Shown here: piece by piece, positions 1-64,000 of the stretch | Layout: each line of letters begins with the position of its first letter | Position numbering within the stretch: the first letter of the stretch is position 1 | From: Schizochytrium sp. TIO01 | Lineage: Eukaryota > Sar > Bigyra > Thraustochytrida > Thraustochytriidae | Length of the DNA: 64,000 nt | Direction of reading: 5' to 3' | Assembly (NCBI GenBank): GCA_004764695.1 | Contig: SMSO01000025.1 | Span: 5,634,362-5,698,361 of the forward strand | Notes under the pieces: generated by a model | The model's input: the letters and a program-made list of their open reading frames with translations, nothing else | Database searches by the model: none | What the model was told of the DNA's origin: nothing | Made by a program: the position numbers and the translations under genes

Positions 1-862
1 AGAACTTGAGATCCTGAAGTACCTCCATGCATGCAACACAGATACGAGGTACCTGGGCAGTTTAAGGCATTTTTCGCAGCTCGGCTCCAACATGAGCGGG
101 CAAAACATTGATTTTCTGAATGGATCAGTGCTCGTCTCTCAGAGGTCTAAAATCCTATTCAACTTTTCAGGAGAGAAGATCGAAGAATTACTTTAAAAAC
201 AGACGACTCCGTTCGTGCTTCAGACGCTGCTTGGTCGACGCTTTTGAGCTTGAAGCAGTGTAAGTCCTGCCTGCACCCTCTTCAAACTCGTGTCCGTCGT
301 CCGGGATAAGGAGTCTCGACCAGCCGCAGATCGACAGCGCGAGGCTTTCATTCATTCATTCATTCATTCATTCATTCATTCATTCATTCATCATTCTCCT
401 CTCAATTTCCACAACACAGCGATGACCTTTCTCCTACGTTCTCTTTCATTTATAAGTTAACAAGCGCGGCATTCCTCATGTAAAACTTTGTAAAGGATAA
501 CAAACGAAGGTACATCTCAGGCTTTTTAATTGACATGATGTGCCTTAAACGTGCGTTTTTTTAATGGTTGGTCTATTCGTGCGAATTCTCTTCTTTTCTG
601 TCTGAGAAAGGACGTTTGTGACCGGTTCAAGTGCCCGAAAAAGCGCTTTTCAGGTCGAAATCGGGCCGCTTTCAGGCACAGGCTTTGCAATGGCTGCTGA
701 GTAGAAATTGCTGTGCACTGCCTCGACAGCACTTAACTCAAGCAGAAATTTCTGAGGATGCGGCCGGGCCTGAAGCCAAAGTGCGTCCAAGATGGCTAAT
801 TCTCGCTTTGAATTCCTACATTACGTTTATATTAATCTAGAGCTCTTCTCAGAACATCCAAT
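1..862. other. Intergenic start of window
   Basis: I see no supportable gene here. The stretch holds a TTCA microsatellite at 347-390 and a TATA-like element at 826-834 that belongs to the first tRNA-Asp cassette. The short open frames show no recognisable protein. Confidence 0.5.
347..390. repeat. (TTCA)n microsatellite
   Basis: About eleven uninterrupted TTCA units. The same motif recurs at 23.9-24.1 kb. Confidence 0.95.
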
Positions 863-915
863 GGAACAGACGGTGATCAGCACCGGCTCCGGGACTTCAA
901 CCTCTGAAGCTCCTA
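863..915 (+). ncRNA. Two-hairpin leader of tRNA-Asp copy 1
   Basis: Hairpin 1 is CGGTG/CACCG around a 5-nt loop. Hairpin 2 is GGGACTTCA/TGAAGCTCC, with one mismatch and a 5-nt loop. The leader ends directly at tRNA position 1. A TATA-like TTTATATTA lies at 826-834, about 37 nt before hairpin 1. That the leader is transcribed is inferred from the TATA spacing and the conserved fold. Confidence 0.6.
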
Positions 916-987
916 TTCCAGATAGTATAGTGGCTAGTATCCCCGCCTGTCACGCGGGAGACCCGGGTTCAATTCCCGGTCTGGAAA
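916..987 (+). tRNA. tRNA-Asp (GTC), copy 1
   Basis: Cloverleaf of 72 nt without intron. The acceptor stem TTCCAGA/TCTGGAA is a perfect 7-bp match, the anticodon stem is CCCGC/GCGGG with loop CTGTCAC (anticodon GTC), and the T arm is CCGGG-TTCAATT-CCCGG, which supplies the B box GGTTCAATTCC. An A box lies in the D arm. The discriminator base is A, whereas yeast and human tRNA-Asp have G. The genomic 3' end has no CCA. An oligo(T) terminator follows within about 10 nt. The other 17 copies in this window have the same body. Confidence 0.95.
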
Positions 988-2699
988 GATTTTCTTTTTC
1001 TCCTCTGGTTATTAGAAAAGAGATTTTTTTATGTTTTTTGTTCTCTTCTTCTTGTAACATCTTTTCCTTTTTTCTTTCAGTATTAGTTTCGTATGATAGC
1101 GGCTCCTTCAAGTTTAAAATATAGTACTAGTAGCAAGATTAAAAAAAAAAGTTATTCTATTATAATTTTTGTTTAAAACACTTTTTAATAAGGTATATTT
1201 TTTTATTGAATGATACTTTGTTTAATCTTCCTGGTAGGTATCATCTACCTAATAGCTACTTTCGGCCACATTTGGATAAGATCACAGTTTCATGGCCTTT
1301 TGTTTGGTTTGGTTTTCGAGGCATCTTCGAGCTCGTCGCTCTTGACATCGCCTGAAGAAACTGGACTTTCGATCAAATCCTGCGAACGAGCGACGCATTA
1401 GATTCCTTCCTTCGAATTTCATTTCATTCACTCAATAACATGTGTCGATGGACCAGTCATCTGCGTTCGGCGCGCTCACGCGTTTGCAGTCCGTATGAAA
1501 GGTCCGAGCAGTTTGCCCCGATAGAAACAGGACAAGATCGTGGTCTGAGTGACCGTCGAACACAAATAATATGAAATTCGAAGGAATGGAATCTGAAGGA
1601 ATGGAATTCGAAGGAATGAAAGCATGAAAATATAAATCGCGCGCGCGTCTATTGGGATGAGTGAAAACAACAATGCTCTAAGTTTGGCACAAGCAGCCCA
1701 AAATCTAAGGGATCTCATATAGATCAGCACTGCGAAGTGCACAGAACTCAGTTGATGGATGGGGAGGTTCTAAGTAGCAAACTTGAAAGTGAATTCTGTA
1801 AAACAACCAAAAGCTCGGATTTAGTGGGCTGGATTTGCCCACACACGCAGTTCGCTTGTGTCGAGTTGGACCGGCACCCACACATACATAGACACATACA
1901 GACATACATCTATATACCACCCAGTTGCAAGATCTTGACCTGCAAAAAGTAGCGTAAAGACAGAAATAGCTAGATACACAACAGCTGTTCTGACCTTCGA
2001 TGAATGACATGCTTCGTTGTAATTTCGAAACCTGTGCATTTTGCAACATCTCGTGGCCTTCCGTAGCACTTAGTTCTACTCCTCGACCATACGAGGTGGG
2101 GAGGGCTATGCTGCATGAAGCAGCGGGGGAGCTTAGATTTGCCGGCGCTGCTCGTGCGGAGCCAAGTTGGTCCACGGTGCTAAACTAAGATGTGAAAACT
2201 CCGAGCAGATGTCTTGGGTGTGCACCTACATTTTTGCGAGAATTCTCATGAAATTACTATTTCTGAGGTAGTAAAATGCCCCTTAAAGATGTTCTCAAGA
2301 TCACGTCTGACTTTAGATGCACATTGGCCGTGCTACTCTCTTGAGCAATCTGCTCACTTTAAGTCCAACTTGAAGCTAGACAGGTAGGTACCTAGCTGCC
2401 CTAGTCCTTAGGAACTCGTGGAAGCGGAGCTCGAATATGCGTGCCTCCGTTCGCGCGATCAGCCTAACACTTCCCGGCTAGGCACTTTCTCTCCACCGAG
2501 ACTGGTTTGTGTAAATAAGAACGATAAATCGAAGCTTAAGCCCTCGTGGGTGTCGCCACCTTGATACAAACAAGAGTGCTTGCTGTTGCACATTCACGTC
2601 ATTCATTAAATTAGTTTGTTTGATTGTTGGCTCAATTACCCCGCTGATGTCCAGACCCAACGAAAGGGTATGTCCACTGCAAAATTTTGGTCATCAATC
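988..2699. other. AT-rich spacer without a recognisable gene
   Basis: Short open frames exist on both strands (for example 1705-2175 minus) but none resembles a known protein and several run through low-complexity DNA. A CATA/TACA-rich patch lies around 1880-1915. Nothing else is supportable. Confidence 0.5.
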
Positions 2700-2749
2700 G
2701 GAAAAAACGGTGATGAACACCGCACTTGGCAGCTTATCTAAGTTACCTG
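2700..2749 (+). ncRNA. Two-hairpin leader of tRNA-Asp copy 2
   Basis: The leader starts GGAAAAAACGG. Hairpin 1 is CGGTG/CACCG and hairpin 2 is AGCTTA/TAAGTT (one G-T pair) inside a GG/CC base. No clear TATA is visible at the expected position, where only GGGTATGTC is present. Confidence 0.55.
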
Positions 2750-2821
2750 TTCCAGATAGTATAGTGGCTAGTATCCCCGCCTGTCACGCGGGAGACCCGG
2801 GTTCAATTCCCGGTCTGGAAA
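2750..2821 (+). tRNA. tRNA-Asp (GTC), copy 2
   Basis: The body is identical to copy 1. T-rich terminator runs follow from 2823. It is isolated, 1.8 kb after copy 1. Confidence 0.95.
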
Positions 2822-5691
2822 GATTTCCTTTTTCCCTTTTTTTCCTTTTTTAAATATAAATAATATAAAAATTAAATTAACTCGAAAAGCCTGAATTTTT
2901 TAAAGCTGGAAGACACCCTTTCTTGTCATAGAATCCAGATGGCCTCCTTTTTACTTATAAATAGAAATCTCAATATAGCTAAGTCCACACAAACAATGTC
3001 TATTTGTACAGGATTATAATGGTCGTGAATACCTTTTAAAACAACTTCTTGCTTTGCACATTTGTGATCAAATGATTATAGCTCATGGACATTAGCATGC
3101 CTTCACAGTATCCAGCTAATAAAAATGGAAACGTTTGTACTCTGCGATATGAATGCCTACACTATCTATATTTCATCTAAAGTTCGAGCAGTAAATAAAT
3201 TGTCCAGGTATGTAAACGTACCCTATAATATGCGTACTGATGCTCTCGCGTGAGATTGGTTTCTGCGTCAGTAAAATTGCAATACAAGCATTACTGGTGA
3301 ATGTATTTGCATAAAGTTCGGTTCGTTATCTTTGATTCGAATGTTTGAAAGATCCAAACATTAAAACCTTTGACAATTACTAGAAAAAACTTTCACAATG
3401 TGAACCTTGCATTTGACTAAACCCCTAACATGGTGTTCTGGTACTTTGTTGAGACTGAGAATATATAAAAGGGACACGCACGGCTTTGACAATCAACACC
3501 TCTGTAGACCCATAAACTCTAAACAATCCAACTAAGGATATGAATTACAGCAACATGTGAAAGAATCGTATGTATATATGTGCCCCTGGACAGTGAGATG
3601 GGATTTGCTAATCTAGGTTTTATACACTGCACCAGAATCTCACCAAAACATTGATCTAAGCCCCTATTGTTAGTCACATAAGCTCAGTTAAAATCATATA
3701 TGTTTATCTTTTATAGGATGCTATTGAGTACACGCCGGTACTCGCGGCGTATATATGTGACAATTTACTATTGCCATGTATTCTTCTCTGTTTCATGTAG
3801 CTCATGCTTTAAATCAAAAAATATTCAAGTCAACGGCGAATGTTATCTTGACTAGATCTCTCATTAAGACAATAGACGATCAGCTTAATCATGAATTAAT
3901 TCTAGTTTGTAGAGGTGAGGAATTGCTTACAAAGAACTGAAATTGTGTCCAGACTAGTTAGAATTGCGCATGCAACACGCATGACTGTAGTGCAAACTCT
4001 TGAGAAACGATCATGCTGAGGTTTTTAATCGAAGGATTATGTAGACAAGACATTAGCAGATTTTGTAGCACACTATTTAAAGTCCTAAACTACTAGGACT
4101 TGTATATGACGTGAATATAACTATCAGATACGAAGGTGTGAGACCAAGGGAACTTGAGAGTGAAAGTTCAATCGTTACGTAAGGACCACCAAGGTTTGTG
4201 ATTGAAAAAAATATCTAAGTTTGTCTCTTGAGTTTTGCTTAATGATAGGTGAATCCCACTTTACTAGTCCCCTAATTAAAATATCAACCAACCCACCTGG
4301 GGGCTCATCTTCGAGGTCGGAAAATCACTAACGCATAAGCCCAAGTATGCAATGCCTTCTCAAATGTTACTGTGCTTTCCAAGCCCCTTGCCTTCATATC
4401 CCTAGTGTACGTCTGACGACTCAAATACAGCTTTCAACAGGGAAGATTTTTTTAGTTATAAGCTAGAATTTTGTTGGTTTGATAATGGTATTTCAAGTTT
4501 TTGCTGATATACGAACTTCAAACGTTTGTAACCTTTGTGAAGCCTCCATGCAACTTTGCTTATGGTGATCGTTAACAATTTTCTCTAGATTCGCTGGGAT
4601 ATGAATAAGCTCTCGTTTATTGACATGGATGTTGATATACGCCAATACAGTAGTATAGACAATCCAGACGTATGGCGAGGTAGCCTGCTTGCAAGGCTTG
4701 TACCAGAGACACTTTTCATATAATATACAACATCTCCAGCTCAAAACTGACCTTTTCAAATGCTCTGCAAGTTTGAAAGAGTAACGCTTCACATGAGGAC
4801 TGTTTATGTAGTTGCAAATCAAGGTGACCAGTTAGCTACACTGCTGAAAGGCATATAGATCTTCATTTTGGTAGAAAGTCTCATGAAAGCTAAGTTTCTG
4901 GGCAGATAAATGTGGAACCACAAAAGAATGCAATAAGTTTGAGCTTACCTTATCGCTGTTCATAAACGTTGTCAAATTGACTAGTATGTAGCCAGATACC
5001 AATATTGGGCACACAGAAATAGCATTAAAAACCTTTCGGATGACCTGGGGCTTGCGAAAGGCTATTCTACTACATCAATTTCGTAGCAACAGGCTTACGA
5101 TACTCTTCATATTTGTCCATATCATTTATTAAGGTAAACTTTGTAAAAACAATTACAGCAAAATCGAGGGTTTACGTAGCGATATTCTCTTATGATAAAG
5201 CTACCCGAAGGAAGATGCACGAGTGTTTTCAACAGTATATTTGAGACGACAGGTTCCGAATATGCGTAAAGCATTTAAAAAGGTTATTATGTATGCTTTG
5301 TATACCTTGCTCAACCGGAGTTGTTTCAAAACCATGGTGATAGAAACAGTGCATTATGAATGGTTTCGAGATGCGACATAAGAAGACAAGAAACAGTGGT
5401 ATTCACCTACCATCCCAAATTGTAATTCAAGCTTAACAAAAATTTTGATCCGACCAAATCATCTAACGTAGCTTTTGAACATGAATTTACATAAGCGCAA
5501 ACCTGTAGACCCGTAGGACATACTCCCAGCCTAATTCCTAAGCAGCTTACTAACGTATTATTTTGAATTACGAGAAGAGGTAATCTATTTACCTATACAT
5601 AATACCTAGCTAGGTGCTTCCGCTGTTTTTGTCTAAATCAAAAGTGCTTAAGACTATATATACGCATACGCACCCGGTGATACCATCAGAT
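2822..5691. other. AT-rich spacer without a recognisable gene
   Basis: No coding region can be supported in these 2.9 kb. A strong TATA-like sequence (ATATATAAAAGGG) lies near 3460-3472 but no open frame follows it. The TATATATA at 5655-5662 belongs to the next tRNA cassette. Confidence 0.5.
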
Positions 5692-5741
5692 GGAAAAAAC
5701 GGTGATGAACACCGATCCAGGCGATTAATTCAAATTGCCAA
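5692..5741 (+). ncRNA. Two-hairpin leader of tRNA-Asp copy 3
   Basis: Hairpin 1 is CGGTG/CACCG. Hairpin 2 is GGCGATT/AATTGCC, seven continuous pairs including one G-T, so the mismatch seen in other copies is closed here. TATATATA at 5655-5662 lies about 37 nt before hairpin 1. Confidence 0.6.
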
Positions 5742-5813
5742 TTCCAGATAGTATAGTGGCTAGTATCCCCGCCTGTCACGCGGGAGACCCGGGTTCAATT
5801 CCCGGTCTGGAAA
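5742..5813 (+). tRNA. tRNA-Asp (GTC), copy 3
   Basis: The body is identical to the other copies. An eight-T run follows 3 nt after the tRNA end. It stands alone, 2.9 kb after copy 2. Confidence 0.95.
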
Positions 5814-8800
5814 CATTTTTTTTATTTCCATTTTCTTAAATATTGTTTAATTTTTTAAAATACCCCCAGTACCTCATCACAAAATAGATAATTCGCAGCA
5901 GGAACAAACTTTTAGATCTTCAAAGGCATTCCTGCGATCTATATTTGCTATCTGCTTTTTTTATGCAACTACTTTAAGCTCTCTCTTTTATAATACAGAT
6001 ACCATTGGGTTGCAGTCGTAAATGTTAGTCTAAAACTTGTCTACCCCAACTATTGCTCTTCGTCTTCAACGATTGGTTTCGAGAGAGAATTGGGTAAGAC
6101 ACTTTCCCCTGACAATTCGCGACTGATCTTTTTCAAGAAGAAGAGTCCTAAAGGGTGTAAGTCTTACGCTTTGCTACACGCGTGGCGATATCGGTTAGCT
6201 GTAAGATGTAGCTGTAATTTAAGGATTTAGATGGCATCTGTGGACGGAATTTTAGACAAAATTGAGCAAGTTAAAGAGCTTTCCGATCAGACGCCATACT
6301 ATAACAGATTGCGATAGTTTAGCCTGCGAAGTCGTAAGTATAATTTTTAGTTGGTTTTCCTTTGTAATTCGTAAAGCAACACAGTTATCAAACTGAGAGC
6401 CTTCCTTTCAAACAAATACTGAAGCAGGATTTCAAATATGCAGATGTGCGTTATAAGATTCGATGAATATAACGGTACCTTTGACATAGTTCGTGACTTT
6501 CTGGCACAGGCTTCGAGATACGTGTGGGTATCTTGGCGAATTGTAAAAGGTTCACAGACCGCCTTTCACCCCACAACCCCACATGGGTACCTCGAAGCAT
6601 TCATGTGCTGTCCATGATTAACTTTCAGGACAGCTAGTTGAATTGAAATGATATCAAAAGAAACAGTGGTGTTCGAAGTCAAGATCCTTTACTTGAATTT
6701 TAAAAAGAGCCCATAATAAGGATGATATACCTACCTTTGCGTAGTGCGAAGAAACATCTGGATGCATAGAATCATCAGAAAATCTTGAACCAGAACTTGA
6801 ACTTTCGTTGATTCGCTGAATCGACCTAACCGACAACATACGTAAGTTGGAAACATGCCATTTCTACGGTTGGGAAAATATGTCGTAAAGTCTTCTTCTC
6901 CCACCTCACTAACCCGAACGATGCCACTCTTCTGCAATCATTTCAAACCAAAAGTATCTCATTCATTGAGTCAATCTGTCGATGTTTTTGATATGTATAT
7001 TGCAGAGTAGTTTGTGCTGTGAAGTGTGCAGAGGTAGTCTGACAAGGATGGCGAACTCAGGAGAAAGAGAAAGAAGATGATATTTGAGATATTGGGGTTC
7101 GGGTCTGCATACAGGCAGGATGAATATATATGGACAGAAGAGCTTGGCTAGGTTTGGTTGGGTTAGGTCAGACACTTAGCTCTGTGTTACTTCAATAATT
7201 TATACATACACATATATTACAAGGACAACATAATCTCCGGGAGATGGCATTCGAGGATATTAACGTAGGTGGACTCCTTCAACATCTCTGTTCTTCAAGG
7301 TTATTATGGTGCTTCTGGAAGCAGAAGCCATATGTGGTAGTTCATGGGGGAAAAATGTTATGTTTGTAAATTTTAAGACAAAACCTTGACAGAGGACAAA
7401 CACGAAGGGTACTAGTAACTAATGAAGTCTTGAACGGCCCGGGTAGTATACGTCAAGATACAGTGACGGTAGCTTTATTTTGAGGAATGTGCTAATAATA
7501 GATTGCATCCAAAGTTTGAAGTGGTGACTCGAGATCTCAGAGGTTACCAACTTAAAGGAAGGAATTGTTACGCGATAAATAAATATTACAATGTATACTT
7601 TCTTACACTATGATCAATCTTAACGCCATAGACGTAAGTACTTCTCCTCCATGCGCTCTAGGAAAGATCTTGACAACATGTCGCTATATTCCATATCAAT
7701 TATTTCAAGAAAATAGTCATACAGGATGATAATTATAGAAACTCTCAGTGATGTTGCCGACCAAGCTAAACAGAAAGGTATCACACTTCGAGATACAATG
7801 GGAAAATGACCAAAAATTGACTTAGAAAAAGTAATTCACAACGATCGAGATAATCTTAAGTCAACGAATTTAGGTTTTAAAACCCTGTAGGTGACGAACG
7901 ACGTATGTACCTCCTGATCATGGATAGAAAACATACCACAAAGTCAACTTCTGTCTCGTCGAATATACAAAAAAGAAATTGCAAGTGCTAGCGAAATCCG
8001 AGGAGAGTTGTGCAAGTTGACACTGAACAATATGTTAGCCAAACCATGACTAATGGGTCTATGAACGAAGGATGTTGATGTCAATCAATATGGACAATAG
8101 CCTCAACCAGGATATACGAAGCACAATAATTACACAAATCCATGTACATAAAATAGTTATTAGAGTAGGCCAGTACGTATACTATGAAGGATGCACACTG
8201 AGGCTTTAGCAGAGGATAATTACATCGTACTCTGCTTCAGAACTTGCCATACATAGAACTGTATATGTCTTTCTAGACACGTTAAACAGTTGCATATAGA
8301 TGGTAGGGAGACACGATGAGATCCAACAAATAGATCATCAGACATATACAGTCATGACTTAAATAATATGTTGTTCGAAAGTTAAAACAGAATATAGAGA
8401 GGCAGATGTTGACTTTTACAAATACCACAAAATGATATGCAACCTCGAACACTCGGTTGCATTATTGGTAATCGTTATATATCTCTATCAAAGCCTTTTC
8501 GGTGTACGCCTTGTGCACATTTTCTTGTCGTTTGGGCATTTCCAACTGAGTAAAATACTAAGATCCGGATTACCTATAGTGACAAAGAGGACACATTATG
8601 TAAGCCTCAGCAAACGGACAAGTGCGGAAACACTTCTGTCAGAAGAATACACGGAATCGACTGTGTATGAGAATAAACGACATCAGCCCTAATTCACAGG
8701 AAAGGAGACGTGTGTATTCTGGTCATTCATAATCCATCGGAACTCATTTACCGCGGAGAATTTAGGGACACATGAAGGTTTTACTTGCGTAACGAGTGAC

Positions 8801-9656
8801 ACAACAGATATTCTCGTGACAGAGCACATGGATACTTCAGTATTCTGCACATAATCTAACTTGTTGGGTCTCAAATGCAACTATACGCTAATTTTACTTT
8901 ATGGTATATCAACATGTTCTCAACATAAATATAGAGAATCGACCGACTTCTGTTCACTTACATTCTATAAAATTGTGACTGGGGTCATCAGACAGCTGTA
9001 TCAAAACATATAACTGTTAAATAGCGAGTCTCACTTGTAATCCCAAAACACATAAATTCACGTTTTACTAGATTAATTTTTCCATTGACCTTTCCTGCAT
9101 GTAAATTTGTTCAGCAGGGGGAACGATGGGGCCCGGTTAAAGCTTTGGTTACATGCTCTTAATGCAATGCAAGTCTTTCTTTTGAGCAAGTTCAAAATGT
9201 CTATTCATGAAAACTTTTGTTATAGGATTCTCGTAGGTATATGGTATTTTTGTTACTCAAGTAACTTCCCGCTGCCTGTTGTTAATATTGCTTAGTGAGG
9301 GAAAATGTAATAAAAATGAACTAATATTAATGGCCATAGCATACACGCTTCCTTTCTCTATTTCAACCCATCGTGAGTTCTCTAAGGAGAAACTGAAAAC
9401 CAGAAAAGACTAGTTAGATTTTTTATTTTTTTAAATTCAGGTCTTGTTCCCTTGGTTGTGGTTATCGAGGTTTTACAAGTTTAAAGTAACTATTATCAAA
9501 ATTTATATAACTATAGCTATGGGTACAATATCAACATTATTCGCGAAACACTCCAAGCTATCCTTTCCAACTATATTGACTATGTAAAGAATATGAAACA
9601 ACAATAATCTGAAGGAATTGTTTATATGGTCTGATCTCCTTTCGCATACATCAGTT
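5814..9656. other. AT-rich spacer without a recognisable gene
   Basis: About 3.8 kb with only short, protein-unlike open frames (the longest is near 8432-8692 plus). An imperfect inverted repeat has arms at about 6511-6528 and 6577-6597 (arm ends CTTCGAG and CTCGAAG). Confidence 0.5.
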
Positions 9657-9706
9657 GGAAAAAACGGTGATTAACATCGATTACGGAAGCTCATTTGAGT
9701 TACCAA
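9657..9706 (+). ncRNA. Two-hairpin leader of tRNA-Asp copy 4
   Basis: Hairpin 1 is CGGTG/CATCG: the C-to-T change in the 3' arm keeps pairing as G-T. Hairpin 2 is AGCTCA/TGAGTT with an outer GG/CC. TTTATATGG at 9621-9629 lies about 35 nt before hairpin 1. Confidence 0.6.
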
Positions 9707-9778
9707 TTCCAGATAGTATAGTGGCTAGTATCCCCGCCTGTCACGCGGGAGACCCGGGTTCAATTCCCGGTCTGGAAA
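9707..9778 (+). tRNA. tRNA-Asp (GTC), copy 4
   Basis: Identical body. Terminator TTTTTT about 8 nt downstream. First member of a three-copy cluster. Confidence 0.95.
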
Positions 9779-9864
9779 GGAATATTTTTTGCTACTTCCA
9801 GTTATAAACTTTTTTATGCGAGTTTCACTAGTGGTATATAAAGAGCAATGGATTTGTAAAGTTT

Positions 9865-9912
9865 CAGCGGTGATCATAACCGGCGATGGGAGCTCATGAA
9901 GTGAGTTACCAG
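9865..9912 (+). ncRNA. Two-hairpin leader of tRNA-Asp copy 5
   Basis: Hairpin 1 is CGGT/ACCG with a 7-nt loop. Hairpin 2 is AGCTCAT/GTGAGTT with outer TGG/CCA. TATATAAA at 9835-9842 lies about 24 nt before hairpin 1. Confidence 0.65.
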
Positions 9913-9984
9913 TTCCAGATAGTATAGTGGCTAGTATCCCCGCCTGTCACGCGGGAGACCCGGGTTCAATTCCCGGTCTGGAAA
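9913..9984 (+). tRNA. tRNA-Asp (GTC), copy 5
   Basis: Identical body, starting 206 bp after copy 4. The following spacer (9985-10111) is nearly identical to 18055-18181 after copy 13. Terminator TTTTTT. Confidence 0.95.
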
Positions 9985-10062
9985 GAGTATTCTTTTTTAT
10001 TTTCCACATGTCAAAAATAATGTCTTAGGTTAGGTTATGAATGCTATCAACTTTTGGGGTTT

Positions 10063-10111
10063 CAACCGGTGATCACAGCCGGATCTGGGAGTTCATCAAA
10101 TGAGCTACCAA
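10063..10111 (+). ncRNA. Two-hairpin leader of tRNA-Asp copy 6
   Basis: Hairpin 1 is CGGT/GCCG with a 7-nt loop. Hairpin 2 is AGTTCAT/ATGAGCT with outer TGG/CCA. TTATGAAT at 10035-10042 is a mutated form of the TATA element that is TTATAAAT in the duplicate copy 14. Confidence 0.6.
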
Positions 10112-10183
10112 TTCCAGATAGTATAGTGGCTAGTATCCCCGCCTGTCACGCGGGAGACCCGGGTTCAATTCCCGGTCTGGAAA
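10112..10183 (+). tRNA. tRNA-Asp (GTC), copy 6
   Basis: Identical body, starting 199 bp after copy 5. A nine-T terminator follows and merges into a 37-bp minisatellite. Confidence 0.95.
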
Positions 10184-10198
10184 GGATTATTTTTTTTT

Positions 10199-10418
10199 CT
10201 GTCGATTTGAAAAAGTTTTTTATTTGTTTTTTATTCTGTCGATTTGAAAAAGTTTTTTATTTGTTTTTTATTCTGTCGATTTGAAAAAGTTTTTTATTTG
10301 TTTTTTATTCTGTCGATTTGAAAAAGTTTTTTATTTGTTTTTTTTTTCTGTCGATTTGAAAAAGTTTTTTATTTGTTTTTTTTTCTGTCGATTTGAAAAA
10401 GTTTTTATTTGTTTTGTG
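10199..10418. repeat. 37-bp minisatellite, six units
   Basis: Six head-to-tail units start CTGTCGATTTGAAAAAG and continue with a T-rich half containing TTTTTTATTTG. Unit starts are at 10199, 10236, 10273, 10310, 10348 and 10385. It begins within 16 bp of the end of tRNA copy 6, and the T-runs resemble the tRNA terminator. Open frames through it are low-complexity artefacts. Confidence 0.95.
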
Positions 10419-10899
10419 TGTATCATGAATGCTTTGATATGAATTTTTTGTGTCAGGGTGGTGGCACTTATCGAAGTGGGTGAAAAGTTGCATACCCAGA
10501 ACATTGTTGTTCCGGAAAGCTATAGCAAATGACGAAGAGGTTTTTATCGGAAGGGCGGAGTGCAATATTTCTGCAAGAGCAGAAAAAGCATAAGCTCTTA
10601 GTTGCCACGAGCTGCGGCTTGACGTAGGAGATGGTTCCAATTTTGATGAAACGCTTTAACCAAAAGCATATCCTTTAGCGCTTCTGGAGTTTGGACACTG
10701 TTCGCGATTCAATATTGCTTTTTGATCATTTCACCATGGCACATTAGTTGCATTCACTTCCTGGCAGACTGATGTCCCGTGCAATATACAAGGGCATCAT
10801 TTACGTCGGTATAAGAACTCAGACCCGATCCTGCGTAGCTTTCTCGAGCCACTAGAGAGGAGAACTCGAAGTCATTCAAAAGAATGCAACAAAAAACAT
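10419..10899. other. Spacer without a recognisable gene
   Basis: No feature can be supported here beyond the tail of the minisatellite. Confidence 0.45.
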
Positions 10900-11130
10900 T
10901 CAAAGCATGTTATCGTAACAGCCTCTGTTCTTTGCTAAGACCTCTTCCAGACTTTCTCTCCTCTCTTCGGGCGTGAGATCTTTCAAAATAACAAACTCAT
11001 CATACACATCATCAGGAATGATGAAATGTGCTATGACGTGTGCACCAGCAGCGCGTTGTTCATCTAGCTGTCGCTGCGTGAGTAGCTTGTAACCCCCAAT
11101 TGTCTCACCCTCGTTTTGGTTTTGTTCTTT
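10900..11130 (-). pseudogene. Coding-like relic without a start codon
   Basis: Read on the minus strand this is open for about 75 codons to a TGA at 10900-10902. It lacks an ATG at the head and is preceded by an in-frame TAA. The translation has protein-like composition, with stretches such as GETIGGYKLLTQRQLDEQ and IIPDDVYDEFVILKDL. I do not recognise the family. It could be the last exon of a decayed gene or a chance frame, so this is a weak call. Confidence 0.3.
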
Positions 11131-11199
11131 TTAATTGTGGGTCTGTTTCACAAAATGCCAAGCGAGTAAAATAACTACTTCAATTTGGGTCTTGATTAC

Positions 11200-12710
11200 A
11201 CAACTCTCAAAGCAAAGTTTGGGCAAGAAAGAAGAACTCCAGGAAAAAGATCGAGCAAGTACTTCAACATTTAGAAATTCAGGATTTCGCAACAGCCAGG
11301 CAAGAGATGGAAACGTACTTTGGTTGCACCTGGGCGTACGCGCTATCCTTGACATGCTAGTTATAAAGCTCTCGAGCGGATCAAGAATAATGTACAAGAC
11401 GAGGCAGAGTTTGAAAACTTTGAACCAAAGGCAACACAAGATCTTCCTCCAAAGCATCTGATCGAAACTATCGATAATACTTGGGACTCATTTGAATGCT
11501 ATCATTCATTGAACCTTCTTTTCTTTATTGCATTGGTCAATACTCAATATCGAACGACTTATTCATTCTGCCTCGTGACTAACGAGACACTTTATAAGGT
11601 AGAATGCATTATTCGTCGTACTGTAAATGAAACGAGTACGTTTATGAAAGGCTGCAATGATACTTCTTCTTGCGATTTTACGGAAGCCCCAGCGTTTTCC
11701 AAGCTTGTGGATGCATTTTAGGTTGCACAAGATCGTCAGAAGTTTTCGATTTTGGTACATTTTATTTTAAAAACGGCTATCCTTGAACTGTTTCTGTTAC
11801 TTTTGGCTATGGATGTCAAAAAGATAAAAGGGTCTGCATTTGTCACGCAGGTTTCACCACATTTGCGAGCATGTCAAGACTTGACGAGAGTTTTAGTGCT
11901 ATCGGTCGAGGGCTAATGAGGCCCTTTATAGATCAGAAAGCGCACTACAGATGTAATGAAGAGGTTGGTTTATCAAATCCTGTTAGAAAATCTGTTTAAT
12001 TTAATAGAAGCTCGTGCGATCTTCACGCTTGTGTGTCTGTTCAGGGCTACAAAAGATGCTCAGAAGGTTTCGACGTTGGTGCAATTTATTCAAAAAGCGG
12101 CAATCCCTCTGTTAATTTTGTTTTCTTTTGGTTGTGGACGTTGGGTAGATGAGGTGTGCTGCACTCTTCATGCAGATTTCACAGAATTTGCGAATCTCCC
12201 GGGTCTTGACGAGGATTTTAAGGATATTGATCAAGATGGTGTCTATACAGAAGGTGCGATAGAAGAGGGTGATGACGGAGAGATGACAGAGAGTTACATT
12301 TAGAACGTTCTTGCTGATATAGACAATGCAATCAATAAGTCAATTGTTGATGATACTCCTTCTGACACTTTAAAATAGTTTACTTCGGCAAGGGCCGATT
12401 GGGTCAACAGAAGATTATGATGGTAAATCTGACCATTTTGAGTATAGTTTTGACATAAGATCTATTGATAGTAACGGAAAAGATGAATTTCTTCATTTCT
12501 CTGATGATGCAAATGCAAGCTATACAGAAATTGACGCCGTGAGCAAAACCCACAAATGTTCAAACTATACCTCAAATGGTGATACCACTCTTAGTGGTAT
12601 TAGGCTAGTTAAAACATCAAATCTGAAGGACGTTGAGAGCCCTAGGCATGTATCCAAACCAGAGACTCCACAAAACAAAGATACGTTGTCAAGATACGTT
12701 GTCTATTGAA
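11200..12710 (+). pseudogene. Frameshifted gene relic with an internal duplication
   Basis: Several plus-strand open frames follow each other in different phases without start codons. One, ending at 11721, contains KALERIKNNVQDEAEFENF and WDSFECYHSLNLLFFIAL. Another spans about 11956-12303 with an acidic tail. A third, about 12395-12709, contains EDYDGKSDHFEYSFDIRS. The part near 11690-11910 resembles 12015-12230 (for example QDRQKFSILVHFILKTAI against KDAQKVSTLVQFIQKAAI), so the region carries a diverged tandem duplication. I do not recognise the family. It looks like a decayed gene rather than an intact intron-containing one. Confidence 0.35.
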
Positions 12711-12839
12711 GGCTCTATCTTACTGTCATTTCAGTCAGAGTTGATTTTCTTTCGCTAAATTATCATAGTCCAATCCATAGTGGTCATGCATACATGATTG
12801 AGTAAAATTTTACACAGTGTATAATCGTGTAATTACGTG

Positions 12840-13330
12840 CTCAGGTTGGGCAATAAGACTCACGAAGGGTAGAAAATATGGTGCAGACCATGCTTCAATG
12901 TACGAAAACGACATTAGAGAACTTTTCAATGAAGGCCGGGTAATTTCGCCAGATGAGAAGGCACCCTCTATACTGCTTGTTAGACTCAAAATCTAAGTGC
13001 AATATGCGTAACTCATACCCTAACGTGACGGACATCCAGATTAAGATCTTTCCTCTGATGAAAGCATCTATGCAGTCTAGTTCCTGTGTCTGATTGGTAT
13101 CTGAAAGTGGTACAGACCAAGGTTCATTAAAGCGAGGTGACAAATATAATGTTTCATCAAATGTACAGACAAGATGACTGATATGTATCAACACAGCAAG
13201 AACATGAAGGCGAAGGGTTTGATTATCAAGCTTCGCAAAGACTTGCCAGGGGGATTTCCCGGAATTAATGTGGGGCGTCGGTATTACATGCCGAGGTGCA
13301 CAAACGTGCTTTTCGTGCGTGCAAAACGTT
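12840..13330 (+). pseudogene. Short coding-like fragments
   Basis: Two short plus-strand frames look protein-like. One, near 12870-13003, contains GADHASMYENDIRELFNEG and ends at a TAA. One, at about 13173-13332, contains KAKGLIIKLRKDLPGGF and ends at a TAA. They are out of phase and have no recognised homologue in my knowledge. They may continue the relic upstream. Confidence 0.25.
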
Positions 13331-13339
13331 AAACATTAC

Positions 13340-14571
13340 ATTTATTTCCTAAATGTAATAGGCATATTCATTGAGTATGTATATGTTTTCTTCACTGCTG
13401 CCTTGTTGCAGCTGCTTTGAGCTAACCTCACGCATTAAATTTCACTAAACAGCAAAGCCTGCCGTAACGGGTCACTGGGGCTCATAGTTTACTGAGCCCT
13501 CGGGACAAATAGGATTGTGCCTTCTGTGCTGTTTCTCCGTTTTTGCAGCGCTCTGGGTGACGTTGCAGCATTTTTTTTGAGGTGCGCGAAACCTTAACTT
13601 GACGTTCGCACCGACTGCGAAGTTTCTGACCTTGACAGTAAGTACTGATTGTCGTGCACCATGCACTCTATCAGTTACACCGAACAAAAAGAAACGAAAC
13701 TAAGCCATGATAGGATTTAGTTCGTCACTATGTTACCACGTATTCTGGATAAAGTATGCATGGTTCTTAGGCGGAGTCGGTATTATATAAATTATCCTAC
13801 TACATATATTTTGTTTTAAAAGTAAAGGTTATGTTGAGGGTGTTAGTTTTTCTATATTTACCACATGCTGCTGTTGTTTGGTGCTTCAATGAATGATTAC
13901 TTTGGCTTGATTTCTTATTCCAAGCTAGGTGATTTCAACTTATTGCCTCTGACTACGAAGAGTGATTATGCTATATTCCTCGTGCACATACCCATGATAC
14001 CTAGAATTACCAAACAAAATGAAACCATAGTGGTTGCTTTGGCTAGAGCATTAAACAAGCTAAAAGGTGTTAGGGACTAGCAAGAGCGAGATGAATACCC
14101 CCAAAACAATCCCTCAAGGTGAAAACATTCGCAGATGATGTAAGGGATTAAAGATGTTTGGTCAGGAAATGTCAGTATTGTTGGCTGTGATAGTAAATTC
14201 AAACCAGTCTGATATTTTGTTTTCTATGAATATATTTTAACGAGAAACTACATCCAATATGGGTCAGGGAATCAATCCTTCTCTCCAGTTACTTTCCTCA
14301 AAAAGTGATGCTCATTGCTAAGAAATCTCCACATATCTGAAAAAAACTAATTCGCTTCATTCCATAGTTCACCTAGCGTCATGAACCCATTTTGTACAAT
14401 GTATTTTGTTCAGTCTACAGTATTCCCCGAAAAAATAACCTGATGAAATCGAAATCTTATTAGTATAAATTCGACAGCAAATGAACGAGAAGACTTGATG
14501 GTTAGAACGAATTTAGTTTCGTAGACTCCAACGAACTGGGTGGTCGCAAGCAGCTTTCTGAGACAAGAATT
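13340..14571. other. AT-rich spacer without a recognisable gene
   Basis: A 71-codon frame at 13865-14080 plus has no recognisable features. Nothing else is supportable. Confidence 0.45.
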
Positions 14572-14621
14572 GGAAAAAACGGTGATGAACACCGGCCTTG
14601 GCAACTCATCTGAGTTACCGA
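14572..14621 (+). ncRNA. Two-hairpin leader of tRNA-Asp copy 7
   Basis: The leader starts GGAAAAAACGG. Hairpin 1 is CGGTG/CACCG and hairpin 2 is AACTCA/TGAGTT with a very short loop. No TATA-like element is evident upstream, unlike most copies. Confidence 0.55.
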
Positions 14622-14693
14622 TTCCAGATAGTATAGTGGCTAGTATCCCCGCCTGTCACGCGGGAGACCCGGGTTCAATTCCCGGTCTGGAAA
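14622..14693 (+). tRNA. tRNA-Asp (GTC), copy 7
   Basis: Identical body, with T-runs of six and seven downstream. The spacer to copy 8 (14694-14820) is nearly identical to 17661-17786 between copies 11 and 12. Confidence 0.95.
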
Positions 14694-14771
14694 ATTAGTT
14701 TTTTAAATTTTTTTATGTGTAAAAATTACTGTTGTCTTGTAGTTTATAAATTCCCTTCGTCTGTGAATGCT

Positions 14772-14820
14772 CAACCGGTGATCACAGCCGGGCCTGGGAA
14801 TTCATCGAGTGAATTACCTG
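14772..14820 (+). ncRNA. Two-hairpin leader of tRNA-Asp copy 8
   Basis: Hairpin 1 is CGGT/GCCG and hairpin 2 is AATTCAT/GTGAATT. TTTATAAAT at 14743-14751 lies 24 nt before hairpin 1. Confidence 0.65.
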
Positions 14821-14892
14821 TTCCAGATAGTATAGTGGCTAGTATCCCCGCCTGTCACGCGGGAGACCCGGGTTCAATTCCCGGTCTGGAAA
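14821..14892 (+). tRNA. tRNA-Asp (GTC), copy 8
   Basis: Identical body, starting 199 bp after copy 7. Terminator of seven T. Confidence 0.95.
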
Positions 14893-15734
14893 GAACATGT
14901 TTTTTTGTTATTAAAATTAAATTGTTATGTCAACTCAATCTGTCAAATTTGAATCTGTGGTTTGAGAGAGAGCTTTTCTACCTATGTTTTTCTACATAAA
15001 ATCTCCAGCTCTGATGGCAGGCCTACTGTTTTGTTGTTTTTCCAATTAGTATTCGTTATACTTTTATATTCTATCATGATTTACCGAATAAATAATTAAC
15101 AAGAAAAATGTAATTTATATTCTTTTATTTTAAAACAAAAGTAAATGGCTATGATTGATTGGTTTATTGTCTTGCGCCCCCCTCCCCCCCCCCTTAGTTC
15201 AGAACTCGTACATGCACGCCATGTCAAATGCGAAATAGGAGGCCGACTCATTCGCATTGATGTTTATGGGGTACTTCAGCAGAACTATTCATACCATTCT
15301 CTGCTCCTACATCTCAGAGGAAATCTCATGATGCACAGCTAAATCCCATTGGGTTATAGGGGTCACTGAAAGGTGTGTAAAAAGACTAAGGTAGAGCGGG
15401 TAGGTGGCATTAAATAGTTTACAGTGGTGCCTTAAAGGCGCAGATGAAATACTCCTTCCTCTAAAAGGCATAGTTACTTGTTTCTATAATCTCAATTCGA
15501 GAAGGGAACCTATGCAGGCTGGATACAAGTTAACTGGATTTATGACTTACATGAAGATCACAAAGATAGATTCTAAGAATTGTTAGTAGCCTGAATATCT
15601 ATTGAAGTCATATCGAGTGGGCACATTTGGCACACATTACTTGTGAATTATGTTCGAGAAGTTGCACAAAATAAGGAAATAAGTACATGATCAATTGCTT
15701 AATATGTCCGGAGGTAACTCGGAATCAACCAAAC
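14893..15734. other. AT-rich spacer without a recognisable gene
   Basis: A C-rich run lies at about 15177-15192. TTAATATG at 15699-15706 belongs to the next cassette. No coding region is supportable. Confidence 0.45.
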
Positions 15735-15783
15735 GGAAAATTCGGTAATCAATACCGGTCCTGGAAGCTTGTTGAGTTTCCTG
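15735..15783 (+). ncRNA. Two-hairpin leader of tRNA-Asp copy 9
   Basis: This copy is the most informative for covariation. Hairpin 1 is CGGTA/TACCG, so the G-C pair of other copies has become A-T on both sides. Hairpin 2 is GGAAGCTT/GAGTTTCC, where the usual central mismatch is a pair. TATA-like TTAATATG lies about 36 nt before hairpin 1. Confidence 0.65.
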
Positions 15784-15855
15784 TTCCAGATAGTATAGTG
15801 GCTAGTATCCCCGCCTGTCACGCGGGAGACCCGGGTTCAATTCCCGGTCTGGAAA
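15784..15855 (+). tRNA. tRNA-Asp (GTC), copy 9
   Basis: Identical body, isolated. Terminator of five T about 8 nt downstream. Confidence 0.95.
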
Positions 15856-17334
15856 GAACATCTCTTTTTGCAGTCTTAATTTTGCCATGAGAAGCCACCT
15901 TTTCTTCCTACTTTGTGTCTTTTTAGTTTTTCTTTCTTTTTGTTATTATTTTATTGGTTAATATTTTAAACCTTAATATGCACTGTTTATGACCATGGGA
16001 GTTCTGAAATAACCACATCATATCAACCGTGTTGCTTCTGGCTTTGCTTTCAAACGATCTCCTCATATCAATCCTATATCTCAATGCACAAACCTATTCT
16101 TCCAGGTACTAACCAATCTGATCAAGTGCAATTCGTACAGAAGAAGAGGTTGCAGACTAATGCCCTCTGGCCAATGTCACTGCCATTTGTATTACCATAC
16201 GGGTCATTTGGCAGTGTGGAGACGCGTTGTAGAGGCTTAAAATGGGAGTATTGTCGCGCGTAGCGACCAACGTATGGAATCTGCATCAGAAACTTGTAAC
16301 TATGAGACTCCATCACTTCGGTTTCTCAGGCTTACGTTTTGGCAAAATGAGGTAATTTGTTATTTTACCTTCATTCATTTTTATCATTTTAAACCTGCGG
16401 CGAATTCTATCCGCTTCAAAACGACTCCGTACTGAACCAGCGCATGGAGCTCTTGCGATGTTACATGCGGATTAGCAGCAGCTTCAAGGGCTCCACTGCT
16501 GCCGGAGCCATGGCCTCCATCTGGTTCGACGTTAAAAACAACGACAGCATTGACAGCTTAGTAATTTTGACAGGGGAGGCGTACCTATAAGCAAAGTTGC
16601 TGTTGTTTCTGCTAATTCATTTGATCAGTGCCGTGTTTGCTCACGTGTTTTTTGGGGGCCTGCTACGGCAACATACCACATTGTGCTACTGTAGATACTG
16701 TAAGATGTCCACCAAATTTTTGCATGCCAGGATATGTGCAAACAGCTCATTCTCAACTCGCGATGCATCTCTCTATACGACGCGGGAGGAGATCAAGGTT
16801 GGTGTGCTAAACTATCTTCCTTCTTTAAGTGATTTGTGGACATTCTGTCATTGACCTACTGTATCTTCCTGAATATAAATATGAAGCCTTGCACCCGATT
16901 CATCATATCCACGTCCAAGATTCGGCCACTAAGACTAACTGTGATGGATTGCAAAAAATTTCAGACATTGAAGAGGATGTCCGAAGCCATCACAGGGCGT
17001 GCTTATCACAGGTATACCTTTTTTGGTACTCGTTTTTCTTCCTGCACATATGAATGGGAACAATTTTGCAGAGCTGTTGGGAGCAAACATGTATCTGAGC
17101 CGTGCATTCTGATGTACATTTGATTCGATATATCGAGACCTATTCAGTTTTAAATATAATTTTGACTTTTTTTGGTTTCTTGTCTTTGAAATGATAGCTC
17201 AGCTTTGCTTTGTTTTGATTTGTGTACCCCACCATGGAGGTAATTTAGTTTAATCAAATTATTTTATAAAGTGAACATTAACTCCTGAATTACAATGATA
17301 TAAGTATATATGTATCACAATCCACATTTCGTGT
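15856..17334. other. Spacer with possible relics
   Basis: A minus-strand frame at about 16384-16557 is more GC-rich than its surroundings and reads as protein-like (for example VTSQELHALVQYGVVLKRIE), but it has no start codon. Plus-strand frames at 16597-17123 include a cysteine-rich stretch (CPPNFCMPGY). Neither is recognised, and chance frames of this length are common. Confidence 0.3.
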
Positions 17335-17383
17335 CAGCGGTGGTCATAGCCGAATGAGGAAATTCAAGTTAATGAATTGCCTG
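17335..17383 (+). ncRNA. Two-hairpin leader of tRNA-Asp copy 10
   Basis: Hairpin 1 is CGGT/GCCG. Hairpin 2 is AGGAAATTCA/TGAATTGCCT: the outer pair is A-T here where several other copies have T-A (TGG/CCA), a compensatory change. TATATAT at 17305-17311 lies about 25 nt before hairpin 1. Confidence 0.65.
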
Positions 17384-17455
17384 TTCCAGATAGTATAGTG
17401 GCTAGTATCCCCGCCTGTCACGCGGGAGACCCGGGTTCAATTCCCGGTCTGGAAA
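17384..17455 (+). tRNA. tRNA-Asp (GTC), copy 10
   Basis: Identical body. First of a five-copy cluster. Terminator of six T. Confidence 0.95.
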
Positions 17456-17540
17456 GAATATTTTTTCATTATCAGCCTTACTTTTAGCTAAGAAAGTAAT
17501 CCTTTAGTAGATTATATAGGCTATTGACAATCTTGAGTTT

Positions 17541-17588
17541 CAGCGGTGATCGTAACCGACAATGGAAACTCACTTGGTGATTTGCCTG
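17541..17588 (+). ncRNA. Two-hairpin leader of tRNA-Asp copy 11
   Basis: Hairpin 1 is CGGT/ACCG. Hairpin 2 is AACTCAC/GTGATTT with one mismatch. TTATATA at 17512-17518 lies about 24 nt before hairpin 1. Confidence 0.6.
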
Positions 17589-17660
17589 TTCCAGATAGTA
17601 TAGTGGCTAGTATCCCCGCCTGTCACGCGGGAGACCCGGGTTCAATTCCCGGTCTGGAAA
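17589..17660 (+). tRNA. tRNA-Asp (GTC), copy 11
   Basis: Identical body, 205 bp after copy 10. Terminator of seven T. Confidence 0.95.
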
Positions 17661-17737
17661 ATTAGTTTTTTTAATTTTTTATGTGTAAAAATTACTGTTG
17701 TCTTGTAGTTTATGAATTCCCTTCGTTTGTGAATGTT

Positions 17738-17786
17738 CAACCGGTGATCACAGCCGGATCTGGGAATTCATTGAATGGATTACCTG
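17738..17786 (+). ncRNA. Two-hairpin leader of tRNA-Asp copy 12
   Basis: Hairpin 1 is CGGT/GCCG and hairpin 2 is AATTCAT/ATGGATT with one G-T pair. The TATA position reads TTTATGAAT (17709-17717), against TTTATAAAT in the duplicate copy 8. Confidence 0.6.
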
Positions 17787-17858
17787 TTCCAGATAGTATA
17801 GTGGCTAGTATCCCCGCCTGTCACGCGGGAGACCCGGGTTCAATTCCCGGTCTGGAAA
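17787..17858 (+). tRNA. tRNA-Asp (GTC), copy 12
   Basis: Identical body, 198 bp after copy 11. Terminator of five T. Confidence 0.95.
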
Positions 17859-17933
17859 GACCTTCTTTTTATTTTTCACACGTAAAAATGGTGTTGTAGG
17901 ATAGAATATAAACGCCATTAATTTTCCAGCTCT

Positions 17934-17982
17934 CAACCGGTGATCGCAGCCGGATCTGGGAGCTCAACAAATGAGCTACCAA
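17934..17982 (+). ncRNA. Two-hairpin leader of tRNA-Asp copy 13
   Basis: Hairpin 1 is CGGT/GCCG with loop GATCGCA. Hairpin 2 is TGGGAGCTCA/TGAGCTACCA, nine pairs and one mismatch, ending 1 nt before the tRNA. TATAAA at 17907-17912. Confidence 0.65.
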
Positions 17983-18054
17983 TTCCAGATAGTATAGTGG
18001 CTAGTATCCCCGCCTGTCACGCGGGAGACCCGGGTTCAATTCCCGGTCTGGAAA
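17983..18054 (+). tRNA. tRNA-Asp (GTC), copy 13
   Basis: Identical body, 196 bp after copy 12. Terminator of six T. Confidence 0.95.
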
Positions 18055-18132
18055 GAGTATTCTTTTTTATTTTCCACGTGTCAAAAATAATGTCTTAGGT
18101 TAGCTTATAAATGCTATCAACTTTTGGGGTGT

Positions 18133-18181
18133 CAACCGGTGATCACAGCCGGATCTGGGAGTTCATCAAATGAGCTACCAA
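18133..18181 (+). ncRNA. Two-hairpin leader of tRNA-Asp copy 14
   Basis: Hairpin 1 is CGGT/GCCG and hairpin 2 is AGTTCAT/ATGAGCT. TATAAAT at 18106-18112 lies 24 nt before hairpin 1. From the first hairpin to the tRNA it is identical to copy 6. Confidence 0.65.
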
Positions 18182-18253
18182 TTCCAGATAGTATAGTGGC
18201 TAGTATCCCCGCCTGTCACGCGGGAGACCCGGGTTCAATTCCCGGTCTGGAAA
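18182..18253 (+). tRNA. tRNA-Asp (GTC), copy 14
   Basis: Identical body, 199 bp after copy 13. Terminator of five T about 10 nt downstream. Last plus-strand copy. Confidence 0.95.
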
Positions 18254-19158
18254 GTATATTACTTTTTATAATGAAAGTTAAACCTCCCTCTTTAAAGAGA
18301 GAAAAAGGCTCGACAATTCAGTTCGAATTGAAAGATGGAAAGAAGCTGTTAATGAACTTTCTCTGCTTACATCGTTTTTATTTTTCGACCAAACTATTTG
18401 TTTGTTGTTTTTCTGCTCGGGTCTAGGATTCGCTTCGATAGGTGCTAATGAGAATTTTGGCCTGTGCGAATATTTCTTTTCGTGTCGAAGGGAGAAAAGC
18501 AAACTTGATGCAAAATAGAATTTGCATCACTCGGCGGCAACTGGTAGCTAAAGTATCGAAGTTGTAAAAGTCAAAGGTCATAGTAGATGAAATAAAGTTT
18601 GGTGTTTACTTTTTGTTTGTACTTTTGAAGTTAGTACTGAGCAAGAATGACATCGAAAGCTAGGAGCACATGATAGTAAAATAAACCATCAAGGTATGTA
18701 GATAGATGGTGCCGATTTAGGCGCAAAACGATGTTGCTACTCTTGATTTTTTTCTGAGGGTATAAACATGAGTCAAAGAATAGCACTCGAAACATTTGCA
18801 TGCTATTGGTAATATCAAAAGATCAAATCATCGTACATACATACATAGGTAGTTTTTGGTTTACGAAAAAAACACAACTGCAGGGTGATGCTCAAAATTG
18901 AGCATACTGAGCATGTTACTAGCTAAACTATGGGCATGGTCGTAGTTGAATATGATAAAAACCTGTTGAGGTTCTTACGCTCAATAATTACAATGTTGTT
19001 CTGTAAGACCTTGCAAGGAAAAATAACGAAATGCGTCTGCTACAAGGTAGCGTATAGGTAAGCTTAATCGCGGCAAGGATCGCGATTAGTAGTTGTGAGA
19101 GAATCCATGCTAACGTAATGCCTGGTGATGGTGATTAATGTGGACAGAAAGACATCTA
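18254..19158. other. Spacer without a recognisable gene
   Basis: No coding region can be supported. It lies 3' of the Gag-like ORF, which ends at a G-run. Confidence 0.45.
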
Positions 19159-20214
19159 TTAAAAGCCAGGGGGGGGAGCTTGCTGGTGGCGCTTCTGGGG
19201 CTGACTCTGGTGAAACGCATCGAACTCCTCAAAAAAGTCGTGTTGTTCATAGCCTCGCTTTGCCAGGCCGCTCCGCGCATGCAGCGTAGCTGCATTCAAT
19301 ATTTCCTCTCTTTCTCTAATTTGTTGATCGAGCTTGGCCTGGATATAGTCCACATTGATTGCGCCTTGCTCATAGAGCTGAAGATCTTTCGAGCCAATAT
19401 CCATCTTCGTTTCAAAATCTAGGCCAGAGGTGAGTCTTTTTCTGAAATCAAACAAGGTAATAGTCAGTGGATCCCCAAGGGCTACGAGAGCTTGGCGAAC
19501 CCGCCTTAAGACTGCCTCAAACTGCACGACAGACTGTTGTGGCGCCTGTTTGGCCAACAGCCACCTGCGAAGACACGCATCCTTCTCCTCCCACGTGTAC
19601 AGCGTTTGGCAAATCTTTGCAAGAAAGAACCTCACACGCTGCAGACCCAGCGCGTGCTGATATTCCGCAGTTAGGGGTTGCTTAGCAATGTAATTGTACG
19701 CTGCAAGGGCCTTTCCTCTAAGGTGGTTTACAAAGTATTCAAAGACCATATCTTCCCAAGACATTCCCTGATATGCTGCCTGCGTGGAGTTTTCGTAAGG
19801 AGAGAAAAATCCCTCTGGAGAATAGGGGTTTTGATTCAGGTTTGAGCGGAAGGCCTCGCAGCGCTCTACGATATCTGCCGCTGTTGTCCAATTTTCCTGC
19901 GTCCGCTCGGAGCTGAATTGCGGTGCTGGCCCATACGAGGTAATCTTGGATAGACCGCAGCCGCCATCACCCTCGAGAAAACCGCGGTCGCTTGCCCGAG
20001 CAAACTCTTTGTAGTCTTGAGGAGGCTCAGGGCTATACTTGATGAGGCGAGAGAAGACCTCCTCAGCTGGCAGATTGAATCCGTTCCACAGCAGGCCCTG
20101 AAAGTAAGGCTTCATCATAGGGCTTGGGCTCGTCATCGCGGTAGCCGTCGTACTTGTTGTTCCTACGCTGCTAGCGCTTGTGAAGCTCGTGGCGCCACTC
20201 ATGGCGCCGCTCAT
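19159..20214 (-). CDS. Gag-like protein, possibly retrotransposon-derived
   Basis: An open frame of 351 codons, counted from the first in-frame ATG at 20214 (the frame stays open upstream to about 20304 without an ATG). The N-terminus is low-complexity (Ser, Thr, Ala). The central part, with the stretch FVNHLRGKALAAYNYIAKQ followed by helices rich in Arg and Gln (for example QSVVQFEAVLRRVRQAL), has the general layout of retrotransposon Gag capsid domains. The C-terminus is Gln/Pro-rich (HQQAPPPGF). There is no zinc knuckle and no protease or reverse transcriptase nearby, and I see no LTR. It could be a solo Gag relic, a domesticated gag, or an unrelated protein. The stop follows a run of eight C on the coding strand, where a slip would change the end. 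Confidence 0.45.
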   Translation of the reverse strand: MSGAMSGATSFTSASSVGTTSTTATAMTSPSPMMKPYFQGLLWNGFNLPAEEVFSRLIKYSPEPPQDYKEFARASDRGFLEGDGGCGLSKITSYGPAPQFSSERTQENWTTAADIVERCEAFRSNLNQNPYSPEGFFSPYENSTQAAYQGMSWEDMVFEYFVNHLRGKALAAYNYIAKQPLTAEYQHALGLQRVRFFLAKICQTLYTWEEKDACLRRWLLAKQAPQQSVVQFEAVLRRVRQALVALGDPLTITLFDFRKRLTSGLDFETKMDIGSKDLQLYEQGAINVDYIQAKLDQQIREREEILNAATLHARSGLAKRGYEQHDFFEEFDAFHQSQPQKRHQQAPPPGF

Positions 20215-20400
20215 GGCGCACGCCGGAGTCTGGAGGACGAGGGAAGAGAGCAAAAATGGAGTCTTCTGGAGGTACTTATGTGGATTGCTTCTTACGGCGG
20301 ACAAGTGCTTTGGGCGTTCAAGTAAGGCCTGCTGCTACGGCTACACGAGAAGAGACCCTCGGTCCACGATCAACTGCCAAGGTCTGCGTCTTCCGGGCGC

Positions 20401-20413
20401 GGGGGGGGGGGGG
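20401..20413. repeat. G homopolymer
   Basis: Thirteen consecutive G, likely length-variable and prone to sequencing error. Confidence 0.9.
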
Positions 20414-20435
20414 TGACCTTGATTTGCTCTGAGGT

Positions 20436-20474
20436 GTTTGTTTGTTTGTTTGTTTGTTTGTTTGTTTGTTTGTT
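20436..20474. repeat. (TTTG)n microsatellite
   Basis: About nine TTTG units. A similar run occurs at 33025-33064. Confidence 0.95.
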
Positions 20475-20716
20475 TTTTATTTGCTAGCTTGTTCAAAGTT
20501 CTTTCTTCGATTGTGCAAGTTTTCCCTTTCTTCCTGTCAATCATCCAAAAAAAGTATTTACCCGTACCCATACCTACTCGAGAGTAGCATATTACAAAAT
20601 AACAAAATAAACGAAAGAAAAGAGGGCTTCGGAAGAGAAGGTTTCATTTCTCATTCTTGAGAAAGAAAATGACTGATCAGAACAAAACTTTTCTTACCAA
20701 AGAGAATTTGTTTGAC

Positions 20717-20787
20717 TGATTGATTGATTGATTGATTGATCGATCGATTGTCGATTGATTGATTGAGCGATTGATTGATGGATTGAA
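20717..20787. repeat. (TGAT)n imperfect microsatellite
   Basis: TGAT/CGAT units interrupted by single-base changes. Confidence 0.9.
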
Positions 20788-23700
20788 CGACCTGAAAGCA
20801 GATTGACTAACAATCAAACTGCTCGTTGTGTGCGGCCTGTGCTGCATTATTGTCATCTCTCCCGCTCAGCTCGATGCCGCGCAGGTGGAAATATGGGTAG
20901 GTACGTGCTAGCAATTGGCCTCCTCCACGAACTGCCCTCCCTTCCCACTGCTCCTGTCCCGTACTTCGCTCTTCACGTACTAAGCTGAGAGGCAGAAAGC
21001 AACGAAAAGAAAGCCAAATAAATACCTAATTTGAAGAGAGGTAGTAGTGCTATATTGTTATTGTGCGATGATGAGCACAATTCACCATGCGCGCATGAAT
21101 TCTCCTTGCCAGCAGCCTTCATGCATACCGCACGAAGATAACCTAATCGACGTCCTCGTGCTGTAGGTGTCTTGCGGCACGAAGACGTCCTGAAATAGAA
21201 GCCGTCAGACGCTGGTGGCGAATGACACAGACGGGAGAGGAGTCAAGAGTGCTGCTTGCTTGTTCGTCTCTTTGATTCGCCTTCTTTCTTCTTCAAGTTG
21301 TTTACTGCAATACTCAACAGTGTGCCTAAATGTAAATACAGAAGTAAACATTGCTAAATTTGCTTCTTTATATCATGATTTGAAGTTGCTTCTTTACGAT
21401 GACGGACCCTAATTCATATTCATATTTATATTTATACATTCACCCCTGTATTAGTAATAAAATGTTCTTTCTGTTTAGAAGAAGGTTGTTTATTTTCATT
21501 TAAAGTTTCTATTTTCATTAAAAAATATACATCGCAATGTCTGTCGTAGGTGGGCTGTAGATACCTGAATCCTATGCATGAAGTGATTCAACTGCTTTCA
21601 CGAAGCTGCTGTTACTGTGAATTAAAGCTCACTCATGGCTTCTTTCTATAAACAAAGGCGGAAGAAGCACGATCAATCAATCGTGCTTAACTTGGGTCGA
21701 TCGATCGCAGTAGTTCGTCAGGTAGGAGGAAGGACTTGGCGCAAAAGGACCACGTGGAGGGAGACCTCTTTGACGAAGACAAGCTCTACCTACCTGCTGA
21801 AGGAGGCCGGCCTCGCTCTGTTTTGGAGGTTCTCGCAGTGTTTCGTTGACTCCAAAGGTATCCTCGCCCTGGTGCTGGAGTCTGGGCGGAGTAATACATA
21901 CATACCTATATCGATAGGCGGTGCCTTCACATTCACATGTAGGATGACGAGGGTTGGCGACCTCCAAGTCATCCACGTGCATCTGCAAATCAATGGTTTC
22001 GTACCTGAAGAGATGTAGAACTCCTGAACCTAAGAGAAAGTCTGCATTGATTGTAAGAGCGGCCGTGGAGGTTTGTTTTTGAGATACCCAGGCACTTAGT
22101 GACCGCGTTGATCATTAATGGTGTAAAGCACAGGTGGTCGTCATAATAGAGATAGATGGACAGCTCTAAGCTCCTGCCTCGTGGCTGAAAGCCGAGGTCA
22201 GACGTTGCCAGACTGAAGCAGCGACGTCGCTTTGCTGCCACGTCAGTTTCGGGGAGTCCGACTGTGATGAGTCAGCGTGCGAATTGAGGAATGAGAGCTA
22301 GAGTTACACGGATTTCGAAGTAGGTACGGCAGACCACGGGTGTTTTATTAGTATTATGCAGAACTAGATCTAGCTAGATGTTGCTGGTGGTAGGTAGTGG
22401 TATCTACATACTGCTACTGCCAGGCTAGGGGGGCAGTTTATAGCGTTTTGCTGGCTGGATTGCTGGCGTTGTTCGGGTTCCCATGCTCTGCTGTGCTCAG
22501 TTTCAAGCGGAAGTGGCTATGAATACTGCCTGTAACTAGCTAGGTACTGAAGGGTCAGATGCCTGGAATAATCGAATACCAGATCGACAAACAAATAAAT
22601 AAATGCAAAACATTTGATGCTATTTTTACAAAAATTATTTTTACAAAAATTGTTTTTACCAAAATTCATCAACAACGAAATGGGATAAATCGATTGAGCA
22701 ATCGGTCGATGAAGAACCAGAGAGCAATCAATAACGAACGATTGTAGCGTCGAACACATCTCCAGACTTTTCTCGAAAAGTCTGGGAAAGAAGAATGTGT
22801 CGGTCGAGATGATCTCCGCTGGCGCAAGGAGCACATTATGTAACACGAGTGGGACACAGCCACAACGCCTTGCCGGACACAATCTGTCTTTACCAATCAA
22901 TACACAGTTCTTGCAAGAATTGCAACCTGCGATCAAAGCGGTTGCTGAGAGGGCCCGACCATAGGCAACGTCGGCTGCAGTTACAGCAAAGGTGACAGCC
23001 AATTGCCCAAAGCGTTGCAGGTCGCCATTTCTTCAAGCATGTCGAGGCGTCAACTAGCGAGCAGTCAGTGAGCGGGCCCGAGGGCATTCCCATCAGAGCT
23101 CATGGCGTCGATGACTCAGCGTGTATCTCGGCCGATCCGATTCTAGCTTCGTCGAATCCCGTCCACCTGCCATGACTCAAGATTTCAATCTCAACCTGGG
23201 TTCCAGGCTACACTAGGCCAACCTGTCCTGCCTTGGCCTTCCGGCGAGGGCGTGCGTACGTAGTGGCTTTCATGGTGGCCTGCTCGGGCTCTCTTTCATC
23301 AGCTCTCTGTTGACCGGATAGCGTGAAAAGACAGACAAATACCTCTTCTTTTAATTAAAAGCTTTCTCAAAACTTGCTTTCAAATGATAAAAGAATTTGG
23401 GAGAAAGAAAGAAGTATTTTTTTTAAATTAAAAAAAAGAAGGTAGTAAAGAAAGGTTAAAGAATAACTGGAAAAGAAATGCGGAAAACTAATATGATCCC
23501 TTCCCGCTTCTGAGAAGAAGTAAAACCCACTCTCTGCGCTGTACATTTTTGACTCATTGCACTGGCCCCATTTTATATTGAACAGGTCAGGGGCGGCTAT
23601 AAGCCATACTTCGTGTACGTAAGTGTGCAAATAAATCGGTAGACAGTCTGGGATAAACATGCAAATAAACACACAGATCAACAACCAATTCCGGTTTCTT

Positions 23701-23942
23701 GAAAAGATGAATTCTATCAAGAATCAACAAATAAATAAATCAATGCGTACCTGTGTTAGGAGTATCCAAGCGCTAGTTACTGACTCGATTGGTTAGTTTG
23801 CTTTGTGGCTTTTGGATTCATCGCTCTTTGGGCACTTCGGGAAGTTAGCTGGTGGCTTGGTTGGTCTAACTAATGTGGAAGACGGAGGAGGTCCTTCTCT
23901 TCTGCTCTTCTTCAGGTTCCTTGATTCCAGTATTTGTTTGTT

Positions 23943-24063
23943 TATTCATTCATTCATTCATTCATTCATTCATTCATTCATTCATTCATTCATTCGTTCA
24001 TTCATCCATTCATTCATTCATTCATTTATTCGTTCATTCATCCATTCATTCATTCATTTATTT
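23943..24063. repeat. (TTCA)n microsatellite
   Basis: About 120 bp of TTCA units with occasional TTCG, TCCA and TTTA variants. Apparent protein frames through it (Ser-Phe-Ile-His repeats) are artefacts. Confidence 0.95.
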
Positions 24064-25018
24064 ATCTCACGAGGCCCTGTTTACTTTTCATATGCTGGAT
24101 TTATTGTTGAATTTCCAAGCCTCAGGGCGCCTCAAAAGTTGGTCAATCTGGGCATTCTGTATTCTGTGATACAGGGATGCTGGTTTTGGGAATGCCATGC
24201 ATAGAATGAGACCTATTTTAACACGTTTATTTATGTTCCTTCTGGCTTGTGGAGAGGTTCTCGAGCACTTGTGTGTGTGCGTATGTGTGTCAATGGTTTG
24301 ACAGCGCATGGCGCAATGAAGCAAATTGTCGCGTGAGGAGGACCAGCTCGCCAAGATTGCCCAGCTGACGAGGAGTACGTAGCTAGTACTTGCCATGGAC
24401 GGGACTAGGCCTGGTTTAATTCTTCTGCTGGTCGAACTTATACGCACATGGTTAATTTAATTATTATTGATCTCGCAAGCACTCGAAGAATCGAAGAATT
24501 AAAGAAGCGACTCCTGAGCAAACCAAGTAGCCTGGCGGCGGTTCTCTAGAAATGTACGAAGAGTGCCAATGTCGGCCGCGTTCCAGACACTTGCAGGGCA
24601 AGCAAAGTCTGGGATTCCAAAGGAGGTATGTGTTTGTAGTGAAGAAGCGTGTAACAACGTGGGGTTTTGATCACTGATTTGGCTTGGCTTGCCGGCATTT
24701 GGCGAGAATGATGGTAACTGAAAGGTGTGGCAGGAGCCTTGTGACTAGCACTCTTGTGGTGAACAGACACCGTGGCGTTGGGCAACATGTGAAGGAGCAA
24801 CGAGGGGCTGGCGACGGCATCAAGACAAGACGAGAGTGCTGATGCATGCATCCATATCACCGATTTCGAAAAACTCTTATCTGAATATGTGACTAACTTA
24901 GTCAACCTCTACCACGAGGGTTAATTGTTAATAGTGATAAACCACTTTTTTTAAATTTTTTTAAAATTAAGATATCCTTTTTAAAATAATTTAGTCTATA
25001 TGAACTAAAAGGACCATC

Positions 25019-25378
25019 ATGAAACGATGGCGAGCAGAAATGCCCAGCAATACTGCGTTCCCGGGCAGCAACAGGACTCAGCTCAGAATCGCCGACGTGC
25101 CTTCTTCCGATGTCTATATTTGCCGCGACCAGATTAGCCCCTATATCATGGACGATCATAATCTACTCCGAGCTTTTGTGCGCAAGAGAACGTCTCTCAT
25201 GAAGTTGTGTACCAATTTACCCCAGGCCAGCGATTACTACTGACTAGGTATGACACCAAGACAAAGGAACAATTTATAGTCATGTTTGAAATTGTGCAGG
25301 CCACCTACGATCTGAGCCCAGCCACGATGAAGCTTGTGGTTGACCTCATTCTAAACCGTGTGCCCCCGATCAATTAGA
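25019..25378 (+). pseudogene. Frameshifted coding-like relic
   Basis: Two overlapping plus-strand frames are protein-like and end at TGA (25243) and TAG (25378). The second contains QRLLLTRYDTKTKEQF and SPATMKLVVDLILNR. No frame spans the whole stretch, which suggests a frameshifted fragment. The family is not recognised. Confidence 0.3.
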
Positions 25379-25379
25379 C

Positions 25380-26913
25380 TTAAAAAAAATAAGAAGTTTA
25401 TAACAACGAACCCAAAGGTATCTGATAATAGTCTCTTACCTGATGTTGAAAACCCTAACAATTTGATCCATCTACGTGCACACAGCGTCAAAATATTATA
25501 TGGTGTCGGAGGGATGGTTTTGTAAACGTTGATTCATTCGAGCTCACTCTTCTATGGCAAATGGATCAATGTTTCATGGAGTTATTAACCAAAATAAAAG
25601 GAAGATAATATACACAGCCCCGTGTGTTGATTTGTCACTAAAAATGTGTAAATAAATTCATTCCGTGGCGAGTTCAGGGTGTAGATTAGAAGAAAAAGTT
25701 GCCATCAAATACTAACGATGTGTTTCAAATACACGACCTTGTGGCTCGTCGAGCTTCAAAGACGACCATCTCCGTTCTTGGAACGTTCCTTTAGTTTGCC
25801 GCAAGGTATTTCATACTTTTGAGGATAGATGACCTTGAGCACACAAATGTACATTACGGATGTCAGTGCCACGAAACCAACGTCGACCCCTGAGACGAGA
25901 AAGAGGAAACTATCGTCGCCCATTGCTGCTGTGTTATCTATCGTCCCCGATGGCTGTGATGGGTTCTGAACGTAATATATGGGAAAGCAAATATGACGAC
26001 GACGATGAAGAAGAAGAAGAAGAAGAAGAAGAGCGAGACCCGCAATATGATTTGACTTATACAATGGTAGTGACACGCAAATGGATTTGGGAAATGAGGC
26101 TTCGATATAGACAAACACGCTACCAAAATTCACAATGCTACGTCACCGCATGCATGCTTGCATGCAAAGAGTAGAGTCAAACTCGGAAGAGGCGCTCGAT
26201 GTGCACGAAACCCCGCGTCTCCCACTGCGCTGTGAAAGAACACAAAACCCGCAAAGTCCAGACTCCAATATTCTGTTGGTGTATTTAGAACTATCGTGCA
26301 TAGGGGGTCGGAGGCCAGCACTTTTGCCAAATGGGAGGCTGATCACAGTACAGATCATCACGTGCAGGACATCAAGCATGCGGAATCGACGCCACAAAGC
26401 GGGTGCGTGAAATTATTTTCATAATAGCCTCTGGCATCCACTTGGAGATAGACAAATCAGTCTCACGGACAAGGCCGTCTGTCACAAGGCTTTCCAGCGA
26501 TCGTGTCCTCTGGCTGAAATGACACTCCCAAACCTAGAGATTATTAGGTGTGCAGGCAAGCGATACCTTAAATACGCGGGTAAAATGTTGTCAACGGACA
26601 TTGTGGCAAAACGTCTGATGGCTTGGAACACAACACAATTGGGGTGCTCTTCAACAATACAGAAATGGCCATGAGTGAATTAAACCGCAGCAAACGTTCA
26701 GCAACGGCGGCCTCTGTTGTAGCAGGCACTCCACGAAAACCACTGACACAGAAAGTAATGTCTCACGGTTCTTCTTTAAAAAACAAATAAAAGAAAATTG
26801 TAAAAAGTAGAAAATGTAGCGTTCTCCTGCAAAAAGCGATGGGTGGCCGAGGCCGACAGCGTAGTCGACACTCGAAGGGTTGTCGACCAGAACCAAACTA
26901 AAAAAGAATGCTC
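25380..26913. other. Spacer without a recognisable gene
   Basis: A GAA-rich microsatellite lies at about 26003-26033 and accounts for acidic or leucine-rich artefact frames. Overlapping short frames at 26130-26410 have no recognisable features. Confidence 0.45.
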
Positions 26914-26985
26914 TTTCCAGACCGGGAATTGAACCCGGGTCTCCCGCGTGACAGGCGGGGATACTAGCCACTATACTATCTGGAA
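26914..26985 (-). tRNA. tRNA-Asp (GTC), copy 15
   Basis: Identical body on the minus strand, 8.7 kb from the plus-strand cluster. Terminator of six T on the coding strand. First of a four-copy minus cluster in map order. Confidence 0.95.
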
Positions 26986-27035
26986 CTGGCAACTCGAGCA
27001 GATGAGTTTCCATGCCCGGCTGCGATCACCGGTTG
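26986..27035 (-). ncRNA. Two-hairpin leader of tRNA-Asp copy 15
   Basis: Hairpin 1 is CGGT/GCCG with loop GATCGCA. Hairpin 2 is AACTC/GAGTT with outer TGG/CCA and an enlarged loop. The TATA position reads CAATAAATG (27057-27065). Confidence 0.6.
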
Positions 27036-27118
27036 AATGCCAAAAAGCAAACTCGACATTTATTGCTAAGTAACACGGTCATTCTCAAACTATTCCACAA
27101 AAAGGAAAAAAGAAGGTC

Positions 27119-27190
27119 TTTCCAGACCGGGAATTGAACCCGGGTCTCCCGCGTGACAGGCGGGGATACTAGCCACTATACTATCTGGAA
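27119..27190 (-). tRNA. tRNA-Asp (GTC), copy 16
   Basis: Identical body, offset 205 bp from copy 15. Terminator of six T. Confidence 0.95.
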
Positions 27191-27239
27191 CAGGTAATTC
27201 ATCGAATGAACTCCCAGGCCCGGCTGTGATCACCGGTTG
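27191..27239 (-). ncRNA. Two-hairpin leader of tRNA-Asp copy 16
   Basis: Hairpin 1 is CGGT/GCCG and hairpin 2 is AGTTCAT/ATGAATT with one G-T pair. AATATATG at 27261-27268 is the TATA-like element. Confidence 0.65.
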
Positions 27240-27317
27240 TAAATTCAGAAGCAGAGGAGACATATATTCGATGGTATTGCATCTATTTTCACATGTGAAA
27301 AAAGAAAAAAGAAAGTC

Positions 27318-27389
27318 TTTCCAGACCGGGAATTGAACCCGGGTCTCCCGCGTGACAGGCGGGGATACTAGCCACTATACTATCTGGAA
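27318..27389 (-). tRNA. tRNA-Asp (GTC), copy 17
   Basis: Identical body, offset 199 bp from copy 16. Terminator of six T, repeated. Confidence 0.95.
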
Positions 27390-27437
27390 CTGGCAACTCA
27401 ACGAATGAATTTCCATTGTCGGTTACGATCACCGTTG
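27390..27437 (-). ncRNA. Two-hairpin leader of tRNA-Asp copy 17
   Basis: Hairpin 1 is CGGT/ACCG and hairpin 2 is AATTCA/TGAGTT with outer TGG/CCA. TTTATAAT at 27460-27468 is the TATA-like element. Confidence 0.65.
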
Positions 27438-27519
27438 AGATACAAATGTGACCTGGATGATTATAAACTAAAATTATTGATTCCCATGAAAGTATTTAAT
27501 AAAAAGAAAAAAGAAAGTC

Positions 27520-27591
27520 TTTCCAGACCGGGAATTGAACCCGGGTCTCCCGCGTGACAGGCGGGGATACTAGCCACTATACTATCTGGAA
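27520..27591 (-). tRNA. tRNA-Asp (GTC), copy 18
   Basis: Identical body, offset 202 bp from copy 17. Terminator of six T. Its cassette lies only about 270 bp upstream of, and divergent from, the TRM9-like methyltransferase gene. Confidence 0.95.
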
Positions 27592-27636
27592 CAGGTAACT
27601 CGGAAGAGCTGCCAGAATCGGTGTTGACCACCGCTG
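27592..27636 (-). ncRNA. Two-hairpin leader of tRNA-Asp copy 18
   Basis: Hairpin 1 is CGGTG/CACCG with loop GTCAA and hairpin 2 is AGCTC/GAGTT with outer GG/CC. Only a weak TATA candidate (TTTATG) lies near 27668-27674. Confidence 0.55.
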
Positions 27637-27901
27637 ATTCCTTGACCTTGATGGCTGAGTTGACACACATAAAGATTGGCAGTAAAGTCCCTAATCACTA
27701 GAGTAGGTATCTCTAGGTATGTAGTTAGGGTCACGATGAATAAAATGAATGAAGGAATGAATGAATAAACGAATGAAGGAACGAATGATTTCGCACCCTT
27801 GTTGAAACATTGAACCCTTTAGATCGCTTGTGTGCTTGAGGGTTCGATCAGAAGCCAAAGAATCACAACCAACTCTTTTTGAATTCACGAGAGTGGTCAC
27901 G

Positions 27902-28990
27902 ATGGTTCGAAGTGCGACTCCTGCAGAGGCGGACGCGGTGGCGAAGTTTGTGGCTGAGGCTGGCAAAAGGTTTGGACGCGCGGTAGATGCAGTGGAGGCC
28001 GGTGGTGTTTTCCCACAAGCGCTGCGAGACTTGGCGGTGCGGGTTATGCAAGAAACGAAGTCGCAAGTAGATACATGCGTTGTTGGTAATCGCGATCTTG
28101 TACCTGAAAATGTGGTCAGCTCTGCTGTGGAAGTCCCACTTGGAGACACCCTAGGCGTGCTTACGTTCTACAAGTCCGGCCTGAGCCTTAAAGAAGTGCG
28201 ACGATTGCAAAAAGCACAGCAATCCAAGGTCGAAGATAACGATGAGAATGGCGAAGAGGAAGACTCAAACAAACGTAAGGCAAAATCTAAGCCTGTGCCT
28301 GAGGATTTTTTGTCCTCACAAAAGAGATCCAAATCGACAGAATCGCTTCCAGCAATTGAAATTGAACATGTGAAGAATGTGTATGATTCAATTGCACCTC
28401 ACTGGCATGGAACACGATACAAAGCATGGCCTAAAGTTGAGTCATTTGTGCGTGGGCTAGCACCTGGATCTCTTGTTGGTGACTTTGGATGTGGTAATGG
28501 CAAAAATCTTCCGGCATGTTCAGAGTCCGGGCTAGGATTGGGCTGTGACTTCAGTGCTGGCCTCGTCAAGATTTGCGCCGAGCTAGGCCATGAAGTGAGT
28601 GTAGCGGATGCTACTCGACTGCCATATCGGGATGGCGTGTTTGATGCTGCACTCTCTATTGCTGTCTTGCATCATATTTCTACTGAAGCTCGACGGGTCC
28701 GACTTATTTCTGAAACTATGCGTGCTCTGCGTGAGGGTGGTGTGGCTTTATTTTACGCATGGGCTCAGGAGCAGCATGAAGGAGTATCTGGACATCGCTT
28801 CGAAGAAGCCGACGTCTTTGTGCCATGGCATTTTCGGGGTCAAGAACAAGTGTTTGATCGCTACTGCCATGTATATCAAAAGGGAGAGCTAGAGTCGCTC
28901 TTCGCTCAAGTCCCGGGTACCTCTATTGAGACTTCATATTATGACTGTGGAAACTGGTGCATTATTGCCAAGAAAGTTCCAGTAGAGTAA
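27902..28990 (+). CDS. TRM9/ALKBH8-type tRNA wobble-uridine methyltransferase
   Basis: A 362-residue protein. The C-terminal half (about 152-360) is a class I SAM methyltransferase of the Trm9/ALKBH8 family, which with Trm112 methylates carboxymethyluridine at tRNA position 34. Visible marks are VYDSIAPHWHGTRYKAWP (160-177), SAM motif DFGCGNGKN (194-202), SIAVLHHIS (252-260), DVFVPWH (304-310) and YCHVYQKGEL (321-330). The first 150 residues are an extension not found in yeast Trm9, with an acidic and Lys-rich linker at 110-145. I chose the ATG at 27902 because the frame upstream has no ATG and the context (ACGATGG) is good. A possible AATAAA signal lies at about 29322. tRNA-Asp(GTC) has G34 and is not a substrate of this family, so its nearness to the tRNA array may be chance. 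Confidence 0.9.
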   Translation: MVRSATPAEADAVAKFVAEAGKRFGRAVDAVEAGGVFPQALRDLAVRVMQETKSQVDTCVVGNRDLVPENVVSSAVEVPLGDTLGVLTFYKSGLSLKEVRRLQKAQQSKVEDNDENGEEEDSNKRKAKSKPVPEDFLSSQKRSKSTESLPAIEIEHVKNVYDSIAPHWHGTRYKAWPKVESFVRGLAPGSLVGDFGCGNGKNLPACSESGLGLGCDFSAGLVKICAELGHEVSVADATRLPYRDGVFDAALSIAVLHHISTEARRVRLISETMRALREGGVALFYAWAQEQHEGVSGHRFEEADVFVPWHFRGQEQVFDRYCHVYQKGELESLFAQVPGTSIETSYYDCGNWCIIAKKVPVE

Positions 28991-29525
28991 GAAACACAAA
29001 ACACAGCACGGGAAGGAAGCCTCAATTTGCAGGATGTTTTTCTAAGCAGAGCGAAGCTCGGTGTCTGCTTAGTAATTCAATGAATACCTTAGTTGAGCCA
29101 CCCGGCAGTGTTTCTTGCAGTCAGCAAACCTTTCTCTGCCGGGGAACCTCTTTTGCAATAATAAGACGAAAACTCATTGTCCGAGCAAGGTATGTTAAGT
29201 CTCCGCATCCCAACTCGACAGATAGGACTTTCTTTGTCGCCTAAATTAGTTGTTGTACCCTAATAGTGAAGAAGATATTGATTTGTCAAACAAACGCATG
29301 CGTGTCACACTCTATACTTAGCAATAAAAGCTTTCTTGCTTTTTCATTAGTCTGGTGCATGGAGTCAGACTGAATATTAGAGAATCACGTTGTGCGCTTT
29401 CAGAATCAGAAAGACAAGACAGACTCCAAAAGACTAGAAAGACATCCAACAGGGCTCAATTCGTTCAATAAGAGGATTAAAAATGTTATTTCATATGAAG
29501 GATTTTCCAGATCACGGAGTCGCGA
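28991..29525. other. Convergent 3' region
   Basis: Space between the methyltransferase and sulfatase stop codons, presumably both 3' UTRs. AATAAA near 29322. No other feature. Confidence 0.5.
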
Positions 29526-31253
29526 TTAGGCCGTGACAGAGGGTGCACCATCCTTGTCACATTCGCAGCGAGGCGGATCACAACAGGGTAGAATGGAAAG
29601 ATCCTGCCACAGTTTCATTTGGTTGGGTTGCGAGGGGTAGGTAGAAAATGAACTACGGTGGGCATGGACGGCATCGCTAATACGCTGCTGCAGATCTGCA
29701 TAGGCAGAGAAATTGCTAGGCAGAAGAGGCTTACTCTCGCTAATGTCCTCTACAAGATCAAATAGAAGTGGCGGCGAATGAATTTGCACAGAACTGCCAG
29801 AACATCCGCAGATACTTGCAGTAGGGCAAGAATCAAGACCTGGTTCCCAAATTGCAGTGGAGAAGTGTGCCTTGTAGCGACTGTCCAGGCGAACTGCAGA
29901 GAGTTCTTCTCCGCAATAATGGAACATGATTTCATGTGGGCTTGATTTCGCCTCGCGTGCTGCATAAGCAGAGATATCCTTACCATCTAACATGCCAAAA
30001 GGCCTGCTTAATTTGCGAGAGCTGTCTGGCGCAAGCTCTGCGTCCACCAAAGCTAGTGTGGTAGGGAAAATATCCATCGTAGATACAGATCCAGGCAGGA
30101 CCTGGCCTGCAGGAAACCTGCGCGGATAGCGGACCATGCCCGGAATGCGAATTCCACCTTCATATGTTTGTCCCTTTGCTCCACGAAGGGGCCCGGAGGA
30201 CCCACCCTCATGCCCACGTTCTTTAAAAGGACCATTATCAGATGCAAACCAGACTAACGTGTCATCTGTCAGCCCTTGAGCCTCAACCTCATCGAGGATA
30301 GCACCAATCGACCAATCAAGTTCTGCGATGTTGTTCAAGTAGTTGACTTCTCCAAAGCTCTCGTGGTTAAATAGGGCTGTGTGGACCTTCACGTAACTCA
30401 TGTACAAGAACCAGGGTTTATCACCTCGAGATGCACGCTTAATGTAGCCGAGGGCATCTGCAGTAAGACGTTGGGTGAGGTTGGCAAGCTTGACTGGCTG
30501 CTGAATAATATCCTCATTGCGGTACATCAAGCAATTCTTTGGGCTCATGAGGGTATATGTGCTAGTAATGTACCATGCCAGCGCGAAAATTATGCCCTCC
30601 AGAACCAAAAGACTGGCAAAGCCGCGATTTCCTACGAATCCAGCAAGGCGTAATATAAGAGCCCCACCAAAGATCGAAGACCACAACATAATGAGATTCT
30701 CAAACAAGTATTGTGCCAGTGTTGGCTGTTTATAGATTGTCTTGCCCGGGGCGCAGGATTGAACGTTTGTGATGGGCATTCCATAATAGTTTTCAAAGCC
30801 GTGATGAGTAGGGAGCCACTTGGTCTCCCTACCGATACCCAAGTGCCATTTACCCGTCATGTGCGTCGAATAACCGCGTTCCTGCAAGGCTTCTGCAATT
30901 GTGAGTTCTTCATGGGGCAGACCAGTTGGAGAAGTTGGGTGGAAAACTCGTGTTTTGAAGTCACTGGAAGCAAGGCCAATACGAATAGGTAGTCTCCCCG
31001 TCATCAAGGCACCTCTTGAGGGCGTGCAAATACTTGAACCTGAAAGCCATTGTGTAAATCTCACACCATCTGCAGCGAGCTGGTCAATACGAGGCGAGGC
31101 AACGCTGGCGTTGCCTTGGCAGCCAAGATCGAAGTATCCGAGGTCATCCACAAAAAAAACAAGCACGTTTGGGGGGCGAGCTGAGCTCACAAATGCGATG
31201 GCTGCGAGGAGAGCAAGCTGAAGCGTCAATTTGTGGTTTGCCACACGAGTCAT
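29526..31253 (-). CDS. Steroid-sulfatase-type (ER membrane) sulfatase
   Basis: A 575-residue type I sulfatase hydrolysing sulfate esters. From Met 1 there is a signal peptide (hydrophobic core LALLAAIAFVSSA), then NVLVFFVDDLG with the metal-binding Asp pair (36-37), and CTPSR (76-80), whose Cys is the formylglycine site. GKWHLG (134-139) and SDNGP (338-342) follow. Between about residues 184 and 233 two hydrophobic segments interrupt the fold at the place where human steroid sulfatase has its two membrane helices, and the next stretch (CLMYRNEDIIQQP, NLTQRLTADA) matches that subfamily closely. The protein is therefore probably anchored in the ER lumen; the substrate cannot be told. An upstream in-frame ATG at 31292 would add 13 residues, but it has a weak context and would bury the signal peptide. 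Confidence 0.93.
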   Translation of the reverse strand: MTRVANHKLTLQLALLAAIAFVSSARPPNVLVFFVDDLGYFDLGCQGNASVASPRIDQLAADGVRFTQWLSGSSICTPSRGALMTGRLPIRIGLASSDFKTRVFHPTSPTGLPHEELTIAEALQERGYSTHMTGKWHLGIGRETKWLPTHHGFENYYGMPITNVQSCAPGKTIYKQPTLAQYLFENLIMLWSSIFGGALILRLAGFVGNRGFASLLVLEGIIFALAWYITSTYTLMSPKNCLMYRNEDIIQQPVKLANLTQRLTADALGYIKRASRGDKPWFLYMSYVKVHTALFNHESFGEVNYLNNIAELDWSIGAILDEVEAQGLTDDTLVWFASDNGPFKERGHEGGSSGPLRGAKGQTYEGGIRIPGMVRYPRRFPAGQVLPGSVSTMDIFPTTLALVDAELAPDSSRKLSRPFGMLDGKDISAYAAREAKSSPHEIMFHYCGEELSAVRLDSRYKAHFSTAIWEPGLDSCPTASICGCSGSSVQIHSPPLLFDLVEDISESKPLLPSNFSAYADLQQRISDAVHAHRSSFSTYPSQPNQMKLWQDLSILPCCDPPRCECDKDGAPSVTA

Positions 31254-31835
31254 TGTTGGCGACGTAAAGAGGAGTTGGAATTGCCTTATCATCGAGGGTA
31301 TCTTTAGTTGAAAGACGAAGATTGATCAGCGTTGCTAATCTAGCTGACTACTAGCGTTTATTACTATACTTTAAAACTGTAGAACTGTCTTTATCCGACT
31401 AGCGCAGCTTCGCATCTTAGTACTTGCGTTTATCACATCTGCTTTGTACACGTGCGCATGATTGCTCTCAAGTCTTGTCAGAGATTAGCAAGGGTTGCCC
31501 CCAAAGTTCCGAGTGTTTCTTCTTACTTGGTTGCGCAAGTAATGGACAAATGCGATGCAGTTCTGTATGTGTAAGGAAGAATTCGAGTAGCCATTTCCAT
31601 ATCCATATTGTGTTTGTCTTTTTGTATAAATGGGCTCTCTTTACAACACACAGGTATTGCGAACGGATTTTTTTCTGCAAAAATCAGTATTTGTTCTGCG
31701 ATTGTTGAAGGTCTTCCCCGAATTTTAATCAGTCTCACTCTCGTAGCTGTTTAGCCCACATTGGAATGATGAGCCTGGCGTTATGATAGTTCTGCGACTG
31801 TGTTATCAACGCTCCATGACGAATAAATCTATGGA

Positions 31836-32072
31836 ATGAATTCTAAGAAAGTTGAATTGCTCTTGTTTAAGATGACGCGGTGTACACCCCCGTCATGGCA
31901 ATGCCAGATTAACTTCGCAAATTCTGTTCGTCTAGAGTCAAGGCGAGAATTCCGTATCCTGTCGTTGCTCGATGATATCACAGTCGTTGTTACGAAGAAT
32001 GGAGTTTACAAGCCATGGTTAGATAATATGGCACATGCACTTACCTCTCTTGCGTTACAATGCGTGACATAG
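31836..32072 (+). CDS. Possible small hypothetical protein
   Basis: A 78-codon ATG-to-TAG frame. The composition is protein-like (for example LSLLDDITVVVTKNGVYKPW), without low complexity, signal peptide or recognised motif. Frames of this length arise by chance often in a window this size, so support is weak. Confidence 0.25.
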   Translation: MNSKKVELLLFKMTRCTPPSWQCQINFANSVRLESRREFRILSLLDDITVVVTKNGVYKPWLDNMAHALTSLALQCVT

Positions 32073-32680
32073 CAGAAGGTAGGTAGCTGCTAACTTACTT
32101 AAAATCAAACATGCAGAATCAAGACCCTAAGAAACCGCGGCGGTGGTGGAGAGCGAGGACACTGACGTGGAGAACCGAGCGAGGGATGCCCTTGTTGTTG
32201 AATGAATCATCATTCATCCACCACTAAGTTTCATCTCTTTCGCACTGTAGTCTTTAAGCTAAATAGTCCTTATCCCCATCCCTCTTTTTAGGCACTTTTC
32301 CGAATAAAAAGTAAAAAGAAAGATCATAGGATTGATAATCAAAGCTTCTATTATATTCTTAATTAAAAATAAATTAATAAATTAGTAAAAATTAAATTAA
32401 AACTGTCTTTTCAGTTGTCCAAAGGACAACGAATTCCTGTCCCGATTCAATTTGGAGAAACAAACTTGAACCTTGAAGAAGCAAGGCTGATTTCGCTGCT
32501 GCTGCTGCTGCATTGGATGCTGCATTGGATGCTGAATACTGTGCAGATAACCCTCCTTGGGCCGCGAAGCACTTGCAAACGAAGCCAAACAGCAGTCGCG
32601 AGTTCCATGATCCTCACAGGGCCTGAGGGTGCAATTCACCGTGACTGCAGAAACCCGCGTTAGGTGCAGCTATTAAGGGA

Positions 32681-32764
32681 TACATACATACATACATACA
32701 TACATACATACATACATACATACATACATACATACATACATACATACATACATACATACATACA
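32681..32764. repeat. (TACA)n microsatellite
   Basis: Twenty-one uninterrupted TACA units, the longest pure tetranucleotide tract in the window. Confidence 0.95.
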
Positions 32765-32873
32765 AATTGATGCTGTTAGCCTTCACAAGTGACAAGATTG
32801 CTTCATTCACTGAGGTTCGCTCCCTTCGCTTCGCGGCCCACTTGGTTTACTCGCCCGAGTTCTTGTCTGCAGC

Positions 32874-32902
<29 letters not shown>
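32874..32902. repeat. (GATA)n microsatellite
   Basis: About seven GATA units. Confidence 0.9.
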
Positions 32903-32904
<2 letters not shown>

Positions 32905-33024
32905 TGCCCATTATCTATGCGCTGGTTTGTTTGTCCATGACAAGAAACACCTCTGTGAGCATTGCAAATGACCGACTCAGTACTTCTACTTTCGCCTCTC
33001 TGTCTGAAAATAAGTTTTCATCCT

Positions 33025-33064
33025 TTGTTTGTTTGTTTGTTTGTTTGTTTGTTTATTTGTTTGT
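33025..33064. repeat. (TTTG)n microsatellite
   Basis: About ten TTTG units with one TTTA. Confidence 0.9.
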
Positions 33065-33091
33065 GTTGTATAGTATTCGAGTGAAGGACCA

Positions 33092-33142
33092 ATGAGTGAG
33101 TGAGTGAGTGAGTGAGTGAGTGACTGACTGACTGACTGACTC
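33092..33142. repeat. (TGAG)n-(TGAC)n compound microsatellite
   Basis: TGAG units switch to TGAC units partway along. Confidence 0.92.
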
Positions 33143-33436
33143 ACGAGTGGTGACTGAGTGGCAGCGCACCGCTCGCTTCATTGAAGCTGGCAGCCGAAGA
33201 GACCCGGCTCGCAGCGAGGGAGGGAGCAGTTGGAAGCCAACGGACGGCGTTCCCGCGAAGAGCACTGCAGATTCGACCGGCCCTGCTGCTGGCTACATTT
33301 GTGTACATGATGTGAATTGCCTGAATGATGGAGGGATAAGTCTGTTTTATACGCTGCTGTTGTTTCTTTTACTTTGATCTATCTGCAAGTGCGGTGTTTT
33401 ATATTTATGTTTATATTTATTTTTAATTTAATTTTT

Positions 33437-33497
33437 GTTTAGTTTAGTTTAGTTTGTTTTGTTTTGTTTTGTTTAGTTTTGTTTTGTTTAGTTTTGC
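33437..33497. repeat. (GTTTA/GTTTT)n microsatellite
   Basis: Five-base units alternating GTTTA and GTTTT. Confidence 0.85.
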
Positions 33498-34916
33498 AGC
33501 TGAGGAGAACAGAAGCTTGGTCGATCATGAGAGCTGTATGTAGCGAAGCAAAGGCAGCAGAGGGCTGTGAAAAGACCTCGCAGAGCTCCACGCGAAGGTC
33601 AGCCAGAGAGGAACCGGCATGAACCGCCCGTATCCAGTTCGACTGCTTACCAGATATGTAGGTATGTATATACATGTATATACATGTATGTATGTACCTA
33701 CGGGAGTTCCTGTCTGCGCGTGAAGAGTTAAAATACACGTATTAAAATAGCGCCTCCGATTTAAAGACGGGGTACCGCACGCGCGTGCACGTCTTCACGG
33801 CAGGGCTTCTTAGCCTAGTTTGGGCTAGCTTCTAAATTACTTTCCAAGGCATTGCAGGGAAGCTTGCAGAAAGAAGTACACGACGGTTCAAGAGGCGTGG
33901 GCGTACTAAGGGCCCCACGGTGGTGCTGCCGGTGGTGCTGGTGAACAGAGCAGGAGAGTGGCAATGCGCAGCGCAGGGATTATATGATGATCAATCTGAA
34001 CATGCGTGTGTACGTGTGCGAAAATGACAAAAAGAAAATAGTGAAAGAAAGGAGAACGTAAAGTAAAAGGATCGTTTTATTTTTATTTTTATTTTTTATT
34101 TTTCTCTTTCTTTTTAATGCTCCAGGTTTTTTATTACTATAGTATGTTCAAGGTTAAAGTTTTTTGTTTGTGGAAATTATTATTATTATCGTTGTTATTA
34201 TTGTTAGTTATTTTTTAAAGTCGAATTGTTAGAAATAATTTGAACATAATCGATCAACCTCTTCTTCTTCGCTCCAGGCGCGCGCAGCAAGCACGCACGC
34301 AGTCAACTAAACCCTCGCCATCGCACTCGGTTCCACTGGTTTGGGGCGCTAGATAGGAAGGTTCATATTACGTAGGCCACCCTGCCTCGTGCAAGGTTGC
34401 TGGGTCTCGTGCTTGAGAGGTAGAGATCGCGTTGATTGATCAGAAGAGGTCCGTGTGTTTGCGCTTTTTGGGTTGCCTTTTTATTCTATTTTTTCTTACC
34501 TTACCACGTGCAGACTAGGAACGCCTTTGTGGAATTCTGCGAGTCCGCCGCAGCACGCCGCCACGCCGCCAGCGCGAGTCCGGGGCCGGCTGCTAGCGTG
34601 TTTCACAGAGCAGGAGTCACTCACTCTGCTACGGCTGCTGTTGCTGCGGGTGCGAGGAGGCATCCGAAATCCCAGATTGTCCTCACTTGACTCGACGGGA
34701 TCGGCGTCGAGGCGCAGCACGTGCAGGTGCAAAGCAGTCGCGTTTTAGATCTGGCGCGTGAAAACCCCTGCGTCTCCTGGCCGTATAGAGACTGCGCAGA
34801 CGAGAGGAACGTCTTCCCGCAAAATTCGCATCCCAAGATCTGGTCTTGGTCTCGTCCAAGTGGTTGCGAACTAAGGGCTTCTTTGGGATAGAAGACTTGA
34901 GCCCAAAACTAGAAAT

Positions 34917-36842
34917 ATGGCTGAAGAAGAAGTTCAACAGGATACAACCAGCGAGGTTGCCGAGGAAAAACGTGCCTCTAGAAAGTCTCTGCGACAAAGC
35001 CTGAGGTCAGTGGCCTCAAGCATCTCGGGAGGCGCCCGTCGAAGCAGCCGCGCTTCTACTAAATCTAGCACTAGCGAGGCACAGGCACCAGCGGAGGTAG
35101 CCGCAGAAGACCCTCCTGCAGATGACCCTCCTGCAGATGACGATGAATCTGCAGAAAAGCCTGCACCACTCGAGCGTGCTCCAAGCAGTGGTGGAGTGAT
35201 GGGTTTCGTAGGGGATGTAATTTCGAGGGTTATTGGAACTAGCCAAAGAACCTTTGAGCACGGTGACAACACGATCATTAAGCTCAACATCGGCGGGACT
35301 CTATTCACAACCACGCTCGGAACAATTCGTTCGGGTTCATCCAGTGTGCTTAAAGAGCTCGTCCTGTGGGAGCCACATGGCAACAATGGTGATGACCAGG
35401 ATACCGATGATGAGACTGACGATCCACGTACATTTGACGATGAAGGCAACATCTTCATTGACCACGACCCAAAGCATTTTAACGTTCTGCTTAACTTCAT
35501 GCGTGCTACCAGTCCTGCCTCACTGCCTGCCGTTGGATCCCGGGAATGGCATGAGATCCGTGGCGATGCTGAGTTCTTTGATATGCCTGACCTGCTCAGC
35601 GCAATGGATGAGCTTGAGGAAGCTGACGCACAGGCAACGAGTGAGCTACGCAACCGCGACCATGCGACTACAGAAAAGCTCATTGCCATGCAAGGCCGTG
35701 AGCTTGAACGTATGCGGGTCGAGTTGCACAGACTTCAATTCGAAAAGGAGCGCGCAGAGGCAGAGGGGCGCCCGATGTTCGCCAAAATGGAGTACGCCTA
35801 CAACTTGATGGTAGCTGGAGTTACTGGAAGTGGTAAGTCCGCTTCGCTTAACTTTATCCTCAACCAGCAAGTATGCGAAGTTTCTGGTTCCCAGGCGCAA
35901 GGAACTCGTGGTTGCCATCTGCGAGACGCCGTGCTTGATGACAAGCACTTTGTTTCTTACCTTGACACACAAGGTCTCGGTGCTGATACGAGCATTACTG
36001 ATGAAGAACTGCTGGAGCAGATTATGCTCAGTGCAGAGTCTATTCGACAGATGGGTATCATCAACAATATCCTCATTAGCAACGATCTCACCTCGCGCTC
36101 CACACCAGCAGCAACTGCTAACTTGTTGACTCTTTGCGAGCTCTTCACCACCCTGCGTCGTAGTTGCTTTGTGGTCTTCACAAAGTGGAATACGAACGCT
36201 GTCCTTTCCGAATGGAACTTGCCTCTTAAGAAGTGGGTAAAGAAGTACCGCCGCGCTCGTTCCCTTGATCGCATCACTACTGACCCTCCATCCTATGAGG
36301 AGCTTTACCGCGCATACTGCACCTATCTGCTCCGGTCTCTCAACAACCGTCAGGATGGAGGAGCCTTTGCAAAGGTAGCTATGTTCCTCAGCTTCTTTGA
36401 ATCCCGTGTCATATGGGCCTTCAACCTCGATGCCGTGCAGATTGAGGATATGGAGGACGGTGAGCTCGAGCCGTACGTTCAGTACCTCTACGACTTCTAC
36501 CGCCGCAAGGCACTCACTGCGCTCCGTCGTGGTTCCACGATTATCAAGACCGAGGATCTTCCTTTCCTCAAGGATGAGTCAGATACCATGCGTGACGTTG
36601 CGGGTCGTCTTATTGAGCATCGTGACGACAAGATCGCTCATTTAGAGGAGATTGGCATGGACATGAATAAGGCAAAGGTTTTGCGCGCTAGCTTTGCAAA
36701 TATGTATGACATTGCTGCGGAAAATATGGAGCGTCGCGTCTACGATGTCTTTAATGTAGGTACCACGGAGATCGTCGAGCTTATGGATGAAGAAATCCCG
36801 AACGATGGCGATGCGTCTGCTGAAGTATGTGTCATCCAGTAA
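34917..36842 (+). CDS. BTB/T1-domain P-loop GTPase-like protein with CaaX tail
   Basis: A 641-residue intronless protein. Residues 1-90 are basic and Ser-rich, then acidic and Pro-rich. A KCTD/T1-type BTB domain spans about 119-235, with IIKLNIGGTLFTTTLGTI at its start and IFIDHDPKHFNVLLNFMR near its end, interrupted by an acidic insert (155-178). A charged helix, probably coiled coil, covers 240-285. A P-loop NTPase domain follows, with GVTGSGKS (301-308) and DTQG (350-353). The layout resembles AIG1/septin-like GTPases, but the base-specificity motif is unclear (TKWN at 422-425 is a candidate). The protein ends CVIQ, a CaaX box predicting prenylation and membrane attachment. I know of no characterised protein with this order. 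A role as a membrane-tethered oligomeric GTPase is inference. Confidence 0.85.
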   Translation: MAEEEVQQDTTSEVAEEKRASRKSLRQSLRSVASSISGGARRSSRASTKSSTSEAQAPAEVAAEDPPADDPPADDDESAEKPAPLERAPSSGGVMGFVGDVISRVIGTSQRTFEHGDNTIIKLNIGGTLFTTTLGTIRSGSSSVLKELVLWEPHGNNGDDQDTDDETDDPRTFDDEGNIFIDHDPKHFNVLLNFMRATSPASLPAVGSREWHEIRGDAEFFDMPDLLSAMDELEEADAQATSELRNRDHATTEKLIAMQGRELERMRVELHRLQFEKERAEAEGRPMFAKMEYAYNLMVAGVTGSGKSASLNFILNQQVCEVSGSQAQGTRGCHLRDAVLDDKHFVSYLDTQGLGADTSITDEELLEQIMLSAESIRQMGIINNILISNDLTSRSTPAATANLLTLCELFTTLRRSCFVVFTKWNTNAVLSEWNLPLKKWVKKYRRARSLDRITTDPPSYEELYRAYCTYLLRSLNNRQDGGAFAKVAMFLSFFESRVIWAFNLDAVQIEDMEDGELEPYVQYLYDFYRRKALTALRRGSTIIKTEDLPFLKDESDTMRDVAGRLIEHRDDKIAHLEEIGMDMNKAKVLRASFANMYDIAAENMERRVYDVFNVGTTEIVELMDEEIPNDGDASAEVCVIQ

Positions 36843-37757
36843 TTGCATAGCAATTTGCCTTTTCAGCAACACTCTTTCAGCAAAGAAGAGAATCCTTCAA
36901 AAAAGTTTCCTGTGTTTGTCTACCAGTGGCTGACGTTATACGGGCTGACGTTAAGGATGGAATAACTGTGCTCTTGTTTCTGTTTAGAGTAAGCTGCCAT
37001 CTCGACCAAAACTTCCTCTATCATCTTTTCTGCTTTTCGTTGCAGGCGTACCTGCTCCAGAGCTCTGCCTAGATCCCCTTTGGCCTGACTTTTCCTTTCA
37101 ACCTGCTTTTCTGTTAACTGATCATTGTTCATTTGTCATTTTTGTTTTCCATTTCCCTACCTCTTTTTGTTCGTTTCTTCGTTTGTTCGAAAAACCTGCC
37201 CTGCCATTTGATTGACTCTATCTGGTAATCTTCTGTTGTTGATGTCGTTCTTACGCGTATGCACAGGATGATGCACTATGACGATACTTAATTTGCTCTC
37301 CATCTTTTGTGGAGAGCATCTAATCTAAGTTATAGGGTTTAATAATTTGTATCGCGAAGTTAGCTCCTCGCTGGGGCACTTCTTAAAGTCATGATTTGCC
37401 GAGCGGTTTCTTTCTCCACAAATAGCATTCCACAATTCGCAAAAAGAAAAGAAGAAAGGACTATATAATAGAAAATATAAATACACCAAAAGGAATAATT
37501 TCTTAATCTCTTCTTGTGCCCAAATTTCATACATTGCCGTCCTCAAGCCTCCACTCAAAACCCAAAGAGTTGACCATCTAAGAAAGCTTTTACCAGCAGA
37601 ACTAACGCAGCATACAGCGTTCCCATTTATCCAAGATAAGAGTAGTAACTATCCTACTATTAGTATTTGATGTGCCAAAGGCGCTCATTGTTCAAGTAAA
37701 CTAAGTGGAACATCAATTCCAACAATTCCAATTCTCGATTCGAAGCCGTCAGCTGAG
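36843..37757. other. Spacer with one small candidate gene
   Basis: 3' UTR of the BTB-GTPase gene and promoter region of the CD2BP2-like gene. It contains the small minus-strand ORF at 36920-37132; nothing else is supportable. Confidence 0.45.
36920..37132 (-). CDS. Possible small coiled-coil protein
   Basis: A 70-codon ATG-to-TAG frame, antisense to neighbouring genes and not overlapping them. The translation is highly charged and helical in character (LGRALEQVRLQRKAEKMIEE, residues 22-41), as in small coiled-coil subunits. No family is recognised and there is no canonical promoter to cite. Chance is possible, but the composition makes it better than the average short frame. Confidence 0.4.
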   Translation of the reverse strand: MNNDQLTEKQVERKSQAKGDLGRALEQVRLQRKAEKMIEEVLVEMAAYSKQKQEHSYSILNVSPYNVSHW

Positions 37758-38996
37758 ATGCAGCGCAGCACTGTTGCGGCGGCCTTGCGCGCCCAGGCGA
37801 GGGAGCGGCAGCGTATCGTGGAGGAGAGTGGTCTCGACGATCGTTACTTTGACTCCTCTGCCACGACTGGTGGTAGCTATGATCGAGATGGAGTAGCTCG
37901 AGCTCGTGGCCAAAGTCGTGTGCCAAGCAAGGCGAAAATGAGCCAGAGCAAACGTGCCAAGGCCCGTGCAATTGGCGGCGATGATGATGACGACGATGAC
38001 GATGAAGAAGAAGAAGAAGAAGAAAATTTGCACAATTCGAAAGGAGATGCGCTGGATCCGGATGAATCGACTCGGAACCAAGAAGAATCTTATGCAAATG
38101 AGGAAGATGAATTGCTGAGACTGCAAAAGGAGGACCGCTCCGAGGTGCCTTTGGAGGCGTTCAACTTGGAACAGGAGCGTGCACAAGGAAGATTTGACAA
38201 AAATGGAAATTATGAATGGACGAGGCGAGATCTGGCGAAGGATGATCGAGACGATGAAGGTGACGAGTGGATCGGCGATGTAGTCGACATGACGACGGCA
38301 AGGCAAAAGAGGGCTCGTGATGAAGAGGACGAGAAAGAGTCAAAGAGCCGTCAGTTTCATATTCAAAGGCTTGTAGATTTGCTTAAGCCTGAGGAAAATG
38401 TTCTCAAGGCACTCTCGAGGTATGGCAAACAAGATAAGACCAAGCTCGACCTCGTCACAGACTCCGCAAATACCCTTCTTGACCTGCTTCCGGATGTATA
38501 TCAAATGACTCAGCGAATGTTAGATGCAGAGGTGCGCCGTGATAGAGAGGAAAGGATGGCTCGTATATTTTGGGAATATGACACAGGTGATGGCCAAGTA
38601 TATGGCCCATTTCCGGCAACGACGATGCAAGCGTGGCATGAAGCCGGATACTTTACCGGGGACAATAAAGACGACTTGCGGTTCAGGCGGGCTACTGCAC
38701 CCCAGGAAATCCAAGGTTCACAAGGGCAAAGCTCCTCAGCGACAGACACCAATGCAGATATTGATGATGGAAACGCGGGGAAGCGTCGGAAGGTCATTTT
38801 CGCAAAGTCTGCAAAAGAAGACCTCGATGATGACTTTGACGATTCTGATGATGAAATTGACCAAAGTCAGGCCCAACCTGCACTCAGTGATGCACAAATC
38901 TCAAGCACTAAACCTGATTCAATAGTTGATGCATCAAAGCCATTATCTCCTTGGTGCACTCTTTCAGAAATTAGCTTCACTCAGGTGTTTGACTAA
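37758..38996 (+). CDS. GYF-domain protein, CD2BP2/LIN1-like (U5 snRNP)
   Basis: A 412-residue protein like human CD2BP2 and yeast Lin1, which bind the U5 snRNP/tri-snRNP through a GYF domain and Prp6/Prp8 contacts. An acidic run covers 75-90. The family block GRFDKNGNYEW is at 144-154 and is followed by DEWIGDVV (169-176). The GYF domain lies at about 271-312 (FWEYDTGDGQVYGPF and MQAWHEAGYF). After it come a second acidic patch and a low-complexity tail, longer than in most homologues; the extreme C-terminus shows no known motif. Acts in the nucleus. The acidic run is encoded by GAT/GAA repeats that may vary in length. Confidence 0.88.
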   Translation: MQRSTVAAALRAQARERQRIVEESGLDDRYFDSSATTGGSYDRDGVARARGQSRVPSKAKMSQSKRAKARAIGGDDDDDDDDEEEEEEENLHNSKGDALDPDESTRNQEESYANEEDELLRLQKEDRSEVPLEAFNLEQERAQGRFDKNGNYEWTRRDLAKDDRDDEGDEWIGDVVDMTTARQKRARDEEDEKESKSRQFHIQRLVDLLKPEENVLKALSRYGKQDKTKLDLVTDSANTLLDLLPDVYQMTQRMLDAEVRRDREERMARIFWEYDTGDGQVYGPFPATTMQAWHEAGYFTGDNKDDLRFRRATAPQEIQGSQGQSSSATDTNADIDDGNAGKRRKVIFAKSAKEDLDDDFDDSDDEIDQSQAQPALSDAQISSTKPDSIVDASKPLSPWCTLSEISFTQVFD

Positions 38997-39499
38997 TGTG
39001 CAGTAGTTTAGAAAGTAGACAGGCATCACAGCAAGTGCTTGATAAGTTTAGGTTTGAAGGGCTGAAGAGGATCTCAGCATGTGTGATTCTATTATTATTT
39101 GTCAAAGTTATCTTCTGTCCCTCTTTTAACGCATCCTTTTTCACCCTTGAAAAAAATATCATCTTTTTGTCATGAAAACGGTACTTGTATTCATGATAGT
39201 GATACATGAAATTTCTCGAATTGCACGTATGGGTCCTCAAAGTTTGGGACAGTACAACACTATTCATTTTTATTCAGTTGCTTAATGTACAGCAAACTTT
39301 ACCACCACATAATAACCAATATAGATTATTCATAACACCACGACCGAACATTCACAAATAGTAAGAAGCAAAACAACAACAAAAAAAGCAAAACAAGTTT
39401 CAAGATTCATCACGATTGGGTGCACCCACTCAAATGGAAGCATAATTAATAGTAGAATAAAATTCTACGTACGTGGTAACATGGGCACGAATAAGGCTT
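38997..39499. other. Convergent 3' region
   Basis: Space between the stop codons of the CD2BP2-like and Sfi1-like genes. No feature beyond presumed 3' UTRs. Confidence 0.5.
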
Positions 39500-40576
39500 T
39501 TAGGATCGGTCCCACGGTAACTTTCGACCTACGACATGTGGTTCCTCCCGTGAGCGAATTGCTCCCTTTGAGTTGAGCAATTTACTTTTCACGCTTTTAT
39601 CCCAGCCTGGAGCGCTTGGATGGCGATGTTGCGATGAAACTGCCGACTTTTCTTCTCTCATGACAAAGGTTCTGGAAGGTGGACTTGGAGGTGATTGCGA
39701 GAGCGATGGAGACGGCAGTGGAGCTCTTACTTTCATTGCTGTGCGTTTCTGATCACGGAGTGTATGCTGAGCACGCTGATATGCACGGCGCATCTCACGA
39801 GTACTGTTTTTCATAAAGCCCTTGTAGGTTGCAAGCTGACGACTCCAACGTCCAAACGCCTGGGACAGGAGCCTTTGCTTACATAGTCGAAAATGTGCCC
39901 AGATTGTTCGACATGCCATCTGTGTAGCTCGCGAAGAAGAACGCCACTCCTGAAAGCAACCTCTGAGTAAGTGCCCTCGTGCCTGGGGTGTCATCATGGC
40001 CAGGGCAAGCTGTCGCATATTCGGGTTTTTGACCTGGCGACTTGCACGGCTGCCAATGCTGCCTTGGCTTTTAGAAAGGTTGCTTCGAGAAACTAGCGCA
40101 CGGGCATCAATAACCTCATGCATAATTCTGTACACGTCAATATAGCCAGCGTTGCTCACTTCTGGGTCGATCGTTGCCTCTTCGCTAAGCACTGTGCACA
40201 GAGCGTTCACCCGCATTTTGGACACTTCCAGAGCCGAAATGTCAGTGTAGAGCCTGAACTTATGATGCACGAGGAGTGCTCTGGTCTTCTCAAACTCCAC
40301 AGGCCGTTCATTCGCGAGGCGTGTAAGCCTATCTAAAAGGCAGCGGAGTTCTGCTTCACAGCACACGACGCGATCCTCAAGAGCTGTTTCAGACGCAGGG
40401 ACAATAGTTGAAGTGGTGTTGGCATTTTTCAAGTTCGTTTCTGCTTCACCAAGAGCTTCGATTGCATCCACAATGTGTCTTACAAAGGTCTCTAATGCTG
40501 TAGGCTGCCGAAGTCCGTTTAGAGGCCTACCATGAAACTTCATGGGTACCGTTTCGCGTCCCCTGCTCAGCATCAT
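39500..40576 (-). CDS. Protein with Sfi1-like motifs, function unknown
   Basis: A 358-residue protein starting at tandem ATG codons (40576). The N-terminal half (25-160) is helical with no recognised domain. Residues about 200-250 contain two spaced motifs, LLRGCFQEW and LLSQAFGRW, of the type (L..AF..W) found in Sfi1 repeats that bind centrin at basal bodies and spindle poles. Two units are few for an Sfi1 protein, so centrin binding is only a suggestion. The C-terminal 80 residues are basic and rich in Ser and Pro. Its 5' side faces the ATP synthase epsilon gene across 1.3 kb. Confidence 0.6.
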   Translation of the reverse strand: MMLSRGRETVPMKFHGRPLNGLRQPTALETFVRHIVDAIEALGEAETNLKNANTTSTIVPASETALEDRVVCCEAELRCLLDRLTRLANERPVEFEKTRALLVHHKFRLYTDISALEVSKMRVNALCTVLSEEATIDPEVSNAGYIDVYRIMHEVIDARALVSRSNLSKSQGSIGSRASRQVKNPNMRQLALAMMTPQARGHLLRGCFQEWRSSSRATQMACRTIWAHFRLCKQRLLSQAFGRWSRQLATYKGFMKNSTREMRRAYQRAQHTLRDQKRTAMKVRAPLPSPSLSQSPPSPPSRTFVMREEKSAVSSQHRHPSAPGWDKSVKSKLLNSKGAIRSREEPHVVGRKLPWDRS

Positions 40577-41871
40577 TCACTCACGCCAGCAGCTGATTTA
40601 TGTAGGCTACTTCCCAGTTGTTTTTACAATCGCCTAAACAGTTCTCTGGCCCAAACCCAGCCCGATTCAAGCATTCGCGAGTGCAAGCATTCATTCACAA
40701 TTTGCATGCAAGTCCGTCATTCATCCTCTATATTACACAACAACGTATAAGTAGCCCTAAGAAGTACTTATCAATATGGTTCTTCATGTTCACATAGTAG
40801 AACCCTCAACAATTTCATTTGACCAAAAATATGGCCTCCCCTCACCATGATATCATACACAACAACAACGAGAGTCATTACTCACAACTCACGATGATCC
40901 ATCTACCAGCGATTCTAAATTAACACGCGCAGGAGGCTTGGCGGAGTCTTTTCAGTTCCAGCACTCTGGTGCAACAGCCTCCCCCATTCAAGATACGTGC
41001 CAAGGGAGTTACTCTAGGTGTTACCAAATGTTATGGCAACTCCAAGGCTATATATATCTAGCCTCAAAAAAAGGCCGTTTCGCGCCTGGGTCACAAGTGA
41101 CACCGCGGTGATCTGGCTGTTCCGTTCTTTCGTTCTTTTCTGCGAGGGAGGGAACGCGCCTGGCACGCCCAGATTTAGGGGCATGTAAGCACCTTATAAT
41201 GAGGTATTTAGTGAGATGGTGTAGAGGTTTAATTAAGGTGGGTTTGCCTGCGGCTGCCAAGGAGGATCGACCATGCATTCATTGCGGCAACAACAATCGA
41301 TCATTACGGCCGAGGTACGCTCACGCGGAAGGGGGATCTAGCGGCGGCGGCTGGGCCCGCTTCGCACGCTATCGCGCCTTTATGAGAATCGGCTGGACCA
41401 CACGGTCCGAGTTGATCGGAGGCTGCGCGATGGCGGTGATGGCGGTGATGGCGAGGCGCTCGCGGTGCTGACTGTGCTCTGCTTATCGCTATGTGTCCAT
41501 AATATGTGTATATGTCTGTATGAATGAATGCTCATGCACCTTCACCTCTTTCGTGGATACGTTTGGATATGTAGTCATGGTGGGCTTCGCGGTACGCTTG
41601 TGAAAGCGAGGGAACGGAGGAGATGGACAAGGACTAACTTCTTATTGGTTGATTTTGTGTTATGTTTGCTTTTGGCTACTGTGAATTGGTACCTTTGTGT
41701 GCGGTGGTTTCTTTGGTGGAATCTCATGGCTTTACTCTGTGGCGTGGCGCTCATTGATGCTACTAATTTACTCTACCATGCTATGCTATCCTGCATCACT
41801 TGTGCTGCGTGAATCTGACTTTGTGGATATAGATCTTTGGAGAGACTAGAACTCTTTTTTAACTTAGCAAT
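40577..41871. other. Divergent promoter region
   Basis: Between the Sfi1-like and ATP synthase epsilon genes. The tract CTCTTTTTTAACTTAG ends at 41867, only 4 nt before the epsilon start codon. It is a very good 3' splice site and suggests an intron in the 5' UTR; the donor is not fixed. Short frames at 41199-41471 and 41528-41812 are not convincing. Confidence 0.45.
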
Positions 41872-42051
41872 ATGTCTGGCACCTCTGCTTGGCGCGTCGC
41901 CGGCCTCTCCTACGTTAAGTACGTGGAGATCTCCTCCAAGGCTCTTCGCCAGTGCGTGAAGGAGGAGGCCAAGAAGAAGTTCAAGACCCACGACCTCCAG
42001 ATGAAGGAGCGTACCTTCACCAACGGTGTCCCCAGCGAGAAGGGTAAGTAG
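41872..42051 (+). CDS. Mitochondrial ATP synthase F1 subunit epsilon
   Basis: A small protein starting MSGTSAWRVAGLSYVKYVEI, the conserved N-terminus of the eukaryotic F1 epsilon subunit, which sits at the foot of the central stalk (gamma-delta-epsilon) of ATP synthase in mitochondria. The unspliced frame gives 59 residues, ending PSEKGK. However the last codons overlap a perfect 5' splice consensus, GTAAGT, at 42044-42049. Splicing to the tract CTTTTTCTCTAG ending at 42379 would give an ending PSEKE with the stop at 42382-42384, inside the antisense 3' end of ALG12. Both versions are reasonable; the intron version fits the other introns seen here. It lacks a cleavable presequence, as is usual for this subunit. 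Confidence 0.85.
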   Translation: MSGTSAWRVAGLSYVKYVEISSKALRQCVKEEAKKKFKTHDLQMKERTFTNGVPSEKGK

Positions 42052-42364
42052 TTTTGTTCGATTATGTACGGTTTCTCCCGTCGTTGAAGGTCAGGCGGGT
42101 TGTATAAACTTTAAACTAGTGGTTCTCCCTTGGGTCATAAACTTAAGATGCTCAAAGAGCTCTGGAAAATTGGAAGGAATGGAAAACTAACTTTATCATG
42201 CTTTTAAAAATCGATTTGTGCTTCAATTTTTCTTCCCGTGTTGCTCGGCGGATGGATGAATGAATGCCACTGTCTTTGAAATACTGTATACTATTATTAC
42301 TACCTAGTCGAGATTGCCGACTCTTTCGCCGCGTCTATCTTCAAGAAGTAACGCTAAAATATCA
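42052..42364. other. Convergent 3' region or intron
   Basis: Either the 3' UTR of ATP synthase epsilon or the bulk of its last intron. No independent gene is visible. Confidence 0.5.
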
Positions 42365-44080
42365 TCACTTTTTCTCTAGAATAACTAATGCTGGCTCTGT
42401 AGCAATGCGGCCTTCGCGCCACACCATTCTCGGTTTTCCTTGTAACATGTGAATTGTCTTGAAGTTAGAAGCGCACGCCGCATCCTCTGCGTAACGTGTA
42501 GGTTCCATAATGAGGTACTGGAACTCGCTGTTCGGGGCACAGAGAGAAGCGAGAAACTCTTCGTTATCTTCCCGCTTGGAGTATTGGAGAGATGGTGAAC
42601 CATGCTCAACAAATCGAGTGATACCAGACATTGCTGCGTAAACGCAGTAATGGACCTTTGCTGACTTTGGTGCAAGGTGCTTCTGGTGATAGTCTTGAAC
42701 AAACATTAACGCCTCTGCACCGGGGTAGTTGGCTCGTGAGACTGCCAGGTGTGCAGTCGCTACACCAAAGCTGGCAAGAAGCGCAAAGCTACTTGCAAGC
42801 AAGCCGAGGCGCGCAAAGATACGACGCACACTTCCCTTAGTTGGCGTTGTTTTTGGGGCATCGTCATGCTTGCTTGAAGATTCGTCCAGTTTCGATTTAG
42901 GTGGACTCATGCTAGCCCATTGCAAACGGGACAGGCCAAGTGCAGCGAGCGCATTGAAGAATGGAAAGACTTGAAAGAGAAAACGAACCTCCTTGTGCGG
43001 AAGAATGGAATATAAGCAAACGTATCCCATAGCTGGAATCCAGAGCAAACTCAAAGCGTCAAGGTCGATCATGCTTTCAAGAATCTTGCGCGAGGTCTCA
43101 AGACCGTTCACAGCAGGTCCAGCAAGAAGATCCGGGACGTTTTTCGCAAAACGATCTAAAGGCTGCACGATACCCAAGAATGAAAGCGGTAAGGCAGCCA
43201 TCAGGGCTTTCGGAAGCGCGTTTGTAAAGTACCAGTGCGCTGGCATAACACCCCATTCGTGGGATTTGTTCATAACAGTGTTGAAGAAGAGTACAGTACC
43301 TTCTGGCCACAAGAGGCGGTTCCACATGATAGAATCCACCACGAATGTGAGGAAAAGGCTTGAGAGTCCTGAAGCGATACCGTCAACAATCAGAGCAAAT
43401 ACGCTTGTCTCACGACGAATGAGAATCATCAAGCTGACCCAGGCGCCGAGGATCGCAGTATCACAACGGAATACAACCGTACAAAAAGAGAGAACACCGA
43501 TGCATTCCTCCCAAGAACCTTCTACCCAACGAGCAAGCGCGTATGCACAAAGACCCAGGGCGTATGTGTTGGGTAGCGGGCGTCCGAGGTAGAAGATAAG
43601 GTGAAACTGACAGCAGCAGACCACTGCAAACCATGTGCCGCAGGAGTTGCCAAATCGTTTCGATAAAGCTGTGCTCAAGCGCACCAAGGCCAGCCACACG
43701 AGCAAGGCCAGTGCGAAACGTACCGCGTAAAGCTCAAGGATACCGTCTAGATGATCAAGGTCTAGCTGAACTGACAAAGGGTTGTACACAGCAAGAATGT
43801 GCGGTGCTACGATACGTAAAACTGCGAGAATGGGCCATGATGTAAGCGTCACAAAAAAGGCGCCTACAAAAGTTCTTGGCACAACACCAGGAAACTCATG
43901 GTGGTCAAAGGATGCAAGGTCTGAAAAGTTTCTCGAGCTCAGAAGTCCGTGAATATCGTGCATTGCCTGCGCATTGAAGCTTTCCTCCACCTTTGTAAAC
44001 GGGCACAATGCCACGTGAGCTAGAGCGAGACCCAACAGAGCCATCAAGGCTGCCAGCTGGGCGCCGCCTATGCGCCCCAT
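42365..44080 (-). CDS. ALG12: ALG12 alpha-1,6-mannosyltransferase
   Basis: A multi-pass ER membrane glycosyltransferase of family GT22. It adds the eighth mannose, in alpha-1,6 linkage from dolichol-P-mannose, to the lipid-linked N-glycan precursor. From the first in-frame ATG (44080) there are 571 residues. Diagnostic stretches are CPFTKVEESFNAQAMHDI (the first luminal loop with the acidic catalytic region), DHHEFPGVVPRTFVG, RPLPNTYAL, LLWPEGTVLFFNTVMNKSH, WGVMPAHWYFTNALP and LPHKEVRFLFQVFPFFNAL, all characteristic of ALG12. The open frame continues upstream to 44173 without an ATG, so a short upstream exon cannot be excluded. Its 3' end may overlap the last exon of ATP synthase epsilon. Confidence 0.94.
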   Translation of the reverse strand: MGRIGGAQLAALMALLGLALAHVALCPFTKVEESFNAQAMHDIHGLLSSRNFSDLASFDHHEFPGVVPRTFVGAFFVTLTSWPILAVLRIVAPHILAVYNPLSVQLDLDHLDGILELYAVRFALALLVWLALVRLSTALSKRFGNSCGTWFAVVCCCQFHLIFYLGRPLPNTYALGLCAYALARWVEGSWEECIGVLSFCTVVFRCDTAILGAWVSLMILIRRETSVFALIVDGIASGLSSLFLTFVVDSIMWNRLLWPEGTVLFFNTVMNKSHEWGVMPAHWYFTNALPKALMAALPLSFLGIVQPLDRFAKNVPDLLAGPAVNGLETSRKILESMIDLDALSLLWIPAMGYVCLYSILPHKEVRFLFQVFPFFNALAALGLSRLQWASMSPPKSKLDESSSKHDDAPKTTPTKGSVRRIFARLGLLASSFALLASFGVATAHLAVSRANYPGAEALMFVQDYHQKHLAPKSAKVHYCVYAAMSGITRFVEHGSPSLQYSKREDNEEFLASLCAPNSEFQYLIMEPTRYAEDAACASNFKTIHMLQGKPRMVWREGRIATEPALVILEKK

Positions 44081-46524
44081 GCTGCGTCTAAAGCCTGTGA
44101 GAGCAAGTCCTGCAAGGTCCACGAGTGGCAATCCTGCGTGAGGACGTGTCTCAACCTTGTATTCAGAGCTCAATCCGCTGTTGCTTTTCTTGACGCTCTG
44201 GTCATCTCAAAACCTGAAAACGATCTTTCATTCATTATGAATGAATGCTTACGTACTCGGTACTAATATTATAACCAAGGTTACTCCACAACCATCGTAG
44301 AAACAAATACTCGTAACTATGGCCTATTGCTCGAAGATTTTGGACAGTTCATAGGGCACGAGAGCATGACGCCATTTCTAAAAGATGCTTCGATCAAATG
44401 CGCTCGCTGCGATCTTGAAGATCAGGTGTGCTATGTATGGCAAATGATGCTGGGATCTCCGTCATAAATCCTGAGGGTTCATGTACCCTTGTTTTTTTAA
44501 TAAGTTTTTACAAACATGCCTAAGAGATAAATAAGATCAGGAAGGAGCACAAGAGATCTAAGAGATCTTGACTTCGTTTTGTTTACCCGCTCGTTACTAT
44601 GAGTCGAAGTTAGTTAGCCCCAGTTCGTTGTTATGTAGTTATGTAGGTAGTTAGTTTAGTTAGTTAGTAAGTCAGTTATTGATTAATTGATTAAGTTGGT
44701 CACATTATCGATTTTTAATGTAAAGAGTAATTTAACTTCGTTCAACTTGCTCGCTCACTCGTTGGCGTGGTAGAACTGGTGCTACCTGGTCCCAGGTTCA
44801 ACAGTTTACAAAGCCAATTCCGCAAACGAAAATCGGTCTTAACTAGCCAGGCAGCAGCACGTAAACAAGGCGTAAGGCCAAGGTTGTGACCTAAAAAAAC
44901 AAACATTTTTTGCTCAAAAGCAGCGCCAGGTCAGCGTCTAGACTTTACGGACCCTTCCAATATCTCTGGTTCAATCCAACTAACTCTAACTAGCTTCTAA
45001 TAAAGTTTAATTAGATATGCGTCTACGGTATATAGGTATAGATAGGGCTGCCTGAGAAACAACCAAAGCGAAAGAAACAACGAAATAACTAATAACTAAC
45101 TGTATCTTGTCAAAGAAGAAACGAAAAGCCACAAACCACGACCTAAATTAGGTAGGTACGCCTAGACTAATCTTCAAGGTGATCTCTCATTGGTTGTCTT
45201 CTCTCGCCCTTGGGCTCTTCGCCTCGCCCAGAGATCCGCTGCTGTGAGCTGTGCCAACTATCGTGCATGCATGTCCTCTGCTGTGTTTCATTTCATAAAC
45301 CCACAGCCTCGAGCCAATCGATGTACCGATCAACAGAGCGAATCGAAGGGTCATTGATTGGACCAACCACACGCTCCCTCTTCTATTCCCAATCCCCCCA
45401 AGAACGAAGTTCCCTGGCCATATACGAGACAGCTTAAGGCGCATCTCGTAGACACCGTTCCCAGCCTGTTCCGTTCCAGACAAAAAGAGGCCTAACGAAG
45501 AGGCCTAACGACACTGCGCAATGCGGCGTGAAAAATCTATCTGTGGCAATCGATCACAGCGAACCTCGTTAAAAGCAGCGCTTGGATGGAGAAGGGAGTG
45601 AAATGGAAAGTTTTCAGGGAGCGGGCTGTGAGAAGAGACGAGGGAAGGAGAAGAATAATGGAAAGAAGAAGACTTGGAGGCGATAAAAACACGAAATATA
45701 GTACTATGTTTGTTTGTCTATCTATGTTTGTTTGTATTTGTATAAGTTTGTATGTATATGTATAATATAAGTTTGTATTTATTGTATGTGGTGATAATAG
45801 TGATTAGTGAAAACTTCTGTATGGGAGATAGAGAGGGAAACAACATACAAAGAGTAGAAATCAAAAAGACAAAGAGTCGCGGCGCCGCGCAAAAGTAGAG
45901 CGCGAGCGATCCAAAGCGCGAGGCCGGCGCTGTCGGTGCGAGGAGGTACCACCCGCGGTACTCTTCACACCCAAGGAGCGAGCTGCCCTTCGTGCGAGCG
46001 AGCGAGCGAGCAAATCAGACACAGATTGGCCGCGGGAAAAAAGGGCGCTTGCCTTCCCGCTTCGCACGGCCTTCTCGTTCTTCACCCTCTTCAGCCAACT
46101 CTACTCGACCCAACGCCCCCCCCCCCAGGGACACCTCGCACACAGGAAACTGCGCGGGTATCTTTGCAGTATTCTCCGTAACTCTCAAAGGTCCTTCCGC
46201 GAGCTGCTGGCTTATCTTGATCCTTGCTTCTTTTGGCTCCTTTGTCTACATATTAAATACTCTTATTAGGCAGACAGTTCATCCGAGACGCGCGGTGATC
46301 CAAAGGAGATTATATCATAAGACATCTTTGGAAGATCTTGCGGAGATCTTGGGTAAATTGTGACAGAAACGTCTGCTTTAATTGGAGGTAGTGGATCTTG
46401 CTTTCAGGCAACTTGCTTCTTCTCCTTTTTTACTTTTTATTTAGAATAAAAAGAGGACGTGGGTCATACGAGTTAGCTTGGATAGCGGCGTGGAAGCGGC
46501 AGCTGGGAGCTTGCATACGGAAAG
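44081..46524. other. Divergent spacer between ALG12 and TBL1
   Basis: An ATG-less frame at 44267-44467 plus is protein-like (YGLLLEDFGQFIGHESMTPF) but unsupported. Near 46443 the tract TTTTTTACTTTTTATTTAG is a strong 3' splice site about 80 nt before the TBL1 start, so a 5' UTR intron is likely. A C-run lies at about 46117-46128. No other gene is supportable. Confidence 0.45.
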
Positions 46525-48030
46525 ATGTCGATCACGTCAGACGAGCTGAATTTCCTGGTTTACAGGTACCTTCAGGAATCTGGCTACGTCCACAGTGCAT
46601 TTGTGTTTGCGTATGAAAGCCTCGTTGGGAGGGCAGACCTTGCGACGGCAGATATTCCACCTGGAGCTTTGATTAACTTTCTGCAAAAAGGCCTACAGTA
46701 CATTGAGATTGAAAAGGAGCTTGAGCAGGGCTCGGGAAAGCTGGTGAATGGACTTTCGCTTCTCTCGGCAGCGCGTGACTCAGATGAGGCTATTGCTGGC
46801 AACAATTCCGCAGGAGCCGCTGGCAGCGGCGGTGACCCCATGGACATCTCAGACGGTACAGGCCGTGGAGGCCAGGGCAAGGGCGGTGCAGGTGCCACCA
46901 CACTCGGACTCTCTGGACAGGGTAAGGGTGGTGCAGCAGCTGGAGATGGGGCGTGGGTGACGAAGGAAGATGTCACAGAACTGAAGGGCCATAAGATGGA
47001 GGTCCTCGTGTGCGCATGGAATCCCAAGGCTGACGTCATTGCTAGTGGATCTGCAGACTCTACTGTCCGTCTTTGGACTATACCACGCGGAGCGTCAGGC
47101 CTCCCCGCTGGCAACGTGGCCTCCAAGAACCCGACAGTTTTGCAGCATTCCAGCGATGACAGCTCAGGATCCTCATCTAGGGATGTGACCTCTTTAGACT
47201 GGCGCCCCGATGGCCAGCAGCTCGCAAGCGGATCCTATGATGGCACAGGCAGAATATGGGATCTCAAGGGTGAACTCGTAAAAACGCTCTCCTGCCACAA
47301 GGGAACTATCTTCTCTATCCGCTGGAGCCCGAACTGCACATACTTGTTGAGTGGCAGTGTAGACAAGACCGCTGTGGTGTGGGATGCCAGCTCAGGAACT
47401 GTTTTGCAGGTGTTTGATAACCATAAGGAGCCCGTGTTGGACATCGCCTGGCGAAACAACGAAACCTTTGCGACGTGCTCGACTGACAAGATGATCTATC
47501 TCTGTGAAGTCGGCAAACAGAAACCGCTTACTCAATTCTCTGGTCACACAGATGAAGTTAACGCCATTGAATGGAGCTCTGACTCTCAACGCCTCGTGTC
47601 TTGCTCCGACGATTTTACAGCCAGACTATGGAAACCGGGCAACACCAGCCCAGTGCGCACCTTTAATGAGCACACTGCTGCCATCCACCAGGTTAAATGG
47701 TGCCCGACAAATCCTGCACTCTTTGCTACCGCATCTCACGATGCCACTGTCAAGACTTGGGATGCAGAGACAGGTAAAAGTCTCTTCACCTTTGCTGATC
47801 ACACCAAGCCCGTGTACAACATTGCGTTCAGTCCAGACGGACAGTACATTGCATCGGGCTCATTGGACCAAACCCTGCGCATCTGGAGTGTTCGTGATGG
47901 CAAGTGTGTGCGCAAATCGAAGGGGGATGGCGGTATCTACGAGGTAGCATGGAACCATACTGGGGACAAGGTTGCGGCTTGCCACATGGAGCCCAGCAAG
48001 TCTGTTGCTGTCATTGATTTTAGGAAGTAA
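46525..48030 (+). CDS. TBL1/TBL1XR1-like LisH-WD40 corepressor protein
   Basis: A 501-residue protein of the TBL1 family, the scaffold of the SMRT/NCoR-HDAC3 corepressor (yeast Sif2 in Set3C). The LisH motif occupies about 4-36 (ELNFLVYRYLQESGYVHSAF) and is followed by the F-box-like region (INFLQKGLQYIEIEKEL, 50-66). A Gly/Ala-rich linker spans 97-143. Eight WD40 repeats run from about 151 to the end, with the family-typical VTSLDWRPDGQQLASGSYDG, GPDKTAVVWD-like GSVDKTAVVWDAS, WCPTNPALFATASHD and the final VAWNHTGDKVAACH. Nuclear. Intronless in its coding part; a 5' UTR intron is likely. Confidence 0.92.
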   Translation: MSITSDELNFLVYRYLQESGYVHSAFVFAYESLVGRADLATADIPPGALINFLQKGLQYIEIEKELEQGSGKLVNGLSLLSAARDSDEAIAGNNSAGAAGSGGDPMDISDGTGRGGQGKGGAGATTLGLSGQGKGGAAAGDGAWVTKEDVTELKGHKMEVLVCAWNPKADVIASGSADSTVRLWTIPRGASGLPAGNVASKNPTVLQHSSDDSSGSSSRDVTSLDWRPDGQQLASGSYDGTGRIWDLKGELVKTLSCHKGTIFSIRWSPNCTYLLSGSVDKTAVVWDASSGTVLQVFDNHKEPVLDIAWRNNETFATCSTDKMIYLCEVGKQKPLTQFSGHTDEVNAIEWSSDSQRLVSCSDDFTARLWKPGNTSPVRTFNEHTAAIHQVKWCPTNPALFATASHDATVKTWDAETGKSLFTFADHTKPVYNIAFSPDGQYIASGSLDQTLRIWSVRDGKCVRKSKGDGGIYEVAWNHTGDKVAACHMEPSKSVAVIDFRK

Positions 48031-48202
48031 GAGAATTCCTGTGCACTCATTCACCCATTTCTTCTCCTTTCTGACTCCCTGACCTCCCTGACTTACTCTC
48101 CCCCCCCCTTTTCGTCTTTTTTCCTTTCCGAAGCAACGTTGCATCCCTTCTTCAAATGTACTCCCACACTCACAACCATATAGCATGAACGCAAGGATTT
48201 TT

Positions 48203-48235
<33 letters not shown>

Positions 48236-49350
48236 CACTGTCACAGCTATCACAACACACATTCAGCACCAACAACAATAGCAATTTCATAAATGGAATA
48301 TCTCTCTCGTTCTCACAAATGCCTTTTGTGAGACCATCTTTCTTTTTCATCATTGCTGCTCTGGTTTTAATATTTGAGCTTTTGCACACGCACCGCTGAT
48401 TATGTACTCAGTTTCTGTTACAAATAAATATGCGGTTGGTGAAAAGCAGGGACCCAGAATGAAGTGCATGGGTAGTGTAAGTCTGTATCGATCTGCGTCC
48501 TTCAGATCTAACATGTGCGTGTTGTGTGCCTTTCTCTGCTTCATTTTATCTTGCAAAGTCTACAACTGTACAGCTCCATGAAATTTGCTTCTATTACTCA
48601 GCAGCTGGTTATCGAATGCACCCTGCATGGAGGAACTTTTAAATTAGTACGACAAAAAGGTTCATAAACTTGGGAGAATATATTTGGCGCCCATACCTTT
48701 AGAAATGATGAATGCAGGTTGGAATTTTGATCCAAAGCTGTTGATATCAAAGATGGGGGTCCAGTCACTTAAAGGAGGATTTCCATTCTCTTCTCCTCTG
48801 TCGCCTTCTTCATAAATCCCCTAACTATCACTACTATCACCATTTTGGTTGCAAACAAAAGATATTCTCCTCCTTAGAGCTTCTCTTGTTTTTGTTTGAA
48901 ATGTTTTCTTTATGTTGCTTGAATCTTTTATCTTTAACAATATATTATGCCACAGAAGGATCTTTTAGTCCTTAAGTATCTTTCGTGCGGAGTGGAGGAA
49001 TAAAGTTCTTATTCGTTTAGAAAAATAAATAAATATTTTCCTTAAGTTTTAAGTTTTACACATTTCGCTTGTAACGTTCATTTTTCAACCAAATCTACAG
49101 AGCTTAAGACCCTTACAATAGATGAATAAGATGATTGGTACTGTAGTCGCGAGTTTGGGCAAGTCTCATGTCAGTAGAAGAAGTGTATAAGTTAAGTTAC
49201 GAAACATAAAGTTTAGCATTTATTTTCCCTTAAGTATGACAGAAATTGGATCCCAAATTCCATCATGAAAGATTTAGGCGGGTTGAAGAAAACACTTCAA
49301 GTTTATCATCAGGTGCAATGGGACATATACGCGTAGTAGTAACCTTGAGC
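48031..49350. other. Convergent 3' region
   Basis: A 1.3-kb stretch between the TBL1 and NSE1-like stop codons. It contains a (CTA)n microsatellite and AT-rich DNA with several AATAAA-like signals. No gene is visible. Confidence 0.5.
48204..48235. repeat. (CTA)n microsatellite
   Basis: About ten CTA units 170-200 bp downstream of the TBL1 stop. Confidence 0.92.
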
Positions 49351-50308
49351 CTATCTTGCCCGTGCGCGCTTCTTCGAGGGTTCAGACCTCCGGAGTTCAT
49401 CTTCATCTTCGTCTTCGTCTTCGTCTTCGCCTTCATCTTCATCTTCATCTTCCTCCTCTTCATCTTCTTTTGCCACATTATTGTGAACACGGCGGCCGCC
49501 AAATCGCAGATAGTAGGTGTCACCATCTTTTGGTGCCCCGAGGTTCTTCAACTCTTCCTGGAGCTCCACAAGCATACGAGGACCTCCAGAGTAGGTTTTA
49601 TTATTTTTTTCTTTGAGATCAATAAGCCACTTGCGCTCTACGAGCTTAGCCAGGAATTTATCCAGGGACAGACCAGAAAATTTAGACTTTGTAATAGTAT
49701 CATTTTCGCTCAAGGTACGAACCTCTTTAAAGGTTACCGTAGCGCTCTGGTGCTGGATCAGATGAGTCATGATTAATTTGAATAGAGCCCGCTCATAGTC
49801 GGTAAACTCTGACCCCGAGGAAGTGGAAAGATTGTCACGGCGATTATTGTGCAATACGTAGTAAGTCTTATGGTTGTCTAGCTCGGGAAGAATCTTGCTC
49901 GTGATGTGCAGACCCAAAAGATAGTCCGACATTTTGGCATTGATATCTCCAATTAATCCGTTAATCACAGCATCGTTTACCTCGAATGGCTTTCCAGCGC
50001 GTTCTCCAGCTTTACGCAGCTCTTCCACCATCTCCTCTGAGTCGAGAGCACTATCATTTTTTATTCGCAACAGCAATTTTTTAAATTAGTTGTCAGCACG
50101 CGGATCTTCCTGTCTCCAGTTAACAACCCCCAAAGACACTTGTGCAGCACATGTACACGCCAAGCCATTGCTCGTTGGTTTCGATGCTCGCACAATGGCT
50201 TCAACTTTTCATTACTCGAGACGAGCTGTTGGCTCACTAAGGGATAACTTACTATTCACGCATCAGTGTTTGCAGGAGAAGCCTGTGCTGATCTCCGTAG
50301 CCCGACAT
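49351..50308 (-). CDS. NSE1-like Smc5/6 subunit without a RING domain
   Basis: A two-exon gene. Exon 1 (50308-50253) encodes MSGYGDQHRLLLQTLMRE plus two bases; intron 50252-50051 starts GTAAGT and ends AG; exon 2 runs from 50050 to 49351. The join makes ...LMREYALDSEEMVEEL and keeps frame, giving 251 residues. The N-terminal HRLLLQTLM and the winged-helix region (KTYYVLHN, FLAKLVERKWLIDLKE, GGPRMLVELQEEL) match NSE1/NSMCE1, which partners NSE3 and NSE4 in the Smc5/6 DNA-repair complex. The C4HC3 RING finger that ends other NSE1 proteins is missing; after YYLRFGGRR there is only a run of about 35 mostly Glu/Asp residues and a basic end. It could therefore lack the usual ligase activity. I am fairly sure of the family, less so of function. 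Confidence 0.72.
49396..49461. repeat. Trinucleotide-rich tract encoding the acidic tail
   Basis: Repeated CTTCGT/CTTCAT units within the coding sequence of the NSE1-like gene, read on the minus strand as Glu-Asp repeats. Probably length-variable. Confidence 0.8.
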
Positions 50309-50634
50309 GGTGTTCGTCGTAGTGAGACAAAGTGGAAGCCCAGAACTTCAACCAGCAATCGATCAGCAGTCAATCGGGCACTGCTCAAGCGATTGGCCTG
50401 AGCAGCAGCAGACAGAATGGGGTATGTGTTGGCCGAATTGATTCACTTGCTGAGAGTGCTCTCAAACAAACTACCGAAACCTCTTCTAATATAACTCCTA
50501 TCAATTAGTTGCGGTTTCAATATAAGTGCTTTGATGTTTTCAAGCTGGATGTGCTTTCGGTATTTATGGCGTGGCAGATCAGGATCAAAGGGGCTGGGAA
50601 ACAGATCTAGGAACAGCATACTTGCACGGACATC
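50309..50634. promoter_or_regulatory. Bidirectional promoter region
   Basis: 326 bp separate the divergent start codons of the NSE1-like and FKBP genes, so the two promoters must share this stretch. I see no clear TATA box on either side. Confidence 0.5.
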
Positions 50635-51584
50635 ATGGAGAAAGTTAACGGCTGCGAGACCTTGTACGAGATCCTCAAGGAGGGCGAAGGTAAGTTGCTA
50701 TCTTGCGTTGATGAGTAACGCTGATGAGGTCTAGAAGGTGCTAAAGAAGCACAGCGAAGGACCTCTTGCGAAACAGTGCTCTTTGCGGATGGTTAACTAT
50801 TGAGAACCCTTCCGTGTGCAAGACGCGGTCAACCAGGAAGAAGTGATCTGAGGCCTAGCTAGATAGAATTTGGGCTGGGGAAAAGATGTAGAAATTGGAA
50901 CTCTAACGATCCGTGTTCATATTTTCTTTCTTTCCTTCTTATTCAATCTGCTATTTTAATTTTACAAACAGGTGACAAGGTTGTGGAAAAGGGTAACACT
51001 GTTACTTGCCACGCCAAGGGCGTTGTCAAGGAGGTACGTGAATGCCAAATATTGTTTAAAGGTTAGGGACAAACAAAAGCTAACTTACCGAATGAATCGC
51101 ATCGTATCACCGGTACCAAATAATTATCCTCACCCGGAACTAAACATAAACACAACGACGTGGATGCTTACCTCATGATCTATCGCATCTGGTCATTGTC
51201 TTGTTTTGTTTTTCCCACCACCTTTACTGTCACCAAAACCAACTATAACAAACAATCGTGACTGATATATTTTGCTATAACTAATGTCAACATCAATCCA
51301 TTCGACCGTGCAATTGTTCACAAATACCTGCTTTGAATCATGCACAGACTGACACCAAGTTCTGGTCTACTCGTGACCCCGGTCAGAAGGAGTTCATGTT
51401 TCAGGCTGGAATTGGCTCTGTCATCAAGGGCTGGGACCAGGGCTGCCTCGGCATGAAGCAGGGTGAGATCCGCAAGCTCGAAATCCCTTCCCACGAAGGC
51501 TACGGCGCTAGTGGATTCCCAGCTTGGGGCATCCCTCGCAATGCAACTCTTATCTTTGAGATCGAGATTATCAAGATTCATTAA
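50635..51584 (+). CDS. FKBP-type peptidyl-prolyl isomerase
   Basis: Three exons: 50635-50689, 50972-51033 and 51348-51584, with introns starting GTAAGT and GTACGT and ending ACAG and CACAG. The spliced protein has 117 residues and is a single-domain FK506-binding protein that speeds prolyl cis-trans isomerisation. Visible family marks are VTCHAKGVVKE (28-38), FWSTRDPGQKEF, IGSVIKGWDQGCLGMKQGE (with the ligand-pocket Val-Ile-Trp) and GYGASGFPAWGIPRNATLIF. There is no signal peptide, so it is probably cytosolic. The last 14 bp overlap the 3' end of the convergent coiled-coil gene. It is the best-defined spliced gene here and shows the intron signals of this genome. Confidence 0.93.
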
Positions 51585-52455
51585 GTCGTACATATAACTC
51601 GCAATTTTCCATTTCCAATCTTGACAACTTCTCGTTGAAAGCTGCACGCTCCCTACGATGCTGCTCTGCTTGTGCATCGAGCTGCTTTGACAACATATCG
51701 ACCAATGATTTGGTATCCTTTTTCGATCCGTTGATGCGGAGACTTTGTGCGGCGCGCAAAGATTCAATTTGAGATTGCATATAGGAAATTTGTTGTGCGG
51801 ACTCCTCCGCAACAGCCTCTAAATTCTTTGTGTACGTAGCTTTCTTTTTTTCGTCTCGCTTTGTCTTTTGGGTTTTACGGACAGTTTCCTCTAGAACTTC
51901 ATTATTTCGTTGTAGGTCGCTGATACGATTAATAAGAGCCCCGATTTGTGCATCCTGTTCAGCAGTACGGGTTTCCGTCGCACGAAGGGTCGCCTCTAAA
52001 GCTGCATTTCGAGCTTGCGCCAGTTTGATTTCTGCTTGGGCTTGTTCTGCAAGTTTTTCAGATGCCTTGAGGCGAGACTTTATTTGATGATCATCCTGTG
52101 TCTCTTGCTCAAGCTCTTGATTACGCCTGTAAAGTTTTCGAATTACCGCTTCGGCAACCGCTAAACGATCTAGACTAGCTGCAGCAGTCTTGGGAGAGTT
52201 CTGGTTAGTGCTTCCTCCGAAGTCCCCTCCGCTAGATCCTGCCCTTGATGCAGAAGCAAGTTTATATGGGTCACTGTAATATTCTTTAAGTTGAGCTAGA
52301 TCTTCCATGGCGCGCTGGAGCTCGGCATCAAGGTCGTCTTTCGGGGCACCACCTTTCTGAAGTCCCAGACTTTTGGAGCTTTGGTTTGAGCCCACCTTTT
52401 TAGCCATAAGCTCCACACGCTCTGTCCGAGGTCCACCAGGTCTTGAACGCCTCAT
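51571..52455 (-). CDS. Coiled-coil protein, function unknown
   Basis: A 294-residue protein from the first in-frame ATG at 52455 (the frame is open to 52509 without an ATG, next to a possible 3' splice site TTTTTACAG). After a basic start (MRRSRPGGPRTERVELMAKK), a short conserved-looking segment (LQRAMEDLAQLKEYYSDPYK) precedes a Ser/Gly linker. From about residue 95 to the end the protein is almost entirely coiled coil. No known domain is recognised; a cytoskeletal or centrosomal role would be a guess. Its 3' end overlaps FKBP by 14 bp. Confidence 0.7.
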   Translation of the reverse strand: MRRSRPGGPRTERVELMAKKVGSNQSSKSLGLQKGGAPKDDLDAELQRAMEDLAQLKEYYSDPYKLASASRAGSSGGDFGGSTNQNSPKTAAASLDRLAVAEAVIRKLYRRNQELEQETQDDHQIKSRLKASEKLAEQAQAEIKLAQARNAALEATLRATETRTAEQDAQIGALINRISDLQRNNEVLEETVRKTQKTKRDEKKKATYTKNLEAVAEESAQQISYMQSQIESLRAAQSLRINGSKKDTKSLVDMLSKQLDAQAEQHRRERAAFNEKLSRLEMENCELYVRLNES

Positions 52456-53533
52456 CTTGTGCTCCAGTAGTTGATGGTGAGCGTGAAGGCCCCTTCTGTA
52501 AAAAGGCAACTGACTTGTCCCTGCTTCTTCTTCCTTCTTCTACTTCAACTGCTACTACTTCTTCTTCAACTAGAAACGTCCAGCTACAGGTTTGATTAAG
52601 GGGCGATTCATGCATAAATCAATCTTGGATTCTTGAGGGCCAGTCTTGCCGACGGTCTTTAACAAGTTTCCCTTCAGGTTATTGTCTTTGACCAGATGTG
52701 TCCGTTGTGCATTACCGTGCACGAAGTCCATAATGACTAGGCGCATATCATGACTTGCCGCGGCGAAATATATGTTCGAGGATGAAATGTCTTCATTTAA
52801 TCACTCACAACCGTACTCTTTTAACCCCATCTACGCAGGACCAGCCCTTTTCTGACCTTCATGCACGCGTCTGTATTGCCAAGCTCCCAAGAGCATCCGG
52901 AAAGGCTCGCAATGTTTTAGGTTCGCAGTCCTCCGCTTCACCTTATTGCAATATATTTTTACTAAATATCAACTCCAAGAAACATTGTAGTACTTCAATT
53001 AGTTTTATGACGCCGGAAAACCAAATGCTTTACTTTAATCCATAACTAATGTCTAACTTTACCTCCTTCTCTCCTCCATGTTCCTCTGGGCATATATATA
53101 AAGGTTGATTGAACTATTGACAAGTAAATGAAAGCAAATTCCGGCATGCAAACGTGGGTTTCCTGAAGAGTATCGGAAAAGAACGATCAATACATTACTG
53201 TTATCAATTAGACTAAAATTAAAACAAACATTTTTCGCGTGAGACTATTAGCTAATAAGATATGTAGAAGGCAAGATATAAAAGAAAACATACTATTTGA
53301 CAGATAGTTAAAAATAGGTCTAGACTCGTAGTTGCGTAGTAAGTCAGCCTAGGTAGTAGTATCATGATGAAAATGATCAAATCGCCTCTTCGCTCAGTTC
53401 CCGATTAATCTCTGCGCGGCTGCCTCTTGCGAGTGCTGCGTGGCTGGTGTCTTCGTCTGGGGTCTCTGAGCAAGCCTGTTTCAAGGTTGCGTTGCCAGTG
53501 TGGAGTAGCAAAAGCGAAGAAAATAAAGCAATC
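52456..53533. other. Spacer with an unassigned coding-like frame
   Basis: Region between the coiled-coil gene and V-ATPase subunit F. It contains the minus-strand frame at 52570-52746 listed separately and a CTT/CTA-rich patch near 52525-52570. On the plus strand CTCTTTTAACCCCATCTACGCAG (ending about 52840) could be a 3' splice site, but no convincing exon follows. Confidence 0.4.
52570..52746 (-). CDS. Possible small protein or terminal exon
   Basis: Minus-strand frame of 58 codons from ATG 52746 to a TAG at 52570-52572; it is open further upstream to about 52800 (containing SSSNIYFAAASHDMRLVIMD). The composition is clearly protein-like (MDFVHGNAQRTHLVKDNNLK), unlike most chance frames nearby. 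It may be the last exon of a spliced gene whose other exons I could not fix. No family is recognised. Confidence 0.35.
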   Translation of the reverse strand: MRLVIMDFVHGNAQRTHLVKDNNLKGNLLKTVGKTGPQESKIDLCMNRPLIKPVAGRF

Positions 53534-53890
53534 ATGGCGGACACGCAGTACTCTGGAAAGTTGATTGGTGTCATCGGCGACGAAGATACCGTGACGGGGT
53601 TTCTTCTGGCGGGTGTTGGTGAGCGCACGTCAGAGGGAACCAACTTCTTGGTGGTAAAAAAGGACACCCGCCCGCAGGAGGTACTGGAAAAGTTTGAGGA
53701 ACTGACGGCCCGAGAGGATATTGCCATCATTCTCATCAACCAACATATTGCCAACCTTATTCGACAGGCGCTAGCAAAGTACACCAAACTGGTACCGACG
53801 GTCCTGGAAATTCCCTCCAAGGAACACCCGTACGACCCTAGTAAAGATCAGGTACTTAAGCAGGTGAACTTGCTTCTCGGTGGCGAATAA
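53534..53890 (+). CDS. VMA7: V-type H+-ATPase subunit F
   Basis: A 118-residue protein from the ATG at 53534 (MADTQYSGKLIGVIGDEDTV). Subunit F is part of the central rotor stalk of the V1 sector, coupling ATP hydrolysis to proton pumping into vacuoles, endosomes and the Golgi. Family marks are IGVIGDEDTVTGFLLAGVG (10-28), the NFLVV strand, IAIILINQHIANLIR, and the C-terminal PTVLEIPSKEHPYDPSKD. Length is normal for the family. An upstream in-frame stretch without ATG support (to 53447) is excluded because homologues start at this Met. Confidence 0.94.
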   Translation: MADTQYSGKLIGVIGDEDTVTGFLLAGVGERTSEGTNFLVVKKDTRPQEVLEKFEELTAREDIAIILINQHIANLIRQALAKYTKLVPTVLEIPSKEHPYDPSKDQVLKQVNLLLGGE

Positions 53891-54878
53891 GTTGCTCCAG
53901 GTGATGATTCGCCCAGGATGGACGATTCATGCATACAAGCATGCTTCATTCGCTCATGAGTCGCTCACAATCTTCTTGATAGCCCTCTCATGAAATGCGT
54001 GTTTACTAGCCTTTTAAGTCTCTTACTTTCCCCATTTACTTCTCATTTGTGCACGGCGCATTCATTCGCAACAGCTGCCATTTTGCGTTTGCCTCTTCAC
54101 TTCAACTTCCATATCATATCATTTCTTCATCTCTTTTTCGTCTGCTAATTAAATTTAATTCTGCTACCTCCACCTTTGTTGTTATGGTGACATTCAATCG
54201 GATTGATCTCCACTGGATGAGTTGCGCAGGCATCTTTGACGCTTGATTGCACTTCAATGTACTTAGTTGCAAACACTATGTTGCGAGCACAGAGATCGTC
54301 GCCTCCACTACCAGCCACGAGGAATATTGATGAAGAATTAAAAGGGCTTATTTCTATACTAGGGAATGTGGAGACTTCTTACCATATCAAGCAATCGCTC
54401 TCCAAAGACATGGTCTTCGGCTTCACACATTTCATTTAAAGTTGTCTCATTCTTCTCGTCTCCTTAACTATTTTGAATTAAATTAGCAAAACGAATCATG
54501 TTAACTCTCTAGCAAAGCTTTTCCACTTTAATCTATTTTTCTCATCATCACAGTAGCTTGGCAGCGACGGATAATCACCGAATTGCTTCTATATTTGTTT
54601 GGTTTTTCCAATGAAAAAGAAGTTCAATCACCAGAAGCAAGGGATGCACCTCAAGAAGTCTCTGCATGGTCTCTTGTCAAAACAACAGCAACAGAAAAAC
54701 TTGGCAAAACACAAATCATCTTTCATTTTCAGTGATGTTTGTGATGCAAAAAGACAGATATTAGATAAAACCGAAAATATACACAGCAGGATTATCCTAA
54801 TAAAGTAGCACTAAAGTGCGAAATGTTCGATTAGATAATAGATGGAAGTCGGGTGGGAGAGGATAGATATGCCCAGAT
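53891..54878. other. Spacer with an unassigned coding-like frame
   Basis: Between the VMA7 stop and the golgin stop. Besides the frame at 54145-54450 (listed separately), short frames near 54599-54808 on both strands are unconvincing. Confidence 0.4.
54145..54450 (-). pseudogene. Coding-like sequence with a frameshift or undetected splice
   Basis: On the minus strand a frame reading LNEMCEAEDHVFGERLLDM runs into a stop shortly after an ATG|GTAAGA that resembles a 5' splice site. The continuation in the next frame is open to a TAG at 54145-54147 and is strongly protein-like (FLVAGSGGDDLCARNIVFA, TKYIEVQSSVKDACATHPV). No simple splice joins the two frames, so either a one-base shift or an unrecognised intron is present. 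The family is not recognised. Confidence 0.3.
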
Positions 54879-57800
54879 TTAAAGGGAATCTGCATCATCG
54901 TTATCATGCGCATTTGTATCAATATCCGAACCAAGATCATCATCAGCTCCGAGCCATCCTCCAGGTGAAGATGACTTGCTCCTGGGACTACGGGGACTGC
55001 GGTTATTGTTATTGTTTGTACGAAAGACTGCATCCGGATCAGCAACGAGCTCATGACGGTTCCGTAACTCACTAGACGAGGTACTGCGGTTTCGGCTAGG
55101 TGGGTAAGCGTCATCCTGCAAAATAATCTCCTCGTTCTGCTCTGCCGAACCAGGCGACTGTGGTGTTTTGGGTGCAGATGGTGCTAGAGCCATCGGTTTG
55201 GGCTCGTGGCGGCCTGAGAAAAAAGAAAAGATAGCACCAAGACCACTGGACTCATCCTCGCCTTGACGAGCCATCGTCTGCTCCTCCGGGCTAAAGTGGA
55301 GGATAGTTGCAATGACTGGCACGAGCTGTGCACGCTCATCCTTAGTTGCTTGGAAGAACTTGATCATCACATTCTTCAGATACTCAGAATTTCCGCCCAA
55401 ACCATGAGAGTCGGCATCCTTCAGATGAGAGATTTGAAGATCTTGGGAACGACCAACAGTTCGCCGAAGTTCAGCAAGCTCCAACTCATGATGTTTAAGT
55501 GTCGCATGGGTGCTTGCAAGCTCAGTATCCTTTTCTTGTAGTGAGTGTGCAGCATCTTCGAGTTTCTTCTCCAGTGCCTTAATTTGCGCATCGCGTCGAG
55601 ACTGCGTTTGTGCAAGCTGTACGAATTCGTGCTCTTCACTGTTCTTGGACTTTTCCTCAAGTTCTTCTGTTTGACGTGCGAGTTCCTCCTTTGCTTCGCG
55701 AGCTGCAGCCTCTAACAAAGATATTTCACGGTCTTTCTGAGCAATCAGCTGCCGTGCATTGTCGTTGCGAGATTTAAGTTGCTTACGAAGTTCTTGCACT
55801 TGCGCTTCACTCTTTTTTAGTTGTGCATCTGATGAAGTCCGCTCTCCAATAAGACTCTCTTCGTAATTCTTCGATACTTCAGCAAGCTTCTCTCGCAGCT
55901 CATCAACTTCTTTGCTCAACTCGTCTTTGGCACTTACAGCTGCCATCAATTCTTCGCGAAGCGTCTCCGCTTCGCGAGAGCCCTTAGCCAGCGAATTCTG
56001 AGCCTGTTCAGCCTCCTGGAGATCTAGCTCTAAAGCACTAGTACGTTTCTGGGCCTGATTGAGTTGCTCTTGCACAGAGTGCAACTCACTGCGTGATTTC
56101 TTCAAGGCTGCGTTGTTTCTCTGTTTAGTCTTTGTTAGCTCTTCTGACACACGTTGTAATTCAGTTTCGGCTAGCTGGGCCTTTTCGATTTGCACACGAA
56201 GGGCGACCTCCTGAGCATGCAATGCTTCTCCATGAGAACGAGAGTTATGCTCCAAGGCTTGTCGTTGTTCTTGCTCGCGGTCTTGTAGTTGACTCAGTTC
56301 GCGCCTCAATTGATTGCGTTCTTCATCCAGCTTGGCAACTTCTTCTCCACGCATCTCGAGTTCCTGGGCAAGCTCTGTAGCTTGAGCCTTCAAGGCATTC
56401 TGACTAGCGTTCAAGGCCTCACGTGCATTCTCAAGTTCTTCATTCTGTGATGAAATTTGTTCCTTGAGTTTTGAAACCTCGTCAGCATCTGCGGTGCTTT
56501 CTCGTAGCTCTGATAATTCCTTTTCCTTTGTCAATAGCTCCTTCTTGACAGCTTCAACTTCAGCGTGCGCAGCAGCAAGTGCCTCGGTGTGATGCTTGTT
56601 TTTTGCTTGGATCAATTTTTTGGACTTCGTTAAGATCTCCTTCTTCTTTTCCTGAAAACCAGTCTCTGCTTTTGCTAAAGCTGCTTCGAGGTCTTCCGAA
56701 GCCCTCTTCTCTGCAGACTCCTTTTCAGATGTGGTTACGGCAATCTGACTTTGAAGATCATTGATAGTCGTTTCGCTCTGTGCAACCTTTGACTCAAGTA
56801 GTTCAGCTTCTTCCTGGTACTTAGTGATGGTACTTTCAAGTTCAGACACGCGAGAAGCTAGCTCACTGGCTCCAGAAGATGATTCCTCACGAAGAGATGA
56901 AAGCTCCATTTCCATATCCTTACACTTCCTCTCAATCTGAGCGGCTAACTCGATCTTCTCAGTGAGAGCATTATTAAGCTCCTGCACTGTATTTTCGAGC
57001 GTCTCGCGTGAGCTACTTGCTTCGGCTAGGCGAGATTCCTTCTCAGCTATCGAGGACTCTAGTTCATCAACCATTGTTTGCAAGTCAGCAGTTGAAGACT
57101 CGTTTCCAGCTCGCAACTCCTCTAGTTCGGCTGCAAGAGTAGAACGAGCTTCCTCAGTACTTGCTAGCGTACTCTCAAGCTCCTCCAACGATTCTAGAGC
57201 GCGAGACTTCTCAGCAAGGATAGTCTCATACTGCTGTGCAGAGTCCTCACTCTTTTGTGTTAGTTCTTGGATCTGACCCTCAAGACCTTGTTTGGATTCT
57301 GCAGCTTCACCAAGAAGACGTTCTTGATCTGCAACAGTACGCTGGAGCTCCTCAAGCCGAGCTTGCATTTCTGCAGATTGGGCACCTGAGCCCTCTTGAA
57401 GCTGCTGGATCTGATCCACAAGCGCAGTACGAGCCTCCTCAGCGCTGCGAAGCGCCTCTTCACGTTCCTCTAGAGTGCTCTGCATAGCTTGTAGCTTCTC
57501 ATCGAGTTCAACCTTGAGCTTTTCGGTAGCCTCTTCGCTCTCCTGGGTAAGACGCTGTATTTGCTCGTCAGATGCAGCGCGTGCGTCCACAGCATCTTGA
57601 AGCTCCTTATCCTTGTCAGCTAGGGAAGTCTGAAGCTCCTCGAGTCTGGCCTCGGTTTCTGAACTCTGTGACTGGATATTGTTTCGCATTTCCTCGAGTT
57701 GTGCAACGACTTCTTGTCGGGACTCCTCAGCAACCTGCAAAGCTTGCTCCCGTTCAGCAAGCGTGTTTTGCAAAGTCTTGAGTTTTTCTTCAAGTTCGGC

Positions 57801-60800
57801 CTGATACTGTTGAGCTGCTTCCTCGCCTTGTTGAGTAAGTTGTTGAATCTGTTCTTCCAGAGCTGTACGAGCAGTAAGAGCATTCTGTAGAGCTTGCTCT
57901 TTGTCTGAAGCTGACTCGTTTAACTTTTCGAGTTGACTTTGGAGCTCCTCAGACACAGTTTTGCTTTCAGCCTTCAATTCTTCAAGCTCGTCAGCCAAGG
58001 CTGCACGAGCTCTCTCGGCTTCCTGGAGAACAATATCCTTCTCTTCAAGAGTCGCCTGCAAAGCAGCATCTCGCTCCTCTAGAGTTGCTTGCAATGCATT
58101 GAGTTTTTCCTCCAGCTCGCTTTGCAACTGCTTAGTGAATGCATCAGTCTGTGCTTTGGCAATATCGATTTGCTCCTCAAGAGAAGCATTTCTCTCATTA
58201 GCATCATCAAGGAGAGATTGCTTCTCAATAAGAGCAGACTCGAGCTCACCAACTTTGCTCTGCAAATCAGAAGCTACAGCCTCGTTTCCAGCTCGCAACT
58301 CCTCTAGTTCGGCTGCAAGAGTAGAACGAGCTTCCTCAGTACTTGCTAGCGTACTCTCAAGCTCCTCCAACGATTCTAGAGCGCGAGACTTCTCAGCAAG
58401 GATAGTCTCATACTGTTGTGCAGAGTCCTCACTCTTTTGTGTTAGTTCTTGGATCTGACCCTCAAGACCTTGTTTGGATTCTGCAGCTTCACCAAGAAGA
58501 CGTTCTTGATCTGCAACAGTACGCTGGAGCTCCTCAAGCCGAGCTTGCATTTCTGCAGATTGGGCACCTGAGCCCTCTTGAAGCTGCTGGATCTGATCCA
58601 CAAGCGCAGTACGAGCCTCCTCAGCGCTGCGAAGCGCCTCTTCACGTTCCTCTAGAGTGCTCTGCATAGCTTGTAGCTTCTCATCGAGTTCAACCTTGAG
58701 CTTTTCGGTGGCCTCTTCGCTCTCCTGGGTAAGACGCTGTATTTGCTCGTCAGATGCAGCGCGTGCGTCCACAGCATCTTGAAGCTCCTTATCCTTGTCA
58801 GCTAGGGAAGTCTGAAGCTCCTCGAGTCTGGCCTCGGTTTCTGAACTCTGTGACTGGATATTGTTTCGCATTTCCTCGAGTTGTGCAACGACTTCTTGTC
58901 GGGACTCCTCAGCAACCTGCAAAGCTTGCTCCCGTTCAGCAAGCGTGTTTTGCAAAGTCTTGAGTTTTTCTTCAAGTTCGGCCTGATACTGTTGAGCTGC
59001 TTCCTCGCCTTGTTGAGTAAGTTGTTGAATCTGTTCTTCCAGAGCAGCGCGTGCAGCTGAGGCTTCCTGAAGAGCCTCTTCCTTTTCGATTAGAGAAGCC
59101 TCTAGCTTATCAAATCTACTACTCCATTCCTCAGATTTTGCATGCTGGTTATCTTCAGCCTGCTGAAGCTCATCTGCTAGCTTTGTTTGGACTTCTTCTG
59201 CTGCCCGTAGCGAGTCGTCACGTTCAGTTATAATTGATTGCAATTCACTCAATTTTTCCTCGAGTTCTGATTCGTGCTTCTCAGCTATTTTTGTAGCCTC
59301 TTCAGTGAGCCGGTAAATTTCGCCTTCAAGCTCTGCACGCGAGTCACTTGCGTCTTGTAACAGACGTTTATTCTCCCGCATGGTGGCATCAAGCTCGTTA
59401 AATTTGGCCTCATAGACCTCAGAAGAATCTTGCGCGCGCTCAGAGAGTTGTTGGATTTGGTACCTTAGTTTGCTTTCGGTGTCCTCTGCTGCACGAACTG
59501 CTTCATCACGTTCGGCGATGACCTCCTTGAGTTTATCCTGAAGCTCGATTTGGTACTGTTCAGCAGATTCTGTGTTTTGTTGAGTCAGTTGCTCGATCTT
59601 TTCCTCAAGCTTAGATTGTGTTTCTTTTGCCTCATTTTCTGTGTACGTAAATTTAGACAGAGTTTCGTCCAGTTGATCTTTAACCGCTTTTGCCTCGCTC
59701 GAGAAGGTCTCGGCGGCTGTCTTGGATTCTTGTAGATCACAATGTGCTGTCTCCAGCTCTGACCTTAATTCATCAATTGTTGCCTGAAGGCCAGATTGAG
59801 ATTGTTGTAGCTCTTCTTGGGACTTCAGATTCTCAGCAGAGATATTTTCAATGTCCTTGTTGCGATCGTCCAGCTGAGTTTCAAGCTGTTGGATCTGTGC
59901 TTGGAGAGCATCGGCCTGCTCTTGAAGTGAAACGCGAGCTTGTGATTCGGACTCCTCAGCCTCTGTGAGCTTAGCTTGGAGCTCCTGCTCCCTTCGCTCA
60001 GCTTCTCCAAGTTTGGCTTGGATCTCCTGTGTAAGCTCCTCTGCTTTGTTTGCTTCGTCACGTGACGTTTCAAGCGCTTGGCGTAAGTTTGACAGTTCTT
60101 CAGCACTATTCTCTCCATCAGTTTTTAGAACTTCAAGTTCAGACTGGAATGCATTGGCACGAGACTCCGCCTCAGTCAACCGGTTTTGCAGATTTTCAAG
60201 GTCAGCTTGAAGAGAAACAATTGCTTCTTCGGATGCAATTTTGGCAGCACGGGAGGACTCCAAGTCAGCTTCAAGCTCGTCCTTCTTTGAAGCAATTTGA
60301 GCCGCCTCTTGCTTTAAGCGATCAATTTCAGCCATTGCCTCGCTATTTGCAGAAGAATTTGCATCACTGCTTTCCTTAAGCACTGCAAGCTCATTCTCAA
60401 GGGCAGACTTTTCAGTGGTTCGCTCAGACAAGGATTTCTCGAGATTTGAAAGCGCTTCTTGCAGAGCAGCACGTTCAGTTTCTTGCTGAGTTTTCAAGTC
60501 CTCAACTTGCTGCTGAGCGCGAGATTCACTTTCCTCCAAATGGGCAGAAAGGCGAGTCTCCTGTTCACTCAAAGCTTCTTCCAAAGAACGGTTGTGCTCT
60601 TCCTTCAAGGTATTGATCAGTTCCTCGAGTTCATCGCGGCGTTGGATTGTGGACTCGAGACGATGCGAAGCCTCCTCAAGTTCTTTTTGAAGAAGTTCAT
60701 TGGCATCAGAAACACCCTGTGATAGCTTGCTTTCTTCACAAGTAGCCTTTGCCAAGAGATCCTCAGCTTTTGCTGCCGATTCACAGGCCTGTTTAAGCTG

Positions 60801-62969
60801 ATCTTGAAGAGCAGAATTCTCACTCTCTAGACCCTCTAGCTGACCCTGGACTTGAGCGATGGTCTCCTGGTAATCAACCTGAGCAGTGTCCGCCCTGACT
60901 CGCAACATAGCCAGCTCTTGTTTTGTGCTTTCAAGAGAGTCTCGGACAGCCTCAAGCTCCTTGATTTCTGCATCTTGGAGCTCCGTTTTTGAACGTAATT
61001 GTGAGATAGTTTCCCTTTGTAAGGCTGCATCCTCCACATTTGCCTTCAGCTCCTCGGCAGCAGCCTGTAGTTGCTCAATATCGTTATCCTTTGCTTGTAA
61101 TGCACGTGAAAGCTCCTGTACTTTCCGTTCGTGCGTTCGGAGTGCATCATCATAGTTGCTTTGCAGATCTTCAAGTGCTTCTGCATCTTTGTTGACTTTC
61201 GTACGAGCATTTTCAAGTTCGTGCTGCAGAGATTCTGCCTGGGCTTGATGCTCGGAATACTCTTGCATAGCTATTTCAAGTTGGCGCTGTGAATCCTCCC
61301 GTTGGGCAACAAGGACGTTGACTTCTTGAAGTTGTTGCTGCAGGGAGCTCGTAGCATCCTCGTTTTTACTTTCAAGTTCGGCGATTTTGTCTCTGGCTTC
61401 TGCAAGTTGGTCCATGTATTCCTTTTCAAGCGCAATTTTCTCGCCCTCGAGTCTTTGCGCAAGTTCTTCGGCTTCCCGAATTTGGTCCATGATATCTTCA
61501 GATGCATTCTTTAAGGCGTGCTCTCCCTGCTTACGAGCTTGCTCGTGAGCCATCTGTAGCTTCTCGCGTTCTTGTTCCCACTTCTCATTTGCAATCTCTA
61601 GAGCCTTTTCTGCCTCCTCCGCGCGGCTTTGCGCAGCTTGAACGAGCTCCTGGGCGGTTTCAAGTTCAGTAGAGGCCTGTGAGCTCCTTTCTTGAGCTGT
61701 TGTCAGTTCCATGCGAAGGTCCTCGATTGTGTCTTTAAGTTCGTTTTGATTAGCACGCAGCTCTGCAGCAGAAGACTTGCCCTCGTCCGCCTGTGCTTCA
61801 AGCTCATTTGCAAGCTCATTGCGTTCGGCCTCCAAGGCCGACACTTGTGCTTGCAAGCGGTCTTTTTCATATTCTACTTCCAAGGCATGGGCGTTAGAGG
61901 TCTGCAGCTTTTCCCGAGTGGCATCAAGGAGGTCTTGAAGACTTTGCACTTTCTCGCTGTTGTCACTAGCCTCATTCAGGCGCGAGGCTTCCTCCAAGTC
62001 TGTCCGCAGAGTTCGGAGCTGTTCCTCAGCATTATAGAGGTCTTTCTTCAGTTCCGCCATCTCCTCGGCAGCAGTTGCATTTTTACTGCGCTCCATGGCC
62101 AGGGTTTCTTCAACCTCTGCAAGGTGTGCCTGAACTTCATCGTCACCTTCACCATCTTTGGCTCTAGCCGAACTACCCTCTGGTCCTCCTTGCTCAATTT
62201 GTGCCAGAAGGTTGTCCCGCTCCTCCTGTAATGTGCGAAGCTCCTCCTTAAGGCGTGCATCTTCCTCGCCCCGAGCGGTTGTTGCTGCCTCAAGATCATC
62301 CCTTTCCTGCTTAAGCTCCTTAAACTTCACTAGCATTGTCTTGAATTTGGCTTTCAGTTCGTCCATGCCGGCAGGCTGCATCGAGTTCTGGGCAGTTTCT
62401 CCCATAGGTTCTTGTTGCTGCTGCATCTGCCGGGCTTGTTCTAGTTCCTGCTCCAACGCCTCTTTCTCGGCTCGTAGTTCTTTATGCTTTGTGACAACCT
62501 TGATGAGCTGCGCCTTGAGCTTGGCAACCTGTTCAGATCCTTCTTCCATCGTTTTGTCAGATCCATCTGAAGACTTTACACCCTCAGAGTTTTCACCAGG
62601 ATCTTCAGAACCAGATTTTGAGGTAGCCTCGAGGAGGTTTTGGACGCGGTCGCGGTCGTCTTTGTACTCTTTGCACTTCTCGAGGACTGTCTTAAGCTTG
62701 CCCTTGAGCTGCTTCTGCAGGTCAGCCGCGTCCTGGCGCTGCTTCTCGATTTCGTTCTGGAGTGCCTCGACCATGGACCGGTAGTGCGCTGCCTTTGCAA
62801 GGCCGTCATCTGTAGCCTTAAGCTCCTCATTCTCCGCGCGAACTTTGTCCAGCTCTGCTGCGAGCTCTTCGAGCCGGCGCCGCGCCTCTGCTGCATCCTC
62901 GCCGCCCGCCGCCGCTGCCGTAACAGATTTGGCGGCGTTCTGAGCCGAAGCACGCAGCTGCGACCACAT
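54879..62969 (-). CDS. Giant GRIP-domain golgin
   Basis: A 2696-residue intronless protein, almost entirely coiled coil from about residue 25 to 2500, rich in Glu, Gln, Ala and Leu. A GRIP domain lies at about 2528-2568 (SEYLKNVMIKFFQ, then LVPVIATILHFSPEEQ). GRIP domains bind the GTPase Arl1 and place long golgins on the trans-Golgi, where they tether vesicles. The invariant aromatic of the motif is the Tyr of EYLKN. Unusually, about 128 residues follow the domain: a Pro/Ser-rich stretch, Asn repeats and an acidic end. Residues 1309-1563 are repeated almost exactly at 1703-1957. The start ATG at 62969 (MWSQLRASAQNAAKSV) is amphipathic and could add membrane binding. Many antisense frames over this gene are shadows of its repetitive codons. 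Confidence 0.92.
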   Translation of the reverse strand: MWSQLRASAQNAAKSVTAAAAGGEDAAEARRRLEELAAELDKVRAENEELKATDDGLAKAAHYRSMVEALQNEIEKQRQDAADLQKQLKGKLKTVLEKCKEYKDDRDRVQNLLEATSKSGSEDPGENSEGVKSSDGSDKTMEEGSEQVAKLKAQLIKVVTKHKELRAEKEALEQELEQARQMQQQQEPMGETAQNSMQPAGMDELKAKFKTMLVKFKELKQERDDLEAATTARGEEDARLKEELRTLQEERDNLLAQIEQGGPEGSSARAKDGEGDDEVQAHLAEVEETLAMERSKNATAAEEMAELKKDLYNAEEQLRTLRTDLEEASRLNEASDNSEKVQSLQDLLDATREKLQTSNAHALEVEYEKDRLQAQVSALEAERNELANELEAQADEGKSSAAELRANQNELKDTIEDLRMELTTAQERSSQASTELETAQELVQAAQSRAEEAEKALEIANEKWEQEREKLQMAHEQARKQGEHALKNASEDIMDQIREAEELAQRLEGEKIALEKEYMDQLAEARDKIAELESKNEDATSSLQQQLQEVNVLVAQREDSQRQLEIAMQEYSEHQAQAESLQHELENARTKVNKDAEALEDLQSNYDDALRTHERKVQELSRALQAKDNDIEQLQAAAEELKANVEDAALQRETISQLRSKTELQDAEIKELEAVRDSLESTKQELAMLRVRADTAQVDYQETIAQVQGQLEGLESENSALQDQLKQACESAAKAEDLLAKATCEESKLSQGVSDANELLQKELEEASHRLESTIQRRDELEELINTLKEEHNRSLEEALSEQETRLSAHLEESESRAQQQVEDLKTQQETERAALQEALSNLEKSLSERTTEKSALENELAVLKESSDANSSANSEAMAEIDRLKQEAAQIASKKDELEADLESSRAAKIASEEAIVSLQADLENLQNRLTEAESRANAFQSELEVLKTDGENSAEELSNLRQALETSRDEANKAEELTQEIQAKLGEAERREQELQAKLTEAEESESQARVSLQEQADALQAQIQQLETQLDDRNKDIENISAENLKSQEELQQSQSGLQATIDELRSELETAHCDLQESKTAAETFSSEAKAVKDQLDETLSKFTYTENEAKETQSKLEEKIEQLTQQNTESAEQYQIELQDKLKEVIAERDEAVRAAEDTESKLRYQIQQLSERAQDSSEVYEAKFNELDATMRENKRLLQDASDSRAELEGEIYRLTEEATKIAEKHESELEEKLSELQSIITERDDSLRAAEEVQTKLADELQQAEDNQHAKSEEWSSRFDKLEASLIEKEEALQEASAARAALEEQIQQLTQQGEEAAQQYQAELEEKLKTLQNTLAEREQALQVAEESRQEVVAQLEEMRNNIQSQSSETEARLEELQTSLADKDKELQDAVDARAASDEQIQRLTQESEEATEKLKVELDEKLQAMQSTLEEREEALRSAEEARTALVDQIQQLQEGSGAQSAEMQARLEELQRTVADQERLLGEAAESKQGLEGQIQELTQKSEDSAQQYETILAEKSRALESLEELESTLASTEEARSTLAAELEELRAGNEAVASDLQSKVGELESALIEKQSLLDDANERNASLEEQIDIAKAQTDAFTKQLQSELEEKLNALQATLEERDAALQATLEEKDIVLQEAERARAALADELEELKAESKTVSEELQSQLEKLNESASDKEQALQNALTARTALEEQIQQLTQQGEEAAQQYQAELEEKLKTLQNTLAEREQALQVAEESRQEVVAQLEEMRNNIQSQSSETEARLEELQTSLADKDKELQDAVDARAASDEQIQRLTQESEEATEKLKVELDEKLQAMQSTLEEREEALRSAEEARTALVDQIQQLQEGSGAQSAEMQARLEELQRTVADQERLLGEAAESKQGLEGQIQELTQKSEDSAQQYETILAEKSRALESLEELESTLASTEEARSTLAAELEELRAGNESSTADLQTMVDELESSIAEKESRLAEASSSRETLENTVQELNNALTEKIELAAQIERKCKDMEMELSSLREESSSGASELASRVSELESTITKYQEEAELLESKVAQSETTINDLQSQIAVTTSEKESAEKRASEDLEAALAKAETGFQEKKKEILTKSKKLIQAKNKHHTEALAAAHAEVEAVKKELLTKEKELSELRESTADADEVSKLKEQISSQNEELENAREALNASQNALKAQATELAQELEMRGEEVAKLDEERNQLRRELSQLQDREQEQRQALEHNSRSHGEALHAQEVALRVQIEKAQLAETELQRVSEELTKTKQRNNAALKKSRSELHSVQEQLNQAQKRTSALELDLQEAEQAQNSLAKGSREAETLREELMAAVSAKDELSKEVDELREKLAEVSKNYEESLIGERTSSDAQLKKSEAQVQELRKQLKSRNDNARQLIAQKDREISLLEAAAREAKEELARQTEELEEKSKNSEEHEFVQLAQTQSRRDAQIKALEKKLEDAAHSLQEKDTELASTHATLKHHELELAELRRTVGRSQDLQISHLKDADSHGLGGNSEYLKNVMIKFFQATKDERAQLVPVIATILHFSPEEQTMARQGEDESSGLGAIFSFFSGRHEPKPMALAPSAPKTPQSPGSAEQNEEIILQDDAYPPSRNRSTSSSELRNRHELVADPDAVFRTNNNNNRSPRSPRSKSSSPGGWLGADDDLGSDIDTNAHDNDDADSL
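57099..57863 (-). repeat. Internal duplication in golgin, C-terminal copy
   Basis: 765 bp (255 codons) nearly identical to 58281-59045, offset exactly 1182 bp, so frame is kept. I noticed only two substitutions. The 417 bp between the copies have diverged. Confidence 0.9.
58281..59045 (-). repeat. Internal duplication in golgin, N-terminal copy
   Basis: Partner of 57099-57863. The sharp borders at both ends, against diverged flanks, suggest a recent duplication or gene conversion of part of an older 394-codon repeat. Confidence 0.9.
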
Positions 62970-64000
62970 CGTCCCGCCTGGGCTGCGCGAATCTACTCGC
63001 GACGCCTTCTGGCCTCCAAGCCAGGAATTGATTGCAGGTTTGTGAGTTTGCTAATCCGAGGCATTATGTGTGTTTTTACAAATTCAAATTAAAAAAAAAA
63101 ATCTATCGTGTGCAGGGTTTGCTCCACTGTAGAGCGATGAGGGAAGCGCGCTATAGAGACGAAGGAGTGACGTGGAGTTGCTGCGCTGGTGGGTCACATA
63201 CGAAAATAAGCAGGGGAAACCGTCTACTAGCGTCTCATAGTGTTGATTGACAGGGCGGAGTAGTACGATAGAGGCGATGCGAGACAAGCTGGAGACCGTG
63301 GCTCCCGTCGTTTGTGATTCAAGGGCATTAGGACGTAATAGCTCCTCAACAAGAAGCTTGTAGGCTGAAGAGATTGTAGCTGCCACTGCTGGGGTAATTT
63401 GCAGCATCGATGCGTCGGAAAATGGCGAGCTGTGGTGCCGAGAGGGCACATTGAGCCGTTAAGAGTGCTTGCCCATGTTCATATATTTAAAGAGCTGTTG
63501 AGGAAATGAGACAGCAATTTAGGATTTCTTAAGTCTAAATTGGTATGCAACACGAGAGGCGTTCTAGCAGGTACTGCTTTTCTGTTGACAACATGAAAGT
63601 GCGGTACACAGTGTAGAACCGCGAGTCTGCACAGTGAGGTTGGCTAATTGAGATGTTTATCAAATGATCTAAAGACTAGAACAGGCGCCATTTGATAGAA
63701 TAAAGTGCAAGAGAGCAACTCATGATAATCTTCTCCTCCCTCTCTGGCGAATCACATTTACAAAGGCGCTCTTGGCAGTAAATGAACACATTACAGAAAT
63801 CAGCACAATGATAGAACGGAGATACACTAAGTGCGATAAAAAAGTTCAACTATGATAACGGTGCTTAAACAGTTAAGGACGATACAGAGACAGAGACGAA
63901 ACAATGGATATTTTGTAATTCAGAGACAAAACAGATGGATGGATATGGTGGTGTGCATGCATATGTAATCTTGCGAGAGCACCACCAGGAAAATCAGTCC
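62970..64000. other. Golgin promoter side and window end
   Basis: No gene can be supported. Short frames at 63084-63449 minus lack recognisable features. Confidence 0.5.

Follow-up and report, generated by a model that had tools for sequence, protein, structure and literature searches.

All 19 tRNA-Asp genes found in Schizochytrium sp. TIO01 adjoin, without a gap, a leader that can fold as two hairpins, and comparison of the copies supports the view that the RNA fold is maintained by selection even as the underlying sequence changes. Eighteen of the genes lie in a single stretch of 64,000 nucleotides (the window), and the 19th lies outside it in the same genome (G000:C24:4465276). Nuclear pre-tRNA leaders are usually regarded as short and disposable, being cut off from the tRNA. 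If the reading given here is true, selection can act on precursor structure, one isotype having the same fold preserved in all of its known copies.

Gene set and leader anatomy

ARAGORN and Rfam agreed on exactly 18 tRNA-Asp(GTC) genes in the window (Table 1), all with a functional-looking cloverleaf (ARAGORN, 18/18) and an Rfam tRNA score of 62.2 bits (18/18). The tRNA bodies of 72 nt are identical across these copies and the 19th. The window carries tandem arrays with a unit of ~199 bp, and the leaders of copies 6 and 14 are identical. Measured from the CGGT of hairpin 1, the leaders are 41-46 nt long. The original observation of a gapless leader before all 18 genes, always able to fold as two hairpins, was borne out and extends to the 19th copy. 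A 381-aa ORF at 19159-20304 had no Pfam match.

Table 1. Leaders (hairpins 1 and 2) and adjoining tRNA-Asp genes in the window, based on ARAGORN tRNA genes, folding of the leaders and covariance-model matches.
Copy	Leader	Strand	tRNA-Asp
1	869..915	+	916-987
2	2706..2749	+	2750-2821
3	5698..5741	+	5742-5813
4	9663..9706	+	9707-9778
5	9866..9912	+	9913-9984
6	10065..10111	+	10112-10183
7	14578..14621	+	14622-14693
8	14774..14820	+	14821-14892
9	15741..15783	+	15784-15855
10	17336..17383	+	17384-17455
11	17542..17588	+	17589-17660
12	17740..17786	+	17787-17858
13	17936..17982	+	17983-18054
14	18135..18181	+	18182-18253
15	26986..27033	-	26914-26985
16	27191..27237	-	27119-27190
17	27390..27436	-	27318-27389
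18	27592..27635	-	27520-27591

The two-hairpin fold is the minimum-free-energy (MFE) fold in 18/19 isolated leaders, and in copy 15 it arises once the tRNA is attached. Hairpin 1 had been described as CGGT(G)/(C)ACCG; a 4-bp stem (CGGT/RCCG) is indeed common to the 19 copies, but the fifth pair, where the A-T change of copy 9 sits, forms in only 7/19 isolated folds. Within the 4-bp stem the changes are one-sided (U-A/U-G, G-C/G-U), with no compensated pair. In hairpin 2, the outer GG/CC and the inner 5-bp stem are separated by a position that is for the most part unpaired, typically G.A, A.G, A.A or C.A (by eye). The proposed exchange of the outer pair in copy 10 (TGG/CCA to AGG/CCT) is present, but by our count the outer T..A can pair in only 9/19 copies. 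The sequence of hairpin 2 varies among copies, and that of hairpin 1 is conserved. The MFE is lower for the sense than for the antisense strand in 17/19 leaders (means of -14.1 vs -10.8). In 24-nt windows, the mean folding z was -1.37 and -2.77 over the two hairpins and +0.60 between them, with mean values of -0.35 to 0.25 upstream of position -52.

Evidence for selection on the fold

Among 11 diverged copies, leader identity is 68% (57% when shuffled), and three upstream segments of 47 nt from the same copies show 55-58% (55-57% when shuffled); that is, the flanks are at chance identity and the leader is conserved. Some conservation is seen in the trailer as well (0.64 vs 0.59), a point against the favoured reading. 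Paired cells amounted to 98.0%, compared with 93.9% in column shuffles, none of which was as good (0/500). A stricter null keeps the branch and column of every change, and with them phylogeny and column rates, and redraws the outcomes only (2000 replicates). Under this null, the observed pair retention of 0.980 was reached in 0/2000 replicates (mean 0.899, maximum 0.970), and the 11 compensated cells, vs 4.8 expected, in 6/2000.

Individual pairs gave a different picture. In an R-scape-like scan of all 1035 pairs (19 rows, 18 distinct), no single pair was significant: the best proposed pair had an E of 5.5 over all pairs and of 0.058 over the 11 proposed ones, and two column pairs outside the proposed structure outscored it. 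The summed covariation score was attained by 61/1000 nulls. Transitions in paired columns (16 toward G-U, 11 away) were not clearly different from those in unpaired columns (34.0 to 28.1). Covariation is limited to hairpin 2, and the support for hairpin 1 consists of conservation and G-U changes. The prediction that compensatory changes support the fold, also once relatedness is modelled, therefore stands for hairpin 2 and for retention and compensation taken over all pairs, and fails for the stem of hairpin 1 and for any single pair. The broader proposal of a transcribed, selected RNA structure finds support in pair retention and compensation, in the sense-strand folding bias and in the promoter geometry described below.

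Promoter geometry and predicted transcript

Transcription probably starts upstream of the leader, because of the spacing of TATA-like elements and the CA enrichment 27-33 nt beyond them. The best TATA-like element lies 31-35 nt before hairpin 1 in 10 copies, 42-45 nt in five and elsewhere in four, with scores of 4.8 to 8 in the 15/19 copies with fitting spacing. In 13 of the 14 tRNA-Asp genes with a TATA score of at least 6, a CA follows after 27-33 nt (0.173 per position in this zone vs 0.059 beside it; 0.131 vs 0.077 in 59 genes of other isotypes). Since the array copies are related, these promoter counts, TATA spacing included, lack independence. CA is frequent inside the leaders too, occurring 40 nt after the TATA in 6/14 Asp genes (vs 5 at 29 nt) and 48 nt after it in 8/18 Lys genes (vs 4 at 29 nt). 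A T-run of at least four, the presumed terminator, begins within 10 nt downstream of the tRNA in 19/19 copies. On this geometry, the start would fall ~45-60 nt before the tRNA, farther out than predicted for most sampled isotypes, and for the majority of copies this would put the 5' end of the transcript very close to hairpin 1.

Leaders of other isotypes

The sample comprised 148 tRNA genes in 15 isotype/anticodon groups, of which 129 were non-Asp; Gly, Glu, Met, Phe, His, Gln, Pro and Cys fell outside it, and the tRNA family search scored 63 of 2627 candidates. Within this sample, leader structure did not prove to be a trait of Asp only. tRNA-Lys(CTT), with 21 genes in the sample (loci with leaders: L054, L064-L069 and L083), resembles tRNA-Asp in its TATA-to-tRNA distance (TATA at -75..-79, with the leader between TATA and tRNA) and in a structured leader of ~44-46 nt adjoining the tRNA. 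It differs in sequence and in having one long hairpin with an internal loop, an outer GGGA/UCCU and a variable 5-bp inner stem. Lys pair retention was reached in 25/2000 nulls; compensation was not significant (161/2000), and the sense-strand folding bias was absent. The leader motifs GGGA, UCCU and AGGA and the tRNA motif UCCC complement one another and are largely conserved, and for some Lys leaders misfolding that involves the tRNA is predicted. tRNA-Val(GAC) has a weaker and shorter structured leader (one short hairpin) with a sequence unlike that of Asp. Most other sampled groups had no structured leader; some Asn leaders show hairpins by eye, yet their mean folding z is -0.25. The idea that a purine at N-1 sets Asp and Lys apart was dropped because Tyr (10/10), Leu (5/5) and Ser (3/3) also have it. 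If the reading holds, the differently built leader of a second isotype, with a promoter shifted to match, would add to the case that selection can act on precursor structure.

Proposed role of the leader

We give an even chance to the reading in which the element is a selected leader that folds by itself at the 5' end of a Pol III pre-tRNA; it would stay off the tRNA and leave the cut site open to protein-only RNase P (PRORP). Each tRNA-Asp would form its own Pol III unit, with a TATA-like element in most copies, a CA start ~27-33 nt beyond it, internal boxes and a T-run terminator, and a start ~45-60 nt before the tRNA would mean that the pre-tRNA carries a long 5' leader. This leader would fold alone, as a hairpin of 4-5 bp and then one of 2+5 bp with an internal mismatch, its 5' end beginning at or near a stem and the second hairpin stopping 1-2 nt before tRNA nucleotide 1. 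A long leader folded on itself would be unable to invade the tRNA, and the short unpaired stretch at the junction would be left for PRORP, which would then remove the leader. The conserved structure, the promoter-like geometry, the terminators and a PRORP gene are features of the sequence; from them we infer transcription, the cis role and PRORP cleavage. The genome encodes a PRORP domain at G000:C31:5112035-5112700 (80.9 bits, in an open frame of 799 aa), and a search of it gave no match to nuclear RNase P RNA.

The cloverleaf ensemble probability for Asp is 0.486 without a leader, 0.452 with the real leader and 0.251 with shuffled leaders, a modest insulation effect, as 16% of shuffled leaders do as well. 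The real Lys leaders cut this probability from 0.406 to 0.213. It also speaks against the cis role that such a leader would be needed by Asp and Lys but dispensable for Ala, Ile, Trp and Tyr; the TATA-to-tRNA position and kept pairs of the Lys(CTT) leaders would nevertheless make them a parallel case in its favour. Pairing of the leader with the 5' acceptor strand of the tRNA (TCTGGGA in copy 6) was rejected, as by eye it is not kept across copies.

Beyond insulation, the stem-loops might act as a cis-regulatory switch or as a shield of the 5' end, for instance setting precursor stability, processing order or export by condition. The predicted transcript start close to hairpin 1 and the mutually complementary Lys motifs fit this idea, but we consider it unlikely, with 18/19 isolated Asp leaders sharing a single minimum-energy fold. 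A wider proposal, on which we place slightly less weight, is that isotype-specific leaders (two hairpins in Asp, a long hairpin with mutually exclusive pairings in Lys-CTT, a short hairpin in Val) form a cis-regulatory layer of thraustochytrid Pol III output read by PRORP; the fold would set when a precursor is processed, so that tRNA supply could be tuned by isotype.

Just as doubtful is that the leader, once cut off, accumulates as a two-hairpin small RNA acting in trans, with the tRNA as its vehicle. Its fold is self-contained and strong in the sense strand, and hairpin 1 is conserved in sequence beyond the needs of pairing; however, hairpin 2 differs in sequence between copies, the Lys and Val leaders have sequences of their own, and the exact matches of the leader pattern lie at tRNA-Asp. 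The pattern CGGTGRTSRNNRCCGNNNNNGG, at zero mismatch, occurs 17 times in the 64 Mb genome, 17/17 at tRNA-Asp leaders (copies 4 and 9 depart from it), and its reversed control four times; exact matching of this one pattern thus gave no orphan or non-Asp copy. A covariance model with full scoring matched 18/18 window leaders at an E of 5.6e-11 or better, having been trained on those same leaders and the 19th, and its best match in the window clear of leaders and tRNAs had an E of 1.2. At the gathering threshold, Rfam returned only the 18 tRNA matches in the window, with no other family and no snoRNA. Exact patterns of leader plus tRNA in viral_contigs and of the tRNA alone in genome_contigs gave no match, in collections where a protist is not expected.

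A DNA element, either a palindromic protein-binding site (CGG-N9-CCG) or another promoter part, would account for a conserved hairpin 1 whose 4-bp stem has no compensated pair. We hold it to be improbable, as hairpin 2 is compensated, imperfect cells in the leader stems are G-U in 20 cases and A-C in one, the sense strand folds better, the pattern is absent elsewhere in 64 Mb and the leader lies downstream of the predicted start. Least credible by far is a functionless likeness left from duplication of a ~200-bp unit, which the tandem arrays and the leader shared by copies 6 and 14 would suggest, but which predicts equal divergence of leader and flanks, whereas in diverged copies the leader exceeds chance identity, the flanks stay at it, and pair retention is matched in 0/2000 nulls.

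Relation to known systems

In plants, dicistronic tRNA-snoRNA genes yield a single Pol III transcript that contains both a structured RNA and a tRNA. The tRNA-Asp units would share this arrangement, but their element has 41-46 nt, no Rfam snoRNA match and, by eye, inconsistent boxes C/D or H/ACA. A literature search, which reaches few subscription papers, found no comparable tRNA leader. The available part of PMC11700998 describes plant Pol III pre-tRNA leaders with a TATA-like element, a CAA start motif (functional at -1 to -10, with many starts possibly farther upstream) and a poly-T end. The TATA-like element, the CA 27-33 nt downstream, the T-run and the leader adjoining the tRNA are alike here; the predicted start ~45-60 nt before the tRNA and the conserved two-hairpin fold differ from what that part describes. 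For human mitochondrial RNase P, leaders of 50-55 nt are tolerated or favoured in vitro, according to the available part of PMC12630138. Leader length and an encoded protein-only RNase P are shared with those substrates, which, unlike ours, are mitochondrial or bacterial and for which that part claims no conserved leader structure. With 19 Asp and 21 Lys-CTT genes, this one genome offers a natural series on the effects of leaders on tRNA folding and protein-only RNase P. As a side observation, the leader resembles by eye the 3' end of the tRNA, which raises the idea of a copied tRNA 3' end.

Structure and conservation of the tRNA-Asp leaders

The elements abutting the tRNA-Asp genes are real, and selection most likely acts on them at the RNA level. 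As originally predicted, all 18 tRNA-Asp(GTC) genes of the window (copies 1-18) carry a directly abutting leader capable of folding into two hairpins, and so does a 19th gene, the only further one found genome-wide by pattern searches. With CGGT taken as their first bases, the leaders measure 41-46 nt. Hairpin 1 has the form CGGT-7 nt-RCCG, with copy 9 (GTAAT..) and copy 4 (ATCG) counted by G-U, and a fifth pair is present in the isolated folds of 7 copies out of 19. Hairpin 2 is built as GG-x-5 bp-loop-5 bp-x-CC, the CC stopping 2 nt 5' of the tRNA; where an outer pair is possible (9/19), the gap is 1 nt. The isolated leader adopts the two-hairpin fold in 18 of 19 copies, and in copy 15 this fold appears with the tRNA attached. 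A genome-wide search for leaders, run by pattern, returned 17 matches to hairpin 1, all at tRNA-Asp, versus 4 for the control (reversed) pattern. Among the 11 diverged copies, identity is 0.678 in the leaders (0.574 shuffled), 0.640 in the 40-nt trailer (0.587 shuffled) and 0.549, 0.559 and 0.581 in the upstream flanks, not above the chance level (0.554, 0.560 and 0.570 shuffled).

In the alignment of the 19 leaders (18 distinct, 11 pairs), 98.0% of the cells are paired versus 93.9% after shuffling (reached in 0/500), sliding the structure gives at most 50.5%, and RNAalifold recovers the same two hairpins unaided. No pair among 1035 was significant in an R-scape-like test that used a FastTree tree, the pair 28:41 having an E of 5.5, or 0.058 when limited to the 11 proposed pairs, and two column pairs outside the proposed structure outscore those within it. 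Of 1000 null alignments, 61 equalled or exceeded the summed covariation score, 35 the compensated-comparison count and none the paired fraction. Since this null places changes in conserved columns too, a second one was built, in which the branch and column of each change are fixed and only the new base is redrawn. Under it, paired cells (0.980 versus 0.899, maximum 0.970) were matched in 0/2000 and compensated cells (11 versus 4.8) in 6/2000. The structure thus has support as a whole, but its single pairs do not. The covariation claimed in the original prediction is only partly borne out: compensation is confined to hairpin 2, and the 4-bp stem of hairpin 1 varies only via G-U.

Regarding an RNA or a DNA element, the standing imperfect pairs comprise 20 G-U cells and one A-C cell, and by hand count about 11 single changes out of Watson-Crick pairs lead to G-U versus about 2 to A-C (one-sided binomial, by hand, 0.011). 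This argument for RNA-level selection is moderate, because transition directions are not clearly different between paired (16 to 11) and unpaired columns (34.0 to 28.1). Folding energy is lower in sense than in antisense for 17/19 leaders, and folding z for 15/19 (mean -2.17 versus -0.94).

Promoter geometry and inferred transcription start

The leader is probably transcribed, judging from the surrounding signals. In a scan for TATA-like elements at unrestricted position (score 6 or more), with counts less independent than they appear as the arrays are related, the best element lay at -76..-79 in 9/14 Asp genes (-86..-88 in 3 more), -75..-79 in 17/18 Lys, -49..-55 in 7/11 Thr, -43..-45 in 7/13 Ala (-72 in 4), -35..-38 in 4/5 Tyr and -53 to -64 in 6/7 Val genes; in shuffled sequence, 0.110 (Asp) and 0.105 (Lys) of the best matches fell in such an 8-bp window. 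When elements of any score are admitted, the distance from TATA to hairpin 1 is 31-35 nt in 10 Asp copies and 42-45 nt in 5, the element lying elsewhere in copies 2, 7, 12 and 13. CA per position 27-33 nt past the TATA start, compared with beside it, is 0.173 versus 0.059 for Asp (at least one in 13/14 genes), 0.159 versus 0.081 for Lys (13/18) and 0.131 versus 0.077 for other isotypes (40/59). The top CA position is 29 nt for other isotypes (18/59), as for Asp and Lys pooled; taken alone, Asp peaks at 40 nt (6/14) and Lys at 48 nt (8/18), both inside the leader.

CA occurs within the final 6 nt before CGGT in 14/19 Asp copies. In five copies, hairpin 1 is preceded not by a CA-containing stretch but by GGAAAAAA (GGAAAATT in copy 9), with CATCA, CAAG or CAAC 16-17 nt upstream, and their leaders are perhaps about 16 nt longer. 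As a T-run of 4 or more begins at most 10 nt downstream of all 19 genes, each looks like its own transcription unit, and together with the TATA/CA geometry we infer transcribed leaders of about 45-60 nt. In plants, according to PMC11700998, the start of many tRNA transcripts may likewise lie farther upstream than -10.

Features and loci (window coordinates unless a fetched genome locus, L, or a contig position is given)
Feature	Position	Remark
tRNA-Asp gene, example	916-987	A73
19th tRNA-Asp gene	G000:C24:4465276 (L053)	
Asp copies 2, 3, 4, 7, 9 with GGAAAAAA/GGAAAATT	upstream of 2706, 5698, 9663, 14578, 15741	
Structured tRNA-Lys(CTT) leaders	L054, L064-L069, L083	~44-46 nt, TATA -75..-79
First Lys array copy	L054:405-475	degenerate
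tRNA-Val genes	L058-L062, L067, L082	
tRNA-Thr(AGT) genes	L080, L081	
tRNA-Tyr(GTA) genes	L077, L078, L079	intron
ORF between tRNA arrays	19159-20304 (-)	381 aa

Leaders of other isotypes

Isotypes were compared over 148 tRNA genes from fetched loci, which are not the complete set, using group means of folding z for distinct leaders (last 46 nt before the tRNA). Asp was lowest among the multi-copy groups (-2.1), followed by Lys(CTT) (-1.3), Val(GAC) (-0.8), Arg (-0.75, n=2) and Thr (-0.5), with Ala, Asn, Ile, Leu, Ser, Trp and Tyr between -0.3 and 0.3; Lys(TTT) (-1.5) and Val(CAC) (-2.5) are represented by one gene each. In a positional scan, the Asp signal comes from the windows that begin at -52 and -24, the Lys signal from those at -38 and -24, and the Val signal from the one at -24; in Val, two windows farther upstream are near -0.7 (7 sequences).

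The Lys(CTT) leader is a different element from that of Asp, a single hairpin whose outer GGGA/UCCU is invariant and whose inner stem varies on both sides (GGAGC/GCUCU, GUAGC/GCUAC, GGUGA/UCACC, GAUGC/GCAUC). With 20 rows (15 distinct, one degenerate copy dropped), pair retention exceeds the null (25/2000); compensation alone is not significant (161/2000), and no sense-strand bias was seen in Lys leaders (z -1.33 versus -1.73 antisense). GGGA, UCCU, AGGA and the tRNA UCCC are mutually complementary. The first Lys array copy, degenerate in the T arm and 3' end and slightly altered in its leader, is likely a pseudogene. In Val, CCAGCAG occurs in the last 40 nt of 5/9 genes, several having a short varying hairpin 3' of it. 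In Thr(AGT), AATGAGCTTG lies at the leader/tRNA junction in 7/13, and its GAGC is a potential pairing partner of the first four tRNA nucleotides (1-4, GCTC).

Processing and possible function

The genome encodes a protein-only RNase P (PRORP) domain (80.9 bits, open frame of 799 aa), and a nuclear RNase P RNA gave no match in it, which is not proof of absence. Leader length per se need not be a handicap, as in vitro the human mitochondrial RNase P copes well with leaders of 50-55 nt (PMC12630138). In an ensemble calculation not requiring the D arm, the cloverleaf probability of tRNA-Asp was 0.486 alone, 0.452 with real leaders and 0.251 with shuffled ones (on average 16% of which equal the real ones); the values were 0.406, 0.213 and 0.091 for Lys and 0.148, 0.074 and 0.035 for Val. 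By this model, real Asp leaders are thus nearly neutral to the tRNA fold, whereas those of Lys and Val beat shuffled leaders, yet are not neutral. We favour a role in cis, in which the self-contained Asp leader would keep the tRNA fold and cut site undisturbed; a function in regulation is possible, as is a released RNA. A purine at N-1 (19/19 Asp, 21/21 Lys(CTT) genes) was rejected as a distinctive mark, since Tyr, Leu and Ser have one too.

Among the papers listed by literature searches, with supplements and subscription papers outside the scope, none describes in its title or the beginning of its abstract nuclear tRNA genes with conserved, structured leaders.

Genomic setting

The window spans G000:C24:5634362-5698361. 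The source genome comprises 64 Mb in 37 contigs, and single-isotype arrays are common among its tRNA genes. The TBL1-like protein of the window has Hondaea fermentalgiana (79%) and Mucochytrium (61%) as best and second named matches among the matches listed, which places the source among the thraustochytrids (stramenopiles). The region separating the tRNA arrays contains an ORF that by eye resembles gag, has no Pfam match and is perhaps a retroelement near tRNA genes. The bodies of all 19 tRNA-Asp genes are identical, with A73 as discriminator and U-A as the 1:72 pair; G73 is the usual discriminator of eukaryotic tRNA-Asp. All 10 tRNA-Tyr(GTA) genes found contain an intron of 14-16 nt.
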